A DNA stretch of 64,000 nucleotides from Echinarachnius parma (lineage: Eukaryota > Echinodermata > Echinoidea > Clypeasteroida > Echinarachniidae). The translations under genes and the position numbers were made by a program. Position 1 is the stretch's first letter, and the number at the start of each line of letters is the position of its first letter. The stretch spans positions 1-64,000 of the forward strand of contig JBAMJV010002966.1 in assembly GCA_037951105.1 (NCBI GenBank), read 5' to 3'. Below the pieces are notes generated by a model. It was not told the origin of the DNA. It saw nothing but the letters and a program-made list of their open reading frames with translations, and ran no database searches. Of the stretch, positions 1 through 64,000 are shown in pieces.

Positions 1-397
1 GAAAAGGCTGAAATATCAATAAATATATCTGATCTAATAATTATTTAGGGCCCAAATAATGAGACGCATTTTTCAAAAAATTAAAAAAATGCTTGCACTT
101 TTTCAAAAATTTTCAAAAGTGTTTTTTAAATAGTTGTTGATGATCTCTCTATTTAATCATTATTTCAATAAAACATCACATGCACAATTTTGTATGAAAA
201 ATGGTTCAAACCAATGCCTTTTTAGAAAGCGCCCTCTTGTGTTTTTATGGCTCTTTTGAATGATAACGGGCTTTTTACTTAGTCGTTTGTAATTATGTAT
301 ACCTTTCGAGCATGGTGGAGTTATAACTATTAGTTTATAATGTTACTGTCCACGTTTGGTTACTAAAGTTCAGCCTTACCAAAACTGTACTACCCCT
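1..397. mobile_element. TTAA-flanked non-autonomous element, family A, cut by window edge
   Basis: The right terminus reads ...CTGTACTACCCCT followed by TTAA at 398-401. Its last 170 bases are close to the reverse complement of the first 170 bases of the neighbouring copy, so the two copies sit head to head sharing one TTAA. The TTAA target and AGGG-type terminus fit Kolobok- or piggyBac-like elements. No coding capacity is visible. Confidence 0.6.
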
Positions 398-401
398 TTA
401 A

Positions 402-950
402 AGGGATAGTTGAGTTCTAGTAGAGAGACTTCAGTTTTAGTCAAACTAAATTTTAGTAACCAAAATATGCACCATTATGTAGTTATAACTCCACCATGCT
501 CAAACAGAATAAAAAAATTACAAACGAGTAAGTAAAAAGCCCGTTATCATTCAAAAAGAGCTGTTTAAACTAAAGAGGGCGTTTAAAAAAACGCATTTGT
601 TTAAACAATTTTAATTTTATGCATGTGATGCTTTGTGGAAATAGTGATTAGATAGAGAGATAATCAACAACTATCTAAAAACCTCTTTTGAATTTTTTTT
701 AAAAGAGGAAGCATTTTAAAACAAATTTTAACGGTTGGTTCAAAATTATTGAATACTTGTGGGGCCCCACATTTATTACAAATGGTTATTTTAAATGGAT
801 ATTTCAGCCGTTTCTGAGCAGATTTTGATCAAATAAAGTTTATTCTGCCATTCAAATTGTATGCTCTTTCAAATCTGACACTCTGTTTTCCATTATCTCA
901 CATATAATTATTTTGTGTAGCGCCCTCTATACCAAAACTCAACTATCCCT
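402..950. mobile_element. TTAA-flanked non-autonomous element, family A, complete copy
   Basis: The termini AGGGATAGTTGAG and CTCAACTATCCCT are perfect inverted repeats flanked by TTAA (398-401 and 951-954). Related copies lie at 1, 19682, 24103 and at the right side of the element ending at 26898. The TSD and the AGGG start suggest a Kolobok-type MITE (established superfamily trait). The superfamily assignment is inference because no transposase is present here. Confidence 0.75.
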
Positions 951-954
951 TTAA

Positions 955-1556
955 TGTTAGCTAGTTACTTAATTAAGTGTTAGATATATTTTGTAATGTA
1001 TTCTATTATTGTTTATTATACTAATTTACTGCCCTGCGCTGGCAATTATATGCCAGTGTCCTGGGATATGTATTTCCTTTTCTTTGTTGGCGGAATTCGC
1101 CTAATAAAGTGATAATTATGTAAATTTTGTTTGCCACCTTGGCAACCTTCGGCAACTTTTTGTATAAGCATTATAAAGTTAATTAGCTAATTTGCATAAA
1201 TGTGAAATAAGGTCAGGGGTCATTTTCTATCTAGGAATAGTAACAAATTTATCAAAACAAGTATTCTCGGGTATTTTGGGGCAAGGATTCCATTTCCGGT
1301 GCTCGTTTGTAAGTGCCATATATGTGTAACACCCTGAAATCCAAGATGGCTGCCCCTAACTTGCATATGTTTGAATATTATTGATTTTCAGTGGCTATAG
1401 ACTCTAATAAGCAATAATTCCAGATGATTATTTGTCAGTTATGTTCTAAGTATGTATTTAAGATATCAAAGATTAGTTGCCATCGTGGCAACCTGATGTT
1501 GAGCTACTGGCCGTCGGTCTTCGGCCGTTTTACCTGCCAAGATAATTCCCTCAGAT
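955..1556. other. AT-rich stretch without recognised gene
   Basis: No open frame, RNA gene or clear repeat terminus was recognised. The sequence has scattered GGCAAC/GTTGCC words near 1130-1150 and 1480-1495 and leads directly into a LINE relic. Confidence 0.5.
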
Positions 1557-2760
1557 CTTCGTCATTATTGCCTACATCCATCCCAGAGCTGACGTGACTG
1601 CAGCCAGTGACGCCATCGCAGATAATGTTCAGAAACAGCAATCTAAGTCACCCGATGCGCCAATCTTCATCGCCGGGGATTTCAATGTTTTGAGAAAATA
1701 ATTTCGAAATGTCTGTTAAAGCAAGGTTCACCTAGACCCAATGCAATTTGCATACAGAGAAAACAGGGGTGTGGAAGATGCAGTCCTGCTTCTCTTGCAT
1801 AAGATGTATTCGCATCTAGATACTGCTAGGACATACATTAGATCAGTTTTTATTGACTTTTCTAGTGCATTCAATACTATCATCCCTCACTTGCTTTCAA
1901 GGAAGTTAATACAAATTAATGTACACCCGCAGATTGTTTTGCTGATTCATGATTTTATGTTGAATAGACCTCATGTGAAAATGGGTCAAACTGTTTCTGA
2001 CAACCGTGTAGTTAGTACTGGTGTGCCTCAGGAGTGTGTGTTTCCCCAGTGCTCTTCTCATTGTACACAAGTACACGGAGGCCACGGAGGCCAACTGTAC
2101 TATCATCAAGTACGCCGATGACACAGTCATCACGGGATACCTCTCCAGTGATGCCAACTGCCTACTTCACGGTACTTGATTCTTTCGTGGAATGGGGTGA
2201 CTCACATTTATTGCAACTCAATGTGTCAAAAACTAAGGAAATGATTGTAGACTTCCGTAAGAACGTACCAGATGACCATGTACCTCTTACCATACATGAT
2301 GATGTTGTTGATCAAGTGAAGGAATATAAATACCTGGGTACTACCATAACAAACAATCTGGACTGGTCAAGCAATGTACATGCCATATAAAAGAAATCTA
2401 ACCAGAGATTATATTTCCTGAGACAACTCAAGAAAATGCACTTAGATAATACTCTTCTTGTGTTGTTCTATAAGTCAATAATTCAGTCCATTCTTTTGTT
2501 TAGCTTGATTTGCTTTTATGGCAACCTAACATGTAATAGTAAGAAATCGCTAGACAGACCTCGGAAAATAGCTCAGAGAATCATTGGTACCGCTCTCCCT
2601 AACACAGCTTGAATGCACTCGCCGAGATAATGAGAATTGAAGAATTCATAATTAATTGACCGACCTGTACGTGTCATCTTTCCACGTACTGAGCTAAAAC
2701 TCCGATGTTTTAAATTGAAATAACTAGGATAAATCGAATGTTCCATAAAAAGAAAAGTGT
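1557..2760 (+). pseudogene. L2-clade LINE relic (endonuclease end, reverse transcriptase, tail)
   Basis: Bases 1557-1701 translate to the late part of an APE-type endonuclease, ending in the conserved GDFN motif (IFIAGDFNV). After an internal loss the sequence resumes at 1741 inside the reverse transcriptase with QFAYRENRGVEDAV and the FIDFSSAFNTI motif A. The catalytic KYADDTVI box is at about 2103-2135 in a shifted frame. EWGDSHLLQLNVSKTKEM, KEYKYLGTTI and a tail reading RKIAQRIIGTALP follow, as in the fish and invertebrate L2/Maui-like family. At least two frameshifts, an in-frame stop at 2388 and the missing endonuclease-to-RT segment make it non-functional. It encoded the enzyme that copies LINE RNA into DNA at the target site. 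Confidence 0.85.
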
Positions 2761-2818
2761 TCATTAAACGACTAACATATTAAAGTTCATATTATTATTT
2801 ATTTTGTATCAACCTGTC

Positions 2819-3471
2819 ACAGATAAAAGGGTGAGGGTGAATTTCAAGGTTAAAAAGAGAATACGAAAAGCAAAATTTTTCCACACAATCATATCGTAAT
2901 ATACCTTATTATAAATGGTTGCATCTCGGTAAATGTTACATCATTGGAAAGGGTAAAGTCTCGTTTTTGATGAAAAACGATTAACATAGTTATTAACCTT
3001 TTAGAACAGTCAGGAGCTAGCAAAATATCACACGGGATCAAACACTTACTACGATTTCCGAAATTCCAGCTCTGTGATTGGCTCATTCAACTACTGACCA
3101 CTGTTGCTGAGGTAACGGGCCCATAGCAACAGTCATTCGCACCTGACATTGCCCGGTTTGTCACCATGCGGTCTTGGTTGAATAGCCTACAAGTCGCGCG
3201 TGATGTTGAATAAGCCAAACACAGAGCTGGAATGTGAAAATTCACAGTAATTTTTTAACATCTTGTGATATTTTACTAGCTCCTGACTATTCTAAAAAAT
3301 GAATGAATATATGAATGGAGTAGTATCCGAGCCAATACTTTTCTCTTTCCAATGATGTAAAAATTACCGAGACGCAAGCACATTTGATATATTATTTTAT
3401 AAGGAAAACATGAATCATTAAATTCTTGTTTTATTATCATATTTTTAACCTTAAATTGCACCCTTTTATCT
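2819..3471. mobile_element. Foldback (long inverted repeat) element
   Basis: The ends GATAAAAGGGTG and CACCCTTTTATC are inverted copies. The arms stay similar inward, for example the segments around GTCAGGAGCTAG (3009) and CTAGCTCCTGAC (3278), leaving a central loop near 3080-3200. There is no coding potential and the superfamily is unknown. Confidence 0.6.
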
Positions 3472-3724
3472 ACATCAGATTGAAACGAAACAAATAATAA
3501 CATAAACTTTGGAATATAAGGCGTTGTATCGACGCCTTTCTTTTCATGAAACACTCAATTTATCTTAGTTTATGCGATTTGAAATATCGTTGTTCCTGCT
3601 CATTACTTTTTCATAGAAATCCAAGTCGTGCATATTTGTTTATAAATGGGAAGCCTTGTTGATGCTCTGTGATCTCACTGAACATGGAAGAGTTATATGG
3701 TGATGGCCTACTAGTTGAGGTTGT
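3472..3724. other. AT-rich spacer
   Basis: No recognisable gene or repeat boundary is seen between the foldback element and the G-rich repeat units. Confidence 0.4.
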
Positions 3725-5160
3725 GCGCAGTGGCGTAGCGAGGGTCAACGGATTGGGGGGGGGGGGACACCCCTCCCACGGTAGGGAGCTTTTGCAAATT
3801 TTCACTTGAAATAATGCAATCTGGTGCATACCTTGGAAGGAAATTTGATAATACTGAATTAAAGAAATCAGGACTTAAATCATCTCCCTCATGATAAAGT
3901 ATACAAACACAATCGAACCAGACACACCAGACACACACCAGACTCAAATATGCTCACGTCTTATATATCCGTGCTTGTCTACACTTATTTGGGGGAGGGT
4001 GTGGGAGGGTGTTTACCCCCTCCCACGTGGATACATTTTTGAAATGGGTGTTTAAAATATCACTGTAGAAGTATGGTCATTATTGTCTTAATCATTTTCT
4101 TAATCATGGGTGTTACAATTGTATAGGTAATACAAATAGTGAACCTATACTCGTAACGTATTTTTAAACGGGAATAGCGAGGAAAGATTGAGCCTTGCAT
4201 GAGATGGATCCACGTGATCCTGTATACTATAGAGCCATCGATATAGTCTAGGGCATTGAGCTCCAATGAAACTAAGCAAGGGCGTCAACAACTTCTCAAA
4301 GGTGGAAGGGAGACATTGCAAGGAAGCGAAGCGACCCGATGGGGGAGGGTGTGGGAGGGGCCGGTGTCTCCCTCCCACAGTAGGGAGCTTTTGTATTTTG
4401 GGACGTGAGATTGTGCGATTTGGTGCACACCTAAGACAGAAATTTCACGTCATATGAAGTATGGAACCAAACATACATAATGACAAAGGGAGGGGGACAA
4501 TCTCCTCCACTTTCAAATGTGGGGGGACATGATATTCCAATTTGATTTGCGTTCAGCGCATATGGACCGAATTTACTAATAGATATATTATTTCAGATTA
4601 TTTTATTTTCTGTGACGGTGTGCTATAGATGAGGGTTAAATAAACTTCGTTTGAGGTGTGCGTTTGAGAAATTACACTGCCCAACCAAGGAGGTACTATC
4701 GTACCTCTTTGGCCCAACACAGTTCGAAAGGTGAGTTCCCGCAACCGAAATGAAACTTGCAATATGAGAGCGCGCGGCAAAAAACGAGATTTACAGTCCT
4801 TTTCAAACCAAAAAAACACAGCTATTTTGAAGATTAATTATTGATAAATGTGTCTTTCCCCTCTTTGGCATTATATTATTCGATGTTTTTCTTCCTCATT
4901 TTTGGAATTATTGGGGGGGGGGGGGGGCGACCTCAACCCAGCCCCAGGATCGACGCCATGGGAGGGGATGCCCCCTCCCATTGTAGGGAGCTTTTGCAAA
5001 TTTGGGGCTTTAAATTGTGCGATTTGGCGCATACCCGAGACCAAAATATATGATTCGTAGTTCAAGCTATAGAATCAAACATACATAATGTATGGAGGGG
5101 CATGTCCCCCTCCCCATCCCCTGCCTGTTGTCACCCATTTTTCAAGTACCGCGTGACTAG
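3725..5160. repeat. G-rich interspersed repeat (GTGGCGTAGCGAGGG type), three tandem units
   Basis: The box CCTCCCAC-GTAGGGAGC recurs at 3771, 4371 and 4975, a spacing near 600 bases. A second shared box AAACATACATAATG recurs at 4467 and 5078. Each unit carries a poly-G or GGGGGAGG run and a motif GCGCATACC or similar. The stretch 4205-4970 has a diverged inverted copy at 46263-47078. Start words such as AGTGGCGTAGCGAGGG are common in repeats of marine invertebrates. No protein is encoded. Confidence 0.65.
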
Positions 5161-5185
5161 ACCCATGACACGGGTCCCTTGAGTT

Positions 5186-5628
5186 AGACCCCGTTTACAG
5201 TGCAGGGCCGGGCCGAGCCGCGGCTCGGCCCTGCTTAAATTGCTGTACTCGGCCCCCCACCCCCCCCCCCCCCCCCCCCCAATTTTGTGCGTTTACAGTG
5301 GCGGTCTCGGCCCGGCCGCCCTTTCAATATCTTGTCGTAGTGGCGCTCTGCATGTAAACAAACCATTATTTTTGGGGCGCGCTAGGGGTCACAGAACAAA
5401 GGCGCGTTATTTGCAATGAATTGTTTTCGCAATTTGGTACAGCATTTGGCCACATGCGTGCGTTTACAGTGAGAAAAAGCGGGGCCGAGACGCGTCTCGG
5501 CCGCGGCCGAGACTACCTCCAGAGCGGGGCCAAATTATGCGCGGCCACTTTTGCCCCCGCATTTGGCCTTTTGAGCGTTTACAGTGACGCGTCTCGGCCC
5601 GGCCTTTTTTTCACTGTAAACTGGGTCT
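5186..5628. mobile_element. GC-rich non-autonomous element with internally repeated terminal motif
   Basis: The ends are AGACCCCGTTTACAGTG and its inverted partner CACTGTAAACTGGGTCT. The terminal word GTTTACAGTG recurs inside at about 5288, 5462 and 5576. Subterminal CpG-rich palindromes such as GAGCCGCGGCTC and GAGACGCGTCTC flank these. A C-homopolymer occupies about 5258-5280. It has no coding capacity; the target-site duplication is ambiguous. Confidence 0.65.
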
Positions 5629-5629
5629 A

Positions 5630-6286
5630 TATATGTTTCAGTAGGCCTATGCTCAACGAATGCATATGTCGACCCTGAAGAAGATGACTGGTGCTCCTTC
5701 AATCATTATCATCAACTTATGCCTAGATATATGCATCATTAATTAATGGAACGGGTGCATTTGGAGTGAATAATTTAGTAAAGGAGTTTGTCTTTACCTA
5801 GACATTTAGGACTACGTAGTGCAGCTATATATGCTCCTTTATAGCCTGCATGGAGGCGTCAAATGGTCAAAATTATCTATAAAAGCGGGAGGCTGATTCA
5901 AGATCCTAAAAAGGCCCTTGGTATGATACTATGATGGACGATTTACCATGCGCTAGGAAGTTTGTTAGGCCTATAGCTATACGCGCTCTATGTCTTCTGA
6001 AATGCGGTGAGCGTCGATCCTCGCGCACGGGACTGAAAATTTGCATAAGGCGCTATATTGGAAGGATTCTTCAAACTGATATAGGTGCGCTATTGCTAGT
6101 ACTAGGGAACGACTGTTATATTCTTGGTTATTATCGTTGATTACATCATTTTCAGCACACATTAAATAAAACATGATAATAATGAATGATATAGACACAT
6201 TTGGCTTAATGTCGGGTCATCATTTTTTTTTTTTTTTTGCCAAACGATTGGGGGGGGGGGGCGATGGGGGGGGGGGGGGGCACGTG
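5630..6286. other. Region without recognised gene
   Basis: No coding or RNA feature was identified. A run of T at 6222-6238 and two G runs at 6250-6280 mark another fragment of G-rich repeat just before the next inverted repeat. Confidence 0.4.
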
Positions 6287-6708
6287 AATATTACTAATAA
6301 AATATAACGTTAACATCCAACATACATATTCAGAGTATGTCATAGTGAATATCAAAAAAGAAAGACACCTTAACGCCCCCTTCATATTACCTTCAGGGGT
6401 CATCTCATCTCACCACTTTACCCACTGGTTGTGCGTATAATGAAAGATCCAACCCATCCTCTGTTTAGTATTTTTAATTTCAATAGATCCGGTGTTCGCC
6501 TTTGTGTCCCACGCACCAAGAGAGTTCGCTTTAGAAATTCGTTTGTCCCCGACTCTATCCATATGTTCAAAAGTAAAGTGGTGAGATGAGATGACCACTG
6601 AAGGTAATATGAAGGGGGCGTTAAGGTGTCTTTCTTTTTTGATATTCACTATGACATACTCTGAATATGTATGTTGGATGTTAACGTTATATTTTATTAG
6701 TAATATTC
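6287..6708. repeat. Inverted repeat enclosing an L2 LINE tail
   Basis: The arms 6287-6419 and 6578-6708 are near-exact reverse complements, about 130 bases each, sharing words such as CTTCATATTACCTTCAG against CTGAAGGTAATATGAAG. The enclosed 158 bases are not palindromic and carry the C-terminus of an L2-type LINE. Confidence 0.75.
6436..6590 (+). pseudogene. L2-type LINE C-terminal fragment
   Basis: The + strand frame reads RIMKDPTHPLFSIF, then PRTKRVRFRNSFVPDSI, matching the family tail pattern HPL-(F) ... R-x-P-(x)-R-F-(K/R)-N-S-F-(I/V)-P-x-(S/A)-I seen at the end of L2/CR1-group reverse transcriptases. The frame closes at the TGA in GTGAGATGA. Only this tail survives, between two arms of an inverted repeat. 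Confidence 0.65.
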
Positions 6709-6862
6709 ATTGGAAGAATATGTACAACTCAAACATTAATTATACAGTAGTTTTGAATGCTTTTGATAGACAACTGAATTGAAGTATATACTTGAAGTAT
6801 AAATGTGCAAGATGTGAATTATAATAAGCTCTCGTTGTGTATACATGCTTTATTAGACCCCT

Positions 6863-8220
6863 GGGCCGGTATTCAATTCCGTACTAAGAATAAGTAAGAA
6901 ATTTACTAAGTAAATTGATAAGCTAAGAACTTTACTTATCTCATATTCAAATCGAATTTTAGACTTTTACTTACTATATATATATATATAGACAAAATCT
7001 AAGTAAAATACTTGTGACGTCACAATGGTTTGTAAATTAGTGCTGATGGTATCCGTGAACCATTTTGTGCGACGCTTGTCTATGGGAATTCACGTGTTAA
7101 AACAAAATCGCAAAACAATTTTGTGCGACGCTTGCCAATGGGAATTATGTTGTTAAAACAGAATTGCATGATCATAACAGCAATCTTGATTGAAACGTTA
7201 CATTATTACGGTATTATAGGGAGCAGTCAAAGCTTCAAAATGAGCAGAAAAACATTGAAGTCGAGGAATAAAATCACTGCTTGCTTATGGTTTTCTTGAG
7301 TTTATATGAGGTATGCAAGGTCGATTGTCGGATCCATAATATGCAGGCCTATTGATCTAGGCTATGCTCTTGTGAAAGTTTGATCGTTTGAAGCTCCGAA
7401 AGTGGAGACAGTTATTGATTTTTGACATAATAATTATGATCCATATGATGCCTCCAGTCCAATAACGAACCAGCAAACTATTTTCAAACATGGAATATAC
7501 TTGTATGATAAAGAAGTATTAAAAATAACTTACCCGCCGGCTGTGACCATTATTTAATGCCCCATAAATATATCACTTGCAATGATTGAAGAATATGTCC
7601 ACCAAAATGGCATGGATTACAATAGTAGATCACATTATATCCACAACATCCATACAAGCAAACAAAAGATGAACAAATCAAGCAGATAATATTCGGTAAC
7701 AGCTTGAATTTTTTTCTTTTCCCTGTAAGATTGCAATTCACTATTTTTGTTCTTAATAGTGCACTGTACACAGCCTTTTGGCACGTAGATCTGTGATTTC
7801 ATGACTCTTAATGCGCCTGAATTGAAGCGCACAGTTCGCTTTGTCCTTTGATAATGCGCTGATCATCTTAAATTATAACTTTCAGGGGAAGGGGGTTGCA
7901 TTTCTATTTCGGAGCATTTAATGTCGTTTCACCACCATATTAAATACCCGTTTCCCACTAATTCCAGCGTTAAGCTATGCTTAAGTGTCCTAATGATTTT
8001 CCTAAGTTTAAGCAAATTACTTAGTCACAATGAGGGATTTGAATAGCAACCTTGCTTAAGTAAAGTACTTAGGTAATTAACTAAGACAAAATCATACTTT
8101 ACTTAGTAAAATACTTAGCCGATGAATTGAATCTCAATTTGGGCTAAGTAATTTACTTAAGCCAAATACTAAGTAAATTGCCTAAATTTTGTACTTAAGT
8201 ACGGAATTGAATACGGGCCC
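6863..8220. mobile_element. 1.36-kb non-autonomous DNA transposon, copy 1
   Basis: The ends GGGCCGGTATTCAATTCCG and CGGAATTGAATACGGGCCC are inverted copies. Each terminal 150-250 bases is built from iterated, largely palindromic words such as CTAAGTAAATTACTTAG and its variants. The centre is AT-rich, with no believable protein. Two more copies follow immediately. Confidence 0.75.
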
Positions 8221-8319
8221 TGTTACATAATTACTCACTCAGTACGCCCCCACTTTGCTTTTCGCACTTTAAATTCATTATGTCCCCATAAACATACACT
8301 CATTATACCCATTATGTAT
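8221..8319. repeat. Flanking segment duplicated at 10808-10906
   Basis: About 95 bases starting TGTTACATAATTACTCAC follow element copy 1 and occur again, almost unchanged, after copy 3. They are therefore part of a duplicated block (element plus flank), not of the element itself. Confidence 0.8.
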
Positions 8320-9635
8320 TTGGCTTAAGTAAATTACTTAGCCAAAATTGAGATTCAATTCATCGGCTAAATATTTTACTAAGTAAAGTATGATTTTGTC
8401 TTAGTTAATTACCTAAGTACTTTACTTAAGCAAGGTTGCTATTCAAATCCCTCATTGTGACTAAGTAATTTGCTTAAACTTTGGAAAATCATTAGGACAC
8501 TTAAGCATAGCTTAACGCTGCAATTAGTGGGAAACGGGTATTTGATATGGTGGTGAAACGACATTAAATGCTCCAAAATAGAAATGCAACCCCCTTCCCC
8601 TGAAAGTTATAATTTAAGATGATATAATCGCATTATGAAAGCGAAATGTGCGCATGCAGTGCGCTTCAATTCAGGCGCATTAAGAGTCGTTTTGCGCATG
8701 AAATCACAGATCTACGCGCCAAAAGGATGTGTACAGTGCACTATTATTAAAGAACAAAAATAGTGAATGGCAATCATACAGGGAAAAGAAAAAAATCAAG
8801 CTGTTACCGAATATTATCTGCTTGATTTGTTCATCTTTTTTTTACTTGTATGGATGTTGTGGATATAATGTGATCTACTATTGTAGTAATCCATGCCATT
8901 TTGATGGACATATTCTTCAAACATTGCAAGTGATATATTTATGGGACATTAATAATGGTCACAGCCGGTGGGTAAGTTATTTTTAATACTTCTTTATCAT
9001 ACAAGTACCTTTATTCCATGTTTGAAAATAGTTTGCTGGTTCGTTATTGGACCGGAGGCATCATATGTATCATATTATGTCAAAAATCAATAACTGTCTC
9101 CACTTTCGGAGCTTCAAACGATCAAACTACCACAAAAGCATAGCCTATAGATCAATAGGCCTGCATATTATGGATCCGACAATCGACATGGCATACCTCA
9201 TACTCAAGAAAACGATAAGCAAGCAGTGATTTTATTCCTCGACTTTGATGTTTTTCTGCTCATTTTGAAGCCTTGACTGCTCCATTATAATACCGTAATA
9301 ACGTAACGTTTCACTTTCAATCAAGATTGCTGTTATGATCATGCAATTCTGTTTTAACACATGAATTCCCATTGACAAGCGTCGCACAAAATTGGTTTGC
9401 GATTTTGTTTTAACACGTGAATTCCCATAGACAAGCGTCGCACAAAATGGTTCGCGGATACCATCAGTACTAATTTACAAACCATTGTGACTTCACAAGT
9501 ATTTTACTTAGATTTTGTCTTATGTAAGTAAAAGTCTAAAATGCGATTTGAATACGAGATAAGTAAAGTTCTTAGCTTAGCAATTTACTTAGTAAATTTC
9601 TTACTTATTCTAAGTACGGTATTGAATACCGGCCC
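8320..9635. mobile_element. 1.36-kb non-autonomous transposon, copy 2 (inverted)
   Basis: This is the reverse complement of copy 1, lacking roughly the outer 55 bases at its left end and ending normally at ...GAATACCGGCCC. It shares the central blocks of copy 1 (for example the segment around TGGATGTTGTGGATATAATG at 8850) in opposite orientation. Confidence 0.8.
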
Positions 9636-9636
9636 T

Positions 9637-10807
9637 GGGCCGGTATTCACGTGTTAAAATCATGTTTTAAAACAAAATCGCAAACCAATTTTGTGCGACG
9701 CTTGTCAATGGGAATTCATGTGTTAAAACAGAATTGCATGATCATAACAGCAATCTTGATTGAAACGTTACGTTATTACGGTATTATAAGGCGGAGCAGT
9801 CAAAGCTTCAACATGAGCAGAAAAACATCAAAGTCGAGGAATAAAAGCACTGCTTGCTTATGGTTTTCTTGAGTTTATATGGGGTATGCCATGTCGATTG
9901 TCGGATCCATAATCTGCAGGACTAATTGATCTAGGCTATGCTCTTGTGAAAGTTGATCGTTTGAAGCTCCGAAAGTGGAGACAGTTATTGATTTTGTACA
10001 TAATATGATCCATAATGATGCCTCTGACCAGTCCAATAACGAACCAGCAAACTATGTTCAAACATGGAATATACTTGTATGATAAAGAAGAATTAACAAT
10101 AACTTACCCGCCGGCTGTGACCATTATTTAATGTCCCATAAATATATCACTTGCAATGTTTGAAGAATATGTCCACCAAAATGGCATGGATTACAATAGT
10201 AGATCACATTATATCCACAACATCCATACAAGCAAACAAAAGATGAACAAATCAAGCAGATAATATTCGGTAACAGCTTGAATTTTTTTCTTTTCCCTGT
10301 AAGATTGCAATTCACTATTTTTGTTCTTAATAGTGCACTGTACACAGCCTTTTGGCGCGTATAAATCTGTGATTTCATGAGCGCAACGACTCTTAACGCG
10401 CCTGAATTGAAGCGCACTACGCACAGTTTGCTTTGATAATGCGCTTATATCATCTTAAATTATAACTTTCAGGGGAAGGGGGTTGCATTTCTATTTCGGA
10501 GCATTTAATGTCGTTTCACCACCATATTAAATACCCGTTTCCCACTAATTCCAGCGTTAAGCTATGCTTAAGTGTCCTAATAATTTTCCTAAGTTTAAGC
10601 AAATTACTTAGTCACAATGAGGGATTTGAATAGCAACCTTGCTTAAGTAAAGTACTTAGGTAATTAACTAAGACAAAATCATACTTTACTTAGTAAAATA
10701 CTTAGCCGATGAATTGAATCTCAATTTTGGCTAAGTAATTTACTTAAGCCAAATACTAAGTAAATTGCTTACATTTTGTACTTAAGTACGGAATTGAATA
10801 CGGGCCC
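9637..10807. mobile_element. 1.36-kb non-autonomous transposon, copy 3
   Basis: This copy has the same orientation as copy 1. It starts GGGCCGGTATTC one base after copy 2 and then jumps to the internal word ACGTGTTAAAA, so about 200 bases of the left terminal region are missing. The right end is intact and is followed by the same 95-base flank as copy 1. Confidence 0.8.
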
Positions 10808-10906
10808 TGTTACATAATTACTCACTCAGTACGCCCCCACTTTGCTTTTCGCACTTTAAATTCATTATGTCCCCATAAACATACACTCGTTATATCCATT
10901 ATGTAA

Positions 10907-11236
10907 TTGCTATCGATGCTCACTTTGAATATCAGGAAATCAGTGTGATTTATAATGTTTATTATTAATTATGTATGAACATTGAAATGAAACATAGTTA
11001 GATAACGTTAATACACAGTTAGTATTTAAAGTTAATCGACTGTTTTGAATTTTGATTCTGAGTAATGTGTAAATTTAAGTGTGTTTAAGTGTGTTTAATT
11101 GATTTATGTTTGTTATAATATTGTTACACTGTTGTGCTGTTATACATGCAGTACTGTTATATATACTCTGTAACCAAGTGAAAAAAGAATTTCCATGAAT
11201 TTGGACAATACAATCAATCAATCAATCAATCAATCA
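10907..11236 (+). mobile_element. 3' untranslated end of an L2-like LINE with CAAT microsatellite tail
   Basis: An AT-rich stretch ends in ATTTCCATGAATTTGGACAA followed by a (CAAT)n run at about 11204-11236. L2/CR1-group LINEs end in short tandem repeats rather than poly-A (established). No coding part is left upstream because the duplicated transposon block abuts it. Confidence 0.5.
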
Positions 11237-11830
11237 GATAAAATTGACAAAAGATTCTATGAATACAATTCAATATTGTGTAACTAAAAAACTAGAGTTG
11301 TATTGTCTCTAGTCGAACTATTACAAAATTGTAAATACCACTTGTTTAGCCAGGTTTGTTTTAAGATCTATCAAACCTGCTAACGTAGTGCCGTATACGA
11401 GCTCATCCAGCGACGTGGACAGGTGGGAGAACTGCTGATGTTTTCAACTCATCATCGGCAGTCGCTTCCCGTACTGACAACACGTCTTGCCAGCGCGTCA
11501 GTATAGGCAAAACACCCTCATGACAATTAAAGAGAGAAAGCTTAAATAGGCCGTAAAGCCCATGGTAATTAAAGGAGACGTCCGGACGATTTAAAAACAA
11601 ATCTACCATAATCTACATAAATCAAAGACCAAAACTACCTACTTTTAATCAAAAACACCCTCCAAACCTGTCACAATCGAATTTTTAGTGTCACTAGTTT
11701 TGAATCGTAACTGTTCACTTTCTGTACGCTAGCGAGAAAGATCACATGACGGCGTGATGTATCAGCTTTACTTTGCGCGCGCTACCGCGGTGAAGCGGCT
11801 GCTATATTTTGCTTCACTTCGCTTGCTAAA
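11237..11830. other. Non-coding stretch with a possible TTAA element terminus
   Basis: There is no gene in most of this stretch. At 11569-11572 a TTAA is followed by AGGAGACGTCCGGACG, which resembles the start of TTAA elements in this window; the word GACGTCCGGAC also occurs at about 20879. It could be the left end of an element that includes the THAP-like sequence downstream, but no matching right end was found. Confidence 0.3.
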
Positions 11831-12030
11831 ATGCCGAGTGTCAAGCGTTTGGATGTTCGAATAAGCCAGGCAATGGCCAGAAAAGGATTTTTTTCGCCAT
11901 TCCCAACGCAGCAAATGAGAGGGAAAGGTGCGCTAGATGGCGCGCCAACATTGGAGTTGACACATTTGACGTCAAAACGTACAAATATTGCAGGAATCGA
12001 GTCGTCTGTGAGGATCATTTCGAGCCGGAG
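11831..12030 (+). pseudogene. Decayed THAP-like DNA-binding domain
   Basis: From the ATG at 11831 the frame reads MPSVKRLD, later GFFSPFPTQQMRGK. After a +1 shift the downstream frame reads FDVKTYKYCRNRVVCEDHFEP and stops. This resembles the THAP zinc finger: an MP start, an FP box in the middle and a C-x2-H-F end. The usual first two cysteines are not seen and the frame is broken, so it cannot be functional as read. THAP domains occur in host regulators and in transposases of the P and Kolobok groups. The TTAA terminus 250 bases upstream favours a transposase remnant, but that is inference. Confidence 0.4.
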
Positions 12031-12838
12031 TGATCGTGAGCGCAAAGAACACAAACTTAGATATCATCAAATTTCCCGTTGCCCGAATTTTCAATGTGAA
12101 ATTTGCAACATCGGAAATGAAAAAAAAAATCTAGAAAATTGCCCAATGTAAAAGTACATATTTTACCGTATGAGTGGTTATTTTCGCAAAATTATCGACT
12201 TGTTTGACAAATTGAGAGACGCAAATTGAACATGTGCGTCGGAAAAAAAACCCTGTCAATTGAATGATACGGAACACGCACTAGAAGGTCTGCCAGAGTT
12301 TCGGCAGGCCTCGCGCTGCGAGAGAGGTAGCTAGCTAGCCGCGCGCCAACTGCCTTGCATGCACTCTTAAAAAGTGCCGAAAAGGAACGAAAATGCAAGA
12401 TTATCACGATCACACATATTCTAGACTATCTCTTTTTTTACTTACATGTTTTGCAAGGCTTTTAAAACAAATACGAGAACAATTACCTGCAAAAACGGCA
12501 AAAAAATGCGCTGATAATCTCCCGATAATTTCCTAACTCGCTCGGACCAGATGAACTGAACCTAGCGCTCTTGTTGCTAATTTGCGAATGGCGTAGACTA
12601 CGTGTATGATACGCATATTACACGTTATATGATATCGCAGCCCAGAAATTGGCAACGTTCGCAAACGATCTGATTTTCTGCTATGTTCAATCGCCTAGTG
12701 AAAGTCTCGCTCGCGTAAAAAGCGCTTGAGTTTTTAATGTTTTACTTCGGGAAAAATAATATTTTGCTAAAAACTGAGGTAATTCTGAATGTTCTGTAAA
12801 TATATTTCCGTAAATATTGTTATATAAATCCAGCAAAG
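12031..12838. other. Region without recognised gene
   Basis: The sequence has moderate GC with CTAGCTAGC words near 12330 and some CpG. No coding, RNA or repeat boundary was recognised up to the minisatellite. Confidence 0.4.
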
Positions 12839-13020
12839 TACCAACAGTCTTTTTCAGGACTATCCCAACAGTCCTTTATAGGACTACCAACAGTCCTTTC
12901 TAGGACTATCAACAGTCCTTTCTAGGACTACCAACAGTTCTTTTTAGAACTCTCCTAGAAAGAATACCAACAGTTCTTTTCAGAACTACACCAACAGTCC
13001 TTTTCAGGACTTACCAATCC
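12839..13020. repeat. AGTCC-(T/TA)-GGACT palindromic minisatellite, array 1
   Basis: Units of about 22 bases have the form CAACAGTCCTTTCTAGGACT, each containing the dyad AGTCC...GGACT. Some units carry the co-varying variant AGTTC...GAACT, so the dyad is kept although the sequence changed. A second, longer array lies at 15767-16143. Confidence 0.85.
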
Positions 13021-13089
13021 ACCCATCTCACATGGTGTACCCGTAAACCACACGTATTACATACACCACCATGGAAACCGATACTTACA

Positions 13090-13240
13090 AGCAACATTTA
13101 AGGAATTTGATTGTTAAAACATACTCAAGTAAAAGACTATGTGAAATAAGTCAAAATCTATTCAAACAGGGTAACTGTCATGAAAGTACAACTGATAGGA
13201 AAAGATGAAATGTACTTCATACAAGCTTATGCATCCACAA
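13090..13240 (+). pseudogene. RTE-type LINE endonuclease piece 1 (copy A)
   Basis: The frame at about 13171-13237 reads NRVTVMKVQLIGKDEMYF, then IQAYAST, the endonuclease region of RTE-type LINEs just before the YAP(T)SD motif. The protein text continues exactly at 19402 (SDYDDAIVEEFYKDM), beyond the inserted 3-kb element. Repeated at 16213-16364 by the tandem duplication. Confidence 0.7.
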
Positions 13241-15766
13241 TACCCAGGGAGCAAAGGGGGTTTTACAGACATGGAATGTAATAAAAGGTTGGGGCCCATA
13301 ATTGTCTTCTAGGACCTTGTAGAAGCACAACCTATGTGCACAACCCCGCGAACTAGCTACTGGAAGTCCACAAAACACATATGAAGGATTTTACCCCTAC
13401 TGTACGTTAAAAGCGCCTTAAATCCTTATGGTTCATGAATGTTCTACTCTGTTATTTTAACGATTACACCCATACGACTGCTGCTATCATCGCATTTCTT
13501 TGGAAATGTCTTCGATAGATATTTGTGCATCTTTTGATACCGAATTGTGCCTTTTTATATCTATGGTTTATATGTCACGTGTCTTTATATGTCACGTGTC
13601 AGACATAGAAAATGAAATTTCACATACTCGTATGGACAAAAATGTATGTAAAATGTTTCAGGTTATAGAATGACACATTTTATATGTGTAAAAACATATA
13701 CTAAATGTTGAATGGCATTTAATATGATTACAAAACAATACACTGGCAAAACAAATGATAAAACAATACAAAACAAAAGAATTTGAAACAAGGAACACAC
13801 ATAAGAATAATAATTGTAATAATTATAATGACAATGAGCATATGAGGTGGCTGCTATAGCGAACATTCTGTATATTTGACGCTCGCGGCGCATCATTATT
13901 TTTACTCCCAGAGTCATTGGATACATACTGTAATAGATCCAGCACACAAAGTACACATTTCCACTTCCTGTGGAGTCTTCCAGCCTGGCACCTTGTATGC
14001 AAATACAGTGCTAAAGAATCACGTTCCATCCTTCCGGGCACTCTCTCGTTCCGAACTCGGGACCTCATGATTGGAAGGCATGTGTCCTTCCAATCTTTAT
14101 TACAAGCAAAATCATTATAAAATATTTCAGGCCTTTGTAAATATTTTCAGGTCTATAAAGATACATAAAATAACCATAAAATCAATAATGTTTACAATGA
14201 TTATAAACCATATTTGCTTTCTTTTTTATTGTGTATAATATTTCAAACAAATCAATTTTCTTGTTATGCATTGTCGCATTTAACATTACAAACCTGCATA
14301 CAATTTGGTTGCGATTGGCACTCAATATTATAATAGGGGGCTTGGGATAAGAGGGTGTATCAACATCGTTTGGAAATACAAAGTAAAAAATAACAGGGTA
14401 TGAAAGCTGACATATTTTTGGGATGAGTCTTTTCCCACTGACTAGATGACATTCTTGTAAAGCTTAACAACTACCATTCATACGAAGAAGAAAAGCCAAG
14501 AAGTACACTTATATTCCCACATTGTATTCAAGGAAGGGGGTTAGTATCGTTATCAAGGCTAGCCTGATGAATATCCTTAAAGAGGGAACAAGCTACAAAG
14601 TGACACATTAAACAACCATCCTCTTGCGATATATATCACATAAAGAAATAAGTTCCTTTTAGATGCCAATATAATATACTCTATGGTATTTTCACAAATG
14701 TGAAATACACTAGACTATAATTTTTGGATATGTTGATTTATACTACTAAATAATTTGGCTAAATGATATCCCTCTAAAACTAAACAGCATACATGTATGT
14801 ACAGTACATCATCCGCTAAATAGTAACAATGATGTGCTCGACAGTCATTTAGTTCTTGAACCATAGATGTTTTGCAGTTAACTACTAACAGGAAACGCTC
14901 TGAGGTTCCTCAGTGAGAACAGTGTTTGAATAAACCGCTTAAATCTGCCCTTAATTCAACTTGACAAAGTGATCAATTAATAGAAGGGAATTTTCATGTC
15001 CGAGTCCTAGTCTTTAATCCACAAATCTGAAGACTGGTTTCTTGATTATCTGTGCTTTCGGGTATTAAGTGGCTCTCAGAGTTGTCACCAATGTCAATGA
15101 CGACATAATTACATGTGTTTGTATAATGAAGGATCTTAACTCGGGTAGTACCTGTAATTTAGTAGCCATCACCCGAATTTGAAATTAGTGTGACACTTTT
15201 GACCATTACATTATGTGATGGGTAATGCACTTATTACAAAATACGGCTAGATATTCGTGGTCATTGGCAAGTATATAAGGCAATTTTTAATGAATCCTGG
15301 AGACACATGCAGTCACCTAATGTAACCATAGCTGTTTAATCCATCATCCTGACCAGTTCGAGGATTCAAATCTTTGAAAGCTGCAATATACAAGCTATTA
15401 AAGATCTTTTCTCAATAAAGGATATGCTTCTCCGTAGGAGCTGTAATCACCATCAATGACAAGAATGCAATGTCACGGATTCAAACAGTATAATTATGTT
15501 GTTCGAAATTGTAAGGATTCTTTCATGATAGATATTCTATATTTAGGCCTATTACATATTTGCATTCCATAGTCTATATATATTTGCTATATCTACATTC
15601 TGTGCATTTCATTATCAAGATGTGAAATAAATAAATGCGTTTACTTCTATTACAATGATTTAGTAAAAACATATACCAAAGATACACTACCAAGAACTCA
15701 TATTATTATGTATTTTATTGTTTTTAATACGTTATGTATTCTATTGTTTTATTACTTTTTTTATAG
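13241..15766. mobile_element. 3.0-kb DNA transposon X, duplicated left part
   Basis: It starts TACCCAGGGAGCAAA after CAA, like the complete copy at 16365, but stops at 15766 where the second minisatellite array begins. It is therefore a by-product of the tandem duplication rather than a separate insertion. Short open frames inside (for example 13876-14120) occur identically in both copies but match no family and overlap each other on both strands. Confidence 0.75.
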
Positions 15767-16143
15767 GACTTTCTAGGACTATCAACAGTCCTTTCTAGGA
15801 CTACCAACTGTCCTTTTTAGGACTCTCCTAGAAAGAATACCAACAGTCCTTTTCAGGACTATCCCAACAGTCCTTTCTAGGACTAAAAACAGTCCTTTCT
15901 AGGACTACCAATTGTCCTTTTTAGGACTCTCCTAGAAAGAATACCAACAGTCTTTTTCAGGACTATCCCAACAGTCCTTTATAGGACTACCAACAGTCCT
16001 TTCTAGGACTATCAACAGTCCTTTCTAGGACTACCAACAGTTCTTTTTAGAACTCTCCTAGAAAGAATACCAACAGTTCTTTTCAGAACTACACCAACAG
16101 TCCTTTCTAGGACTACCATAGTCCTTTTCAGGACTTACCAATC
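15767..16143. repeat. AGTCC...GGACT palindromic minisatellite, array 2
   Basis: These are the same 22-base units as at 12839, with about 16 units and a higher-order pattern ending ...CTCCTAGAAAGAATA. It sits at the junction between duplication copies A and B, which suggests that recombination between arrays produced the duplication. Confidence 0.85.
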
Positions 16144-18888
16144 CACCCATCTCACATGGTGTACCCGTAAACCACACGTATTACATACACCACCATGGAA
16201 ACCGATACTTACAAGCAACATTTAAGGAATTTGATTGTTAAAACATACTCAAGTTAAAGACTATGTGAAATAAGTCAAAATCTATTCAAACAGGGTAACT
16301 GTCATGAAAGTACAACTGATAGGAAAAGATGTAATGTACTTCATACAAGCTTATGCATCCACAATACCCAGGGAGCAAAGGGGGTTTTACAGACATGGAA
16401 TGTTATAAAAGGTTGGGGCCCATAATTGTCTTCTAGGACCTTGTAGAAGCACAACCTATGTGCACAACCTCGCGAACTAGCTACTGGAAGTCCACAAAAC
16501 ACATATGAAGGATGTTACCCCTACTGTACGTTAAAAGCGCCTTAAATCCTTAGGGTTCATGAATGTTCTACTCTGTTATTTTAACGATTACACCCATACG
16601 ACTGCTGCTATCATCGCATTTCTTTGGAAATGTCTTCGATAGATATTTGTGCATCTTTTGATACCGAATTGTGCCTTTTTATATCTATGGTTTATATGTC
16701 ACGTGTCTTTATATGTCACGTGTCAGACATAGAAAATGAAATTTCACATACTCGTATGGACAAAAATGTATGTAAAATGTTTCAGGTTATAGAATGACAC
16801 ATTTTATATGTGTAAAAACATATACTAAATGTTGAATGGCATTAATATGATTACAAAACAATACACTGGCAAAACAAATGATAAAACAATACAAAACAAA
16901 AGAATTTGAAACAAGGAACACACATAAGAATAATAATTGTAATAATTATAATGACAATGAGCATATGAGGTGGCTGCTATAGCGAACATTCTGTATATTT
17001 GACGCTCGCGGCGCATCATTATTTTTACTCCCAGAGTCATTGGATACATACTGTAATAGATCCAGCACACAAAGTACACATTTCCACTTCCTGTGGAGTC
17101 TTCCAGCCTGGCACCTTGTATGCAAATACAGTGCTAAAGAATCACGTTCCATCCTTCCGGGCACTCTCTCGTTCCGAACTCGGGACCTCATGATTGGAAG
17201 GCATGTGTCCTTCCAATCTTTATTACAAGCAAAATCATTATAAAATATTTCAGGCCTTTGTAAATATTTTCAGGTCTATAAAGATACATAAAATAACCAT
17301 AAAATCAATAATGTTTACAATGATTATAAACCATATTTGCTTTCTTTTTTATTGTGTATAATATTTCAAACAAATCAATTTTCTTGTTATGCATTGTCGC
17401 ATTTAACATTACAAACCTGCATACAATTTGGTTGCGATTGGCACTCAATATTATAATAGGGGGCTTGGGATAAGAGGGTGTATCAACATCGTTTGGAAAT
17501 ACAAAGTAAAAAATAACAGGGTATGAAAGCTGACATATTTTTGGGATGAGTCTTTTCCCACTGACTAGATGACATTCTTGTAAAGCTTAACAACTACCAT
17601 TCATACGAAGAAGAAAAGCCAAGAAGTACACTTATATTCCCACATTGTATTCAAGGAAGGGGGTTAGTATCGTTATCAAGGCTAGCCTGATGAATATCCT
17701 TAAAGAGGGAACAAGCTACAAAGTGACACATTAAACAACCATCCTCTTGCGATATATATCACATAAAGAAATAAGTTCCTTTTAGATGCCAATATAATAT
17801 ACTCTATGGTATTTTCACAAATGTGAAATACACTAGACTATAATTTTTGGATATGTTGATTTATACTACTAAATAATTTGGCTAAATGATATCCCTCTAA
17901 AACTAAACAGCATACATGTATGTACAGTACATCATCCGCTAAATAGTAACAATGATGTGCTCGACAGTCATTTAGTTTTTGAACCATAGATGTTTTGCAG
18001 TTAACTACTAACAGGAAACGCTCTGAGGTTCCTCAGTGAGAACAGTGTTTGAATAAACCGCTTAAATCTGCCCTTAATTCAACTTGACAAAGTGATCAAT
18101 TAATAGAAGGGAATTTTCATGTCCGAGTCCTAGTCTTTAATCCACAAATCTGAAGACTGGTTTCTTGATTATCTGTGGTTTCGGGTATTAAGTGGCTCTC
18201 AGAGTTGTCACCAATGTCAATGACGACATAATTACATGTGTTTGTATAATGAAGGATCTTAACTCGGGTAGTACCTGTAATTTAGTAGCCATCACCCGAA
18301 TTTGAAATTAGTGTGACACTTTTGACCATTACATTATGTGATGGGTAATGCACTTATTACAAAATACGGCTAGATATTCGTGGTCATTGGCAAGTATATA
18401 AGGCAATTTTTAATGAATCCTGGAGACACATGCAGTCACCTAATGTAACCATAGCTGTTTAATCCATCATCCTGACCAGTTCGAGGATTCAAATCTTTGA
18501 AAGCTGCAATATACAAGCTATTAAAGATCTTTTCTCAATAAAGGATATGCTTCTCCGTAGGAGCTGTAATCACCATCAATGACAAGAATGCAATGTCACG
18601 GATTCAAACAGTATAATTATGTTGTTCGAAATTGTAAGGGTTCTTTCATGATAGATATTCTATATTTAGGCCTATTACATATTTGCATTCCATAGTCTAT
18701 ATATATTTGCTATATCTACATTCTGTGCATTTCATTATCAAGATGTGAAATAAATAAATGCGTTTACTTCTATTACAATGATTTAGTAAAAACATATACC
18801 AAAGATACACTACCAAGAACTCATATTATTATGTATTTTATTGTTTTTAATACGTTATGTATTCTATTGTTTTATTACTTTTTTTATA
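15942..18888. repeat. Large tandem duplication, copy B
   Basis: The partner of 12839-15766. This copy continues without a break into the right end of transposon X, so it is the original and copy A the derived one. Confidence 0.9.
16213..16364 (+). pseudogene. RTE-type LINE endonuclease piece 1 (copy B)
   Basis: Same sequence as 13090-13240 apart from a few substitutions, for example ATGTAATG for ATGAAATG near 16330. It ends with the target CAA at 16362-16364, directly before transposon X. Confidence 0.7.
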
Positions 18889-19401
18889 TCATTTGAAAAA
18901 CTTTCCAAAATAACATTGGATGCCATTTGAAGACTTCCAAATAAAAAGTGTGTAACGTTTAACATAGTCTTAACATTTCAATGCATTTTTTTTTACATAA
19001 CTGAACATGCCATTTCTTGTTGTTTGTATGACACGTGACTTAAAAATGACACGTGACACATTAAACCAAGATATGATGCGGTCAAATTTGGTATCAAACG
19101 ATGCACAAGACCCTACAGATCACGAATCTGAAGCAATTTGATGATTATCATTATGCGTTGTAGTGTTATTGTGAAAATAGCAGAGACAAACCTTCATGAA
19201 CCCTAAAGATTTAAGGCGCTATTTACGTACATTAGGGGTTAAATCGTTCATACGCGTTTTGTGGACTTCCAGTAGCTAGATCGCGAGATTGTGCACCTAG
19301 GTTGTGATCCTAGAAGGTCCTAAAAGACATTTCTGGTGCACAACCTTTCATAACATTCCATGTTTGATATCCTAAAAAAGGGGGTGTTTGCTCCCTGGGT
19401 A
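16365..19401. mobile_element. DNA transposon X, complete non-autonomous copy (3.0 kb)
   Basis: The termini TACCCAGGGAGCAAA and TTTGCTCCCTGGGTA are inverted, and similarity between the ends extends inward roughly 450-500 bases (16365-16820 against 18890-19401). A 3-base target duplication CAA (16362-16364 and 19402-19404) is confirmed by the interrupted LINE text, which becomes ...AYAST-SDYDD... when the element is removed. A 3-base TSD fits PIF/Harbinger or EnSpm-like elements. No transposase is visible. Confidence 0.8.
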
Positions 19402-19681
19402 CAAGTGATTATGATGATGCAATAGTGGAGGAATTCTATAAAGATATGTTTTAAGGCTATTATAAATTTAGATCATTCAGGTACTTACATAGTTGGGGAC
19501 TTTGATGTAACAATTGGCAATTTGAAAAGGGAAAAGAAAATATTATAGGATCATTTGGCTATGGAGATTGAAATGGAAGAACTCAAAAAATGATAGAATT
19601 TGCAATGGAACATGAACTTAGCTATCAATACATACCTTAAGAAATACAAGAGTCGTTACTGGACTTACAAACAACTAGGTA
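19402..19681 (+). pseudogene. RTE-type LINE endonuclease piece 2
   Basis: The reading frames give SDYDDAIVEEFYKDM, YIVGDFDVTIGNL (the GDFN box with D for N), GSFGYGD, NGRTQKMIEFAMEHEL and KYKSRYWTYK. This is the order expected for the APE endonuclease of RTE elements (IG-FG-G-RN-RG-R-LIEFA ... WT). Stops and shifts are numerous. The sequence is cut at about 19681, where a TTAA-family element begins without its own left end, so a deletion removed both the LINE middle and the element's terminus. Confidence 0.75.
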
Positions 19682-20628
19682 AGTAAAAGTCCTATTATCA
19701 TTCAAAAGAGCCGTTCAAACCCTTGGGCGCTCTCTAAAAACTCATTGGTTTCAACCATTTTTAATAAAAACAAAATGAACATGTGATGTAGAACATGTGA
19801 TTTTCTTAAAATAATGATTATTACGTAAAAATTGTCCGTTAACTAACACTATACCTTAGGGATTAAGAACTGGGGATTTCAAGTTCGGTGTTAGCACGGT
19901 GTTATCTTTTTTGATATGCACTTGTGTCACTTTGTAATCCCCCCCCCCCCCCCCCATCCCACTCAACTTTGCACCCCAGCACTATAATCTCCTCCCACTT
20001 GCCATTCATTGTATCTTTCCACCATCCCCTTTCACACCTCCTTTGTTCCATATCCTGTTCTTTCATTGCTCATCTCATAGCTTTCTAGCTACCACTTGAC
20101 TCATCCTCCCATCCCCATTAGCCCTCATCAGCACTATTTATTTTGTTCCTGTCTACTCTAGCCTGCTACTACATTTACACCTCCTCCATTGTATCCCCCA
20201 TTGGTCGCACTTTAACCCACCCTGTGTATGTTTATTATTCTATGTTGAGTATAGTCAGTTGTCATTCGTACGCCTGAAGAAAGGTCAGCCAGATTCGATA
20301 GCTCGCGGCTCCATTGGTTTACAAAATAATGATTACATAGAGAGATCATCAACAACTATTTAAAAACATATTTTGTAAAATGTTTGAAAAGTGTAAGCAT
20401 TTTCTTTCAACGGCTGGTTAAAAATTATTGAATTATTGTGGGGTCCCACAGTAATTACACATTTTTATATTTATGGATAATTCAGCCGTCTCTGAACCGA
20501 TTTTGATCAAATAAATGTTACTCTGTCATTAAAATTGAATGCTCTTTCAGATTTGACACTCAGTTAGTCATTACCTCACAGCAAAATATTTCGTGCAGCG
20601 CCCTCTATACGAACACTCATCTATCCCT
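19682..20628. mobile_element. TTAA family A copy, left end lost, carrying an insertion
   Basis: The body matches copy 402-950 from the internal word AAGTAAAA...TTATCATTCAAA through CTATCCCT, followed by TTAA at 20629-20632. It is interrupted at 19821-20322 by another insert flanked by a 13-base duplication. The outer 125 bases of the left end are missing. Confidence 0.7.
19821..20322. mobile_element. 502-base insertion with 13-base target duplication
   Basis: The word AAAATAATGATTA occurs at 19808-19820 and 20323-20335 and only once in the related element copies, so it is a target-site duplication of retroposon length. The insert has a C homopolymer at 19928-19944 and ends ACGCCTGAAGAAAGGTCAGC...GCTCGCGGCTCC, a style of 3' end seen in several LINE and Penelope-like repeats. 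No poly-A tail or coding frame; class unresolved. Confidence 0.6.
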
Positions 20629-20697
20629 TTAAATGGCGGAGTAAACATTGATGGGAAACACTTACTGCTCTGAGATTTGCTGATGATGTGGCCTTAA
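20629..20697 (+). pseudogene. RTE-type LINE reverse transcriptase piece with FADD box
   Basis: GVNIDGKHL and, one base out of frame, LRFADDVAL are encoded here. This is the catalytic box of the RTE reverse transcriptase. It is trapped between two TTAA elements. The continuation LISTSIKDLTGK appears at 26899, after the second element, with TTAA (20694-20697) as the shared target. Confidence 0.75.
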
Positions 20698-21439
20698 AGG
20701 GAGCGTCGAGTATTGGTATTTTCCGAAGTGCCCCCCAAAAATAATTTGCAACGGATTTGGTTGATTTCAATTCCATATGAAAGATCATCGACAAAAAACA
20801 TGGGAAATAATAATAATTCCCATTCAAATGCCCTAATTGTTGTGAAATTTGCTTTCAAAATATTATATAAAAGTGATTGACGTCCGGACATCACTTTTGA
20901 CACTAACTCAAGAGAACGCTAGCGCGAAGCGCTAGCGTTCTAGGTTCTCCTGATACGGGACTGAAAATGTATATTGTTTGTGCACGCTAATTGTGCTTAA
21001 AACTTTACATATGATACGGTACTTACCACCGATTCACTCTCCAATATGTGATCCAACTATCGGATGGATTAAAATTATGATTTTTTCCTTCATTCCGCTA
21101 AAAATCAGTGATTTATGCGCCTCCTCGACTTCTCTCCGTGTGTTAGCGCGCGACTGATAAAGCGCCGTTCCCCCCCAGATAACAATGCTACGTTGGCCCA
21201 ACGTAGTCTATAGTCGGCACCGTCGCGGTTGGCAAAACAACGTTAAGTCAACGTTGGCCTAAGGTAAATTTACAACCACATTGTTGCAGTCGGCGAGCTG
21301 ACGTTAAAACGACGTTAAGCCAACGTCGTATGTTGACTGTTGGCAAACTGATTGGCAAATGTACGTTGAAACAACGTTGGGTGATAGTTGGACGAAAAAT
21401 CATATTTCTATGGTCGAAAACAAACGTTGGGCCAACGTT

Positions 21440-22540
21440 TCGCCTACTACGACATTGTGTCGATGAGTGGCGTTGGATATTGGTTGGCTAGTTGACGTCG
21501 TTCTAACGTTTGGCAAACAACCAAATTTCGACGGGAGGCAAGCCAACGTTATACCAACGTTTCTTCACTACGACATTGTGTCAATGACTTGCGTTGGATA
21601 TTGGTTGGCTTGTGAACGTCAGACCAACGTTAAATACACAACCACATTTCGACGGTATGATAGTCAACGTGGGGCCAACGTTTCGCCGACTACAACATTC
21701 GGTCAATGAGTGGCGTTAGATATTGGTTGGCTAGTTGACGTCAAACCAACGTTTGACAAACAACCACATTACGACGGTAGACAAGCCAACGTTAGGCCAA
21801 CGTTTCGCCTACTACAACATTCGGTCAATGAGCGACGTTGGATATTGGTTGGCTAGTTGACGTCAAACCAACCTTTAACAAACAACCACATTTTGACGGT
21901 GGGCAAGCCAACGTTAGGCCAATGTTTCGCCTACTACAACATTCGGTCAATGAGCGACGTTGGGCTAGCTGACGTCAAACCAACCTTTAACAAACAACCA
22001 CATTTCGACGGTGTGCAAGCCAACGTAAGGCCAACGTTTCGCCTACTACCACATTCGGTCAATGAGCGACGTTGGATATTGGTTGGCTAGCTGACGTCAA
22101 ACCAACCTTTAACAAACAACCACATTTCGACGGTGGGCAAGCCAACGTTAGGCCAACGTTTCGCCTACTACAACATTCGGTCAATGGGCGACGTTGGATA
22201 TTGGTTGGCTAGTTGACGTCAAACAACCTATAACAAACAACCACATTTCGACGGTAGGCAAGCCAACATTAGACCAACGTTTCGCCTACTACAACATTCG
22301 GTCAATGAGCGACGTTGGATATTGGTTGGCTAGTTGACGTCAAACCAACCTTTAACAAACAACCACATTTTGACGGTGGGCAAGCCAACGTTAGGCCAAC
22401 GTTTCGCCTACTACAACATTCGGTCAATGAGCGACGTTGGATATTGGTTGGCTAGTTGACGTCAAACCAACCTTTTACAAACAACCACATTTCGCCGGTA
22501 GGCAAGCCAACGTTACGCCAACGTTTCACTTACTATGTAG
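21440..22540. repeat. 120-base satellite-like array inside N1
   Basis: About nine units, with GACGTCAAAC(C)AAC recurring near 21737, 21858, 21971, 22092, 22216, 22336 and 22456. Each unit includes GCCAACGTTAGGCCAACGTT and ends in ATTCGGTCAATGAGCGACG. The unit at 21971 is shortened by about 8 bases. Neighbouring units are 85-95% alike by eye, so the array was homogenised or recently amplified. Confidence 0.85.
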
Positions 22541-22711
22541 TGTCGTTTTGGTTGGTTGAATGGGATTTGGCTAGCGATGATAGCAACATAATTATGATAC
22601 AAATGATGAATACTTATTATTAATCATAACATTTTCGGTCTTTCAAATTCCGAATAAGTGCATACACATAAGCTTTCGTGAATAGACACCCGAGTACATT
22701 AATTACGGGCA

Positions 22712-23102
22712 CTACCCAGCAAACACAAAACGTTTACTAAACGTTTTTATTAGGTCACGTAGGTCTTCGTCTTTAATCAAAGTTTACAAAAACCTTTACA
22801 AAACGTTTGTATTAGGTCACGTAGATCTTCGTCTTTAATCAACGTTTAAAAAACATTCTTAAAACGTCTCCAGCATCCGACAGGTTTTTCTGCTGGTCCT
22901 TGCACTTGAAAGCAATTACATGAAAGGTTTTTTATTGTTTTTTGGTAACGTGCAACGTTTTAAAAAGGTCCATTTGGCACGTTCTAAGAACGTTTTCAAT
23001 CTTTCACAAATACACGTTTTAAAACGTTTTCACATAACGTCCAAATACCAACTTTGAACCTGTTTAGAACGTTCAGAAAACGTTCAATTGTTAGTTGGGT
23101 AG
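22712..23102. mobile_element. AAAACGTTTT-rich small element nested in N1
   Basis: The ends CTACCCAGCAAACA and TGTTAGTTGGGTAG are imperfect inverted copies. The interior is full of AAACGTTT palindromes and a 60-base direct repeat (TTAGGTCACGTAG-TCTTCGTCTTTAATC at about 22750 and 22813). Elements starting ACCCAGCAAACACAAAACG are widespread in aquatic animal genomes. No coding capacity. Confidence 0.55.
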
Positions 23103-23639
23103 CATTCACGAATGTGCAGCCAAATAATCGTTTGATGAAATTATAATTTATAATGAAAATATAAATAAGATTTTAATAATGTTTCGATTTATATAGCGTT
23201 TAATACAGTTATTATTACCCCGGTCATCGGGGGGTTATTGGACACACTCACAATCAATCCACACTTGCACTTTCTGATTTCTTGGGAGCAAGGCATGCTG
23301 GTCAATAGGGCGCAGTCCACGATATACAATAGGCCGCTTCTGTAATGTATGCAAATATTATGCGTGTAATATTAAGTAAAATTACATACACGTTCCACTC
23401 CTACAGGTAAATGGTAAAACGCAGCAATATTGGATTAATTGTCTTGCTTAATTAAGGACAAACGAGAACGCGAACATTTTGCCACACCACGTCTACAAAT
23501 GTTCACGGTTCAAGTTATGTTATTATATTATGAACACCACTACACCAGTATGGTTTTAGGGCAGGCTGATGAATGCGAAGTTTATAGCATTGGTGATTTA
23601 ATTCATCAACTATGTACGAATCAGTGACAAAAATGCTGG

Positions 23640-24040
23640 AAGTGTTTGTTACAAACAGAATCTTCTTAGATTTCGCAAAGGACTACAACACTTTTCCCTA
23701 TAGTGCATGTTCATATAAATTCGCATAGACTTTGTACACATCCCACTCGATGCCCCTGGTCATGGGGTATTTATCCGATATCACACTAACTTATGATGTT
23801 TTTTCTTCTTGATTACCGATTACATTATGGAGTTTCAAAATGATCTGTAGTGGTACCAGCGTTTTTCCTCATTTGTATAAACGATTTCCAAACCTACGTT
23901 ATTATTTCCATTTGGGATTGTTTGCAGATGATTTTAGCCGGTTTCTCACTTTTTAGAGAGTATTTACACATAGATTTAAAAGTAATGAGGTCAAATATTG
24001 ACGCATTTCATATAGGTGTAAAGAAAATATATTATACCAA
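23640..24040 (+). pseudogene. LINE reverse transcriptase fragment
   Basis: Frames read IFLDFAKDYNTFPYS (motif A, LDFAKAFD-like), PAFFLICINDF (the GP-LF-LYINDL region) and LFADDFSRFL (motif C, FADD). The order and spacing fit a CR1/Jockey-type reverse transcriptase with several shifts. It sits inside N1, so either N1 captured it or the LINE inserted later. Confidence 0.65.
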
Positions 24041-24102
24041 ATTCATGCGTTTTAGAAATCGTTACCGACAAAACAGTTTTTGGTATCAAGGATTCGTATT
24101 AA

Positions 24103-24477
24103 AGGATAGTTGAGTTAGTTTTGGTATATAGAGGCCGTTACACAATATTTGTATGAGATAATCAAACACGGAGTGTCGAGTTTGAAAGAGCATGCAATTG
24201 TAATGACAGAATAAACTTAATTTGATCAAAATTGTTTCAGAAAAGCCTAAGATATCCATAAACCTAACATTTTAATAATTGTAGGGAATAGACAATATAA
24301 CTTTGAATGGGCCGCTAAAAAATTTCAAAATTGCTTCTTCTTTTTAGAAAGGTTGTGTTATTAATTTCGAGCATGGTGGAGTAAGTTATAACTGTCTGTT
24401 TGTAATGTAATGATGCATGGTTTAGTTACTAAAGCTCACCAAAGCTGAACTCGCTTTATCAAGACTCAACTATCCTT
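24103..24477. mobile_element. TTAA family A copy inside N1
   Basis: Ends AGGATAGTTGAG and CTCAACTATCCT with TTAA at 24099-24102 and 24478-24481. At 375 bases it is shorter than the 549-base copy at 402. It is a later insertion into N1. Confidence 0.75.
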
Positions 24478-24796
24478 TTAATGAAAACACAAGTGGATTG
24501 CACTTCATTTGTAGTAATATAGATACAAATATTACGAAAAAAAGATTGAACCACTGCCATATATTTCACGGGGGAAATTGATTAACAAAATGCAAGATAG
24601 CTAAATCAAGACAGATATAGGGAAACAGTCCATTTCATACATTGGGCAGTAATTTTTAGATGAATCTCCATGCGACTTAAAATGTACAATGTCACGATAT
24701 GGATGTCTTAAATTGTACAATAATTCAAATATATTTTAATTATGTTCTACCAACAATGTATGAAAACGTTTTTGAAACATTTTGGATTGTTGTAAT

Positions 24797-25650
24797 ATTA
24801 TCGATAATACAATGTGCAGTATATACTTGTATTGCTTATATAGGTGTTCAAGGGCTAGTTTTGACTTATATACTATGCAAGTCTATCCTGTTTAATAAAT
24901 GACGGGAAATTGTGAAATATTGTACATTATATGATTTTGTAAACATTTGTGTATTGCTATCGGGGTTCATGATCGATTATAAACGATCATAAATAGTGAA
25001 CAAAAAAATTCCTATTTTTGCTATTATTTGTATTGAAAACAGTGTTATCATATCCTTGTTTTCTATATAATTTGTTGTAACATTATCGATAATATAATGT
25101 GCAGTATATACTTGTATTGCTTATATAGTTGCTCAAGGGCTAGTTTTGACTAATATACTATGCAATGTCTATCCTTTTTAATAAATGACGGAAAATTGTG
25201 AAATATTGTACATTATATTATGATGTTGTTGAATTGGTAAATTAATACAATTAAATTAAATTTACGAAATTAACAAAATATTGGGGGTGCAAAGCCCCTT
25301 TGCACAGCCCCCTCTTTATTCACTTTGATACACCTATTAATTAGTGATTTATGATCGGTAAAGGTTCGTTCCGCAATCGATCCCAATGCGTCGTAAGTGG
25401 GCCAACAATAGGTGATTTCAAGTATGGTCTTTAAGGCCGGTGTAAGTGTTTATTACACACAAACGCCGGTTTGATAAACACTAACACCAACCCTAAACAC
25501 CATACTTGAAATCACCCATTGGGCCAATGCAGAATCGCTATCGGGGTTCATGATCGATTATAAACGATCATAATAGTGCACAGAAAAAAAATTGCTATTT
25601 TTGCTATTATTTGTATTAAAAACAGTGTTAACTTGTCCTTGTTTTTCTAT
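24797..25650. repeat. Dispersed direct repeat with internal palindrome
   Basis: The block TATCGATAATA-AATGTGCAG at 24797-24940 recurs at 25084-25222. The block GCTATCGGGGTTCATGATCG at 24955-25075 recurs at 25532-25650. Together they form a tandem duplication of about 285 bases whose second copy holds a 310-base insert. The second block includes the dyad ATGATCG-ATTATAAA-CGATCAT. Confidence 0.8.
25411..25517. mobile_element. 107-base hairpin MITE
   Basis: GGTGATTTCAAGTATGGT and ACCATACTTGAAATCACC form perfect ends, and the arms continue with AAACACTAACACC against GGTGTAAGTGTTT. It is a miniature foldback lying inside the insert of the preceding duplication. A related word occurs at about 19875. 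Confidence 0.7.
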
Positions 25651-25945
25651 ATAATTTATAAAACTATAAATGACACCCGAATATAGTGTTATGAATGATG
25701 ATTCAAAGGCTGATTATTTTAGAATCTACTCTCAATCTACTCTCGGCAGTTACTAACTATTAACAAATGTACATAGTATGTATAGGATATATATACTAAG
25801 CCGATGGCATAGTAAATTGTTAGGACGATAGGATAGGTTCTGATAGGAATAGGATTAGGATTAGGTGTAGGATAAGTATGAAATGTTTGCGTGACGGTAT
25901 GGTAGACTTTGTAACACCATGCAACTTATCAATCATTTTTTTTTG

Positions 25946-26435
25946 TAATGGTTGGCTCAAGGTTGGCTCAAGGTTGGCTCATGGTTGTCTCAAGGTTGGC
26001 TCAAGGTTGGCCCGAAGTCGTATTCACGTTGGGGTTTAGTCGGCTCAATGTTGGCTTGACGTCAGAAATAGCCAAATAAAAGGTTGGGCAAACGTTGGCG
26101 CAACATCGTAGCAAGACGTTGGCTTATGGGGGTTGGGCCAACGAGGGCCCAGCGGCACAAATGACGTGGGCCAAACGTCACGTTTTAACGTTGGCCCGAC
26201 ATTGACTTATATAGTCGTATTAACGTTGGGGTTTAGTCGGCTCAACGTCAGAAATAGCAAAATAAATGGTTGGGCAAACGTTGGCTCAACATTGGCAATT
26301 GACGTTGGCGTATGGGGGTTGGGCCAACGAGGGCCCAGCGGCAAGAATGACGTGGGCTAGACGTCACGTTTTGACGTTGGCCCAACATGACCGCCTACAT
26401 TGGGCCAACGATGGGCCAACGTAGCATTGTTATCT
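25946..26435. repeat. Short-period minisatellite and iterons at right end of N1
   Basis: A 13-base unit (GGTTGGCTCAAG) repeats about six times at 25952-26010. Then come two longer units with ACGTTGG...GGCCAACGAGGGCCCAGCGGC at about 26130 and 26320. This is the counterpart of the left array, using the inverted forms of the same words. Confidence 0.75.
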
Positions 26436-26898
26436 GGGCCGTTCGCATCGGCGGCCATCGCGATCATCGAAATCTGTTCGGAATCGCGCTCACACACGGA
26501 GAAAAGTCGAGGAGGCGCATAAATATTTAGCGGAATGGGGGAAAAAAATCATAATTTTAATCCACCCGATGGTTGGATCACATATTGGAGAATGAATGGG
26601 TGGTAAGTACCGTATCATATGTATAATTTTAAGCACAATTAGCGTGCACAAACAATATTCATTTCAGTCCCATATCAGGAGGACCTAGAACGCTAGCGCT
26701 TCGCGCTAGCGTTCTCTAGAGTTATAATTTGACTCTTGAGTCGTAACGGCTCTTTTTGAATGATAACAGGGGTTTTGCTTTGTCGTTTGTAATTGTGTAT
26801 ACTTTTCGAGCATTGTGGAGTTTTAACTATTAGTTTGTACCGTAATGGTGCAGATTTTGGTTACTAAAGTTAAGTTTGACCAATACTCAACTATCCCT

Positions 26899-27545
26899 TT
26901 AATTTCAACATCAATTAAAGACCTGACAGGGAAACCAACGTTATTTGATTACTCATGCAGAAAGACAAAACAAAATTATGAAAAACTATGATACAGGAGA
27001 AAACACGTACTGTGATAGAAGTTCGAAACCTAGGGACAGTGAGTAGTTATAAGTACTTGGGACAAACATTGACAAAGCAGGAAACCACGAAATAAGAAGT
27101 TACAGTATGTTTAGAGTAAAAGCAGGATGGATGAGTTTTGGAAGATACACATATATGTTGATCCGTACAAATATGTCCACGCCACTAAGAAGACATTTTT
27201 TTCATTTTTACAACCATGACATATGGATCAGAAACATGGTCATTGAGAAAAAAACTAATTTTAGAAGAGGAGCTTGTGACAACTCAACGAGCTATGCAGG
27301 GAAAATGTCGTAATACAGAAAACAAAGGTTAAATACATTATGGAGAAAGTAAGAGCATCAAAGTGGAGATGGGCTCAGCATGTATCAAGCCTTCTTGACA
27401 ATAGATGGACATATCGCTTGACAGACTGGCAACCAAGGAAGGGTAAGAGAAGAAGAGGAATGAAAAATAAAAGATGGAGAGATGAACTAGCATCATACGT
27501 GGCAACGGCCAGATGGCCTAGAATAGCTAGAGATATAAAATAATG
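26899..27545 (+). pseudogene. RTE-type LINE reverse transcriptase end and C-terminus
   Basis: It starts LISTSIKDLTGK, continues TVIEVRNLGTVSSYKYLGQT (the YLG(Q) box of RTE elements) and ends with MEKVRASKWRWAQHV, DNRWTYRLTDWQPRKGKR and RWRDELASYVATARW, matching the family tail KWxWAGHI...DNRWT..V..WRPR.GKR..GRP..RW-DD. It closes with a TAA at about 27540. It is the 3' part of the same LINE copy as 13090, 19402 and 20629. Frameshifts make it a pseudogene. Confidence 0.8.
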
Positions 27546-27632
27546 GAAATGTCATGAGGACTTTGTCCAACGTGTGGAGGAACTATAGCCTGCTAGATAT
27601 ATATAATAACACGTGTTTCCTTCTCTCGCTCG

Positions 27633-27755
27633 AGAGAGGAACTGAGCCTTCAATACATGGGTACCCTGGGTCCTGCTGCATCGGGACAAGTTGTGAGAGC
27701 CGTCTTCTCCATGCCAAACCTCCGATCATTCGAGATTAAGAAGACTGCAGCTTAA
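27633..27755 (+). pseudogene. Decayed LRR exon (cassette 1)
   Basis: The reading is REELSLQYMGTLGPAAS, then FSMPNLRSFEI and a stop at 27753. It aligns with the two 165-base LRR exons downstream (EEL-L...LGPLAS...SSMPNLRSL). The splice acceptor AG just upstream is replaced by CG, and the exon is cut short by the stop, so it is probably no longer used. Confidence 0.7.
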
Positions 27756-27852
27756 TCATAACATACAATACCGTATTGAGAACTCGGTGCTTTATAGTTA
27801 CCGATCAATTGATTTAAACATTCAAATAATACTCGTTTACCTCTCTATATAG

Positions 27853-28017
27853 ATAGAGAAGCTGACCCTTGATGAATGTACCCTGAGTCCTCTTGCATCT
27901 GAACACTTTGTGAGAGCTGTCTCCTCCATGCCAAACGTCCGATCACTCAAAATGAATAAAATGGAGCTTGCGGTTGCTATCTATATTACAATATCAGGCT
28001 TAACGCCATCATGGAAA
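27853..28017 (+). CDS. LRR exon of an NLR-like gene (cassette 2)
   Basis: It lies between an AG acceptor (27851-27852) and a GTTAGT donor (28018-28023) and is exactly 165 bases, phase 0 at both ends. The protein reads IEKLTLDECTLSPLASEHF, VRAVSSMPNVRSLKMNKMEL and then AIYITISGLTPSWK. The spacing L-x-L-x2-C-x-L ... M-P-N-(L/V)-R-S-L is a leucine-rich repeat pair as found in NLR-type immune receptors of invertebrate deuterostomes. LRRs of this kind form the ligand-sensing or autoinhibitory arc. No NACHT or death-fold exon is in the window, so the NLR assignment is by LRR style only. Confidence 0.65.
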
Positions 28018-28157
28018 GTTAGTGAATTATCCACTTTTCTCTCTTAATTACATGTATTATTCATTGATGATTCGGTGTACATGTCAAAATAAGTGAATAT
28101 ACATTGGTATGTGTCATCATAAAGTTTCTAAATTGGAAGGAATTTCACGAAAATTAA
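28018..28157. other. Intron segment
   Basis: A short AT-rich segment follows the LRR exon donor and ends at the TTAA target (28154-28157) of the next element. Confidence 0.5.
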
Positions 28158-28573
28158 AGGGGACCACCAGGCAAAGAACAACACATTATTATATGTTTTT
28201 GTACCGTTTTGTGATATAAAATAGATACCCCACATTTTGCAAAGGGTTGTGTAATTCATAAACAAAGCAATTAATTTCCACCACTTACGGAACCACTACT
28301 ATTTCCTGGTTACATACGGGCCAACCATTTGCGAGTGCGCCAATGCTATTCACGCGTACGTTTGTAGACAATATATTCCCGGGCGATACGTTCGCTCTGC
28401 ACACATTAGTAGTCGCAATTCAGACCGCATGAACGCATGCTTTAGAATGGTGATGCGTTTTCCAATTATATATTTTTTTCTGGAAACATATTTTTGTGAA
28501 CTTGTTGATGGAATGGAATACTAAAGATGTTACATTTCTTTAGTAAGAATTTTATTTTTGGGTGGTGGTACCC
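28158..28573. mobile_element. TTAA-flanked element, family B, copy 1
   Basis: The ends AGGGGACCACCAGGCAAAG and (inverted) GGGTACCACCACCC are flanked by TTAA at 28154-28157 and 28574-28577. An inverted second copy lies at 40857-41290 with high similarity over the full length. It contains no coding frame. It sits in the intron between LRR exons. Confidence 0.75.
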
Positions 28574-28750
28574 TTAAATCTTATGATTGTTTGGAGGGTC
28601 AGGAATAAGTACTACTATTTTAACTTATAACATTGAATAATATTGACAAATTATTTTATTAACAGGCTACAATTCAGTACTGTATAACTATGAATCCAAC
28701 GTTTTATTGTCACTAGCCGAAATACAAACAACACCTGCATCCCTCTCTAG

Positions 28751-28854
28751 AAAGAGGAACTGAGTCTTAAAAATTGTACCCTGAATCAAGTTGCCTCTGA
28801 ACAATTTGCGAGATATGTTTGCGTCATATACAATTTTCGAAAATATCTTTGAAG
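28751..28854 (+). pseudogene. Decayed LRR exon (cassette 3), broken by a foldback element
   Basis: It starts after CTCTCTAG with KEELSLKNCTLNQVASEQF, then RKISLK. The MPNLRS core is lost and the remaining part is interrupted by a 550-base inverted-repeat element at 28855. Similarity to cassettes 2 and 4 is clear in the first 19 codons and fades after that. Confidence 0.65.
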
Positions 28855-29404
28855 GACAATGAAACCCAATCAAACTGTTACTTTCATTTTTATACCTAAA
28901 GAGGTTAGGAGGAATAATCCCTGAACGTTAGAGCATAATCGGGCAAAAAACAAGAAAACTATGGCTCTTTGAAGATGTCCATTTATTCCTATGGGGAACT
29001 CAAATTGGCAACGCACTACTTGTGGACTACTCCCCGTATGTTGTATACACAAATATTCTCATTTTTACAGCTCTCTTCATAGACACACTTTTCATTCCCC
29101 CAAATCATGATTATGATGTTTATAAATGTATTCTACAAAACATATCTTGAGCTCAAACGAAGAGTAAACATATATATTTTAAGAAAATTAAACAAAATTG
29201 AAATTTTGTGTACAAAACACATGGGGAGTAGTCCACAACTTGCCAGTGTGTGTTGCCAATTTGAGTCACTCGCAGAAATGAATGGCTATTTTCAAAAATC
29301 CATAGTTTTCTTATATCTTGACCGATTGTGGTTACATTTTCAGAGACTATTCATCATATTTAGTGTCTCATAGTGCATGCACCAATTCATCGGATTTCAT
29401 TGTC
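28855..29404. mobile_element. Foldback element in LRR cassette 3
   Basis: The ends GACAATGAAACCCAATC and the inverted GGATTTCATTGTC frame arms at about 28870-29056 and 29195-29385. The arms share words such as GGGGAGTAGTCCACAA and its complement. The loop is near 29060-29190. No target duplication could be fixed. Confidence 0.6.
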
Positions 29405-29586
29405 TTCTGAATGAGATATACGTAATATCATGGAGAGTAGGTTGGTACATGCACGACGTATGAACACTTTTTATCACCATGAGAAATAATTTATATAATG
29501 TAGCATAATTAACCAATGTCTCTATTGAGAACCAAACGCTTCCTTGTTACCAATCGAATTCACATAATACTTGTTTCCCTATCTAG

Positions 29587-29751
29587 ATAGAGGAACTGGG
29601 ACTTCGGAGATGTTCCCTGGGTCCTCTTGCATCTGAACACTTTGCGACAGCCGTTTCCTCCATGCCAAACCTCCGATCACTCAATATACTTGCGGTGAAG
29701 CTTGATGATGCCGGCTACACTACACTGTCATCATTAGCGCCCTCAAGTCCA
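29587..29751 (+). CDS. LRR exon of an NLR-like gene (cassette 4)
   Basis: This is a second exon of exactly 165 bases, phase 0, with acceptor AG (29585-29586) and donor GTAAGT (29752-29757). It reads IEELGLRRCSLGPLASEHF, ATAVSSMPNLRSLNILAVKL and DDAGYTTLSSLAPSSP. It is the best-preserved copy of the cassette and has the consensus for all LRR positions. Its phase-0 end can join the exon at 44095 (IQNLQLRL...), giving the SSP-IQNL-L transition usual between successive LRR pairs. This join is inference; transcript data are not available to me. Confidence 0.7.
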
Positions 29752-30327
29752 GTAAGTAAATTATCCCCTTTGCTATATCCCCCTCTCCCCCACCCTCCCT
29801 ATTTGTCATCCTCTTCCTATTTCACCCTCTCTCTATCCCTTGTTTACATTTGCACTCATATTATAGATAAATTTGCATGTACTGAATAATGAAGATGTTT
29901 GCTAAATATTAATGCCATCATCGGATGGAATTTTTCTCACACACGATTTCTCTGTCTTAATAACACTCAAGTTGTATCTTCTGAATTAGCAGGTAAACTT
30001 CAAACGAATTAACCTTAGTACAACGCAATGTATGCTGTTTCAATTATGGTGACCAGCGTTTTGCAGGATTTACAACTACTATAAGCACATATGCCCAACT
30101 TTAGTCCAGATTTACCGTTTAACCAGGCACAACTGTGCCATGCACAAAGTTAGTACATGTACCAGTTGTAACGGGCACGAGTTTAGTCCCTCGCTCAAGT
30201 AAATTTCTTTTTAGCTATTGCGCATGCTCATTGGCCCATTGGATTGATAATCGCGCACGATCGGTTCGAGCTACGTCCATTGGCATAGATCTGTAATGGA
30301 TACCTTTTGATCGCTGAACAGTATCTA
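29752..30327. other. Intron start and non-coding stretch
   Basis: Downstream of the donor is a pyrimidine-rich tract (29760-29850). After that no gene, RNA or repeat boundary was recognised until the TA target of the next transposon. Confidence 0.45.
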
Positions 30328-31915
30328 AACCCCTCAAAAAAAGTTCGGAAACTCAACTTTGATCGATTGTATCACTGTTATTGCCAAATTGTATTTTTTC
30401 CTTTTAGTGTCATTGCAATGCATGATGATTTCCCTTTGAAATGGTACATTATTTGTCATTCATTTCAAATCAGGGAATACGCAGTGCGTTTCAGAATGGA
30501 GGACGGTCAGAAGTCAAATGTCGCAAAACGGGCCGAAAGTATTCAGTTGGGAAATTTGACTCTTTTGCCGTATTTTTTAATGTTCAAGTTGTATCGAAGA
30601 TTGTAGCGTGTTCAAATGATTTAAACTTATCAAATTTGGTATCATTTTAAAGCCCATGTGTCTATCTTTTCAATACGGTTATGTCCGTAACAATTTTATT
30701 AACAGGTTAAGTATGGTACAGCTGAACATGGGGAGGGCCGAAAGGGAAATGTTGCAAAATGCATTTCTTTTTGTGAAATTGAAGGCGTTGCATCGAAAAA
30801 CGACTATTGGAGGGATGCTTTAGGGTTTTAAACTGCATAATCATCAGTAAATTTAGTATCATGTGAAAGCGTGTTTATTTTTCTTTAAAATCATGTCTCA
30901 CCTGTAATAATTATGCTATTGGGGTGTGTGCAGTAAAACCGGATATGGGGGTCTATAAATGCTATGAATTTAAGACCATGGCTTCTTGTTTCAAGATTCC
31001 GGTAAGATATTGTTGTATTAATCATAACTCTATCATCATTACGTTTTGCACTATCGGAAAGCTCGTTAATTTACCTTTAATATGATGTCTCATTTGCAAT
31101 GATTATGCTGAATGTGAGTGTGTAATGCAGGAAACTCACAAACATGATGTATTGAAAATGTTTCAAATTTCTCTAAACCTACGCAAACTGGCCAGAACTG
31201 GCATATTAGCGCCCTCTTCGACCGTGTAGGTATGCCCTTTAACCACGTATCAAACGGTACAAAGTCGACCTAGCAACGTGCCATTTTGAGCCCCATACAT
31301 TTAGAGGTACTACATACACCTCAAGCACATAACCACTATGAATGGGGCATTATTTCATTGACAAATTAACACGCTTTAACATAATGTTGAATTTCATAAT
31401 GATTATGTAAAGTAAAGTATTAAGACATCCCCACAAAAGTCGTTTTTGGATGCAACGCCTTCAATTTCACACAATCAAATGCATTTTGCTTACATTTTGC
31501 TGTCGATCCTCCCAAATATTCACCTTAATTGTACCTACCCGGCTTTCATAATTATTCCAAGTGAGGTGTCATTGGAAATATAATTAAACAGGCTTTTGTC
31601 TGATACCATATTCAACAGTATGTCTTCATTGAAAAGATATTCATCGTCGAAAGAATTTGAACTTGAGAAAGACCGTGATATGGGTGTCAGACCTTCCAAC
31701 TGAAGTTTGTTGGCGCATTTTGTGACATTTCACTTCTGACTTTCCCCCATTCTCAAGTATACTGCGCATACCTCGTGCTCGTGATGCTTACGAATTTGGT
31801 GTCATTTAAAGAGGTATACACACCCTATCAAGTGATACCAATTATAACCATTATGATTTCTTAATAAAATAGATATAATCGATCAAACTTCAGTTTCCGA
31901 ACTTTTTGAGGGGTT
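30328..31915. mobile_element. TA-flanked foldback element, 1.6 kb
   Basis: The ends AACCCCTCAAAAAAAGTTCGG and (inverted) AACCCCTCAAAAAGTTCGG, with TA at 30326-30327 and 31916-31917, point to a Tc1/mariner-type non-autonomous element. The halves are inverted copies overall, for example the GGCGTTGCATC-AAAACGA block at 30783 against 31437. A sub-block with GAAAGC...CATGTCTCA...AATNATTATGCT recurs about every 180 bases in each half. No transposase is visible. Confidence 0.65.
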
Positions 31916-31919
31916 TATT

Positions 31920-32310
31920 ACATAAGGATATACGCTAGTGGCTACTCCTTATCACTTGTCATGGATCAATAATACGTAGATGAACGGGAATGACATAACG
32001 GTAAACGAGAAATGAAAGATAGTGTCTTACTTACTTACCGTTTTATTTTAGTAATAGGAGGAGAAGAAAAATCGGAAGGAGAAAACGAGGGAGAGGAAAT
32101 AAGTAGGAGGAGATATAGGATTAGGGGGAAGAGGAGAAAAGGAAGAGGAAAGGGGATAGAGCCGGGTAAGGTTGAAGAGCAGAACAAATAGAGGAGCAGG
32201 ATGAAGAGGGGGAGGGGAAGAAGAAGAAGAAGAGAAAAGGAAAGAGAAGAAGAGGAAGACGAGGAGAGGAGGGGAAGGGGAAGAAGAGGAAAAAAGGGGA
32301 CCCCCATACA
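31920..32310. repeat. Purine-rich (GGA/GAA) low-complexity tract
   Basis: From about 32055 to 32300 the + strand is nearly pure purine with irregular GGA and GAA units. The serine/proline/leucine-rich open frames on the opposite strand are products of this composition, not genes. Confidence 0.8.
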
Positions 32311-32389
32311 ATTTCATTTTAAGTAGTATTCTAGCATCTATAATTTGATTAATTAGATATGTATAGTAAATATATTTGTACACTAACAT

Positions 32390-32765
32390 ATGTGACATAT
32401 GTGTATCCATAACAGCCATAGTATGGACTAATCCATATAACAACGAAAGATTACATATATGAACAAGGGGTTTAACAATAAAATGTATAACATGTTTAAT
32501 AATATATTGACTTATTCCATCGAACCCTGTGCTTTTACTTGATTTAAGATGCTGTACAATTTGTATAATTTCTGCATTATTAGTTGGATAAAAATACATA
32601 GGAACATCACATTAATCAATAAGAGATGTATCAAAGTTATTTTCAGTTTGAATAATATGGACAAACTTAAGTTTAGTAGCAATATTAGAAAAGTATGAAT
32701 TAAACTAGTTTACAATCAATTTGCCATCAGTTAATTTATCTAAACCTTTCATAAAATAGGATGGA
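32390..32765 (-). pseudogene. LINE reverse transcriptase N-terminal fragment
   Basis: On the minus strand the frames read FNSYFSNIATKLK, then MYFYPTNNAEIIQIVQHLKS, SKSTGFDGISQYIIKHV and KPLVHICNLSLLYG, the standard N-terminal region of CR1/Jockey-type RTs (FF-NI, P-T...EI...L-K-KSSG-DGI, PL-IFNLS---G-FP). It ends against the purine tract. A stop lies between the first two blocks. It is opposite in orientation to the LINE that follows. Confidence 0.75.
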
Positions 32766-32797
32766 TTCTTATGTTTCCCACGCTTGCCTAATAAGTC

Positions 32798-33391
32798 ATG
32801 TATCACTTGCCATACTTTGCTACATCAAGGAGACATACGGAGGAGGGTATTGTAAAGCATCCTCCACACTTCCCCGGGGAATCCTCTGGTCTCACTCCAT
32901 CTCAGACGAGTACAGCAGGGCAGTATGCAGGTTCCATGCAAGATGCCTTGGGTCATGACCCACATTTGCAGCATCAACATGTTATGGCTGGTGGCTCTTT
33001 GTTGAACTCTCACCCTATCCCTCAGAACTATAAAGATCAGAGCTTACCACATCTGCCGCCTATCCCAGGGACGATTCAGCAGCCTGGCACTAATGACCTT
33101 CGCCGAGGTATAGGTGTAGCTAGTCGTGTTGATGACCAGCAAGGAAAGAGGATCTCAGCTGACACTCAGGGTAGCCTTCCAGCAAATCCTAGCCTGAACC
33201 TTGCAGATAGTAGGAACAACAAGCAGGTTTTTCGTCCAGGAAGAGCCACAGTGTCAACCCATATAGCCCTTCTCGAGTCAGCTTACCACATCATGTTCAC
33301 AACTCTGAATCTGCTGCATGCACCGCACAGTCTGGCGAGCAACCCCCTCAGGTTGGCTATAGAGGGTCAACACCTCCAGATAGAGGGTTAA
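32798..33391 (+). pseudogene. ORF1-like segment of the 32.8-kb LINE
   Basis: This is a 197-codon frame rich in Pro, Gln, His and Ser (for example PPHFPGESSGLTPSQTSTAG and HDPHLQHQHV) without zinc knuckles or a coiled coil that I can recognise. Low-complexity segments like this often precede the endonuclease in single-ORF Jockey-type elements. Its start is arbitrary because the true 5' end of the LINE is unclear. Confidence 0.5.
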
Positions 33392-33434
33392 CACAGTCCA
33401 GCTACAAGGTTCTCCGCGCCTAACCTTCCCTTCG

Positions 33435-34240
33435 GTGCATGAAGGAGCCCAGGAACAGGATACATTTACTACCATAGTAATTGGGACCTACAATGTTAGA
33501 GGGCTATTCAGCAACATACCCTATTTGAAACGTGAACTGGCGGCTACTGACATCATGTGCATTCAAGAGCACTGGTTGAAGGATTACAACAGCAAAGTCC
33601 TGGAGGACATCAGTATGGATCACGTTGTATTCTCCAAGTCTGCAGACAGTGACTACTCATCCCTAGACACAGCTTTTCAGCACATAGGAAGAGGGAAGGA
33701 GGGCCTTGCTACCTTCATTCGAAAACCCTGGGGACACAAGTCCAGTATTGTAGATTGTGGCAGCTCCAGGATTCTAGTGACCCGAACACCACTATCGGAC
33801 TCCAATTCTCAGATCCTCGTTGCGAATTGCTACCTCCCCTCGTCTTCATCTGCCTCAGCAACTACAGAGTACCAGGAATGCCTGGCTCTCCTTTATCAAC
33901 TTCTCTCCTCTGCAAGCAACACTGGTCTCAATCTGGTTGTGGGTGACCTTAATGCGGATTTGGTGAACCACAATACTAAAAGTTGTGTTAGTCTACTCCG
34001 CAACTTCATGACTGACGCTCACTTGGCAAGCACCACCGAGCTCCCTTGCCACCCAGGAGAATTTACTTACATGTTGGATGATGGCAAGAGGAGTTCAAAC
34101 ATTGACGGCTTCCTGGTCAAGAAGCAGACGGTTGCCGTACGTCACGGGATTGGCCATTAAAGAGGAGCACCCGCTCAACACTTCAGACCACAAGCTTGTA
34201 TGCTCAACATGGCGTTTGCATACATGCATACCACACAGCT
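33435..34240 (+). pseudogene. APE-type endonuclease domain of the LINE
   Basis: The frame contains IGTYNVRGL (N of the first catalytic box), IMCIQEHWL (the Q-E box), GLATFIRKPW, VVGDLNADLVN (the GD-N box) and RSSNIDGFLV. After a frameshift near 34130 it continues with NTSDHKLVC (the catalytic SDH box). All six usual endonuclease motifs are therefore still readable, though in two frames. The enzyme nicks target DNA to prime reverse transcription. Confidence 0.8.
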
Positions 34241-34649
34241 GTACAGGGAAGTCACATCAGGCACCGAGAATGAATAGGTTGCAGGTGTTGTGGGGGAAGG
34301 CCAGCTCACAAGTGATAGCAGACCGGTACACATGTGCAGTGGAGGACAGAGTGCAGGATAGCATTGATCTGCAAGCTCTTCAAAATGATGCTCAGTGTGT
34401 CGACGAATGCTTGGAAAAACTCTGTATTGCAATGATAGATGCTTCCCGCAACCTGCCGTGTAGCAACCCAAGGAAGAGATCCCCTGGTAAGACAGAATGG
34501 AAACCCTTTGTCGATATGGCCTTCACCTCTGCACGTGACTGGCGTGACTGGAGCACAGCAGACAAACCTAAGGAAGGGTGTCTTCATGACCTTTATCGCC
34601 AGCATAAGAAATCTTTCAGGAAGGCACTTCGCCAATCTAGGGCAGTGGA

Positions 34650-35825
34650 CAGGAAGTGTCACCTCCGGAAGATCGAAATGCAGCGGTTTCATATGAGCGC
34701 CTTTTCCATCGCCTGCTGAAGCTACATAACCCTAACTCGACAGGCAAAGCCACCGTTGAGACCATTGAGGTGAATGGTGTGGCATACAAGGACCAGGATG
34801 TCATCAAGGGCTTGGAGGTGTACTTCCGTAACTTGGCTAGACCCTTGGTCTGCGACAGTAGCGCCGAAGTGGAGAGCAATGCTCGAATGTCTTCAACATC
34901 ACAAGCCTCGTGTAGCCCCCTCTCACTTTGTTGGAGTTGACTGCTGCGTTATCCAGTCTAAAGAAGGGGAAAGCGTCCGGCCTGGAGGGCATTTCTGCAG
35001 AGCATTTAATTCATCTAGGCCCCAAAGCAAGATGCCTCCTGCTTCTGATTCTCAACGCTTTTTGGGCCAACTGTTGCATCCCACACTCTCTGAAGGAGGG
35101 CTTAATTCTCCCGATCTACAAGAAGAAACGCTCCCATTCTGATCATTCGAACTACAGAGGTATCACGCTGACTTCCTCCATAAGCAAGCTTCTTGAACTT
35201 GCCATCAAGCCACGGCTTGAAGCGTCATTGAGCAGCTGCAACATTCCCGATGAGCTACAAATGGGATTTCAGAAGAAGCATTCCTGTATGCCGGCGTCCT
35301 GTTGCCTTCAGATGTCCATAAAACTCAAATCTGTAAAAGGTTTGCCGACCTATCTGGCCTTGTGCCAAGGCATTCGACAGAGTCTGGCATGAGGGTCTTG
35401 TTACAAAGTTGGCGGAGTCAGTAGAACCAGCCCTCAGAGACATCGTATGCAGTTTATACGATGATCCTAGGAGCCGTGTCGTGTGGGAAGGCAGGTTGAG
35501 TGAGGATTTCCCCATTCTGCAAGGTGTGCGCCAGGGCAGTGTCCTGTCCCCAACATTATATACAATGTTTGTTGATGGCCTCATCAAGGAGCTTCGAGGG
35601 AAAGGTCTTGGCTGCATGCACAACAACCGGTACACCGGGCTCATTGTACTAGCAGATGACGTCGCGCTTCTTACATCCTCCGCACTTGAACTGCAAGCGA
35701 TGCTAGATGTGGTTTGTGACTACGCCAAGCGCTGGAGGTATTCCATCAATGCATCCAAAAGTGCCGTCGTCGTCTATGGAGATCGTCAAGCTGCAGGAAG
35801 GGACCATATGTTCAGAGTTAAATGA
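34650..35825 (+). pseudogene. Reverse transcriptase domain of the LINE
   Basis: Visible blocks are SLKKGKASGLEGISAEHL, LKEGLILPIYKKK, NYRGITLTSSISKLLE, CAKAFDRVWHEGL (motif A, with C where the first catalytic Asp-containing word begins), GVRQGSVLSPTLYTMFVDGL (motif B), VLADDVALLTSS (motif C) and KRWRYSINASKSAVVVYG. The domain runs in two main frames that switch at about 35380. The catalytic ADD box is intact. Confidence 0.8.
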
Positions 35826-36693
35826 AGATGACCTTGTGCCTACCCCTAGTCATGCGCATCTTGGAGTAACCAAATCATCAGTGAAGCAAGACCCGTCGGA
35901 GGGGATGTTTTCGAGAGGATTACGTACCCTTTTCGCTGTTGCAGGTTCATGCTCCAGTAGGAATGGCCTCCCTCCTAACCTTTATGCACGACTGTGGTCT
36001 GTATACTGCATACCAAGGATGCTTTATGGTGCATCTATATACAACCTGTCATCATCCATGGTAAACCGGATCACCAAGGCACAATCACACCTGTTCAAGA
36101 GTATCCTGGGCATTCCCAAGTCCGCCCCTGATGAAGCCGTCTTCCTACTCACTGGCCTGGATACCTTGTTCCTCAGTGGACAAATCCTAGACATCGAGCA
36201 CACCCGCTTCGAATTTCGGACATTACTGCATGCGGTACACTGCGACAACTAGACTGTTCAATACTGGAGCCAGCTCATAGATAGATATCACCTTTCTGTC
36301 CTGTGCCAGCTCATATCAGAACTGTTTGTCTATGTTCGATGGAAGATGCTTTACAAGGAAGCAGTCATGTCGGCAGTGTCTTCTTCAACAGCTGCAGCCA
36401 TAATGAGGAAGTCAACTCTCAAGTTCTGGCAAGACAAGGACCCACTAGCACTTCCCAGCTTATACCCATCAGGCTTAGCTGGCACCTTCCTGCGTCAGGC
36501 CATTTCCGTCAGAGGCCAGCTGTTTTGCAGGACTTACCCAGTGCAGGCAAGACTAAAGACGATCGGAAAATGCTCAAAAGATCAATGCCAACTCTGTAGC
36601 GGCTACATAGAAGATGAAGTGCACTTTGTGGCAGTCTGTAGGAGCCTAGAATCACACCGCCTGACCTTCTGCCCCCTCTCATTGATCGTTTAA
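35826..36693 (+). pseudogene. C-terminal region of the LINE with Cys/His motif
   Basis: It contains HAHLGVTKSSV, the connection region GLRTLFAVAGSCSS, a thumb-like region (LYARLWSVYCIPRMLYGA) and, at about 36575-36660, CSKDQCQLCSGYIEDEVHF followed by VAVCRS. The C-x2-C-x6-E-D-E-x-H-F-x3-C signature is typical of the RNA-binding tail of many Jockey-group LINEs. A stop at 36250 and a shift split it. Confidence 0.75.
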
Positions 36694-36974
36694 ATAAAGA
36701 TATCTTGAACTTTCTTTACAAGCTGCATGTTGCGCCAGCGACTATGCTTTGCTAACTCTTGTATCACTATACTAGCATTAATTGTGATCTGAAGTCTACC
36801 AGCAGGAACTGTGTGTGGGACTTGCCACACTGATCTCCGAAAGAGCGGAGGGAGAAGAAGAAGAAGAAGATTGCGCTGTTGTTTGTATAGACGTACATAT
36901 CTATTTTTTAAAAGGGAGCGGCGAAACTTAGCGACCACAAAATAAAGTCCCATACCTATAGAAATAATCAGTGT

Positions 36975-37121
36975 TGTAGTCGAGTCACCATGGTCCGAGT
37001 CCGAGTCCGAGTCCGAGTCACTGTGGTCCGAGTCCGAGTCCGAGTCCGAGTCACCATGGTCCGAGTCCGAGTCCGAGTCCGAGTCACCATGGTCCGAGTC
37101 CGAGTCCGAGTCCGAGTCACC
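36975..37121. repeat. CCGAGT minisatellite, 33-base higher-order unit
   Basis: Four units of the form GGTCCGAGTCCGAGTCCGAG...TCACCAT make a strict higher-order pattern: four CGAGTC words and then a CACCATGG or CACTGTGG spacer. The left edge reads GTGTTGTAGTCGAGTC, a word seen at the edge of similar repeats in other marine invertebrates (recollection, not checked). Confidence 0.85.
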
Positions 37122-38815
37122 AAATTAAAATAATAATGTCATATTTTAAATTTTTGTTTATTTTAAACCTTTTAAAATCATACAATCAATCAAACACAAT
37201 CACCCAATCAACAATTGATTCAAATCAACAATTACGACATCAATTACTCTTGCGTTTTCGCTCTTTTTTAGCGCCCTCATTGTTGAGTAGGGCGCACTCT
37301 CTAGGCCAATACAATACAAATTTCAAAAACATCTGCACCTGACCACAGCATTTTATCATATAATGGGTAACAAAACATAATACATTTTTACATACAGATT
37401 GTAGCATGTCTATCTGGAAAAAAAAGTTTGTCTTTATATGATGTTTTATGGCATATTTATCACAAAAAATGTGCATCACTGTCATGTACGAAATATTGCA
37501 AAAATATGATGGTGCAACATATTTATTCTGCCTTGGACTGTCTAGGGTTAGTTTTATACAATTTTCTGTACGATATATCATGTATTGTTTATATAATTAA
37601 GAACGTATATTATAATCGTGCATTTTCAAATTAGTTTCATGTAGAGCGCCCTCAGTGTGATCGAAGGGCGCCCTCATTCCGACACAAACAACCATATTTT
37701 CGCCTAAATTCTGCATTATTCAAAGTGAACACCATTATTTTTACTGTAGGAAATGTTAATCTTTTTAGAAAAAATTCATAATTATTATAATTATACTTCA
37801 TAACCGTCAACTGATGCTCCAGAAGACCAGAATAATGTATAATTCTACCAGCGATTCAGTCTACGTCCACAGTATATAATTATATGATTTTTATTTCAAT
37901 GACTTCGCCGGCTTCAATTCTGTGAAACTTCTCCAGCAACTTCCAAACTGCTCCCAAGAGTAGACGCTTATGTTTGCATTGAATTTATTTTGGGTTATCT
38001 AAATTTAAAAGTTCTTTCATTCATTGTAATTTTCAAGCGATAAAAACAGGACAACCACATGCAATAATTGCTATGGTACGAAAGGCAAAGACACCGGCAT
38101 TCCATTTGTCACCAAAAAAATATCTTCCACGACCACGGCTTTGAACTCAAACTCGAAGTTTGAGTGGGAATAACAAAATAATTGTGAATGATCAGAGTAG
38201 TCTGCAGACAGAAAAATATTTATCAGTAATCACACTCCCAGTCAATTATTTGTTATTTTTTTATTGTGCTATTATGGAATTTACTGAGAAAAGCACAAAA
38301 TGATAACAATCATTTTGGTGTTACTTCAAGCTCCGATCTACACTCACCGGGAATCCCCTGCATCAAGCGCCTGGCCGGTCGGCCTGGCGTCATCTTAGCT
38401 TAATGCGTAGCTAGCTGTATAACTATAAGAATCTCCCGAAAATATCGTACAATATCATTCAATTTTATTTCTTTGTCCGTGTATGATTGGTGTTCACGTT
38501 CGTTATCAATATAATAATAATCAGTTACCAACAAAATCTCGATAAATGCCGATTCTGGGTTGATAAATTACTCCTCGCCCTCCGTTGAAACGATCGTTTT
38601 TGGTTCAGAGAACTTCCAAAATCACAAATCTTCAAATCACACGAAAATCATACTGAAAATACTGCATGACGATAGCAACACTGTGACACATGTGACTTAG
38701 CGCGCGCATCGCACGTAGCGCACACTGATATACACGTTCTCATCACTCACACACACTTATATTGATACGCGCTTCCGGGCCGATGCAAATGTTGAATCTT
38801 AAATTCACCAGATTC
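37122..38815. other. AT-rich region between two minisatellites, no recognised gene
   Basis: Short open frames exist on both strands but none has a recognisable domain. Two GCGCCCTC words flank 37271 and 37646, a common terminal word of small repeats here. No tRNA or rRNA was seen. Confidence 0.45.
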
Positions 38816-38819
38816 TATG

Positions 38820-38985
38820 AAATCTTCCGGCCTCGAACCGGCCTCGACCCGAGTCATCGAGGCCGCATGCTACGAGGCCGAGGACGAGTCCGAGTCACGG
38901 CATTACGAGGCCAAGGCCGAGGCCGAGGACTGAAAAATCGGCCTCGAGGCCGAGGCCGGCCTCGAGACCTCCAAGACTGGTAATG
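38820..38985. repeat. GAGGCCGAGGC minisatellite
   Basis: An irregular array of GAGGCC and CGAGGCCG words, partly palindromic (CGGCCTCGAGGCCG), strongly GC-rich against AT-rich flanks. The word AAGCCGAGAC/GAGGCCGAGACC also dominates the stretch at 51885-52640. Confidence 0.75.
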
Positions 38986-39964
38986 TCTCACTAACTAAAA
39001 CCGTATACTAACACAATTAGTAAAATCCTTTTCTACGTCATTATACATCATAAAGTTATCATTTGAACCTGATTTTGTTTGTTAGCAGTATATCTGTCTT
39101 CGATAACAAGTTGATAGACTTACCAATATTAGCCAATCTGTCTCAGTATCTCATATCTGGTAGAATTCGATGCACTTCTCCCCCACTTCTGCGAGAAATT
39201 GTGAGACATGACAGCGGGCGGGATAGCGATATCAGCTCAGCTATCGACAAATGTTGCGTATTCTTTGTCATGCAGACCCTTTGAAAATTTGAAGCCCTTT
39301 TGAAAACATAATAACCGCTCATATAATTTATATCTCCAAAAAAATAGGCCAGCGGTTCATAAGTTACTGCAAATTCGCAAACCAATGCAGGAATAACTTT
39401 TTAATTTTAGGGGGCTACTTTTCCCAATCTGTTGGATATCCAGACATTGTTCACATGATAACCTACCCTAGCCTAGGGTCTATATGATAATTTTAGGGGC
39501 TACCTACTGATTTCAGGGGGCTATTTTGAAAATTAGGGGGCAAAATCACCCCAGCCCCCATATATTTCCTACCCTGCTGCAAACATGATGCATTATATAT
39601 TCCGTCATTTTGGGTTCAGAAAATATAATTGAAAAGGTGTCACTCAGAGTGTTGCTCGCCGTTGGAAACTTAATATAAAGTCTGAATGATGAGACCCGTG
39701 CCCGAAACTCGGCGAGAAGAGTCGTGAATAAGTCGTAATCATCATGGCGGCCTCCATGAATACGGAGCAGAGTCGAATTCAAAGCGCCCTCTAACTGCCT
39801 TGTCCCCCTGTATTTAAAGTTTAAAAACAGTTTATTTCAAGTCGCTTCAGAATATTTGAGAAGGATCATAGTCATACGCGTACACTCGAGCACAGCGTAT
39901 TGTACAGTGTTCATGTATTACGTGCGACTATATACATCGATAAAAATAACTGCCAAAGCAAAGC
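38986..39964. other. Region without recognised gene
   Basis: No coding or RNA feature. A motif GGGGGCTA repeats three times at 39410-39535 and resembles the edge of the G-rich interspersed repeat. Confidence 0.4.
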
Positions 39965-40160
39965 TCAGTGGCGTATTATGGGCACGGGAGGGGGGGGGGG
40001 GGCACGGGGGTGGGCACGCCGCCCCCATATAATACAAAATCATAACAACTGAAAAACATAAGGGAACCATTTTTTAAGCGAACACTAGAAATACATGATA
40101 ATGTCTGCCCCCAATCATTTTTTGTGCACCCATCCCAACCCCCCGACCACACTACGCCAC
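39965..40160. repeat. G-rich interspersed repeat, short palindromic copy
   Basis: It starts CAGTGGCGTATTATGGGC with a G run and ends in the inverted form CACACTACGCCACAG at about 40146-40160, so two opposed ends of the GTGGCGTAG-type repeat enclose 150 bases. Confidence 0.6.
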
Positions 40161-40265
40161 AGACACATCTCATAGGTTTGTGTATGATGAAAATATCGTT
40201 ACTGTTGTAATGGCCCACTGCTAACACATTCCACCGTAATCCAATCCCTTTCTCGCCTCCTTGCC

Positions 40266-40413
40266 CTGCCCTGTCTAGTCTAGGTTATATACTCTGTATA
40301 CACCTTTCCTCCATGTATCGCGTAACCCTGTGAATATTCACCGGGCGTACAGATTCACGATGGGGGTATGGTGTATACATAAAGAGTATAGAACCTAGAC
40401 TATGCCCTGCCCC
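40266..40413. mobile_element. 148-base hairpin element
   Basis: The arms TAGTCTAGGTTATATACTCT and, inverted, TAGTCTAGGTTCTATACTCT pair over about 40 bases, and weaker pairing continues inward (CCATGTATCG against CGATGGGGG). It is a small foldback MITE, not a terminator-like host signal. Confidence 0.65.
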
Positions 40414-40856
40414 GTGCGTGACGGGGGATTTAAATCAGCTGAGACCGTTCCGTACTCTGGCTACCGTCCTGATCTATTTGCAGTTTCGCAACTCTGAATA
40501 CGCGGAACGTCTCCTTGCTAGAAGTGACCAAGCGCGCTGATTGGCTGACCCCACTGACCTCTGGCTGTCCCATTGAAGTAAGGACTTACCACGCCGCTCC
40601 GTAGTCGATGTACACACGATGCTAATTCGGCTGAATACCGTCGTAGGTTTGGACGCTACGTGGACATTTTCGCTCTGAGTGCGACCCCCCGCTAAGATTA
40701 GCGTTGTAGATGGCCGCGTCGCCGGTTGCGAAAACAGTATACCACCTCCCTGGTTTTAAATAATGTGTTAACATGTTCACTAATTCAGTGTTGCTATGAT
40801 TTAATATGAATTGCCTTTCGCGGGGAAGTAGATAGGGATGGATATTTAGGAGTTAA

Positions 40857-41290
40857 AGGGTACCACCACCCAAAAATAATATTCTTATTAAAGAAAGGTA
40901 ACATCTTTAGTATTCCATTCCATCAACAAGTTCACAAAAACATGTTTCCAGAAAGAAAAAAATATAATTGGAAACGCATCACCATTCTAAAGCATGCGTT
41001 CATGCGGTCTGAATTACGCAGACTGCTATGTGTGCGAGGAATTGCAATGCGTGCAGAGCGAACGAATCGCCCGGGAATCTATTGTTTACAAACGTGCGCG
41101 TGAATAGCTGCATTGGCGCAATCGCAAAATGGTTGGCCCGTATGGAACCAGTAAATAGCAGTGGTTCCGTAAGTGGTGGAAATGAATTGCTTTGTTTATG
41201 ACCCTTTGCAAAATGTTGGGTATCTATTTGATATCACAAAACGGTACCAAAACATATAATAATGTGTTGTTCTTTGCCTAGTGGTCCCCT
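40857..41290. mobile_element. TTAA-flanked element, family B, copy 2 (inverted)
   Basis: TTAA at 40853-40856 and 41291-41294; ends AGGGTACCACCACCC and CTAGTGGTCCCCT. It is the reverse complement of the copy at 28158 through its whole length, with substitutions but no large gap. Confidence 0.8.
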
Positions 41291-41984
41291 TTAAGATAAT
41301 TTTGGCAACCTATATTCTCACGTGATCATGATGATGTGCTGAATAGACTTGAGCATACATAATGCATGAGGAATGAGACAAATATGGCATAAAGGGGTGA
41401 GGATAAGAAGAAAATACTACATAAAGAAGAAAATACATTAAACTGAGGAAACCTGGAATAACTGTAGAGAAAGAGAAAACATGAGAGAAAGAAAGAGTGA
41501 GCGAGAGAGGATGACAGAGAGAGGGGGAGAGAGGCTGGGAAAGGGAAAGCCACAAGCGACAAGTACAGCTAAGCGATATCCATTTGCTGTATTGATCGTA
41601 TGAACGGCGCTTCTGTATGTGTATGTGTGTCTGTTGTATCGCTGCGCGGGCGCTCGTAGATTTCCGAACTGTTGGCATTTAGGGCTCTTATAATACATAC
41701 GGTCTGAAACGAGAATATATCTGATAAGCATTTAAATGGGCTTCGCTCAGCACCATGAATCACGATCCCTTGTTTGGGGGGAAATGGTGAACCGATATAA
41801 GCAAATTTAAACATTTAATTATCAATTTCTTACCTTTGATTATTATTTGTTTTAATGTATCTGGTACATTGTTTCTCTTTTCTCCCTCGTAACAATTATG
41901 TCCGATATTTTGTACGCAGTCCCCATTAATTCACATACAATAGCGCTTGCGACAACTTCTTAAACACGCAATCCCCATAAACAA
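41291..41984. other. Region without gene; GA-rich tract at 41380-41545
   Basis: A purine-rich (GAGAGA, GAAAG) tract lies at 41380-41545. The Ser/Leu/Phe-rich minus-strand frames here result from it. Nothing else was recognised. Confidence 0.5.
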
Positions 41985-42045
41985 AATCAGTCTAGCAATC
42001 CGGAGGTCCTGGGTTCAAATTCTGGGGAAACCCTATTTTCTTTGT
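41985..42045 (+). ncRNA. Possible tRNA-derived remnant (B-box)
   Basis: AGCAATCCGGAGGTCCTGGG, then TTCAAATTCTGGGG, resembles the anticodon-arm to T-arm part of a tRNA including the pol III B-box (GGTTCAAATTC), followed by a T-rich run. The D-arm side is not recognisable and no acceptor stem pairs. It may be a SINE or tRNA pseudogene fragment. Confidence 0.3.
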
Positions 42046-42155
42046 TCTTTTTGGTAGTATATTTATAGTTATTTTCACTCTGGACGAAATTATTTATATA
42101 TGGGTTTCATTCAGGGCTTATTATAGTTTCTGCATGTCCATCACGAACACTTTAA

Positions 42156-42229
42156 AGGGACATTCCCTCTTTTGCAAGCCAAATTAAAAAAGTTGCGAGG
42201 TTATTGTCTTATATGAAAGAAAATGTCAT
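42156..42229. mobile_element. 74-base TTAA-flanked unit Y
   Basis: It starts AGGGACATTCCCTC and is bounded by TTAA at 42152-42155 and 42230-42233. An inverted copy lies at 42792-42865, also between two TTAA sites, in the middle of the next palindrome. Confidence 0.7.
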
Positions 42230-42233
42230 TTAA

Positions 42234-43403
42234 AGGGACAGGTCCACTTTTACAAAACGTCTGAACAGCTTTCAGTTAACGGATGGGGATCAATGTAACA
42301 CGCGAACAAAAATCAGAGCGAACAGCCCTCTAATTTGGATTCTACGAATGAAAAACGAATGCGTCCCTCCATTTAAACTATATATCGGTCAATAAAGGAG
42401 TTCAACTGATTTAGCATAATATTACAACAATATAGTACTAATTCTCGTAAAGGTATTGAGAAGCCGACATTTGTTAACGTATGTCACGGAAAAAGATCTC
42501 AAAAAGAAAGAATATATAATTACATGTAGTCAGTTTAAACGATGTTTGGGTATTTTTCTTGGTAAACGCTCACACATTAGTACTTATGCGCGGGTCACGT
42601 AGCTAGCGCGGGTCACGTAGGGGTCATGCATACCGATCTGGCACTCCGTGAAATCTATGTACGAACTTACTCACCGGCCGAAAATACGTATGTACCTATT
42701 TAACCGACGTCCCTCAGTTTATTCAGTTTTAGGTCTATAACTCCACGAAAAAGAGATTTCAAACCCTAATTTTTTGCAGGCATGCTATTAAATGACATTT
42801 CCTTTCATATAAGACAATAACCTCGCAACTTTTGAATGTTGGCTTGCAAAAGTGGATCTTTCCCTTTAATAGCATGCCTGAAAAAATTAGGGCTTGAAAT
42901 CTCTTTTTCGTGGAGTTATAGACCTAAAACTAATAAACCGTCGTCCAACAAACAATTGTGCATTATACGTATATTCACCCAGTGAGGAAGTTCGTACACG
43001 GATTCCATGAAGTACCACAACGCTATGCGTGACCACTACGTGACCCGCGCACACATAAGAATAGCATGACCGCACACTAGGCAAAATAACCAAACCTCGC
43101 TTAAACTGACTACATGTAATTACATATTCTTCATTTTTGAGATTTTTTTTCGTGACATACCTTTACAAATGTCGGCTTCAGAAATACCTTTACAAGAATA
43201 AGTACAATTTAGTTGTAATATTATGCTAAATCAGTTAAACTCTTTTATTGACCGATATAGTCTGATGGAGGGACGCATTCGTTTTTCATTCATAGAATCC
43301 AAATTACAGGGCTGTTCGATCTGATTTTTTTTGTGTGTGTTTCATTCATCCCCATCGTCAACTGGAAACTGTTCAGACGTTTTGTAAAAGAGGGACTGTC
43401 CCT
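42234..43403. mobile_element. TTAA-flanked long palindrome Z, family C
   Basis: The ends AGGGACAGGTCCACTTTTAC and (inverted) AGGGACAGTCCCTCTTTTAC share TTAA flanks (42230-42233, 43404-43407). The left arm 42234-42787 and right arm 42870-43403 are reverse complements of about 540 bases. A 74-base Y unit sits between the arms, bounded by its own TTAA sites. It could fold into a very long hairpin. No protein is encoded. Confidence 0.75.
42792..42865. mobile_element. 74-base TTAA-flanked unit Y, inverted, at the centre of Z
   Basis: It reads ATGACATTTCCTTTC to TGGATCTTTCCCT with TTAA at 42788-42791 and 42866-42869. It is the reverse complement of 42156-42229 with several substitutions. Confidence 0.7.
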
Positions 43404-43503
43404 TTAATGGTTTTAGGGACAAAAAACAATAGCTTCATGAGATATCTCGATTTCAACACGTGTTACATGTGATGTAATGCCCTAAACATATTTTCAGTAC
43501 TTA

Positions 43504-43993
43504 AGGGCCCGTTACACATTCACGGTCCCAACACGGATGACCACGGATTGACGGTCTGTTTGTTGTTATTTGGTTTAATGGCAATCAGTCAAATGTGACT
43601 AGTGTTGCCCATATTGTTGTCAACCGGGGTACTCCCAGTTGTGTCCGGGATGCTCCGTGTTGCCTCCGGCGTGATCCGTGTTGCACCCGGCGTGATCCGT
43701 GTTGCCTCCGGCGTGATGCTTGGGCGCACCAGGGGAAAATTAAACCTGCACAATTTTCACCCCGGACGTCCCCGGATGAAATCAGTCCGTGTTGGTACCG
43801 TGTTGGCACCGTGGACGTCCGTGTTGGCACCGTGGACGTCCGTGTTGGCACCGTGGACGTCCGTGTTGGTTCCGTGTTGGCACCGTAGACGTCCGTGTAG
43901 CCAGCCACCGGGAGCTCCGTGTTGAGACCGGCGTTCTATTGTTCTATTGTTCAGCTCATCCGTGTTGGCACCGTGAATGTGTAACAGGCCCTT
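43504..43993. mobile_element. 490-base element with internal copies of its terminal repeat
   Basis: Inverted ends of about 36 bases begin AGGGCCCGTTACACATTC and AGGGCCTGTTACACATTC (inverted). The terminal word CCGTGTTGGCACCGTG is repeated inside as a 21-base minisatellite (43793-43880), and related words CCGTGTTG-C-CCGGCGTGAT repeat at 43655-43720. Overlapping Arg/Cys/Thr-rich frames on both strands are by-products. It lies 100 bases before an LRR exon. Confidence 0.8.
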
Positions 43994-44094
43994 TACAATC
44001 CCCAAAGTCCCTACCGAGGCAGGGGTATCTCCTCCTACATCATCCCCTGTGGACTCACATCAACTTATAAATATGTGTACATTTTGTTTTACAG

Positions 44095-44238
44095 ATCCAA
44101 AACTTGCAGCTGAGACTGGTCTCACTTTCACGGCGCCGCCTTGCCATCATCCTGTCCCTACATATCCAAACACTCACATTGCACGACATTTACCCTGACT
44201 CAGACACACGTGTCAGTGACAATGGCTCAGACATACTT
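44095..44238 (+). CDS. LRR-gene exon (48 codons)
   Basis: An acceptor TTTTACAG (ending 44094) and a donor GTAAGT (44239-44244) bound an open, phase-0 exon. It reads IQNLQLRLVSLSRRRLAIIL, then HIQTLTLHDIYPDSDTRV and SDNGSDIL. The I-Q-x-L-x-L words are leucine-rich-repeat strands. Its donor phase (0) fits the exon at 45157. The upstream partner is probably the cassette at 29587, which also ends in phase 0, though a nearer exon could have been missed. Confidence 0.65.
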
Positions 44239-45156
44239 GTAAGTGATAAATCATTTAGTGCAAGTCATTCTCACATGGGGCTGGTGAGTTGTGTTTAATT
44301 TTTGATAATGACATTAAGCGCGATTTATTTGTTGCTTTCACTTTTGTAATTATTACTATGATTGTATTCGAATTTAGAATTATATGAATAAAATTAAACT
44401 TTTAACATCAAAAAACAAAGGCGAGGGGAATATCAAAACACCTCGAATAATGTTTACATGAAGAAAGCCAAATGCTTTAATCAATTAAGATCATAATTAA
44501 GTGAAATATTTTAAATTATAATACTTTTATTTCTTATGATAGTTTTAAATCATAAAAGTTTAATTTATTTGAAAATCATCTTACTGATTTAAACCTAAAA
44601 TGTTATCAATGATTTCGATCCATTTACTTTATTTTAACATTGCATGAAATTAATTGAACATGTAATTAGACAATTCCTAAAATGTTGTCTGAATGCCGAA
44701 AGTCACATCTATGATACTTAAATTATGCTATCATGTCCCTCTTTTAAACAAATTCAATGTACAGTTGTAGTGGATATGTGTTATATTTTGTGTTCCTTTT
44801 GAGCCTATTGTCTCCAATAGATCCACATAATATTACGTTGGTTAGGTTTTGCTTGTTGCTGTGTATGTTTAGAATATTGTGAGAGTCTGTCGCTTATTTA
44901 CACTCCTTTATTATGATTAATTAGGCTTTCACGATTCTACACACTAGGGCTGCATGTAAATATTAAATATTTAAAATAATGAAAAATTTTCCACTTGTAT
45001 TCTGCAATAAGATATTCTGTATCTTATTTGATTATATGATTATTGTAATAAAATGATATTATTTCGTTGACTTACAACTTCACTACCATTAAATTTGATT
45101 CTACTTTTTCTGTAAGACGAACGCATTATTTATATTTGTAATTTCACGCATTATAG
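44239..45156. other. Intron, AT-rich
   Basis: It separates the exons at 44095 and 45157. No repeat boundaries or other features were recognised. Confidence 0.6.
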
Positions 45157-45530
45157 GATTCATCTGTTGGTCGTTCTGTTGTGGAGCTTGACGTGGATGA
45201 CAGTTCAGTGAAGAATCTCTGTGATCTGGGCCTCCACGCGCGGCTATGCCCCGATTTGAAGAAACTCACGGTCACATTCGGGACATATGATGTTTTGCCG
45301 ACCAAAATCGCTATGGTGTGCTCTAGGTTCACAAATCTCCTTGAACTAGGTGTACGTGGTACAGGCTGGGTTACTAAGTGTTTGAGTGACTCTGTGTCAT
45401 TCAGCAAGACAGTGATGACGTCATGTCCCAGTCTCACGGGATTGTCACTAACAAACCTGGATATCGGTAACCAGAAAGCAGCCGACATCATCCGACACAT
45501 GGAGGCTAATACCTCTCTCAAGACTATCTT
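45157..45530 (+). CDS. LRR-gene exon (374 bases)
   Basis: Acceptor TTATAG (ending 45156) and donor GTGAGT (45531-45536). The frame is open for 124 codons plus two bases. It reads DSSVGRSVVELDVDDSSVKN, LCPDLKKLTVTFGTYDVL, FTNLLELGVRGTGW, MTSCPSLTGLSLTNLDIGNQ and ends EANTSLKTIL. The repeated C-P-x-L-x-x-L-x-(V/L) words are consecutive LRRs of the NLR/RNI style. It is the longest intact host coding piece here. The donor phase (2) is completed by G at 56285, giving LKTI-L-FRRCSTTEDL, a smooth LRR continuation. The gap to that exon is 10.7 kb. Confidence 0.75.
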
Positions 45531-45578
45531 GTGAGTATTCAAAATAGTACCATCATTGTACATTGACACCTTGTACAC

Positions 45579-45582
<4 letters not shown>

Positions 45583-45612
<30 letters not shown>
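45583..45612. repeat. (AC)n microsatellite
   Basis: About 15 AC units in the intron just after the LRR exon. Confidence 0.9.
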
Positions 45613-45613
<1 letters not shown>

Positions 45614-46262
45614 TTACAAAACAATAATATAAGCATAAACACACATTCATTCGGATTTTAATCTGAATATTATTTCATGAAAACGGAACACATGTTTTAT
45701 ACAAACACACAGTTACAAATACACAAGCTACGAAATAAACATAAACCTATACTCAAAGAAGAACACGAACTGTTTTATCATTAATGAACATGAGTACTAT
45801 TAAAATAAAGACACCCTATTAAAGTATACAAACACACACTTTCACAGTAAACATAATTTTTAGCTGTGTGCATGATTATGCATATCGTACATACTCACGC
45901 AGGCAAATAGAAGTTACTTTTTTGAAATATGAAAAGGGGGGATTAAACATGATTGATTTTCAACTATTTATTCGTACACAGAGAATAATGTGGGTTAAAG
46001 GTACTTCAGATTCGTCAAATTAGATGCGCGGCGCCATCTTAAGTACACGTTGCGCACGGTGCGTGATGCACGTTAGCTCAGTGTCATGCGGTGCGCGCAA
46101 ACTGGCCCAGTTCAAAATGGCGACCCGCTGTGTAGCATCCCCACGCTTGATGCCCTTTAAGAGACTCATTTTGGGGGAATCAATGATGGGATGGAAAAGA
46201 GTTTTTAAATTTTGGACTCCGGAAGTAGAAGGTATGTTGGTGCTTTTTTGTAATGTTTCATT
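45613..46262. other. Intron stretch without recognised feature
   Basis: AT-rich, then a CpG-rich patch at 46025-46180 containing ACATTGAGCTAA-like and ATGGCGACC words. The open frame from 46024 has no recognisable domain and runs into the poly-C repeat. Confidence 0.4.
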
Positions 46263-47078
46263 CGATTTATTGAATTTGTCAGGGGCGTCGATCCTGGGGG
46301 AGGGGAGGGGGCGGTCGCCCCCCCCCCCCCCCCCAATGAAAATATTGGGGAGGCGAACATATCGTTTCGCTCCCCCAATAATTCCGAAAATGAGGAAGAA
46401 AAAAATAGAGTGATATAATGCCAAAGAAGGGAAAGACACATTTATCAATAATTAATATTCAAAATAGCAATTTTTTTGGTTTGAAAAGGACTGTTAATCT
46501 CTTTTTTTGCCGCGCGCTTCGCGCGCATACAGTTTCTCATATTGCAAGTTTCATTTCGGTTGCAGGAACTCACCTTTCGAAATGTGTTCGAAATGTGTTG
46601 GGCAGTTTAATTTCTCAAACGCACACTTCAAACGAAGTTTATCAAATCCTCATCTATAGCACACCGTCACAGAAAATGAAATAATATGAAATAATATATC
46701 TTCAGTTAATTCGGTCCATATGCGCTGAACGCAAATCAAATTGGAATATCATGTCCCCCCACATTTGAAAGTGGAGGAGGTTGTCCCCCTCTCTTTGTCC
46801 TTATGTATGTTTGGTTCCATACTTATAAAATTCATATTACGTACAATTTCTGTCTCAGGTGTGCACCAAATCGCACAATTTCACGCACAAAAGTACAAAA
46901 GCTCCTTACTGTGGGAGGGGGACACCCCCTCCCACACCCTCCCCCGCTCGGTTGCTTCGCTTCCTCGCAATGTCTCCCTTCCACTTTGGAGAGGTTGTTG
47001 ACGCCCTTACTTAGTTTCATTGGAGCTCAATGCCCTAGACTATATCGATGGCTCTATAGTATACAGGATCACGATCTA
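46263..47078. repeat. G-rich interspersed repeat, inverted copy of 4205-4970
   Basis: It runs from CAGGGGCGTCGATCCTGGGG through a C run (46319-46335) to TCATTGGAGCTCAATGCCCT and CTATAGTATACAGGATCACG, matching the other copy in reverse over its length. It includes GGGGGGAC-CC/CCTCCCACA boxes. It lies in the large LRR-gene intron. Confidence 0.75.
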
Positions 47079-47379
47079 GTTTTTGATAATTTACAATCCT
47101 CGAGTGGATCATCATTCTCAACAACAACAAGAGACCAGACATACCAAGCAAATCACAAAGTAAGCATCAAAATAAACTCTCAGACGTTCGTAATTCTGAC
47201 AGTTATGATGATGCGATATGGTATGGAGGCGCACGAGAGATCAGACGGGCAGTTCTGCAAGCTACGCCGATGCTGTCGGGCAGTCGAGGGAGTCCGAGAG
47301 TCACGAGTCCGGGTCAGTAACCTGAACCTCTGAAGCATCATTCAGTTTATTTAACTTAAGTCACCCCTTGCCCCATTAA
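47079..47379. other. Short non-coding stretch
   Basis: No coding match was recognised; a CGAG-rich patch occurs at 47280-47315. Confidence 0.4.
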
Positions 47380-48062
47380 CAGTCAGGCCCATTCTCGCTT
47401 TTTCACTATTCTTGAAAATACCGGAAAAACGCTATTCCTGAACCCCTTCCTATTATGAATCATGACGTCATACCTAGCTATGCGCGTTGTGTGAATGAGG
47501 GAATTCACACTACTATTACAATTGATTTTATGTAATTAATTTTAGCCAATGTTCTGGATAGGTCATCCTAATATTTCATTCGTACCATCAATGATAATTG
47601 ATCTTCATATTTGCATTTTTTCTTAATGATCTATCCAGAACACTTGAAGAAAATAGCGTTGGAAATCGTAACTTTGATTTTAGATTTCAAATTGCTGACG
47701 GTTAGACTTTTACATAGTCTTAAAGGACAGCCGTTTACTTTAAATCGATCGATACAGCGAGCCCGCGAAGGCAGCTAGCTAGCGCAGCGAGCGTTCGGCC
47801 CGTCCAGAGCTGCGGCCATGCCGACCCTACCCCGGTAGCTAGGTAGGGCGAGTCGGCCATATGCATGCCGAACGCATAACTATATGGGTAGTATACCGTA
47901 TAGGCTGTACAAAATTCAATTTTTGTTCGATCACCGATATTATCGCATGTCACTATCGCTAGCTGATCACCACGATGTATGCGCCATCTAGCGACGTCGC
48001 GGAGAGAATAGCGGTATATCGACATTTTCAAAATATTGGAAAAGCGAGAATGGGCTTGACTG
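47380..48062. mobile_element. Foldback element with 5-base target duplication
   Basis: The ends CAGTCAGGCCCATTCTCGC and (inverted) CAGTCAAGCCCATTCTCGC are flanked by ATTAA at 47375-47379 and 48063-48067. The interior has a patch of GCTAGCTAGC and CpG words (47740-47860). No protein was seen. Superfamily unknown. Confidence 0.7.
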
Positions 48063-48479
48063 ATTAAGAAGACATAATATATTGTTGGAATCACTGATTT
48101 CCAGTCAGATTTTTCAGATTTGTATGATATAAAAACAAATCCTATCAACACTTTCACAATAATAACATCGAACCGTTACTAATGTTGGTTAATTATTGAA
48201 AGCGCTTAAGCAAGATAAGTTTTATGACAGATTTTGTAATATCAATATTATTTTGATGAACTATTTAAAATATTTGTATATTTCAGCCATTACCGATGAC
48301 CCTATGGCAGAGGATTCACGACGCATTCCACCTGAGAGTCAGTCTCACCATCCCAGGTTCAGTAGCATGGATCCTCTTTCCATGAACGGTCTTACCAGGT
48401 GGGGGACTTCCATATGATTGCTACCTGACTCGACGATCGACTGCCTTCCACGCTGTGAGATATTTACAGTGATACTACT

Positions 48480-48955
48480 ATGAGCTGCCAGAATTGCAAG
48501 ACTGTCACAATCAATGCTGCTGAAGAACCGCCCCACGCTCAGGACCTTACCTGCTGAAGCCAGACCGGTGCGAGAGGGTCAACAACAAGCAGACAACAAT
48601 GGCAGCAATACGCACCAACACCAAGGCGCGCCAGTTCGACGAGGGTGATGCAGTCTGGGTACACGACTTCGCCGAGGCAGCAACAAATGAGGGTCGGGAA
48701 CTATCACTTTGAGATCTGGGTCCAATCTAGTGTGGAGACGTCATCTTGACCAAATGACATCGGGAACATCACATCATCCGAGCCTAAGACACCACCACCA
48801 GATGCTCCAGTTGAGGGATCTGATGCACCAGTAATACCAATGGAAACAACTGTCACAACCCCTGCAACATCAATTACAGAGTCAGGGGAAGCCACTTAAA
48901 CGGTGATTTGCAGTTCGGAAAGACACCAAGAACCCCAGATAGATTAAACTTGTAG
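48480..48955 (+). pseudogene. Ty3/Gypsy relic (integrase C-terminal part)
   Basis: Words characteristic of the end of a Gypsy polyprotein are readable in order: FDEGDAVWVHDF (integrase C-terminal domain), VWRRHLDQM and TPDRLNL just before a stop. No long terminal repeats, reverse transcriptase or gag were recognised around it. It is a broken, old fragment in the LRR-gene intron. Confidence 0.6.
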
Positions 48956-48984
48956 ATTAAAGGAAGACATAATTCAACAAAAGT

Positions 48985-49175
48985 AGCAGTCGAGCTGAAT
49001 AACCTCCTATGACGACTAATGACCAGGGTAGTCCACCCCTGTTTCAGTAGTATCAATGACTATAGTGAATAATTTGTAGAATACGGTATAGCAAGTCATC
49101 AGGCAAAAAGGGGCAGAATAATCTCCCTGTGATGACTACGGACAAAGGTATTCCACCCCTGTGTTATTACCATTA
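48985..49175. repeat. Pair of related 50-base direct repeats
   Basis: AACCTCCTATGACGACTAATG...CCACCCCTGTTTCAG at 49001 and AATCTCCCTGTGATGACTACG...CCACCCCTGTGTTAT at 49119 are diverged copies about 118 bases apart. Confidence 0.5.
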
Positions 49176-50180
49176 GGGAAGGGTAAAGTAAGTAAGTAAA
49201 TGTAACATAAATAATAAAGAAATAAAATGGTAAATGGTATTGAATGCATTATACATTCATATTAGGACTTACCGGATTGTAATCATTTTTTTGAACTGGA
49301 AAGACAGTTTTGATAGTGGACTCGGGACTGTAGGGATTTCTGTTGAATGATTGTATTAAATGGAATGAAAAGTAATTATACAATATTATACGTGTTTGAT
49401 GGTTCATCTGCACCCGCCACATCGTGTGACGTGCTTAATCTATATCTGTGGAGAAGCTATGGGGGGGGGGGGGGGTGGGGGTCGTCACCTGCCTCCTTCC
49501 CCAATAGTTCGACAAAACGAAAAATAGTGCAATTTAAATAAACTGAGCTTTTTATTCTCAACTAGTTTATTATGGGATTTCATACTTCGCTTATCTTATG
49601 TCTTTTGTGTGCATTAGATTATTGTATTATAATACACTAGATTTTATATCACATTATTATGCCTGTTACAAAAATGTATATTTCAGTAGCATACTGGAGT
49701 AGGCTACACTTGTTTTGATATTTGTTTTACAATATAATAAAAGAAAAGATGTGCCCAGTGGAAAATGTGTTTTGACCCTATACAGTGGTTATCTGACTAA
49801 TGCTAATGATAAATAGAACTATGTGTTCTTTGTTTTTCTACAAGCACTGCATGAATGAAAACAACAAGACAAAATCAGTACACACATTATTTGTAAAGAT
49901 ATATGATTCCATTATTCATCAAACGTTAATTGTTATTTTACTCTGTTGTTTATTGTATGTTTGTTTTGTTGAAGAATATACATTGTTCACAACATGCAAA
50001 TTTTCTCCTGTGTTTTATTTGTATTTATATTGTCCGTATAAAGGTATGTACACTTTGCCCTTGCAGTTAACCGTTCTTGGATCCCCCATATTGCCAATTT
50101 ATTGTCAGTTACCACACTTTGTGGTGTATTCAATGCTGAATAAAATGTACATCAAGCTGAGTAAAAAAAAAGAGGAAAGA
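49176..50180. other. AT-rich intron stretch, poly-G at 49459-49476
   Basis: No recognised domain. The 133-codon frame at 49800-50201 is Leu/Tyr/Cys-rich, has no family match I know and ends inside the next repeat. GGGGGTGGGGGTCGTCACC near 49470 is another edge of the G-rich interspersed repeat. Confidence 0.4.
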
Positions 50181-50930
50181 TTACCCAGTAGTTTCTTTTG
50201 ATAATTGTACCCATTTTGTTTTTGCCCAACGTGGCCCAGGATCCATATGAACCCTCATGCTGGGTAAAAGTTGGGTAAAGGTTGGTAGAACAGGAGGTTG
50301 GGTAAATGTATGGGCAATGTCTAACTGGGCAATGGCATAGGGTAATGAATAATGACCAACCCTTTTGCCCAATTATTGCTTTTCCATTTTCTAGGTGGGT
50401 AATAATTGGGCAATATCCCTGGTCACTTCGTTGGGTAAATGATTTACCCAACTCAATTACCCAGTCTTCTTCCCAGGTGGGTAATAATTGGGCAATATTC
50501 CTGGTTAATTCGTTGGTAAATGATTTACCCAACTCAATTACCCAGTCTTTTTCCTAGGTAAGTAATTATTGGGCAATATTCCCGGTCAATTCATTGGGTA
50601 AATGATTTACCCAACTCAATTACCCAGTCTCTTTCCTAGGTGGGTAATAATTGGGCAATATTCCTGGTCAATTCGTTGGGTAAATGATTTGACCAACTCT
50701 CAATTACCAAGTCTTTATATTTATACCCAATAGTATGGTAATAGTTGGGTAAATTATGTTGGGTAATATGGTTGGGTAATCTTAAGATGGGTAATTAGAT
50801 GGGCATTTAAGTTTGCCCTAAAATGGGTAAATTACGAAAGGGGCAAAGTTAACCCCAAAGTTGGTCGGACTCATAACTATCCTCATGTTGGGTACATTTT
50901 TGGTAAAATATTGCCCAATATTTGTCAAGA
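50181..50930. mobile_element. GGGTAA/TTACCC iteron-rich element
   Basis: TTACCCAG at the left edge and many TTACCCAA/TTGGGTAA words throughout; the right part has GTTGGGTA words up to about 50895. An internal array (50397-50705) has four units of 82-83 bases, each with the palindrome TTGGGTAAATGATTTACCCAA. The exact ends are uncertain. No protein is encoded. Confidence 0.55.
50397..50705. repeat. 82-83-base tandem repeat, four units
   Basis: GGGTAATAATTGGGCAATAT begins units at 50397, 50479, 50560 and 50642. The units differ at only a few positions, and each centres on a 21-base palindrome. Confidence 0.9.
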
Positions 50931-50982
50931 GTGTACAGATGATTGTAATGGCAGAATAAAATCTGTTCATGATTTTGTTTTA

Positions 50983-51770
50983 GATTAGGCTTAGACAGGT
51001 CAGAGATTGATATAGTAAAACAAATATTTGAAAATGTACCATGTATATGGAAACAAAAATAGAAATTATAATGTGATAGAGGATACTGAATTAAATTTGG
51101 AGTTTCGATTGAATGAAAAAGATTATTTATTATGTGGTATAACTTCAAAAAGCATATATGCACATTTATTAAATTTAAGAGTAGAGAAGTCTTTTGCAGT
51201 TCGCAATATAGAACACTTATATAATGTTATTGGAAAGGAAAATGAGAATATTTTTGTACGTCCCCGAAAATCTACGCTTAATAGTACACTGAGGGAGTTT
51301 CAATTTAAATTGCTCTATAACCTTATTTATACAAAAAAACATATGTATACTTTTCATATAGTAAATAGTAATTTATGCTTTTTTTGTCATAAAATGCAGG
51401 AAACGTATGAACACTTGTTTTTTTCTTGTGAAAAGGTAAGAATGATTTGGGTAGATTGTGGTAATGAGTTTGATTTAAAAGAATTTAAAAATATAGATTG
51501 GAAAGGGGTTCATGTGGGAATGAAGGTTAGCAATGCAGGTGAAGACCAATTATTAAATCACATTATACTTTTGATAAAAAGTATGATATTTGTTAGTGTA
51601 GAACGAATGATTATCCTTCAACTATTAGAGATATTAAAGATACATTAATGAAAACTTAAGAGGTAGAAAGAAAGATAGCTGAACAGAGAGGGACGTTGCG
51701 AATTCACTATAGAAAATGGGACACCCTTTCTGGTTAGATTATGAGACAGAGACACCAAGTTCTGGGTGTT
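50983..51770 (+). pseudogene. L1/Tx1-type LINE 3' fragment (zf-RVT-like C-terminus)
   Basis: The frame from about 50983 reads RSEIDIVKQIFENVPCIW. After one stop, a 206-codon frame (51028-51648) includes TLREFQFKLLYNLIYTKKHM, NLCFFCHKMQETYEHLFFSC and EKVRMIW, the C-x2-C-x6-8-E-x2-H-L-F-x2-C zinc motif that closes L1/Tx1 LINE ORF2. A YRKWDTL word follows at about 51705. The reverse transcriptase itself is absent, so it is a 5'-truncated insertion. The very AT-rich codons differ from the 32.8-kb LINE. Confidence 0.8.
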
Positions 51771-51884
51771 TTTTTTTTCTTCTCTACCGCAGCCAGCGAA
51801 AAAAATTCTATTATGCTAGGGAGCAGCGAAAATTGTGCTAAATTAGCAACAAATTATGCCAAACCCTCTTTCGTAGCCGATAGT

Positions 51885-52640
51885 AATTTTTTAGACCGAG
51901 ACCAGGACATTTTGAGGCCGAGACCTGGGGGGTGTTTCACAAAGATCCTAAGTTGATCTTAGCACTAAAGATGGTCTTAAATATTATGGAAAGCCATTAG
52001 TGTCTTGAAACAGTTTTATAAAAGTTATGTTGAAATGCATAAAATGTTGAATCAAATCATATATATTTTCTAATTATCAAAGAGATTTCATGAATTTTAT
52101 GTGAAGATTATGAATCTCTTTGATAATTAGAAAAGATAGATGATTTGAATCAACATTTTATGCATTTCAACATAACTTTTACAAAAATGTTTCAAGACAC
52201 TAATGGCTTTCCATAATATTAAAGACCATCTTATTGCTAAGATCAACTTAGGATCTTTGTGAAACACCCCCCAGGACCCATTGGTTGAGAAAAATCCTGT
52301 AAGCAGGGGGGCGGGGGTGGGGGGGGGGGGGGGGGGGGTAGTCGTAGATAATTTTCGAAGCCGAGAACAGGTCCTGTCCCAAACTTTCGAGGCCTAGACC
52401 AGGACCCATTGGTTGGGAATTCTGTAAGCGGGGGGGGGGGGGGGGGGGGGGGGGTGGGGGGGTTAGTCGTAGAAATTTCTCGAAGCCGAGACTGAGAGTT
52501 TTCGACGTTTTTGGGACCGATACCAAGTCCAGTCACAAATTTTCGAGACCGGGACCAGGATTTTTACACAAATTCCGAGGCCGAGACCAGGATCTTCGAG
52601 AAATTTTCAGGTCGAGATCATTGGTGATGATTGTCGAGAC
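51885..52640. repeat. CCGAGACC degenerate repeat with two poly-G tracts
   Basis: The sentence-like word AGACCAGGACCCATTGGTTG followed by a TCTGTAAGC-G-run occurs at about 52270 and 52396. GAGGCCGAGAC variants continue to 52620. G runs lie at 52318-52340 and 52432-52462. Proline-rich frames on the minus strand are by-products. Confidence 0.7.
51926..52273. mobile_element. 348-base perfect-ended foldback MITE
   Basis: TGGGGGGTGTTTCACAAAG and its exact inverse CTTTGTGAAACACCCCCCA bound arms of about 155 bases that pair nearly throughout (TTGATCTTAGCA, AGCCATTAGTGTCTTGAAAC, TCTAATTATCAAAGAGATT). The paralogous segment at 52393 (AGACCAGGACCCATTGG) shows the site without the insertion. Confidence 0.85.
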
Positions 52641-53008
52641 CTTTTTTTTCTCCAAATCTTCAGAATTATGCAAACAAAAAAAGTCAAATTATGCCCGGCA
52701 TAATACCAGATGCTAAAAGGGTCAAAATTATGCCAGAAAGCATAATTATGCCAGATCTGGCAACAAAGCTACCCGCCTCTCTTCCTTTTCTGTCTTTTAA
52801 AAAAAAAAATTATATTTCCACTTTCTTGCAGGTTTTCTCTCAAACACCATAATCATCATTATTTAGTAATGTTGATAGCAGGTAACTATATATATAAATA
52901 GTTATAATGGTGTATACATTTATTTGTATTCTCCTTTTTTTAAAGAATTGTGTATGAATACATTGATTATAATTTTTATTGGTCTATACTTCTACTTTAA
53001 AATGGGTT
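52641..53008. other. AT-rich intron stretch
   Basis: No feature recognised. It ends with the GGGTT target duplication (53004-53008) of the Gypsy element. Confidence 0.5.
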
Positions 53009-53214
53009 TGTCATGTATTGCATCTTGTGAGGCATAGCATGTTGCCAATATTACAGTACACACAGTGCATGTATAGATACACACTCATACACACACAGAA
53101 TACACACCAGTATAGTAAACTGACTACAGCAGTACTCTAATAAAGATAACTTGGAAACTTACTTGATATGCCTGAACTGACTGTTTATTGATGAGTACGA
53201 GTCAACTCATTACA
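53009..53214 (+). repeat. 5' LTR of the Gypsy relic
   Basis: It begins TGTCATGTATTG and ends CATTACA, about 206 bases. It is followed directly by TGGTGGCAGCC, the place expected for the primer-binding site; the tRNA used was not determined. Confidence 0.9.
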
Positions 53215-54499
53215 TGGTGGCAGCCTCCGAGAGCTACTTAAAGAAGAGGCAGTCTTCGTGTGGACCCAGTCACACCAGCGTGTTTTTGACGATCTACGCG
53301 ACCGCATATGCAAGGACGCAACACTCGCATACTTCGACAGCACAAAAAACACGTTGATCCAAGTTGATGCATCGATGCATGGGTTATGTGCTACCCTGAT
53401 GCAAGACAACAAGCCAATCGCATACGCATCAAAATCGCTCAGTGATACAGAGAAGCGGTATGCAAATATCGAACGGGAGCTTCTCGCCGTGGTCTTCGGA
53501 TGTGAAAGATTCCGCACGTACGTATACGGCAGGCAGTTCACGGTCCACTCAGACCACAAGCCTTTGGAAATGATTCTCCGCAAGTCTCTCACAGCTGCAC
53601 CCCCTCGCCTCCAAAGGATGATAATGCGTTTGCAGCCATACGATATGAGAATCAAGTACTGCCCAGGAAAGGATGTCCAAGTGGCAGACTGCCTGTCACG
53701 CTCGCCTGTCAAGGACAACGACCACATTGAACTCGATCTCATGATACACTTCGTCCAATTCTCCCCTGATCGTCTCAGCCAGCTGCGACAGGAGACCTCG
53801 AATGATCCGGATCTTGCTGCCCTGCGCGACGTGATCGTCCATGGCTGGCCGGAACAGAGACGTGATGTTCCAAAACTGTTACAGTCGTTCTGGCCATTTA
53901 GAGATGAGTTGTCAGTAGAGGATGGCCTGATCTTGAAGGGAGAACGCATCGTTATTCCCGGACGTATGCGATCCTTCATCATGTCCACATTACATGAAGG
54001 GCACACACAGACTCGTCAGAGTCCAGGACCACAAGACAGGACACTGGTTCCCAGCTACCGTTCGTGAGCAGTGTCGGGAACCACGGTCTTACCTCGTTGA
54101 GACGCCAAATGGAGGTGTCTTGCGCAGAAATCGACGTCACCTCGACGATGTCGAACCTAGGCGAATCCACTTTGACAACGAACCACGATCCAAGGACACA
54201 CCCGGTCCGTCTGTGGATGTGCCGAATACATCCAGTGATGTCGAATTCCATCACCCATCACCTCATCCCGATACCCTTCCGGGTACGAAGAGTCCACATA
54301 CTACTCACAGTGGACGCCACGTTAGGAAGCAAGATAAGCTTTCTTATTGATAAAGTTTTGAGAACAGAAAAACAATTAAGAATAGCGGCGAGAACTTTTG
54401 GACTTAAACATTTCGAGAACTTTTGGACTTTAAGATATTTTGATAATTTTGGGACTTTGAATATTTCGGGACGTTATTTCTTTATGATGAAAAGGGGGA

Positions 54500-54697
54500 T
54501 GTCATGTATTGCATCTTGTGAGGCATAGCATGTTGCCAATATTACAGTACACACAGTGCATGTATAGATACACACTCATACACACACAGAATACACACCA
54601 GTATAGTAAACTGACTACAGTAGTAAAGATAACTTGGAAACTTACTTGATATGCCTGAACTGACTGTTTATTGATGAGTACGAGTCAACTCATTACA
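54500..54697 (+). repeat. 3' LTR of the Gypsy relic
   Basis: About 198 bases, nearly identical to the 5' LTR apart from one small length difference. It is preceded by the purine run AAAAGGGGGA, a typical polypurine tract. Confidence 0.9.
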
Positions 54698-54702
54698 GGG
54701 TT

Positions 54703-55737
54703 CTTTGTAAAATAATTGTAACTTGAGAGAAAGGGAAACATTATTTAAGAAAAATAGTTTGCATTTAAATGATATTCTTTCAAATTAAATATAAATATAT
54801 ATATATTTTTGTTTTTTTATGAAACTAAAAGAGATGTTTTTTTGAAAATATATTAAAACAAACTTACAGAAGTTATGAAAATTATATATTATGATCAGGA
54901 TTATATCTTTATGTATCATTTAATTGTAATTGTATTGTATTGTATACATCAATTATGATTTTCCATATGACTATGTTGAAAAATATGATTTGTATTGCAA
55001 ATGATTTACATTGTAAATTTGTTGTTTGAGAGAAAAATTAAATATTATTGCAAAACAAAAAAAGCATGTTATCAAACCATAGAAGTATGACTCCAACTGC
55101 CGTTGTAGAACGAGAAGGTAAACAGTACGCGCGCAGTCACCGTACCCTGTACATTATGAACATGATCCAATGGCTGACTGACGGCCTTGTTATACGCAGT
55201 AATGAAGGGCGGAACTTCGTAATTTTTACGTCAAACGACTGCATTGTGGGGAAATGATAATAATGACAAAACAATAGGAATGGGCGTAAGGCACGCACTT
55301 TACCAAGCGCACTCTTACTGTACGTTCTCTATGGCAAAGATTACTTAAACGTGTACACTTGGGATTTTGAGCGCCATGCATTTGATAACAAGTTTTGCCC
55401 TTGGCTGACACAGTAATCCGTGTATGAAAGACGACTCTTCTGCAAATCCAGAGAAATCATAAACGGTATTTAACACAAAAGTTATCTAAAAGTGTGGTCT
55501 TACTGATGGAGGAAAATGAGGAAATACTAAATTAATTACGCTAGATTGTAGAGGTGGTCAATTTGGAAATACATAGCCGATCATACTTTTAATGACGTTT
55601 TGTGACGAAGCAAAAAGGGTTCTAATCACGTTCAGCCAAGTCCATCATGACGGCTGATTTTACCCACCCTCCTGACTCAAACGCATCGACAGGGCTGTGC
55701 ACACCGTCCTCACACTGGTCATGCTGGTAGTCCTAAT
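54703..55737. other. Intron stretch without recognised gene
   Basis: AT-rich up to about 55070, then mixed composition. Small frames at 55048-55257 have no recognisable domain. Confidence 0.45.
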
Positions 55738-55870
55738 CAGTGGCGTAGCGTGGCCAGACTAATGGGGGGGGGGGGGGCATGCCTTATGTATTTTCTATTT
55801 GTTCAAGAAAAAATAACTAATGTTCGTTATTGATCTTATTTAAAAAATTATTTGGGGGTACGTGCTCCCA
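55738..55870. repeat. G-rich interspersed repeat, edge copy
   Basis: CAGTGGCGTAGCGTGGCC, a G run at 55764-55776, then GCATGCC and, further on, TTTGGGGGTACGTGCTCCC. It is the same start motif as at 3725 and 39965. Confidence 0.6.
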
Positions 55871-56284
55871 CATGCCCTCCGTCGCCAAGTCACTGGTCAT
55901 CACCACAAGTCATACACCTTGATACATTAGAACACACATCCGTTACAATTATTATGCAAACTCCCTCACAGCGTCATGCACACATGTACACGAACATACA
56001 CAATCACTTCAATGCTTTTGTCATTGGATGCGAAATGGTCGTTGCAGCAGACTAAGAAATAATATTTGTATATGCAAGAGGGCGGGGCAGGATGCAAAAT
56101 CATAACGGGAAGTTTTGTTAAAGACCGTATGCTAGGTTGGTGGAAAACGGGGATAATCGTTTTATGGAACCTTTCGTCACTTCTATTTGTTTAAATGTTA
56201 TCGTTGCGGATTGGTTGTTGTTGATTAACATAAATAAACCCAACCAAGTAGTGATATTAAGGATTTGTTAAATGCATATTGCAG
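55871..56284. other. Intron end before LRR exon
   Basis: No feature recognised other than the ATTGCAG acceptor at the right edge. Confidence 0.5.
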
Positions 56285-56378
56285 GTTCAGGAGATGCAGT
56301 ACCACCGAGGATCTGGACGCACTGTGTGATGAGATCAACATGAAGGGAGGACTGACTGTGAGCGTTACACATGGAAAG
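56285..56378 (+). CDS. LRR-gene exon (94 bases)
   Basis: Acceptor ATTGCAG (ending 56284) and donor GTAAGG (56379-56384). Its first base completes the codon left open at 45530, and the frame then reads FRRCSTTEDLDALCDEINM, KGGLTVSVTHGK, ending in phase 0. The C-S-T-x-E-D-L-D-A-L-C motif is a further LRR loop and helix. No in-frame stop. The next exon is not in the window, so the gene continues to the right. Confidence 0.65.
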
Positions 56379-56954
56379 GTAAGGAATCTGGTATTGAGAG
56401 GAAAGAGCAACGACATGGGATCTTGATGTTACATCAGTAAAAGAATGAGCAATTTCAAAATTATAATTGACCTACGCTACATGTACATGTAGGTGTTACA
56501 CACAACCTAGAGAGGTTATGAACAGGATAGGACATTGACATGGGAAACTGATATAATAACTGATATAATTTATAACCATAATTATTATGAGACTTGATGA
56601 ATTCAAATGAACCGTATTCACATAGTGGCAAAATATAAATTTATGTTAAAGGAATGTGTATTATTAAATGACATCTAGTTGGTACATTTACATTTGCCTT
56701 TAATTAAAATCAGACAGGACATGGAACCTATTTACATGAATTACTCATTAAGGAATAAATCAGTTACGATTAAACTAAAATGTGAGAAAATGTGTTTGTA
56801 CTGACCAGGCTGTCAACAACTGATAACTCTGAAGAAGGGTCTAATTGTACATCAAGTTCGGAAATCGTCCCAGTTGTTTGTTCCCAAAATGCATCATACC
56901 GATTTGTTTCTTTGTGATTGACTGTTTCAGGCAGAAGAGGACGAGTAGTCGAGA
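56379..56954. other. Intron stretch
   Basis: AT-rich, no repeat boundary or gene recognised. Confidence 0.5.
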
Positions 56955-57066
56955 ACACCTTGTCCGAGTCCGAGTCCCGGACATCCGAGTCCCGAGTCCT
57001 GGATATCCGAGTCCCGCGTCCCGAACATCCGAGTCCCGAGTCCCAGACATCCGAGTCCGAGTCGCA
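56955..57066. repeat. CCGAGTCC minisatellite (28-base period)
   Basis: Units of the form ACATCCGAGTCCCGAGTCCC, four copies with diverging spacers. It shares the CCGAGTC core with the array at 36975 but has a different higher-order unit. Asp/Ser/Arg-rich frames are by-products. Confidence 0.8.
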
Positions 57067-58639
57067 ACGGGAAAATCTTAAATTGCAATTCTTTTTATGA
57101 CACATCAGTTTCATTATGAAAAATGCCCTACAGTGAACTTTCTATAACATCTGATCCATTTCAGGATAAATACCTACCCCTTTATCACAAATGCATTCAT
57201 CCCTAGCCTGGCTAGAAAAACCGCTTGAAAAGAAACAAAAAATATAAAATTACTGAACCCTATACACCACCATAGCTCACCTGACCTAAGGTCACTAGTA
57301 ACTTCCTCTTCTCCCAGCGCGCCTGTGCTAGAAGACTGCTTTGGAAGGAGCTCTTTTTTGCAGCTCTAGTGAAGTCATAGCTACATGTATTCTTGTCTCT
57401 TACGTTGTTTCGTTTTTGCTTCTCTAGGTTGTCGCTTGCTGTAATCCATCCTAGGAGTTAACCTTTTGCCTTGTGGCCCTGTCGGGCGAATGTAATAGGG
57501 TTGTTCTACTTTGAGTGGCCCGTCACCTAATCTTGTCGGCCCGAGCCAGCAGGCGTTTGCTTTTTCGAGCACTGCTGTAATATATGAAGGGAGCCTCGTT
57601 TTGGGGCTCCTGTTTTGTCTTAACGTTTTGTATTAACGTTTTGGTATTTCTTTTTTTCTTTTCTTTGTATTTTAGCTATGGAATCTTTGATCGCCGTCGT
57701 TGATGGGGGATCATTGTCTTGAGATAGCGAGGCACTGCAGAGCAATATGAGGCTAGAATAGGGTGACTGTCCCCCGCTAATGCCCCCCTCAATGTCGGGC
57801 AGGGTTGTCACCCATATCCCTTCCCCACCTCGATCGGTGCGTGGTTTGTGGATACCTACGATGATTTAAGAGTCCAGGACGATGGTATATTGCAGTCTAC
57901 GCGACTGATGTACATATAAGCCTCTCAACCTCATGTATCGGGACTCCTGCCTCTCTGCTTCCTGTCCCGTTCCCGCTTCACCTCTGCGGGCATTGCTCGG
58001 GACTCCTGCCTCTCTGCTTCCTGTACCGTTCCCGCTTCACCTCTGCGGGAATTGCTTGGTCTGAACGGGACTGCTGGCACCAGATCGGGAATGGTAGCCT
58101 CATTGCCGGCTATCATGATTCCCTGCCCGATCGGGATTCCCGCTCATCGCTTGGTCTGAGCGGGACTGCTGGCTTCTGCCTCGACCGGGAATAGTAGCCT
58201 CGAGATCTACTTTTGGGATTCCCTGCTCCTTTGGAATTCCCGTCTTCTACATCGGGATTCCTCTTCCCTCATCGGGATTCCTGCTTTGTGTAGATTCCCG
58301 CATTCCCGCACCTGGGGTTCTACTGGTTCCTGCTGGGATTACCTTTGAGGGAACGTTCGGGTTGTATATTCCCGTCCTACCTTCATCGGTCCGGGAATGC
58401 ACATAGTTGCTCTTCGACTAAGTGAAGGCATGATCGTCATGTCTCCGTGTTGGGGTTTGCAGGTTAGAACGTTTCCCCGCAAGAGTTGGCCGGGACTGGC
58501 TGCTAGAGAGGCTATCATGCGCCCTGTGAGGACTTGGTCCGCCGGGCCTCATCCTCTTTCGGGAATTTTCCATCTCACCTTCTTCCTATACCGGGAATTG
58601 CCTCAGTCTGCTGTGGTTGAGGCAGGGTATTGTCCCGGC

Positions 58640-59040
58640 TGAAGGTGGGCTAGTCTAGGATTTGTCCCGACCACCTGTAGAGTACTCCGGGGATTGTTCT
58701 GGCCGTCCATGGGCCCTGGCCGGCTGTGGACTAGTCAGGGAATTGTCCCGGCCAGCTGTGGAGTGGCCAGGGTATTGTCCCGGCCAACTGTAGAGAAGTC
58801 CAGGAATTGTCCTGGCTATCTGTAGTGTAGTCCGAGAATTGTCCCGGCCATCTGTGGACTAGTCCGGGAATTGTCCCGGCCGACTGTAAACCAGGGTTAT
58901 TGTCCCAACTCGCTATGGTCTAGTCTGAGTATTGTCCCGTCTGGCTGTAGGCTGGTCCGGGAATTGTTGGGATTGAGGGTAGTCTCGTTCAGAGACTGCC
59001 CTGGCTGGCTCTGGCCTAGTCTGGGAATTTTCCTGACTGG
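58640..59040. repeat. Degenerate 44-48-base minisatellite
   Basis: The core TCCGGGAATTGTCCCGGCC with a following CTGTGGACTAG word repeats at least eight times with variation. The core is a dyad (CCGGGA...TCCCGG). Confidence 0.8.
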
Positions 59041-59299
59041 CCTTGTCCTGTTGTCGGGGGTTCGTCTTGTTTTGTCTGCTCTATGATCCAGGTTTGGTCC
59101 CTGTAAGTGCTGTCCTTGTTTGGGGATTGTTCCTGCTTGCTCTGTTGTTGTTAGATAGGAATGGTCCCGGCTGTGGCCTTTCCCTAAGGGGGATCGTCCC
59201 GATTGGCTCTTTTCTGGGTGGGGATTCTCCCACCCTTCCTGTCGCCTCTGTACATATTGAGTTGTCATTTATGTACTGGACAGCCCCTGTTATGCTGGC

Positions 59300-59530
59300 A
59301 TTGCTTGTTTCGGCAATGCTTCTTACATTTGCGTGTTGGGAGTCAGACTGTCGGGTCTTTCACTGTCACGCTCGTGTTGGGGCATCGCTGGTTTTAGCAA
59401 TGCTTCTTATAGTTGCATGTTATGAGTCAAGCTGTTGGGTCTTTCTCTGTCACGCTAGTGTTATGGCATCACTAGTTTTAGCAATGCTTCTTGTGTTTGC
59501 ATGTTATTAGTCAGGCTGTTGGGTTTTCCT
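59300..59530. repeat. About 88-base tandem repeat, three units
   Basis: AGCAATGCTTCTTA, then GAGTCAGACTGTCGGGTCTT and CACTGTCACGCTCGTGTT recur three times with about 85-90% similarity. The last unit is truncated. Confidence 0.8.
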
Positions 59531-62413
59531 GCTGGTCCTGGTCATATTGGGCTTGGAGCTCCAGCTTTGACTTTGGCATCCAGTATTTGTACGGTTGCCT
59601 TTCTGGTAGGCTCCTGTCCCACTGGTGACGGAGTATCTCTAGTATGATGTCGTGGTTTATCTGCTAGGGCCATCTCGGGGAGTTTGATGGTGTGTGTGCT
59701 TGTTGGCGGTATGTTTGTTGGCACTGGTCCTTTCTTCCCCTCCTTCCCTCCTTACCCGCTTCCCCCTCCACTGGCCTTGGTCGCACTGGATTTATGATGT
59801 CAATCTTGCACATTTCGTTCTCCTGTCGGTCCGTGTCTCCTTTCTGGTTTAGTGGCTGAGACACTCTGCACTGCCTTCATGCATGCTCAGTCACACTGGG
59901 GGCACATGTGTACATCGCTCGTTTCCGATCTTCTCCGAATGTTGGCTTCTTCGTTTGGGCTTTCGTCAATGGATTGTATGCGGGTTTCCTTGTCCATGGC
60001 CTTCAGCCTCTTCTTTTTATGTGGCTTGCAGTATTCAACATTTTTTGTAGGCCCCTGTGATGGTCTCTGTCTTTTTCAATTCGTTGTGGAGTTTTCTCCT
60101 ACTGGCGGCTGTGCATGGTTGGGAGATGCTTCGCATTGTCTATTTGCCGTTAGGCTACCTGTGGGTCTCGAGTGCATCTTTACCTTATCTTGGCTCAGTA
60201 TGTATAGATTGGGCTCAGTATGTCTTTCTTGCGTCATTCTTTCTGAACTCTTACAGGGTCCTTTCAGGGTCCGGCAGGTGGTAGTTATGTTCCAATCCTT
60301 TCATGTTCCCACTGTATCCGGTGTCGGTGCTTTGGCTCAACCTGCTGTATGTTCCTTTAGCAGTTTAGTATTAGGTCGGTTTGATGTTTCAGCAATCGCC
60401 TTGCCTTCCTCGTTGCGATTGTTGGTTATTGTTGTCCTAGCTAACATTCAGTCAGAGCTGGGGCTGCTCCTATCGTGTTGGACCATCTGAGGGGAATCTG
60501 GTCTTAATCATCTGTTGTATCCAGGGATGTGAGGTGTAATGGGTATAGTTGGTCACTGTTGTTCAGTGCCTGTGGAGGTTGACATTTCTGGCTGAGGTTT
60601 GTTCTGGGTGTGCCCCGCTTTCACTTGTGTGAGCGGTCTCGCCTCATGTTGGTGGTAATACGTTAGTCGTTTCTGGACTGGTTGGTTCATTGCCTTGTGT
60701 TCTCCGTGTACTCCTGCCTGAGTTTTCTCGGGACCAATTTTGGGGGAATTTATGGTTCTGTGGTCCGTGGCGGCCGTTGATCTTGTTTATCTCCTTTTGT
60801 TTGTTCGGCATGGAGGGAGATGTTTGCCGAGGCGTTTCCAGTTCTATCACTGGCCCAGGCTGGAATTTGTTATTGTTCATCTTTCTCCGCCTGATTGTCC
60901 TGAGCGTTAGGCTCTCTTTACCGGCCTTATTCCGGTGGCGATGGAAATTCTTTGGCTTGTGTGGGCAAGTGGGATCCCTATCTTGCCTTTTGTTGGGCTT
61001 GCGGAATGCTTCCTGCCAAGCTCTTTGCCTTTATCTGGCAGGGGATGTTGGAGGCTCAAGTAATTTTGAGACTCCTAGTCCTGTCAGGCCTATTGGGTAT
61101 TTCCTGCTGGGTGTTTATTGTGTGTGTCTTATGACGAGGTATATGCCATTTTGGGTGTTTTAGAGGAGATGCTAGGCCGTATGCTGATTTGGCGTGTTTA
61201 TGGGGTTTGTTATTGTGACCCCAACTATGATTGCTAGGGCTCTTTTGTGGTTATATACATGTACCTGTTGTCCACTCCTTGGATTGTACTAGGTATGATG
61301 CAAGGCTGTTTCATGTATGTTGTCTTCATCTGTTTCTCCAGGCCTTGCCCCTTGATGTGTATCCTAGTGTACGTCTGTCTTAAGTTAGTTTTGTGCTTGT
61401 CCGGCAGTCTGCCTTTCCCCTGCAGGGATAACTGCTCTTTCGGGTTTGTTAATGTGCAGGGGTAGATGGGCAGGGTGTGCCTTAAGTTTCCTCTTGGTTT
61501 TCAGAGGTGGTTTGGATATGAGGTTTCGTGTTCCGTCGCCGAACTCGTTGCTTCTTTTCTTTCGTTGGCCCTCTTGGCAGTCCCAATTGTGTTGGGTCTT
61601 CTGTCATTGTCTATTCCGCAAGGCTTCTTGAGCCTTATCCCGTCTCTATATGTCCGTATGGTCATTTTGGGGCAGGTTGCTGGCAGGGCTCTGTCCTGGG
61701 GGGCAATGTCCCTGGCTGTCAGTTTTGCTATGCTCGTCCTAGGGATAGCTTTTGGCGGGGCCTATGCATCGGTGTGTGCGACCCTGTGGAAGGTTTTTTT
61801 TATCCCCTCTGGTTGTGTTGTGGGGTTAGTTTTTGCCTGGGTTCCGAGTTCATGAGGGCGTTCCTTCCTCGTTAACCTGGGACTTCCTTCAGGTGTACGG
61901 CACTTTATGTGTTGCTGTTCCCAGCAGTGGCCATCCTTGTGGTCTTTGGTCAGTTGTTACCTGTTGCATGGCTTAGTCGATGTCCCATTCTGGGAGGCAG
62001 TTCTGGGGCTGTGAGGCTTTGTCCATAGTCGTTCAGGCTTTGATGTAGAGCTCTTGCTTATGCAGAGCTAGACTGTCCGATATTTTTTGTTGGGTTGTGA
62101 AGGCTATTGGTGCAGCAGGCGGTGCGGCAGTCGTTGATGTTCTGGTTCCTGACCGGGATGCCAGAGGGATTTTGTTGTCATAGGCTCATTTCGTCGGCTA
62201 CCATCGAGGGCTTTCAGGCAGGTGCCTCCTGGTTCGCTTCCAGCTCCTTGTTCGTTGCTTCCGCCGTGCGGTTGTGGCTCCCAGACCTTCCTTTGCTGGG
62301 GCCGCCTTGGGCGTGTCTTCTAGCTGGGATCACTTTCCCCCCACCTGGTGAGTGGTGCTGGTCAGCATTTATGCATTTGTGATAAAGGGGTAGGTATTTA
62401 TCCTGAAATGGAT

Positions 62414-62683
62414 TAGATGACTCCATGGATGTCATTATCCATGAGGGATTAATACCTACCCCTTTAGCTCCCTCCCTCCTCCCCTCTCAGTGGTCAGGCG
62501 CTGGGAAGAGGAAGTTACTAGTGACCTTAGGTCAGGTGAGCTATGGTGGTGTATAGGGTTCAGTAATTTTATATTTTTTGTTTCTTTTCCAGCGGTTTTT
62601 CTAGCCAGGCTAGGGATGAATGCATTTGTGATGAAGGGGTAGGTATTAATCCCTCATGGATGATGACATCCATGGAGTCATCT
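62414..62683. mobile_element. 270-base MITE sharing ends with the 5.3-kb element
   Basis: TAGATGACTCCATGGATGTCAT and its inverse bound it. Inside these come AATACCTACCCCTT and its inverse, and then the 150-base block that also forms the left interior of the 5.3-kb element. It is therefore a short, probably derived, member of the same family. Confidence 0.65.
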
Positions 62684-62720
62684 AGTTCATTGTAACCTTC
62701 CATTTGTCAGAGAATGTATG

Positions 62721-63251
62721 TAAACTGGGTTCCAAAATAAACTTATCACTTCTTCAGCGCAACACACATTAAAATCCAAAGCATAAACATAATACATAAT
62801 TGAGCATAGATAAGCTATGATATTCCTCAGCAAGCACATCTAAACAAAATTATGTTTGATTTAGTCAACAAAGAATAAAATCGCAAGAGGTAATTTTTCA
62901 AAAATCACAGAAACTGCTCACCTTCCGGGCACGGAGCTCGGTACGGACAATAGCCAGTCTGGTGGTTACATAACCCGCCTCTGATGTTGAATGAATAGCT
63001 ATTGAAAGTTCTGAATAGACCGCCTTTCGTGGAGGTTCGCAGCGAGCAGTTTCTGTGATTTTTGTAAAATGACCTGTAGCGATTCCATCGCATTTTTCTC
63101 TTTTTTGTCAAAAGCAACCTTTCAATTGTTCAGATATGCTTCATAAGGAGAATGATAGCTTATCTGTGTCTAACAATGATTCAATTTGATGATATGGATT
63201 TTAGTGAGCGTCGCTCTGAAGAAGTGATAAGTTTCTTTTGGAGCCCAGTTT
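62721..63251. mobile_element. 531-base foldback element
   Basis: Ends TAAACTGGGTTCCAAAATAA and, inverted, TAAACTGGGCTCCAAAAGAA. Inner arms include AAAATCACAGAAACTGCTC against GAGCAGTTTCTGTGATTTT. No protein is encoded. Confidence 0.75.
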
Positions 63252-63724
63252 ATTTTAACTTTTCTTACTACAACAGTTATCTTCATAATAAACACCATCA
63301 AAGAAATGACAAAGACTTAACTGCAGAAATGATTCTGGGCAATGTCAAAGGTTATTATTACAGAGTATGAGACAAATTAAATACCAAAAAAAAAATGAAA
63401 AATTTCATAGCAAGTGTGACAGACGGGACAAGAATTTGGTTGATCTTTGTCACCCTTAAATTTCCCCAAAATACAGTGGATAAGGAACTGCTGCATATCT
63501 TTTCCTATTAAGGTTCACTGTCAAATGGCTTCATGGGATATAACTTTATTTGCAAACAGTCAAATTGCTGAAAAATTATCAGTGTTAAAGTTAAGCATGA
63601 ATTTCAGCAATTTTATAATCCTTTCAAAGTCACAATTTTTAGCATCAAATACGAAATATCTGAAAATTCACGTTTTGTCCCATAAACTGTCAGTTATGAC
63701 CGTTTGATAACTAATACTGGACCC
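63252..63724. other. AT-rich stretch without recognised gene
   Basis: Small frames at 63447-63707 lack any recognisable domain or splice context. Confidence 0.45.
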
Positions 63725-63900
63725 AAGAGCAAGGGCGTCGATTTCTTCTCGCGATTTGGGGGAGATGATTCGTCATTTTGACCATCTTCGGCGAGCGAGC
63801 GAAGCGACTAACTAAACTAAACTAAACTGAAACTAACCCAACAGCATGGACAAGATTGTATGACCGGAGTGGGGGGGGGGGGGGGGGGGGGGGGGGTGTA
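63725..63900. repeat. G-rich interspersed repeat edge with poly-G tract
   Basis: AAGGGCGTCGATTTCTTCTC and GAGCGAGCGAAGCGAC match boxes of the repeat at 4280-4340. An (ACTAA)n-like microsatellite (63810-63840) and a G run of about 26 bases (63871-63896) follow. Confidence 0.65.
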
Positions 63901-64000
63901 TAGGCCTAGGGGGCACAAACTTTCAGCTTGAGCTGTTTAGAAATTTGAAGATTATTGCAAACACACTGATGGAACCCTGAATGGAATAAACAGAGGGCGC

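Follow-up and report, generated by a model that had tools for sequence, protein, structure and literature searches.

Several apparently non-autonomous transposons in a stretch of Echinarachnius parma DNA (contig JBAMJV010002966.1, positions 1 to 64,000; hereafter the window, 64,000 nucleotides) seem to carry many copies of their own terminal sequence, which raises the question of which part of the end is multiplied, and why. A preliminary description had listed six elements iterating their terminal word internally, had regarded them as not one family, and had proposed either slippage of end sequence during gap repair or multiplication of transposase-binding sites.

Element boundaries and coding content

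E1-E5 have inverted terminal repeats, whereas none above chance is seen in E6, the sixth of the named stretches. The features are listed below.

5187-5627, no strand assigned: E1, 441 bp, inverted ends GACCC[C/A]GTTTACAGTG
5185-5186 and 5628-5629: TA, target duplication of E1
Starts 5193, 5291, 5462 and 5577 (+ strand) and 5612 (- strand): E1 word GTTTACAGTG
6863-8220, + strand: E2 copy 1, 1.36 kb, ends GGGCC[G/C]GTATTCAATTCCGTACT
8316-9635, - strand: E2 copy 2, inverted, about 55 bp of outer end missing on the right
9637-10807, + strand: E2 copy 3, both tips kept, left word cluster deleted
21174-26438, no strand assigned: E3, 5.3 kb, inverted ends CCCAGATAACAATGCTACGTTGGCCCA, 27 bp, identical
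Up to 22535 and from 25940: left and right clusters of ACGTTGG/CCAACGT words in E3
21423-22535: tandem array in E3, about nine units of 122 bp
22712-23102, no strand assigned: E4 (391 bp), lying within E3; ends CTACCCA[G/A]C[A/T]AACA, imperfect; inner words AAAACGTT
43504-43992, no strand assigned: E5, 489 bp, inverted ends AGGGCC[C/T]GTTACACATTCACGGT[C/G]CCAACACGG, target duplication TTA on both sides
43654-43717 and 43785-43898: two inner-word arrays in E5, 21-bp units
50181-50930, no strand assigned: E6, word array TTGGGTAA/TTGGGCAA
50387-50716: four tandem units of 82 bp in E6

The region 6863-10807 had been taken for a single element, a reading that self-comparison ruled out by resolving it into three copies of one element, E2, in head-to-tail order +, -, +. 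The target duplication of E3 is imperfect (8-9 bp), with CCGTTC common to both sides followed by C/G mismatches next to a C run, and no target duplication was found at the ends of E2 (6863-8220) or of E4. In E6, the best inverted 16-mer pair has 12 matches, within the 11-14 obtained in 30 shuffles. E6 is a real word array that may not be a transposon, its inverted ends not exceeding chance, and it may represent an array of the same kind as those in E1-E5. The claim of a terminal word iterated in six elements thus stands for E1-E5, which have inverted ends with an over-represented 8-mer near both, and is not borne out for E6.

The state of E6 and the missing target duplications of E2 and E4 would also be expected if the arrays had arisen locally as satellites and not all of the elements were transposons, and a palindromic 22-bp array to which no ends are assigned does occur elsewhere in the window (12839-13018 and 15769-16142). 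Against this stand the TA and TTA duplications of E1 and E5 and the identical 27-bp inverted ends of E3, and we consider this explanation very unlikely.

None of the 28 open reading frames of at least 120 aa in the window overlaps E1-E5, a search of the E3 interior (22536-25949) in six frames returned no Pfam family at the cut-off (best E = 0.32), and Rfam gave no match on the window at the gathering score. E3 therefore appears to lack a transposase-coding remnant, which is not required of a non-autonomous element. With respect to the MITE criterion of a short, non-coding element, E1, E4 and E5 are shorter than 500 bp, E2 measures 1.36 kb and E3 5.3 kb. Five open reading frames of the window were scanned against Pfam; three reach the cut-off (Exo_endo_phos, zf-RVT and the RNase H of reverse transcriptase) and the other two match RVT_1 below it, indicating that the window contains decayed retroelements.

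Distribution of the repeated words

Given as copies inside the named stretch over copies in the whole window, exact counts are 5/5 for GTTTACAGTG, 39/44 for ACGTTGG, 4/5 for AAACGTTT and 11/11 for TTGGGTAA; CCGTGTTGGCACCGTG reaches 8/9 with up to three mismatches, and CTAAGTAAATTACTTAG 47/48 with up to four, this last word being a near-palindrome, so that both strands contribute a count at most of its sites.

A test not seeded with the words of the preliminary description compared the commonest 8-mer of each stretch (up to one mismatch) with the highest count in six shuffles, yielding 9 against 6 in E1, 16 against 11 in E2, 59 against 29 in E3, 14 against 9 in E4, 15 against 6 in E5 and 32 against 8 in E6. 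In all five elements with terminal inverted repeats (E1-E5), the commonest 8-mer was found within 45 bp of both ends. The commonest 8-mer of E1 is the GC-rich GGCCGAGC and not GTTTACAGTG; the two adjoin, and GC-rich palindromes of GGCCGAG type come after each GTTTACAGTG in this element. Every 122-bp unit of the E3 array holds ACGTTGG-type words, often in pairs 11 bp apart. E2 copy 1 contains 19 core words (TACTTA/TAAGTA/CTTAAG), whereas 300 shuffles gave 1.7 on average and never more than 8. The words cluster at the two ends of this copy, reaching about 140 bp inward on the left and 245 bp on the right, with none in the middle. A possibly helical word spacing, a pattern spotted post hoc, is often 10-11 bp in E3, E4 and E5, 12 bp in E2 and 13-14 bp in E6.

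Our controls were eleven further elements, palindromic or with long arms, taken from the self-comparison of the window; the set is imperfect, consisting mostly of long palindromes, in which arm words count double. The 8-mer test was run on eight of them (C6, C10 and C11 excluded). In five of the eight, the commonest 8-mer stayed at or below the top count from six shuffles; the other three were slightly above it (10 against 9 in C1, 6 against 5 in C3 and 9 against 6 in C4), with the over-represented 8-mer near both ends.

Single tips and iterated inner sequence

To locate the repeated part, a 10-base window was moved along the terminal repeat of each of E1-E5, and internal matches with up to one mismatch were compared with 100 dinucleotide shuffles. 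The outermost 10-mer has no internal match at this threshold in any of the five elements; with two mismatches allowed it has 1, 0, 5, 0 and 0 in E1-E5, inside the shuffle range. Recurrence above all shuffles begins at about base 5 in E1, 8 in E2, 14 in E3, 11-13 in E4 and 13-16 in E5. The profile of E2 is weak, with three matches against a shuffle maximum of two at base 8 and little thereafter until base 20. That recurrence starts at base 5 or later in five elements could be chance if repeat units start anywhere in the end. Two of the eleven controls were too short for this profile; the ends of the nine tested are not repeated internally, save for one 10-mer each in C5 and C7 that lies just above 60 shuffles.

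As had been proposed, terminal sequence is repeated internally, but this holds for the inner part of the motif; the outermost bases recur only at chance level. This bears directly on the proposal that slippage or gap repair copies the end sequence itself, and more generally on the possibility that gap repair, slippage or nested insertion duplicated entire ends, of which the internal words would be remnants. Plant MULEs with tandem whole TIRs are known (PMC3310237), but with tips that are not repeated beyond chance in any of the five elements, whole-end copying is here extremely unlikely, and the slippage proposal is not supported in its original form.

Conservation of the words and the copies of E2

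All five copies of the E1 word are identical, whereas their 20-bp flanks are unrelated, averaging 28% and 30% identity on the two sides. Ten E3 words, picked for exact match and none of them in the main array or in copy two of a 186-bp repeat, have flanks 29% and 40% identical. Within the E3 array, word columns average 0.43 mismatches per column compared with 0.70 elsewhere, a marginal, post hoc difference (one-sided p = 0.048).

The three copies of E2 contain 19, 15 and 14 core words, the lower numbers being explained by the missing outer end of copy 2 and by the loss of the left cluster from copy 3; the joint of the latter deletion is consistent with ATTCA microhomology. Copies 1 and 3 share a right flank of 94 bp with two differences, and therefore derive from local duplication rather than from independent insertions. 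Word number can thus drop through deletion, which does not by itself demonstrate gain between insertions. Divergence among the copies is 2-4 of 206 bases in the right word block and 31-35 of 665-676 in the middle, a contrast that is confounded, because the common flank of copies 1 and 3 has diverged just as little (2/94).

These observations also bear on neutral minisatellite growth, in which segments near the ends would be amplified by slippage or unequal exchange and, having no function, would simply be tolerated by non-autonomous elements. Clear tandem arrays occur in E3 and E5, and array length changes fast in this DNA: two 3.1-kb copies with 98.9% identity carry 22-bp arrays of unequal length. 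The marginal constraint in the E3 array and the confounded divergence of the E2 word block fit such growth as well. It accounts less readily for dispersed words kept amid dissimilar flanks in E1 and E3, and for the fact that in each of the five elements the word comes from the inner portion of the ends. We regard neutral growth as possible, if somewhat unlikely.

Relatedness of the elements

The tips of E3 and E4 both read CCCAGxxAACA, those of E2 and E5 both read GGGCCxGT, and that of E1 begins GACCC. The best match over 11 bases is 9 for E3/E4 (2.2e-4 for a random pair), 8 for E2/E5 (1.9e-3) and 7 for E1 to E2 or E5 (0.011), these values being uncorrected for the several end pairs. Judged from these similarities, the five tips form three classes. 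The inner words of E2 and E5 differ, and those of E3 and E4 have only the core AACGTT in common. The view that the elements do not make up one family is therefore borne out by the three classes of tip, and has to be qualified for E3/E4 and E2/E5, which share theirs.

A TA target duplication is typical of Tc1/mariner-type elements, and E1 has one, although TA by itself does not place E1 in a superfamily. A 3-bp duplication, described as typical of PIF/Harbinger (PMC9710019), occurs as TTA in E5 and is absent from E2, which shares the tip class of E5. With regard to the 8-9 bp duplication of Mutator-like and type 2 Foldback elements, E3 shares CCGTTC on both sides before mismatching beside the C run. 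In combining a terminal motif with subterminal tandem repeats, E3 resembles these elements in plan, a likeness that would not imply membership. E3 and E4 were also considered as P elements, a candidate we rejected on tips unlike that of zebrafish Pdre2 (PMC10983969; compared by eye with one published tip only).

Comparison with known systems

Maize Ac and En/Spm carry many subterminal sites. The same plan, a short terminal motif followed by subterminal repeats, is published for Muta1 of Aedes aegypti and its kin: the ends of Muta1 are described as a 10-bp terminal motif and nine 12-bp subterminal repeats, variable in number in derivatives, and 10 of 12 Mutator-like families with long TIRs in this mosquito are listed with subterminal repeats of 9-15 bp (PMC5225508). 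As described there, the repeats lie within long TIRs and the target duplications measure 8-9 bp, whereas the words found here can fill a short element and the duplications of E1 and E5 are TA and TTA.

Galileo, of the P-element superfamily, likewise combines a conserved tip with a family-specific inner site repeated further in. The DNase footprint of its THAP domain is reported at +63 to +80, outside the tip of about 40 bp that families have in common, and its inner repeats contain two further bound sites (PMC3688188); copies of subfamily F are described with none, two or three internal repeats (PMC3573991). Unlike the elements studied here, its TIRs span 0.5-1.2 kb and, in these accounts, its sites are few (PMC3688188, PMC3573991). 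In the P element itself, transposase sites are described inside of the 31-bp ends, and a helix-turn-helix domain as touching the inner half of those ends (PMC7776569).

Binding by a partner protein is reported for Harbinger3_DR, a PIF/Harbinger element in which a 9-bp subterminal motif is the target of a Myb-like protein (PMC9710019). The 3-bp target duplication of E5 adds to this likeness in layout; unlike in that system, no transposase was found here. For MULEs with tandem TIRs, duplicated ends have been proposed to raise transposase recognition, but there whole or nearly whole TIRs are duplicated, as opposed to the unduplicated tips of E1-E5 (PMC3310237). Tetris of Drosophila virilis, apparently non-autonomous, carries tandem repeats inside its TIRs and is reported to have seeded satellite DNA, with units of about 220 bp in contrast to the short words seen here (PMC4079207). 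In the sections cited, coral MITEs are described with conserved interiors and not iterated ends (PMC2872659), and no iterated word is reported for Anopheles P MITEs (PMC1562414).

No literature naming these sequences was found, which is weak evidence, as the search was mostly by topic and not by sequence; papers containing the end strings were unrelated by title among the matches listed. Scans for the end patterns gave a sole match among viral contigs, one GTTTACAGTG in the 6262 bases of L001, and none among contigs of prokaryote genomes, collections that are not animal DNA and hence say little. E1-E5 appear to be new families built on a known plan, from which words filling a whole short element differ in degree.

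A proposed docking-site model for the iterated word

We propose that E1-E5 are probably non-autonomous cut-and-paste DNA transposons with two-part ends, in which the inner word has been multiplied as a putative docking site. A short outer tip, kept once per end, would be read at cleavage, whereas the inner, family-specific word would serve as docking site for the transposase or a partner DNA-binding protein. Within each element the inner word would have been multiplied by local tandem duplication, in units of 11, 21 and 122 bp among others, and the copies would have been retained since more sites would gather more transposase.

Multiplication of binding sites, the second proposal of the preliminary description, fits best because copying is limited to inner end sequence and because the five E1 words are identical amid flanks of such low identity. 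From this pattern we infer that the word is bound, that its number affects mobility and that selection keeps the copies. In Hsmar1, regulation by competition for binding sites is reported to resist selfish exploitation (PMC3687335), which counts against a simple gain from more sites, and internal regions of mPing are described of which some promote and others inhibit transposition (PMC9921582). More speculatively, at least three separate transposase systems in this genome would each have favoured non-autonomous elements that serve as transposase sponges, with one tip per end and only the docking word multiplied, word number being heritable and the parasites competing on it, a scenario we hold to be unlikely.

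Because tips are single and inner words iterated, docking word and cutting site could be predicted from sequence alone, even without knowledge of the transposase. Should word number follow copy number in many families of one genome, the long-standing question of how non-autonomous elements compete for transposase could be tested directly.

Arrangement of other repeats in the window

A 0.7-kb repeat occurs twice in opposite orientation (4213-4917 and 46372-47073); its copies are 86% identical and stand 41 kb apart. A palindrome at 6285-6709 has 137-bp arms that are 99% identical, with a poly-G run adjoining it. The long-armed inverted repeat at 51924-52275 carries CCTGGGGGGTGTTTCACAAAGATCCTAAG at both ends, and an end-profile test along this element found no internal recurrence of its ends. 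Self-comparison of the window also revealed a 2.9-kb tandem duplication (12839-15765 and 15942-18888) with copies 98.9% identical, each headed by a palindromic 22-bp array with the unit ACCAACAGTCCTTTCTAGGACT, which is unequal in length between the two copies (about 12839-13018 versus 15769-16142).

In the 489-bp terminal-inverted-repeat (TIR) element E5, the words matching the inner part of its own end (43654-43898) are often spaced by 10 or 11 bp, approximately one DNA turn, and both arrays within this interval show a 21-bp period, approximately two turns.

The 5.3-kb TIR element E3 is closely bracketed by inverted arms (20904-21150 and 26485-26724) that are 90% identical. This layout would fit insertion of E3 into a foldback element's loop; alternatively, the two may be the outer arms of a single larger element. 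At 6863-10909, the TIR element E2 and its right flank follow the order copy, flank, inverted copy, copy, flank, an arrangement that looks like the product of a template-switch triplication.
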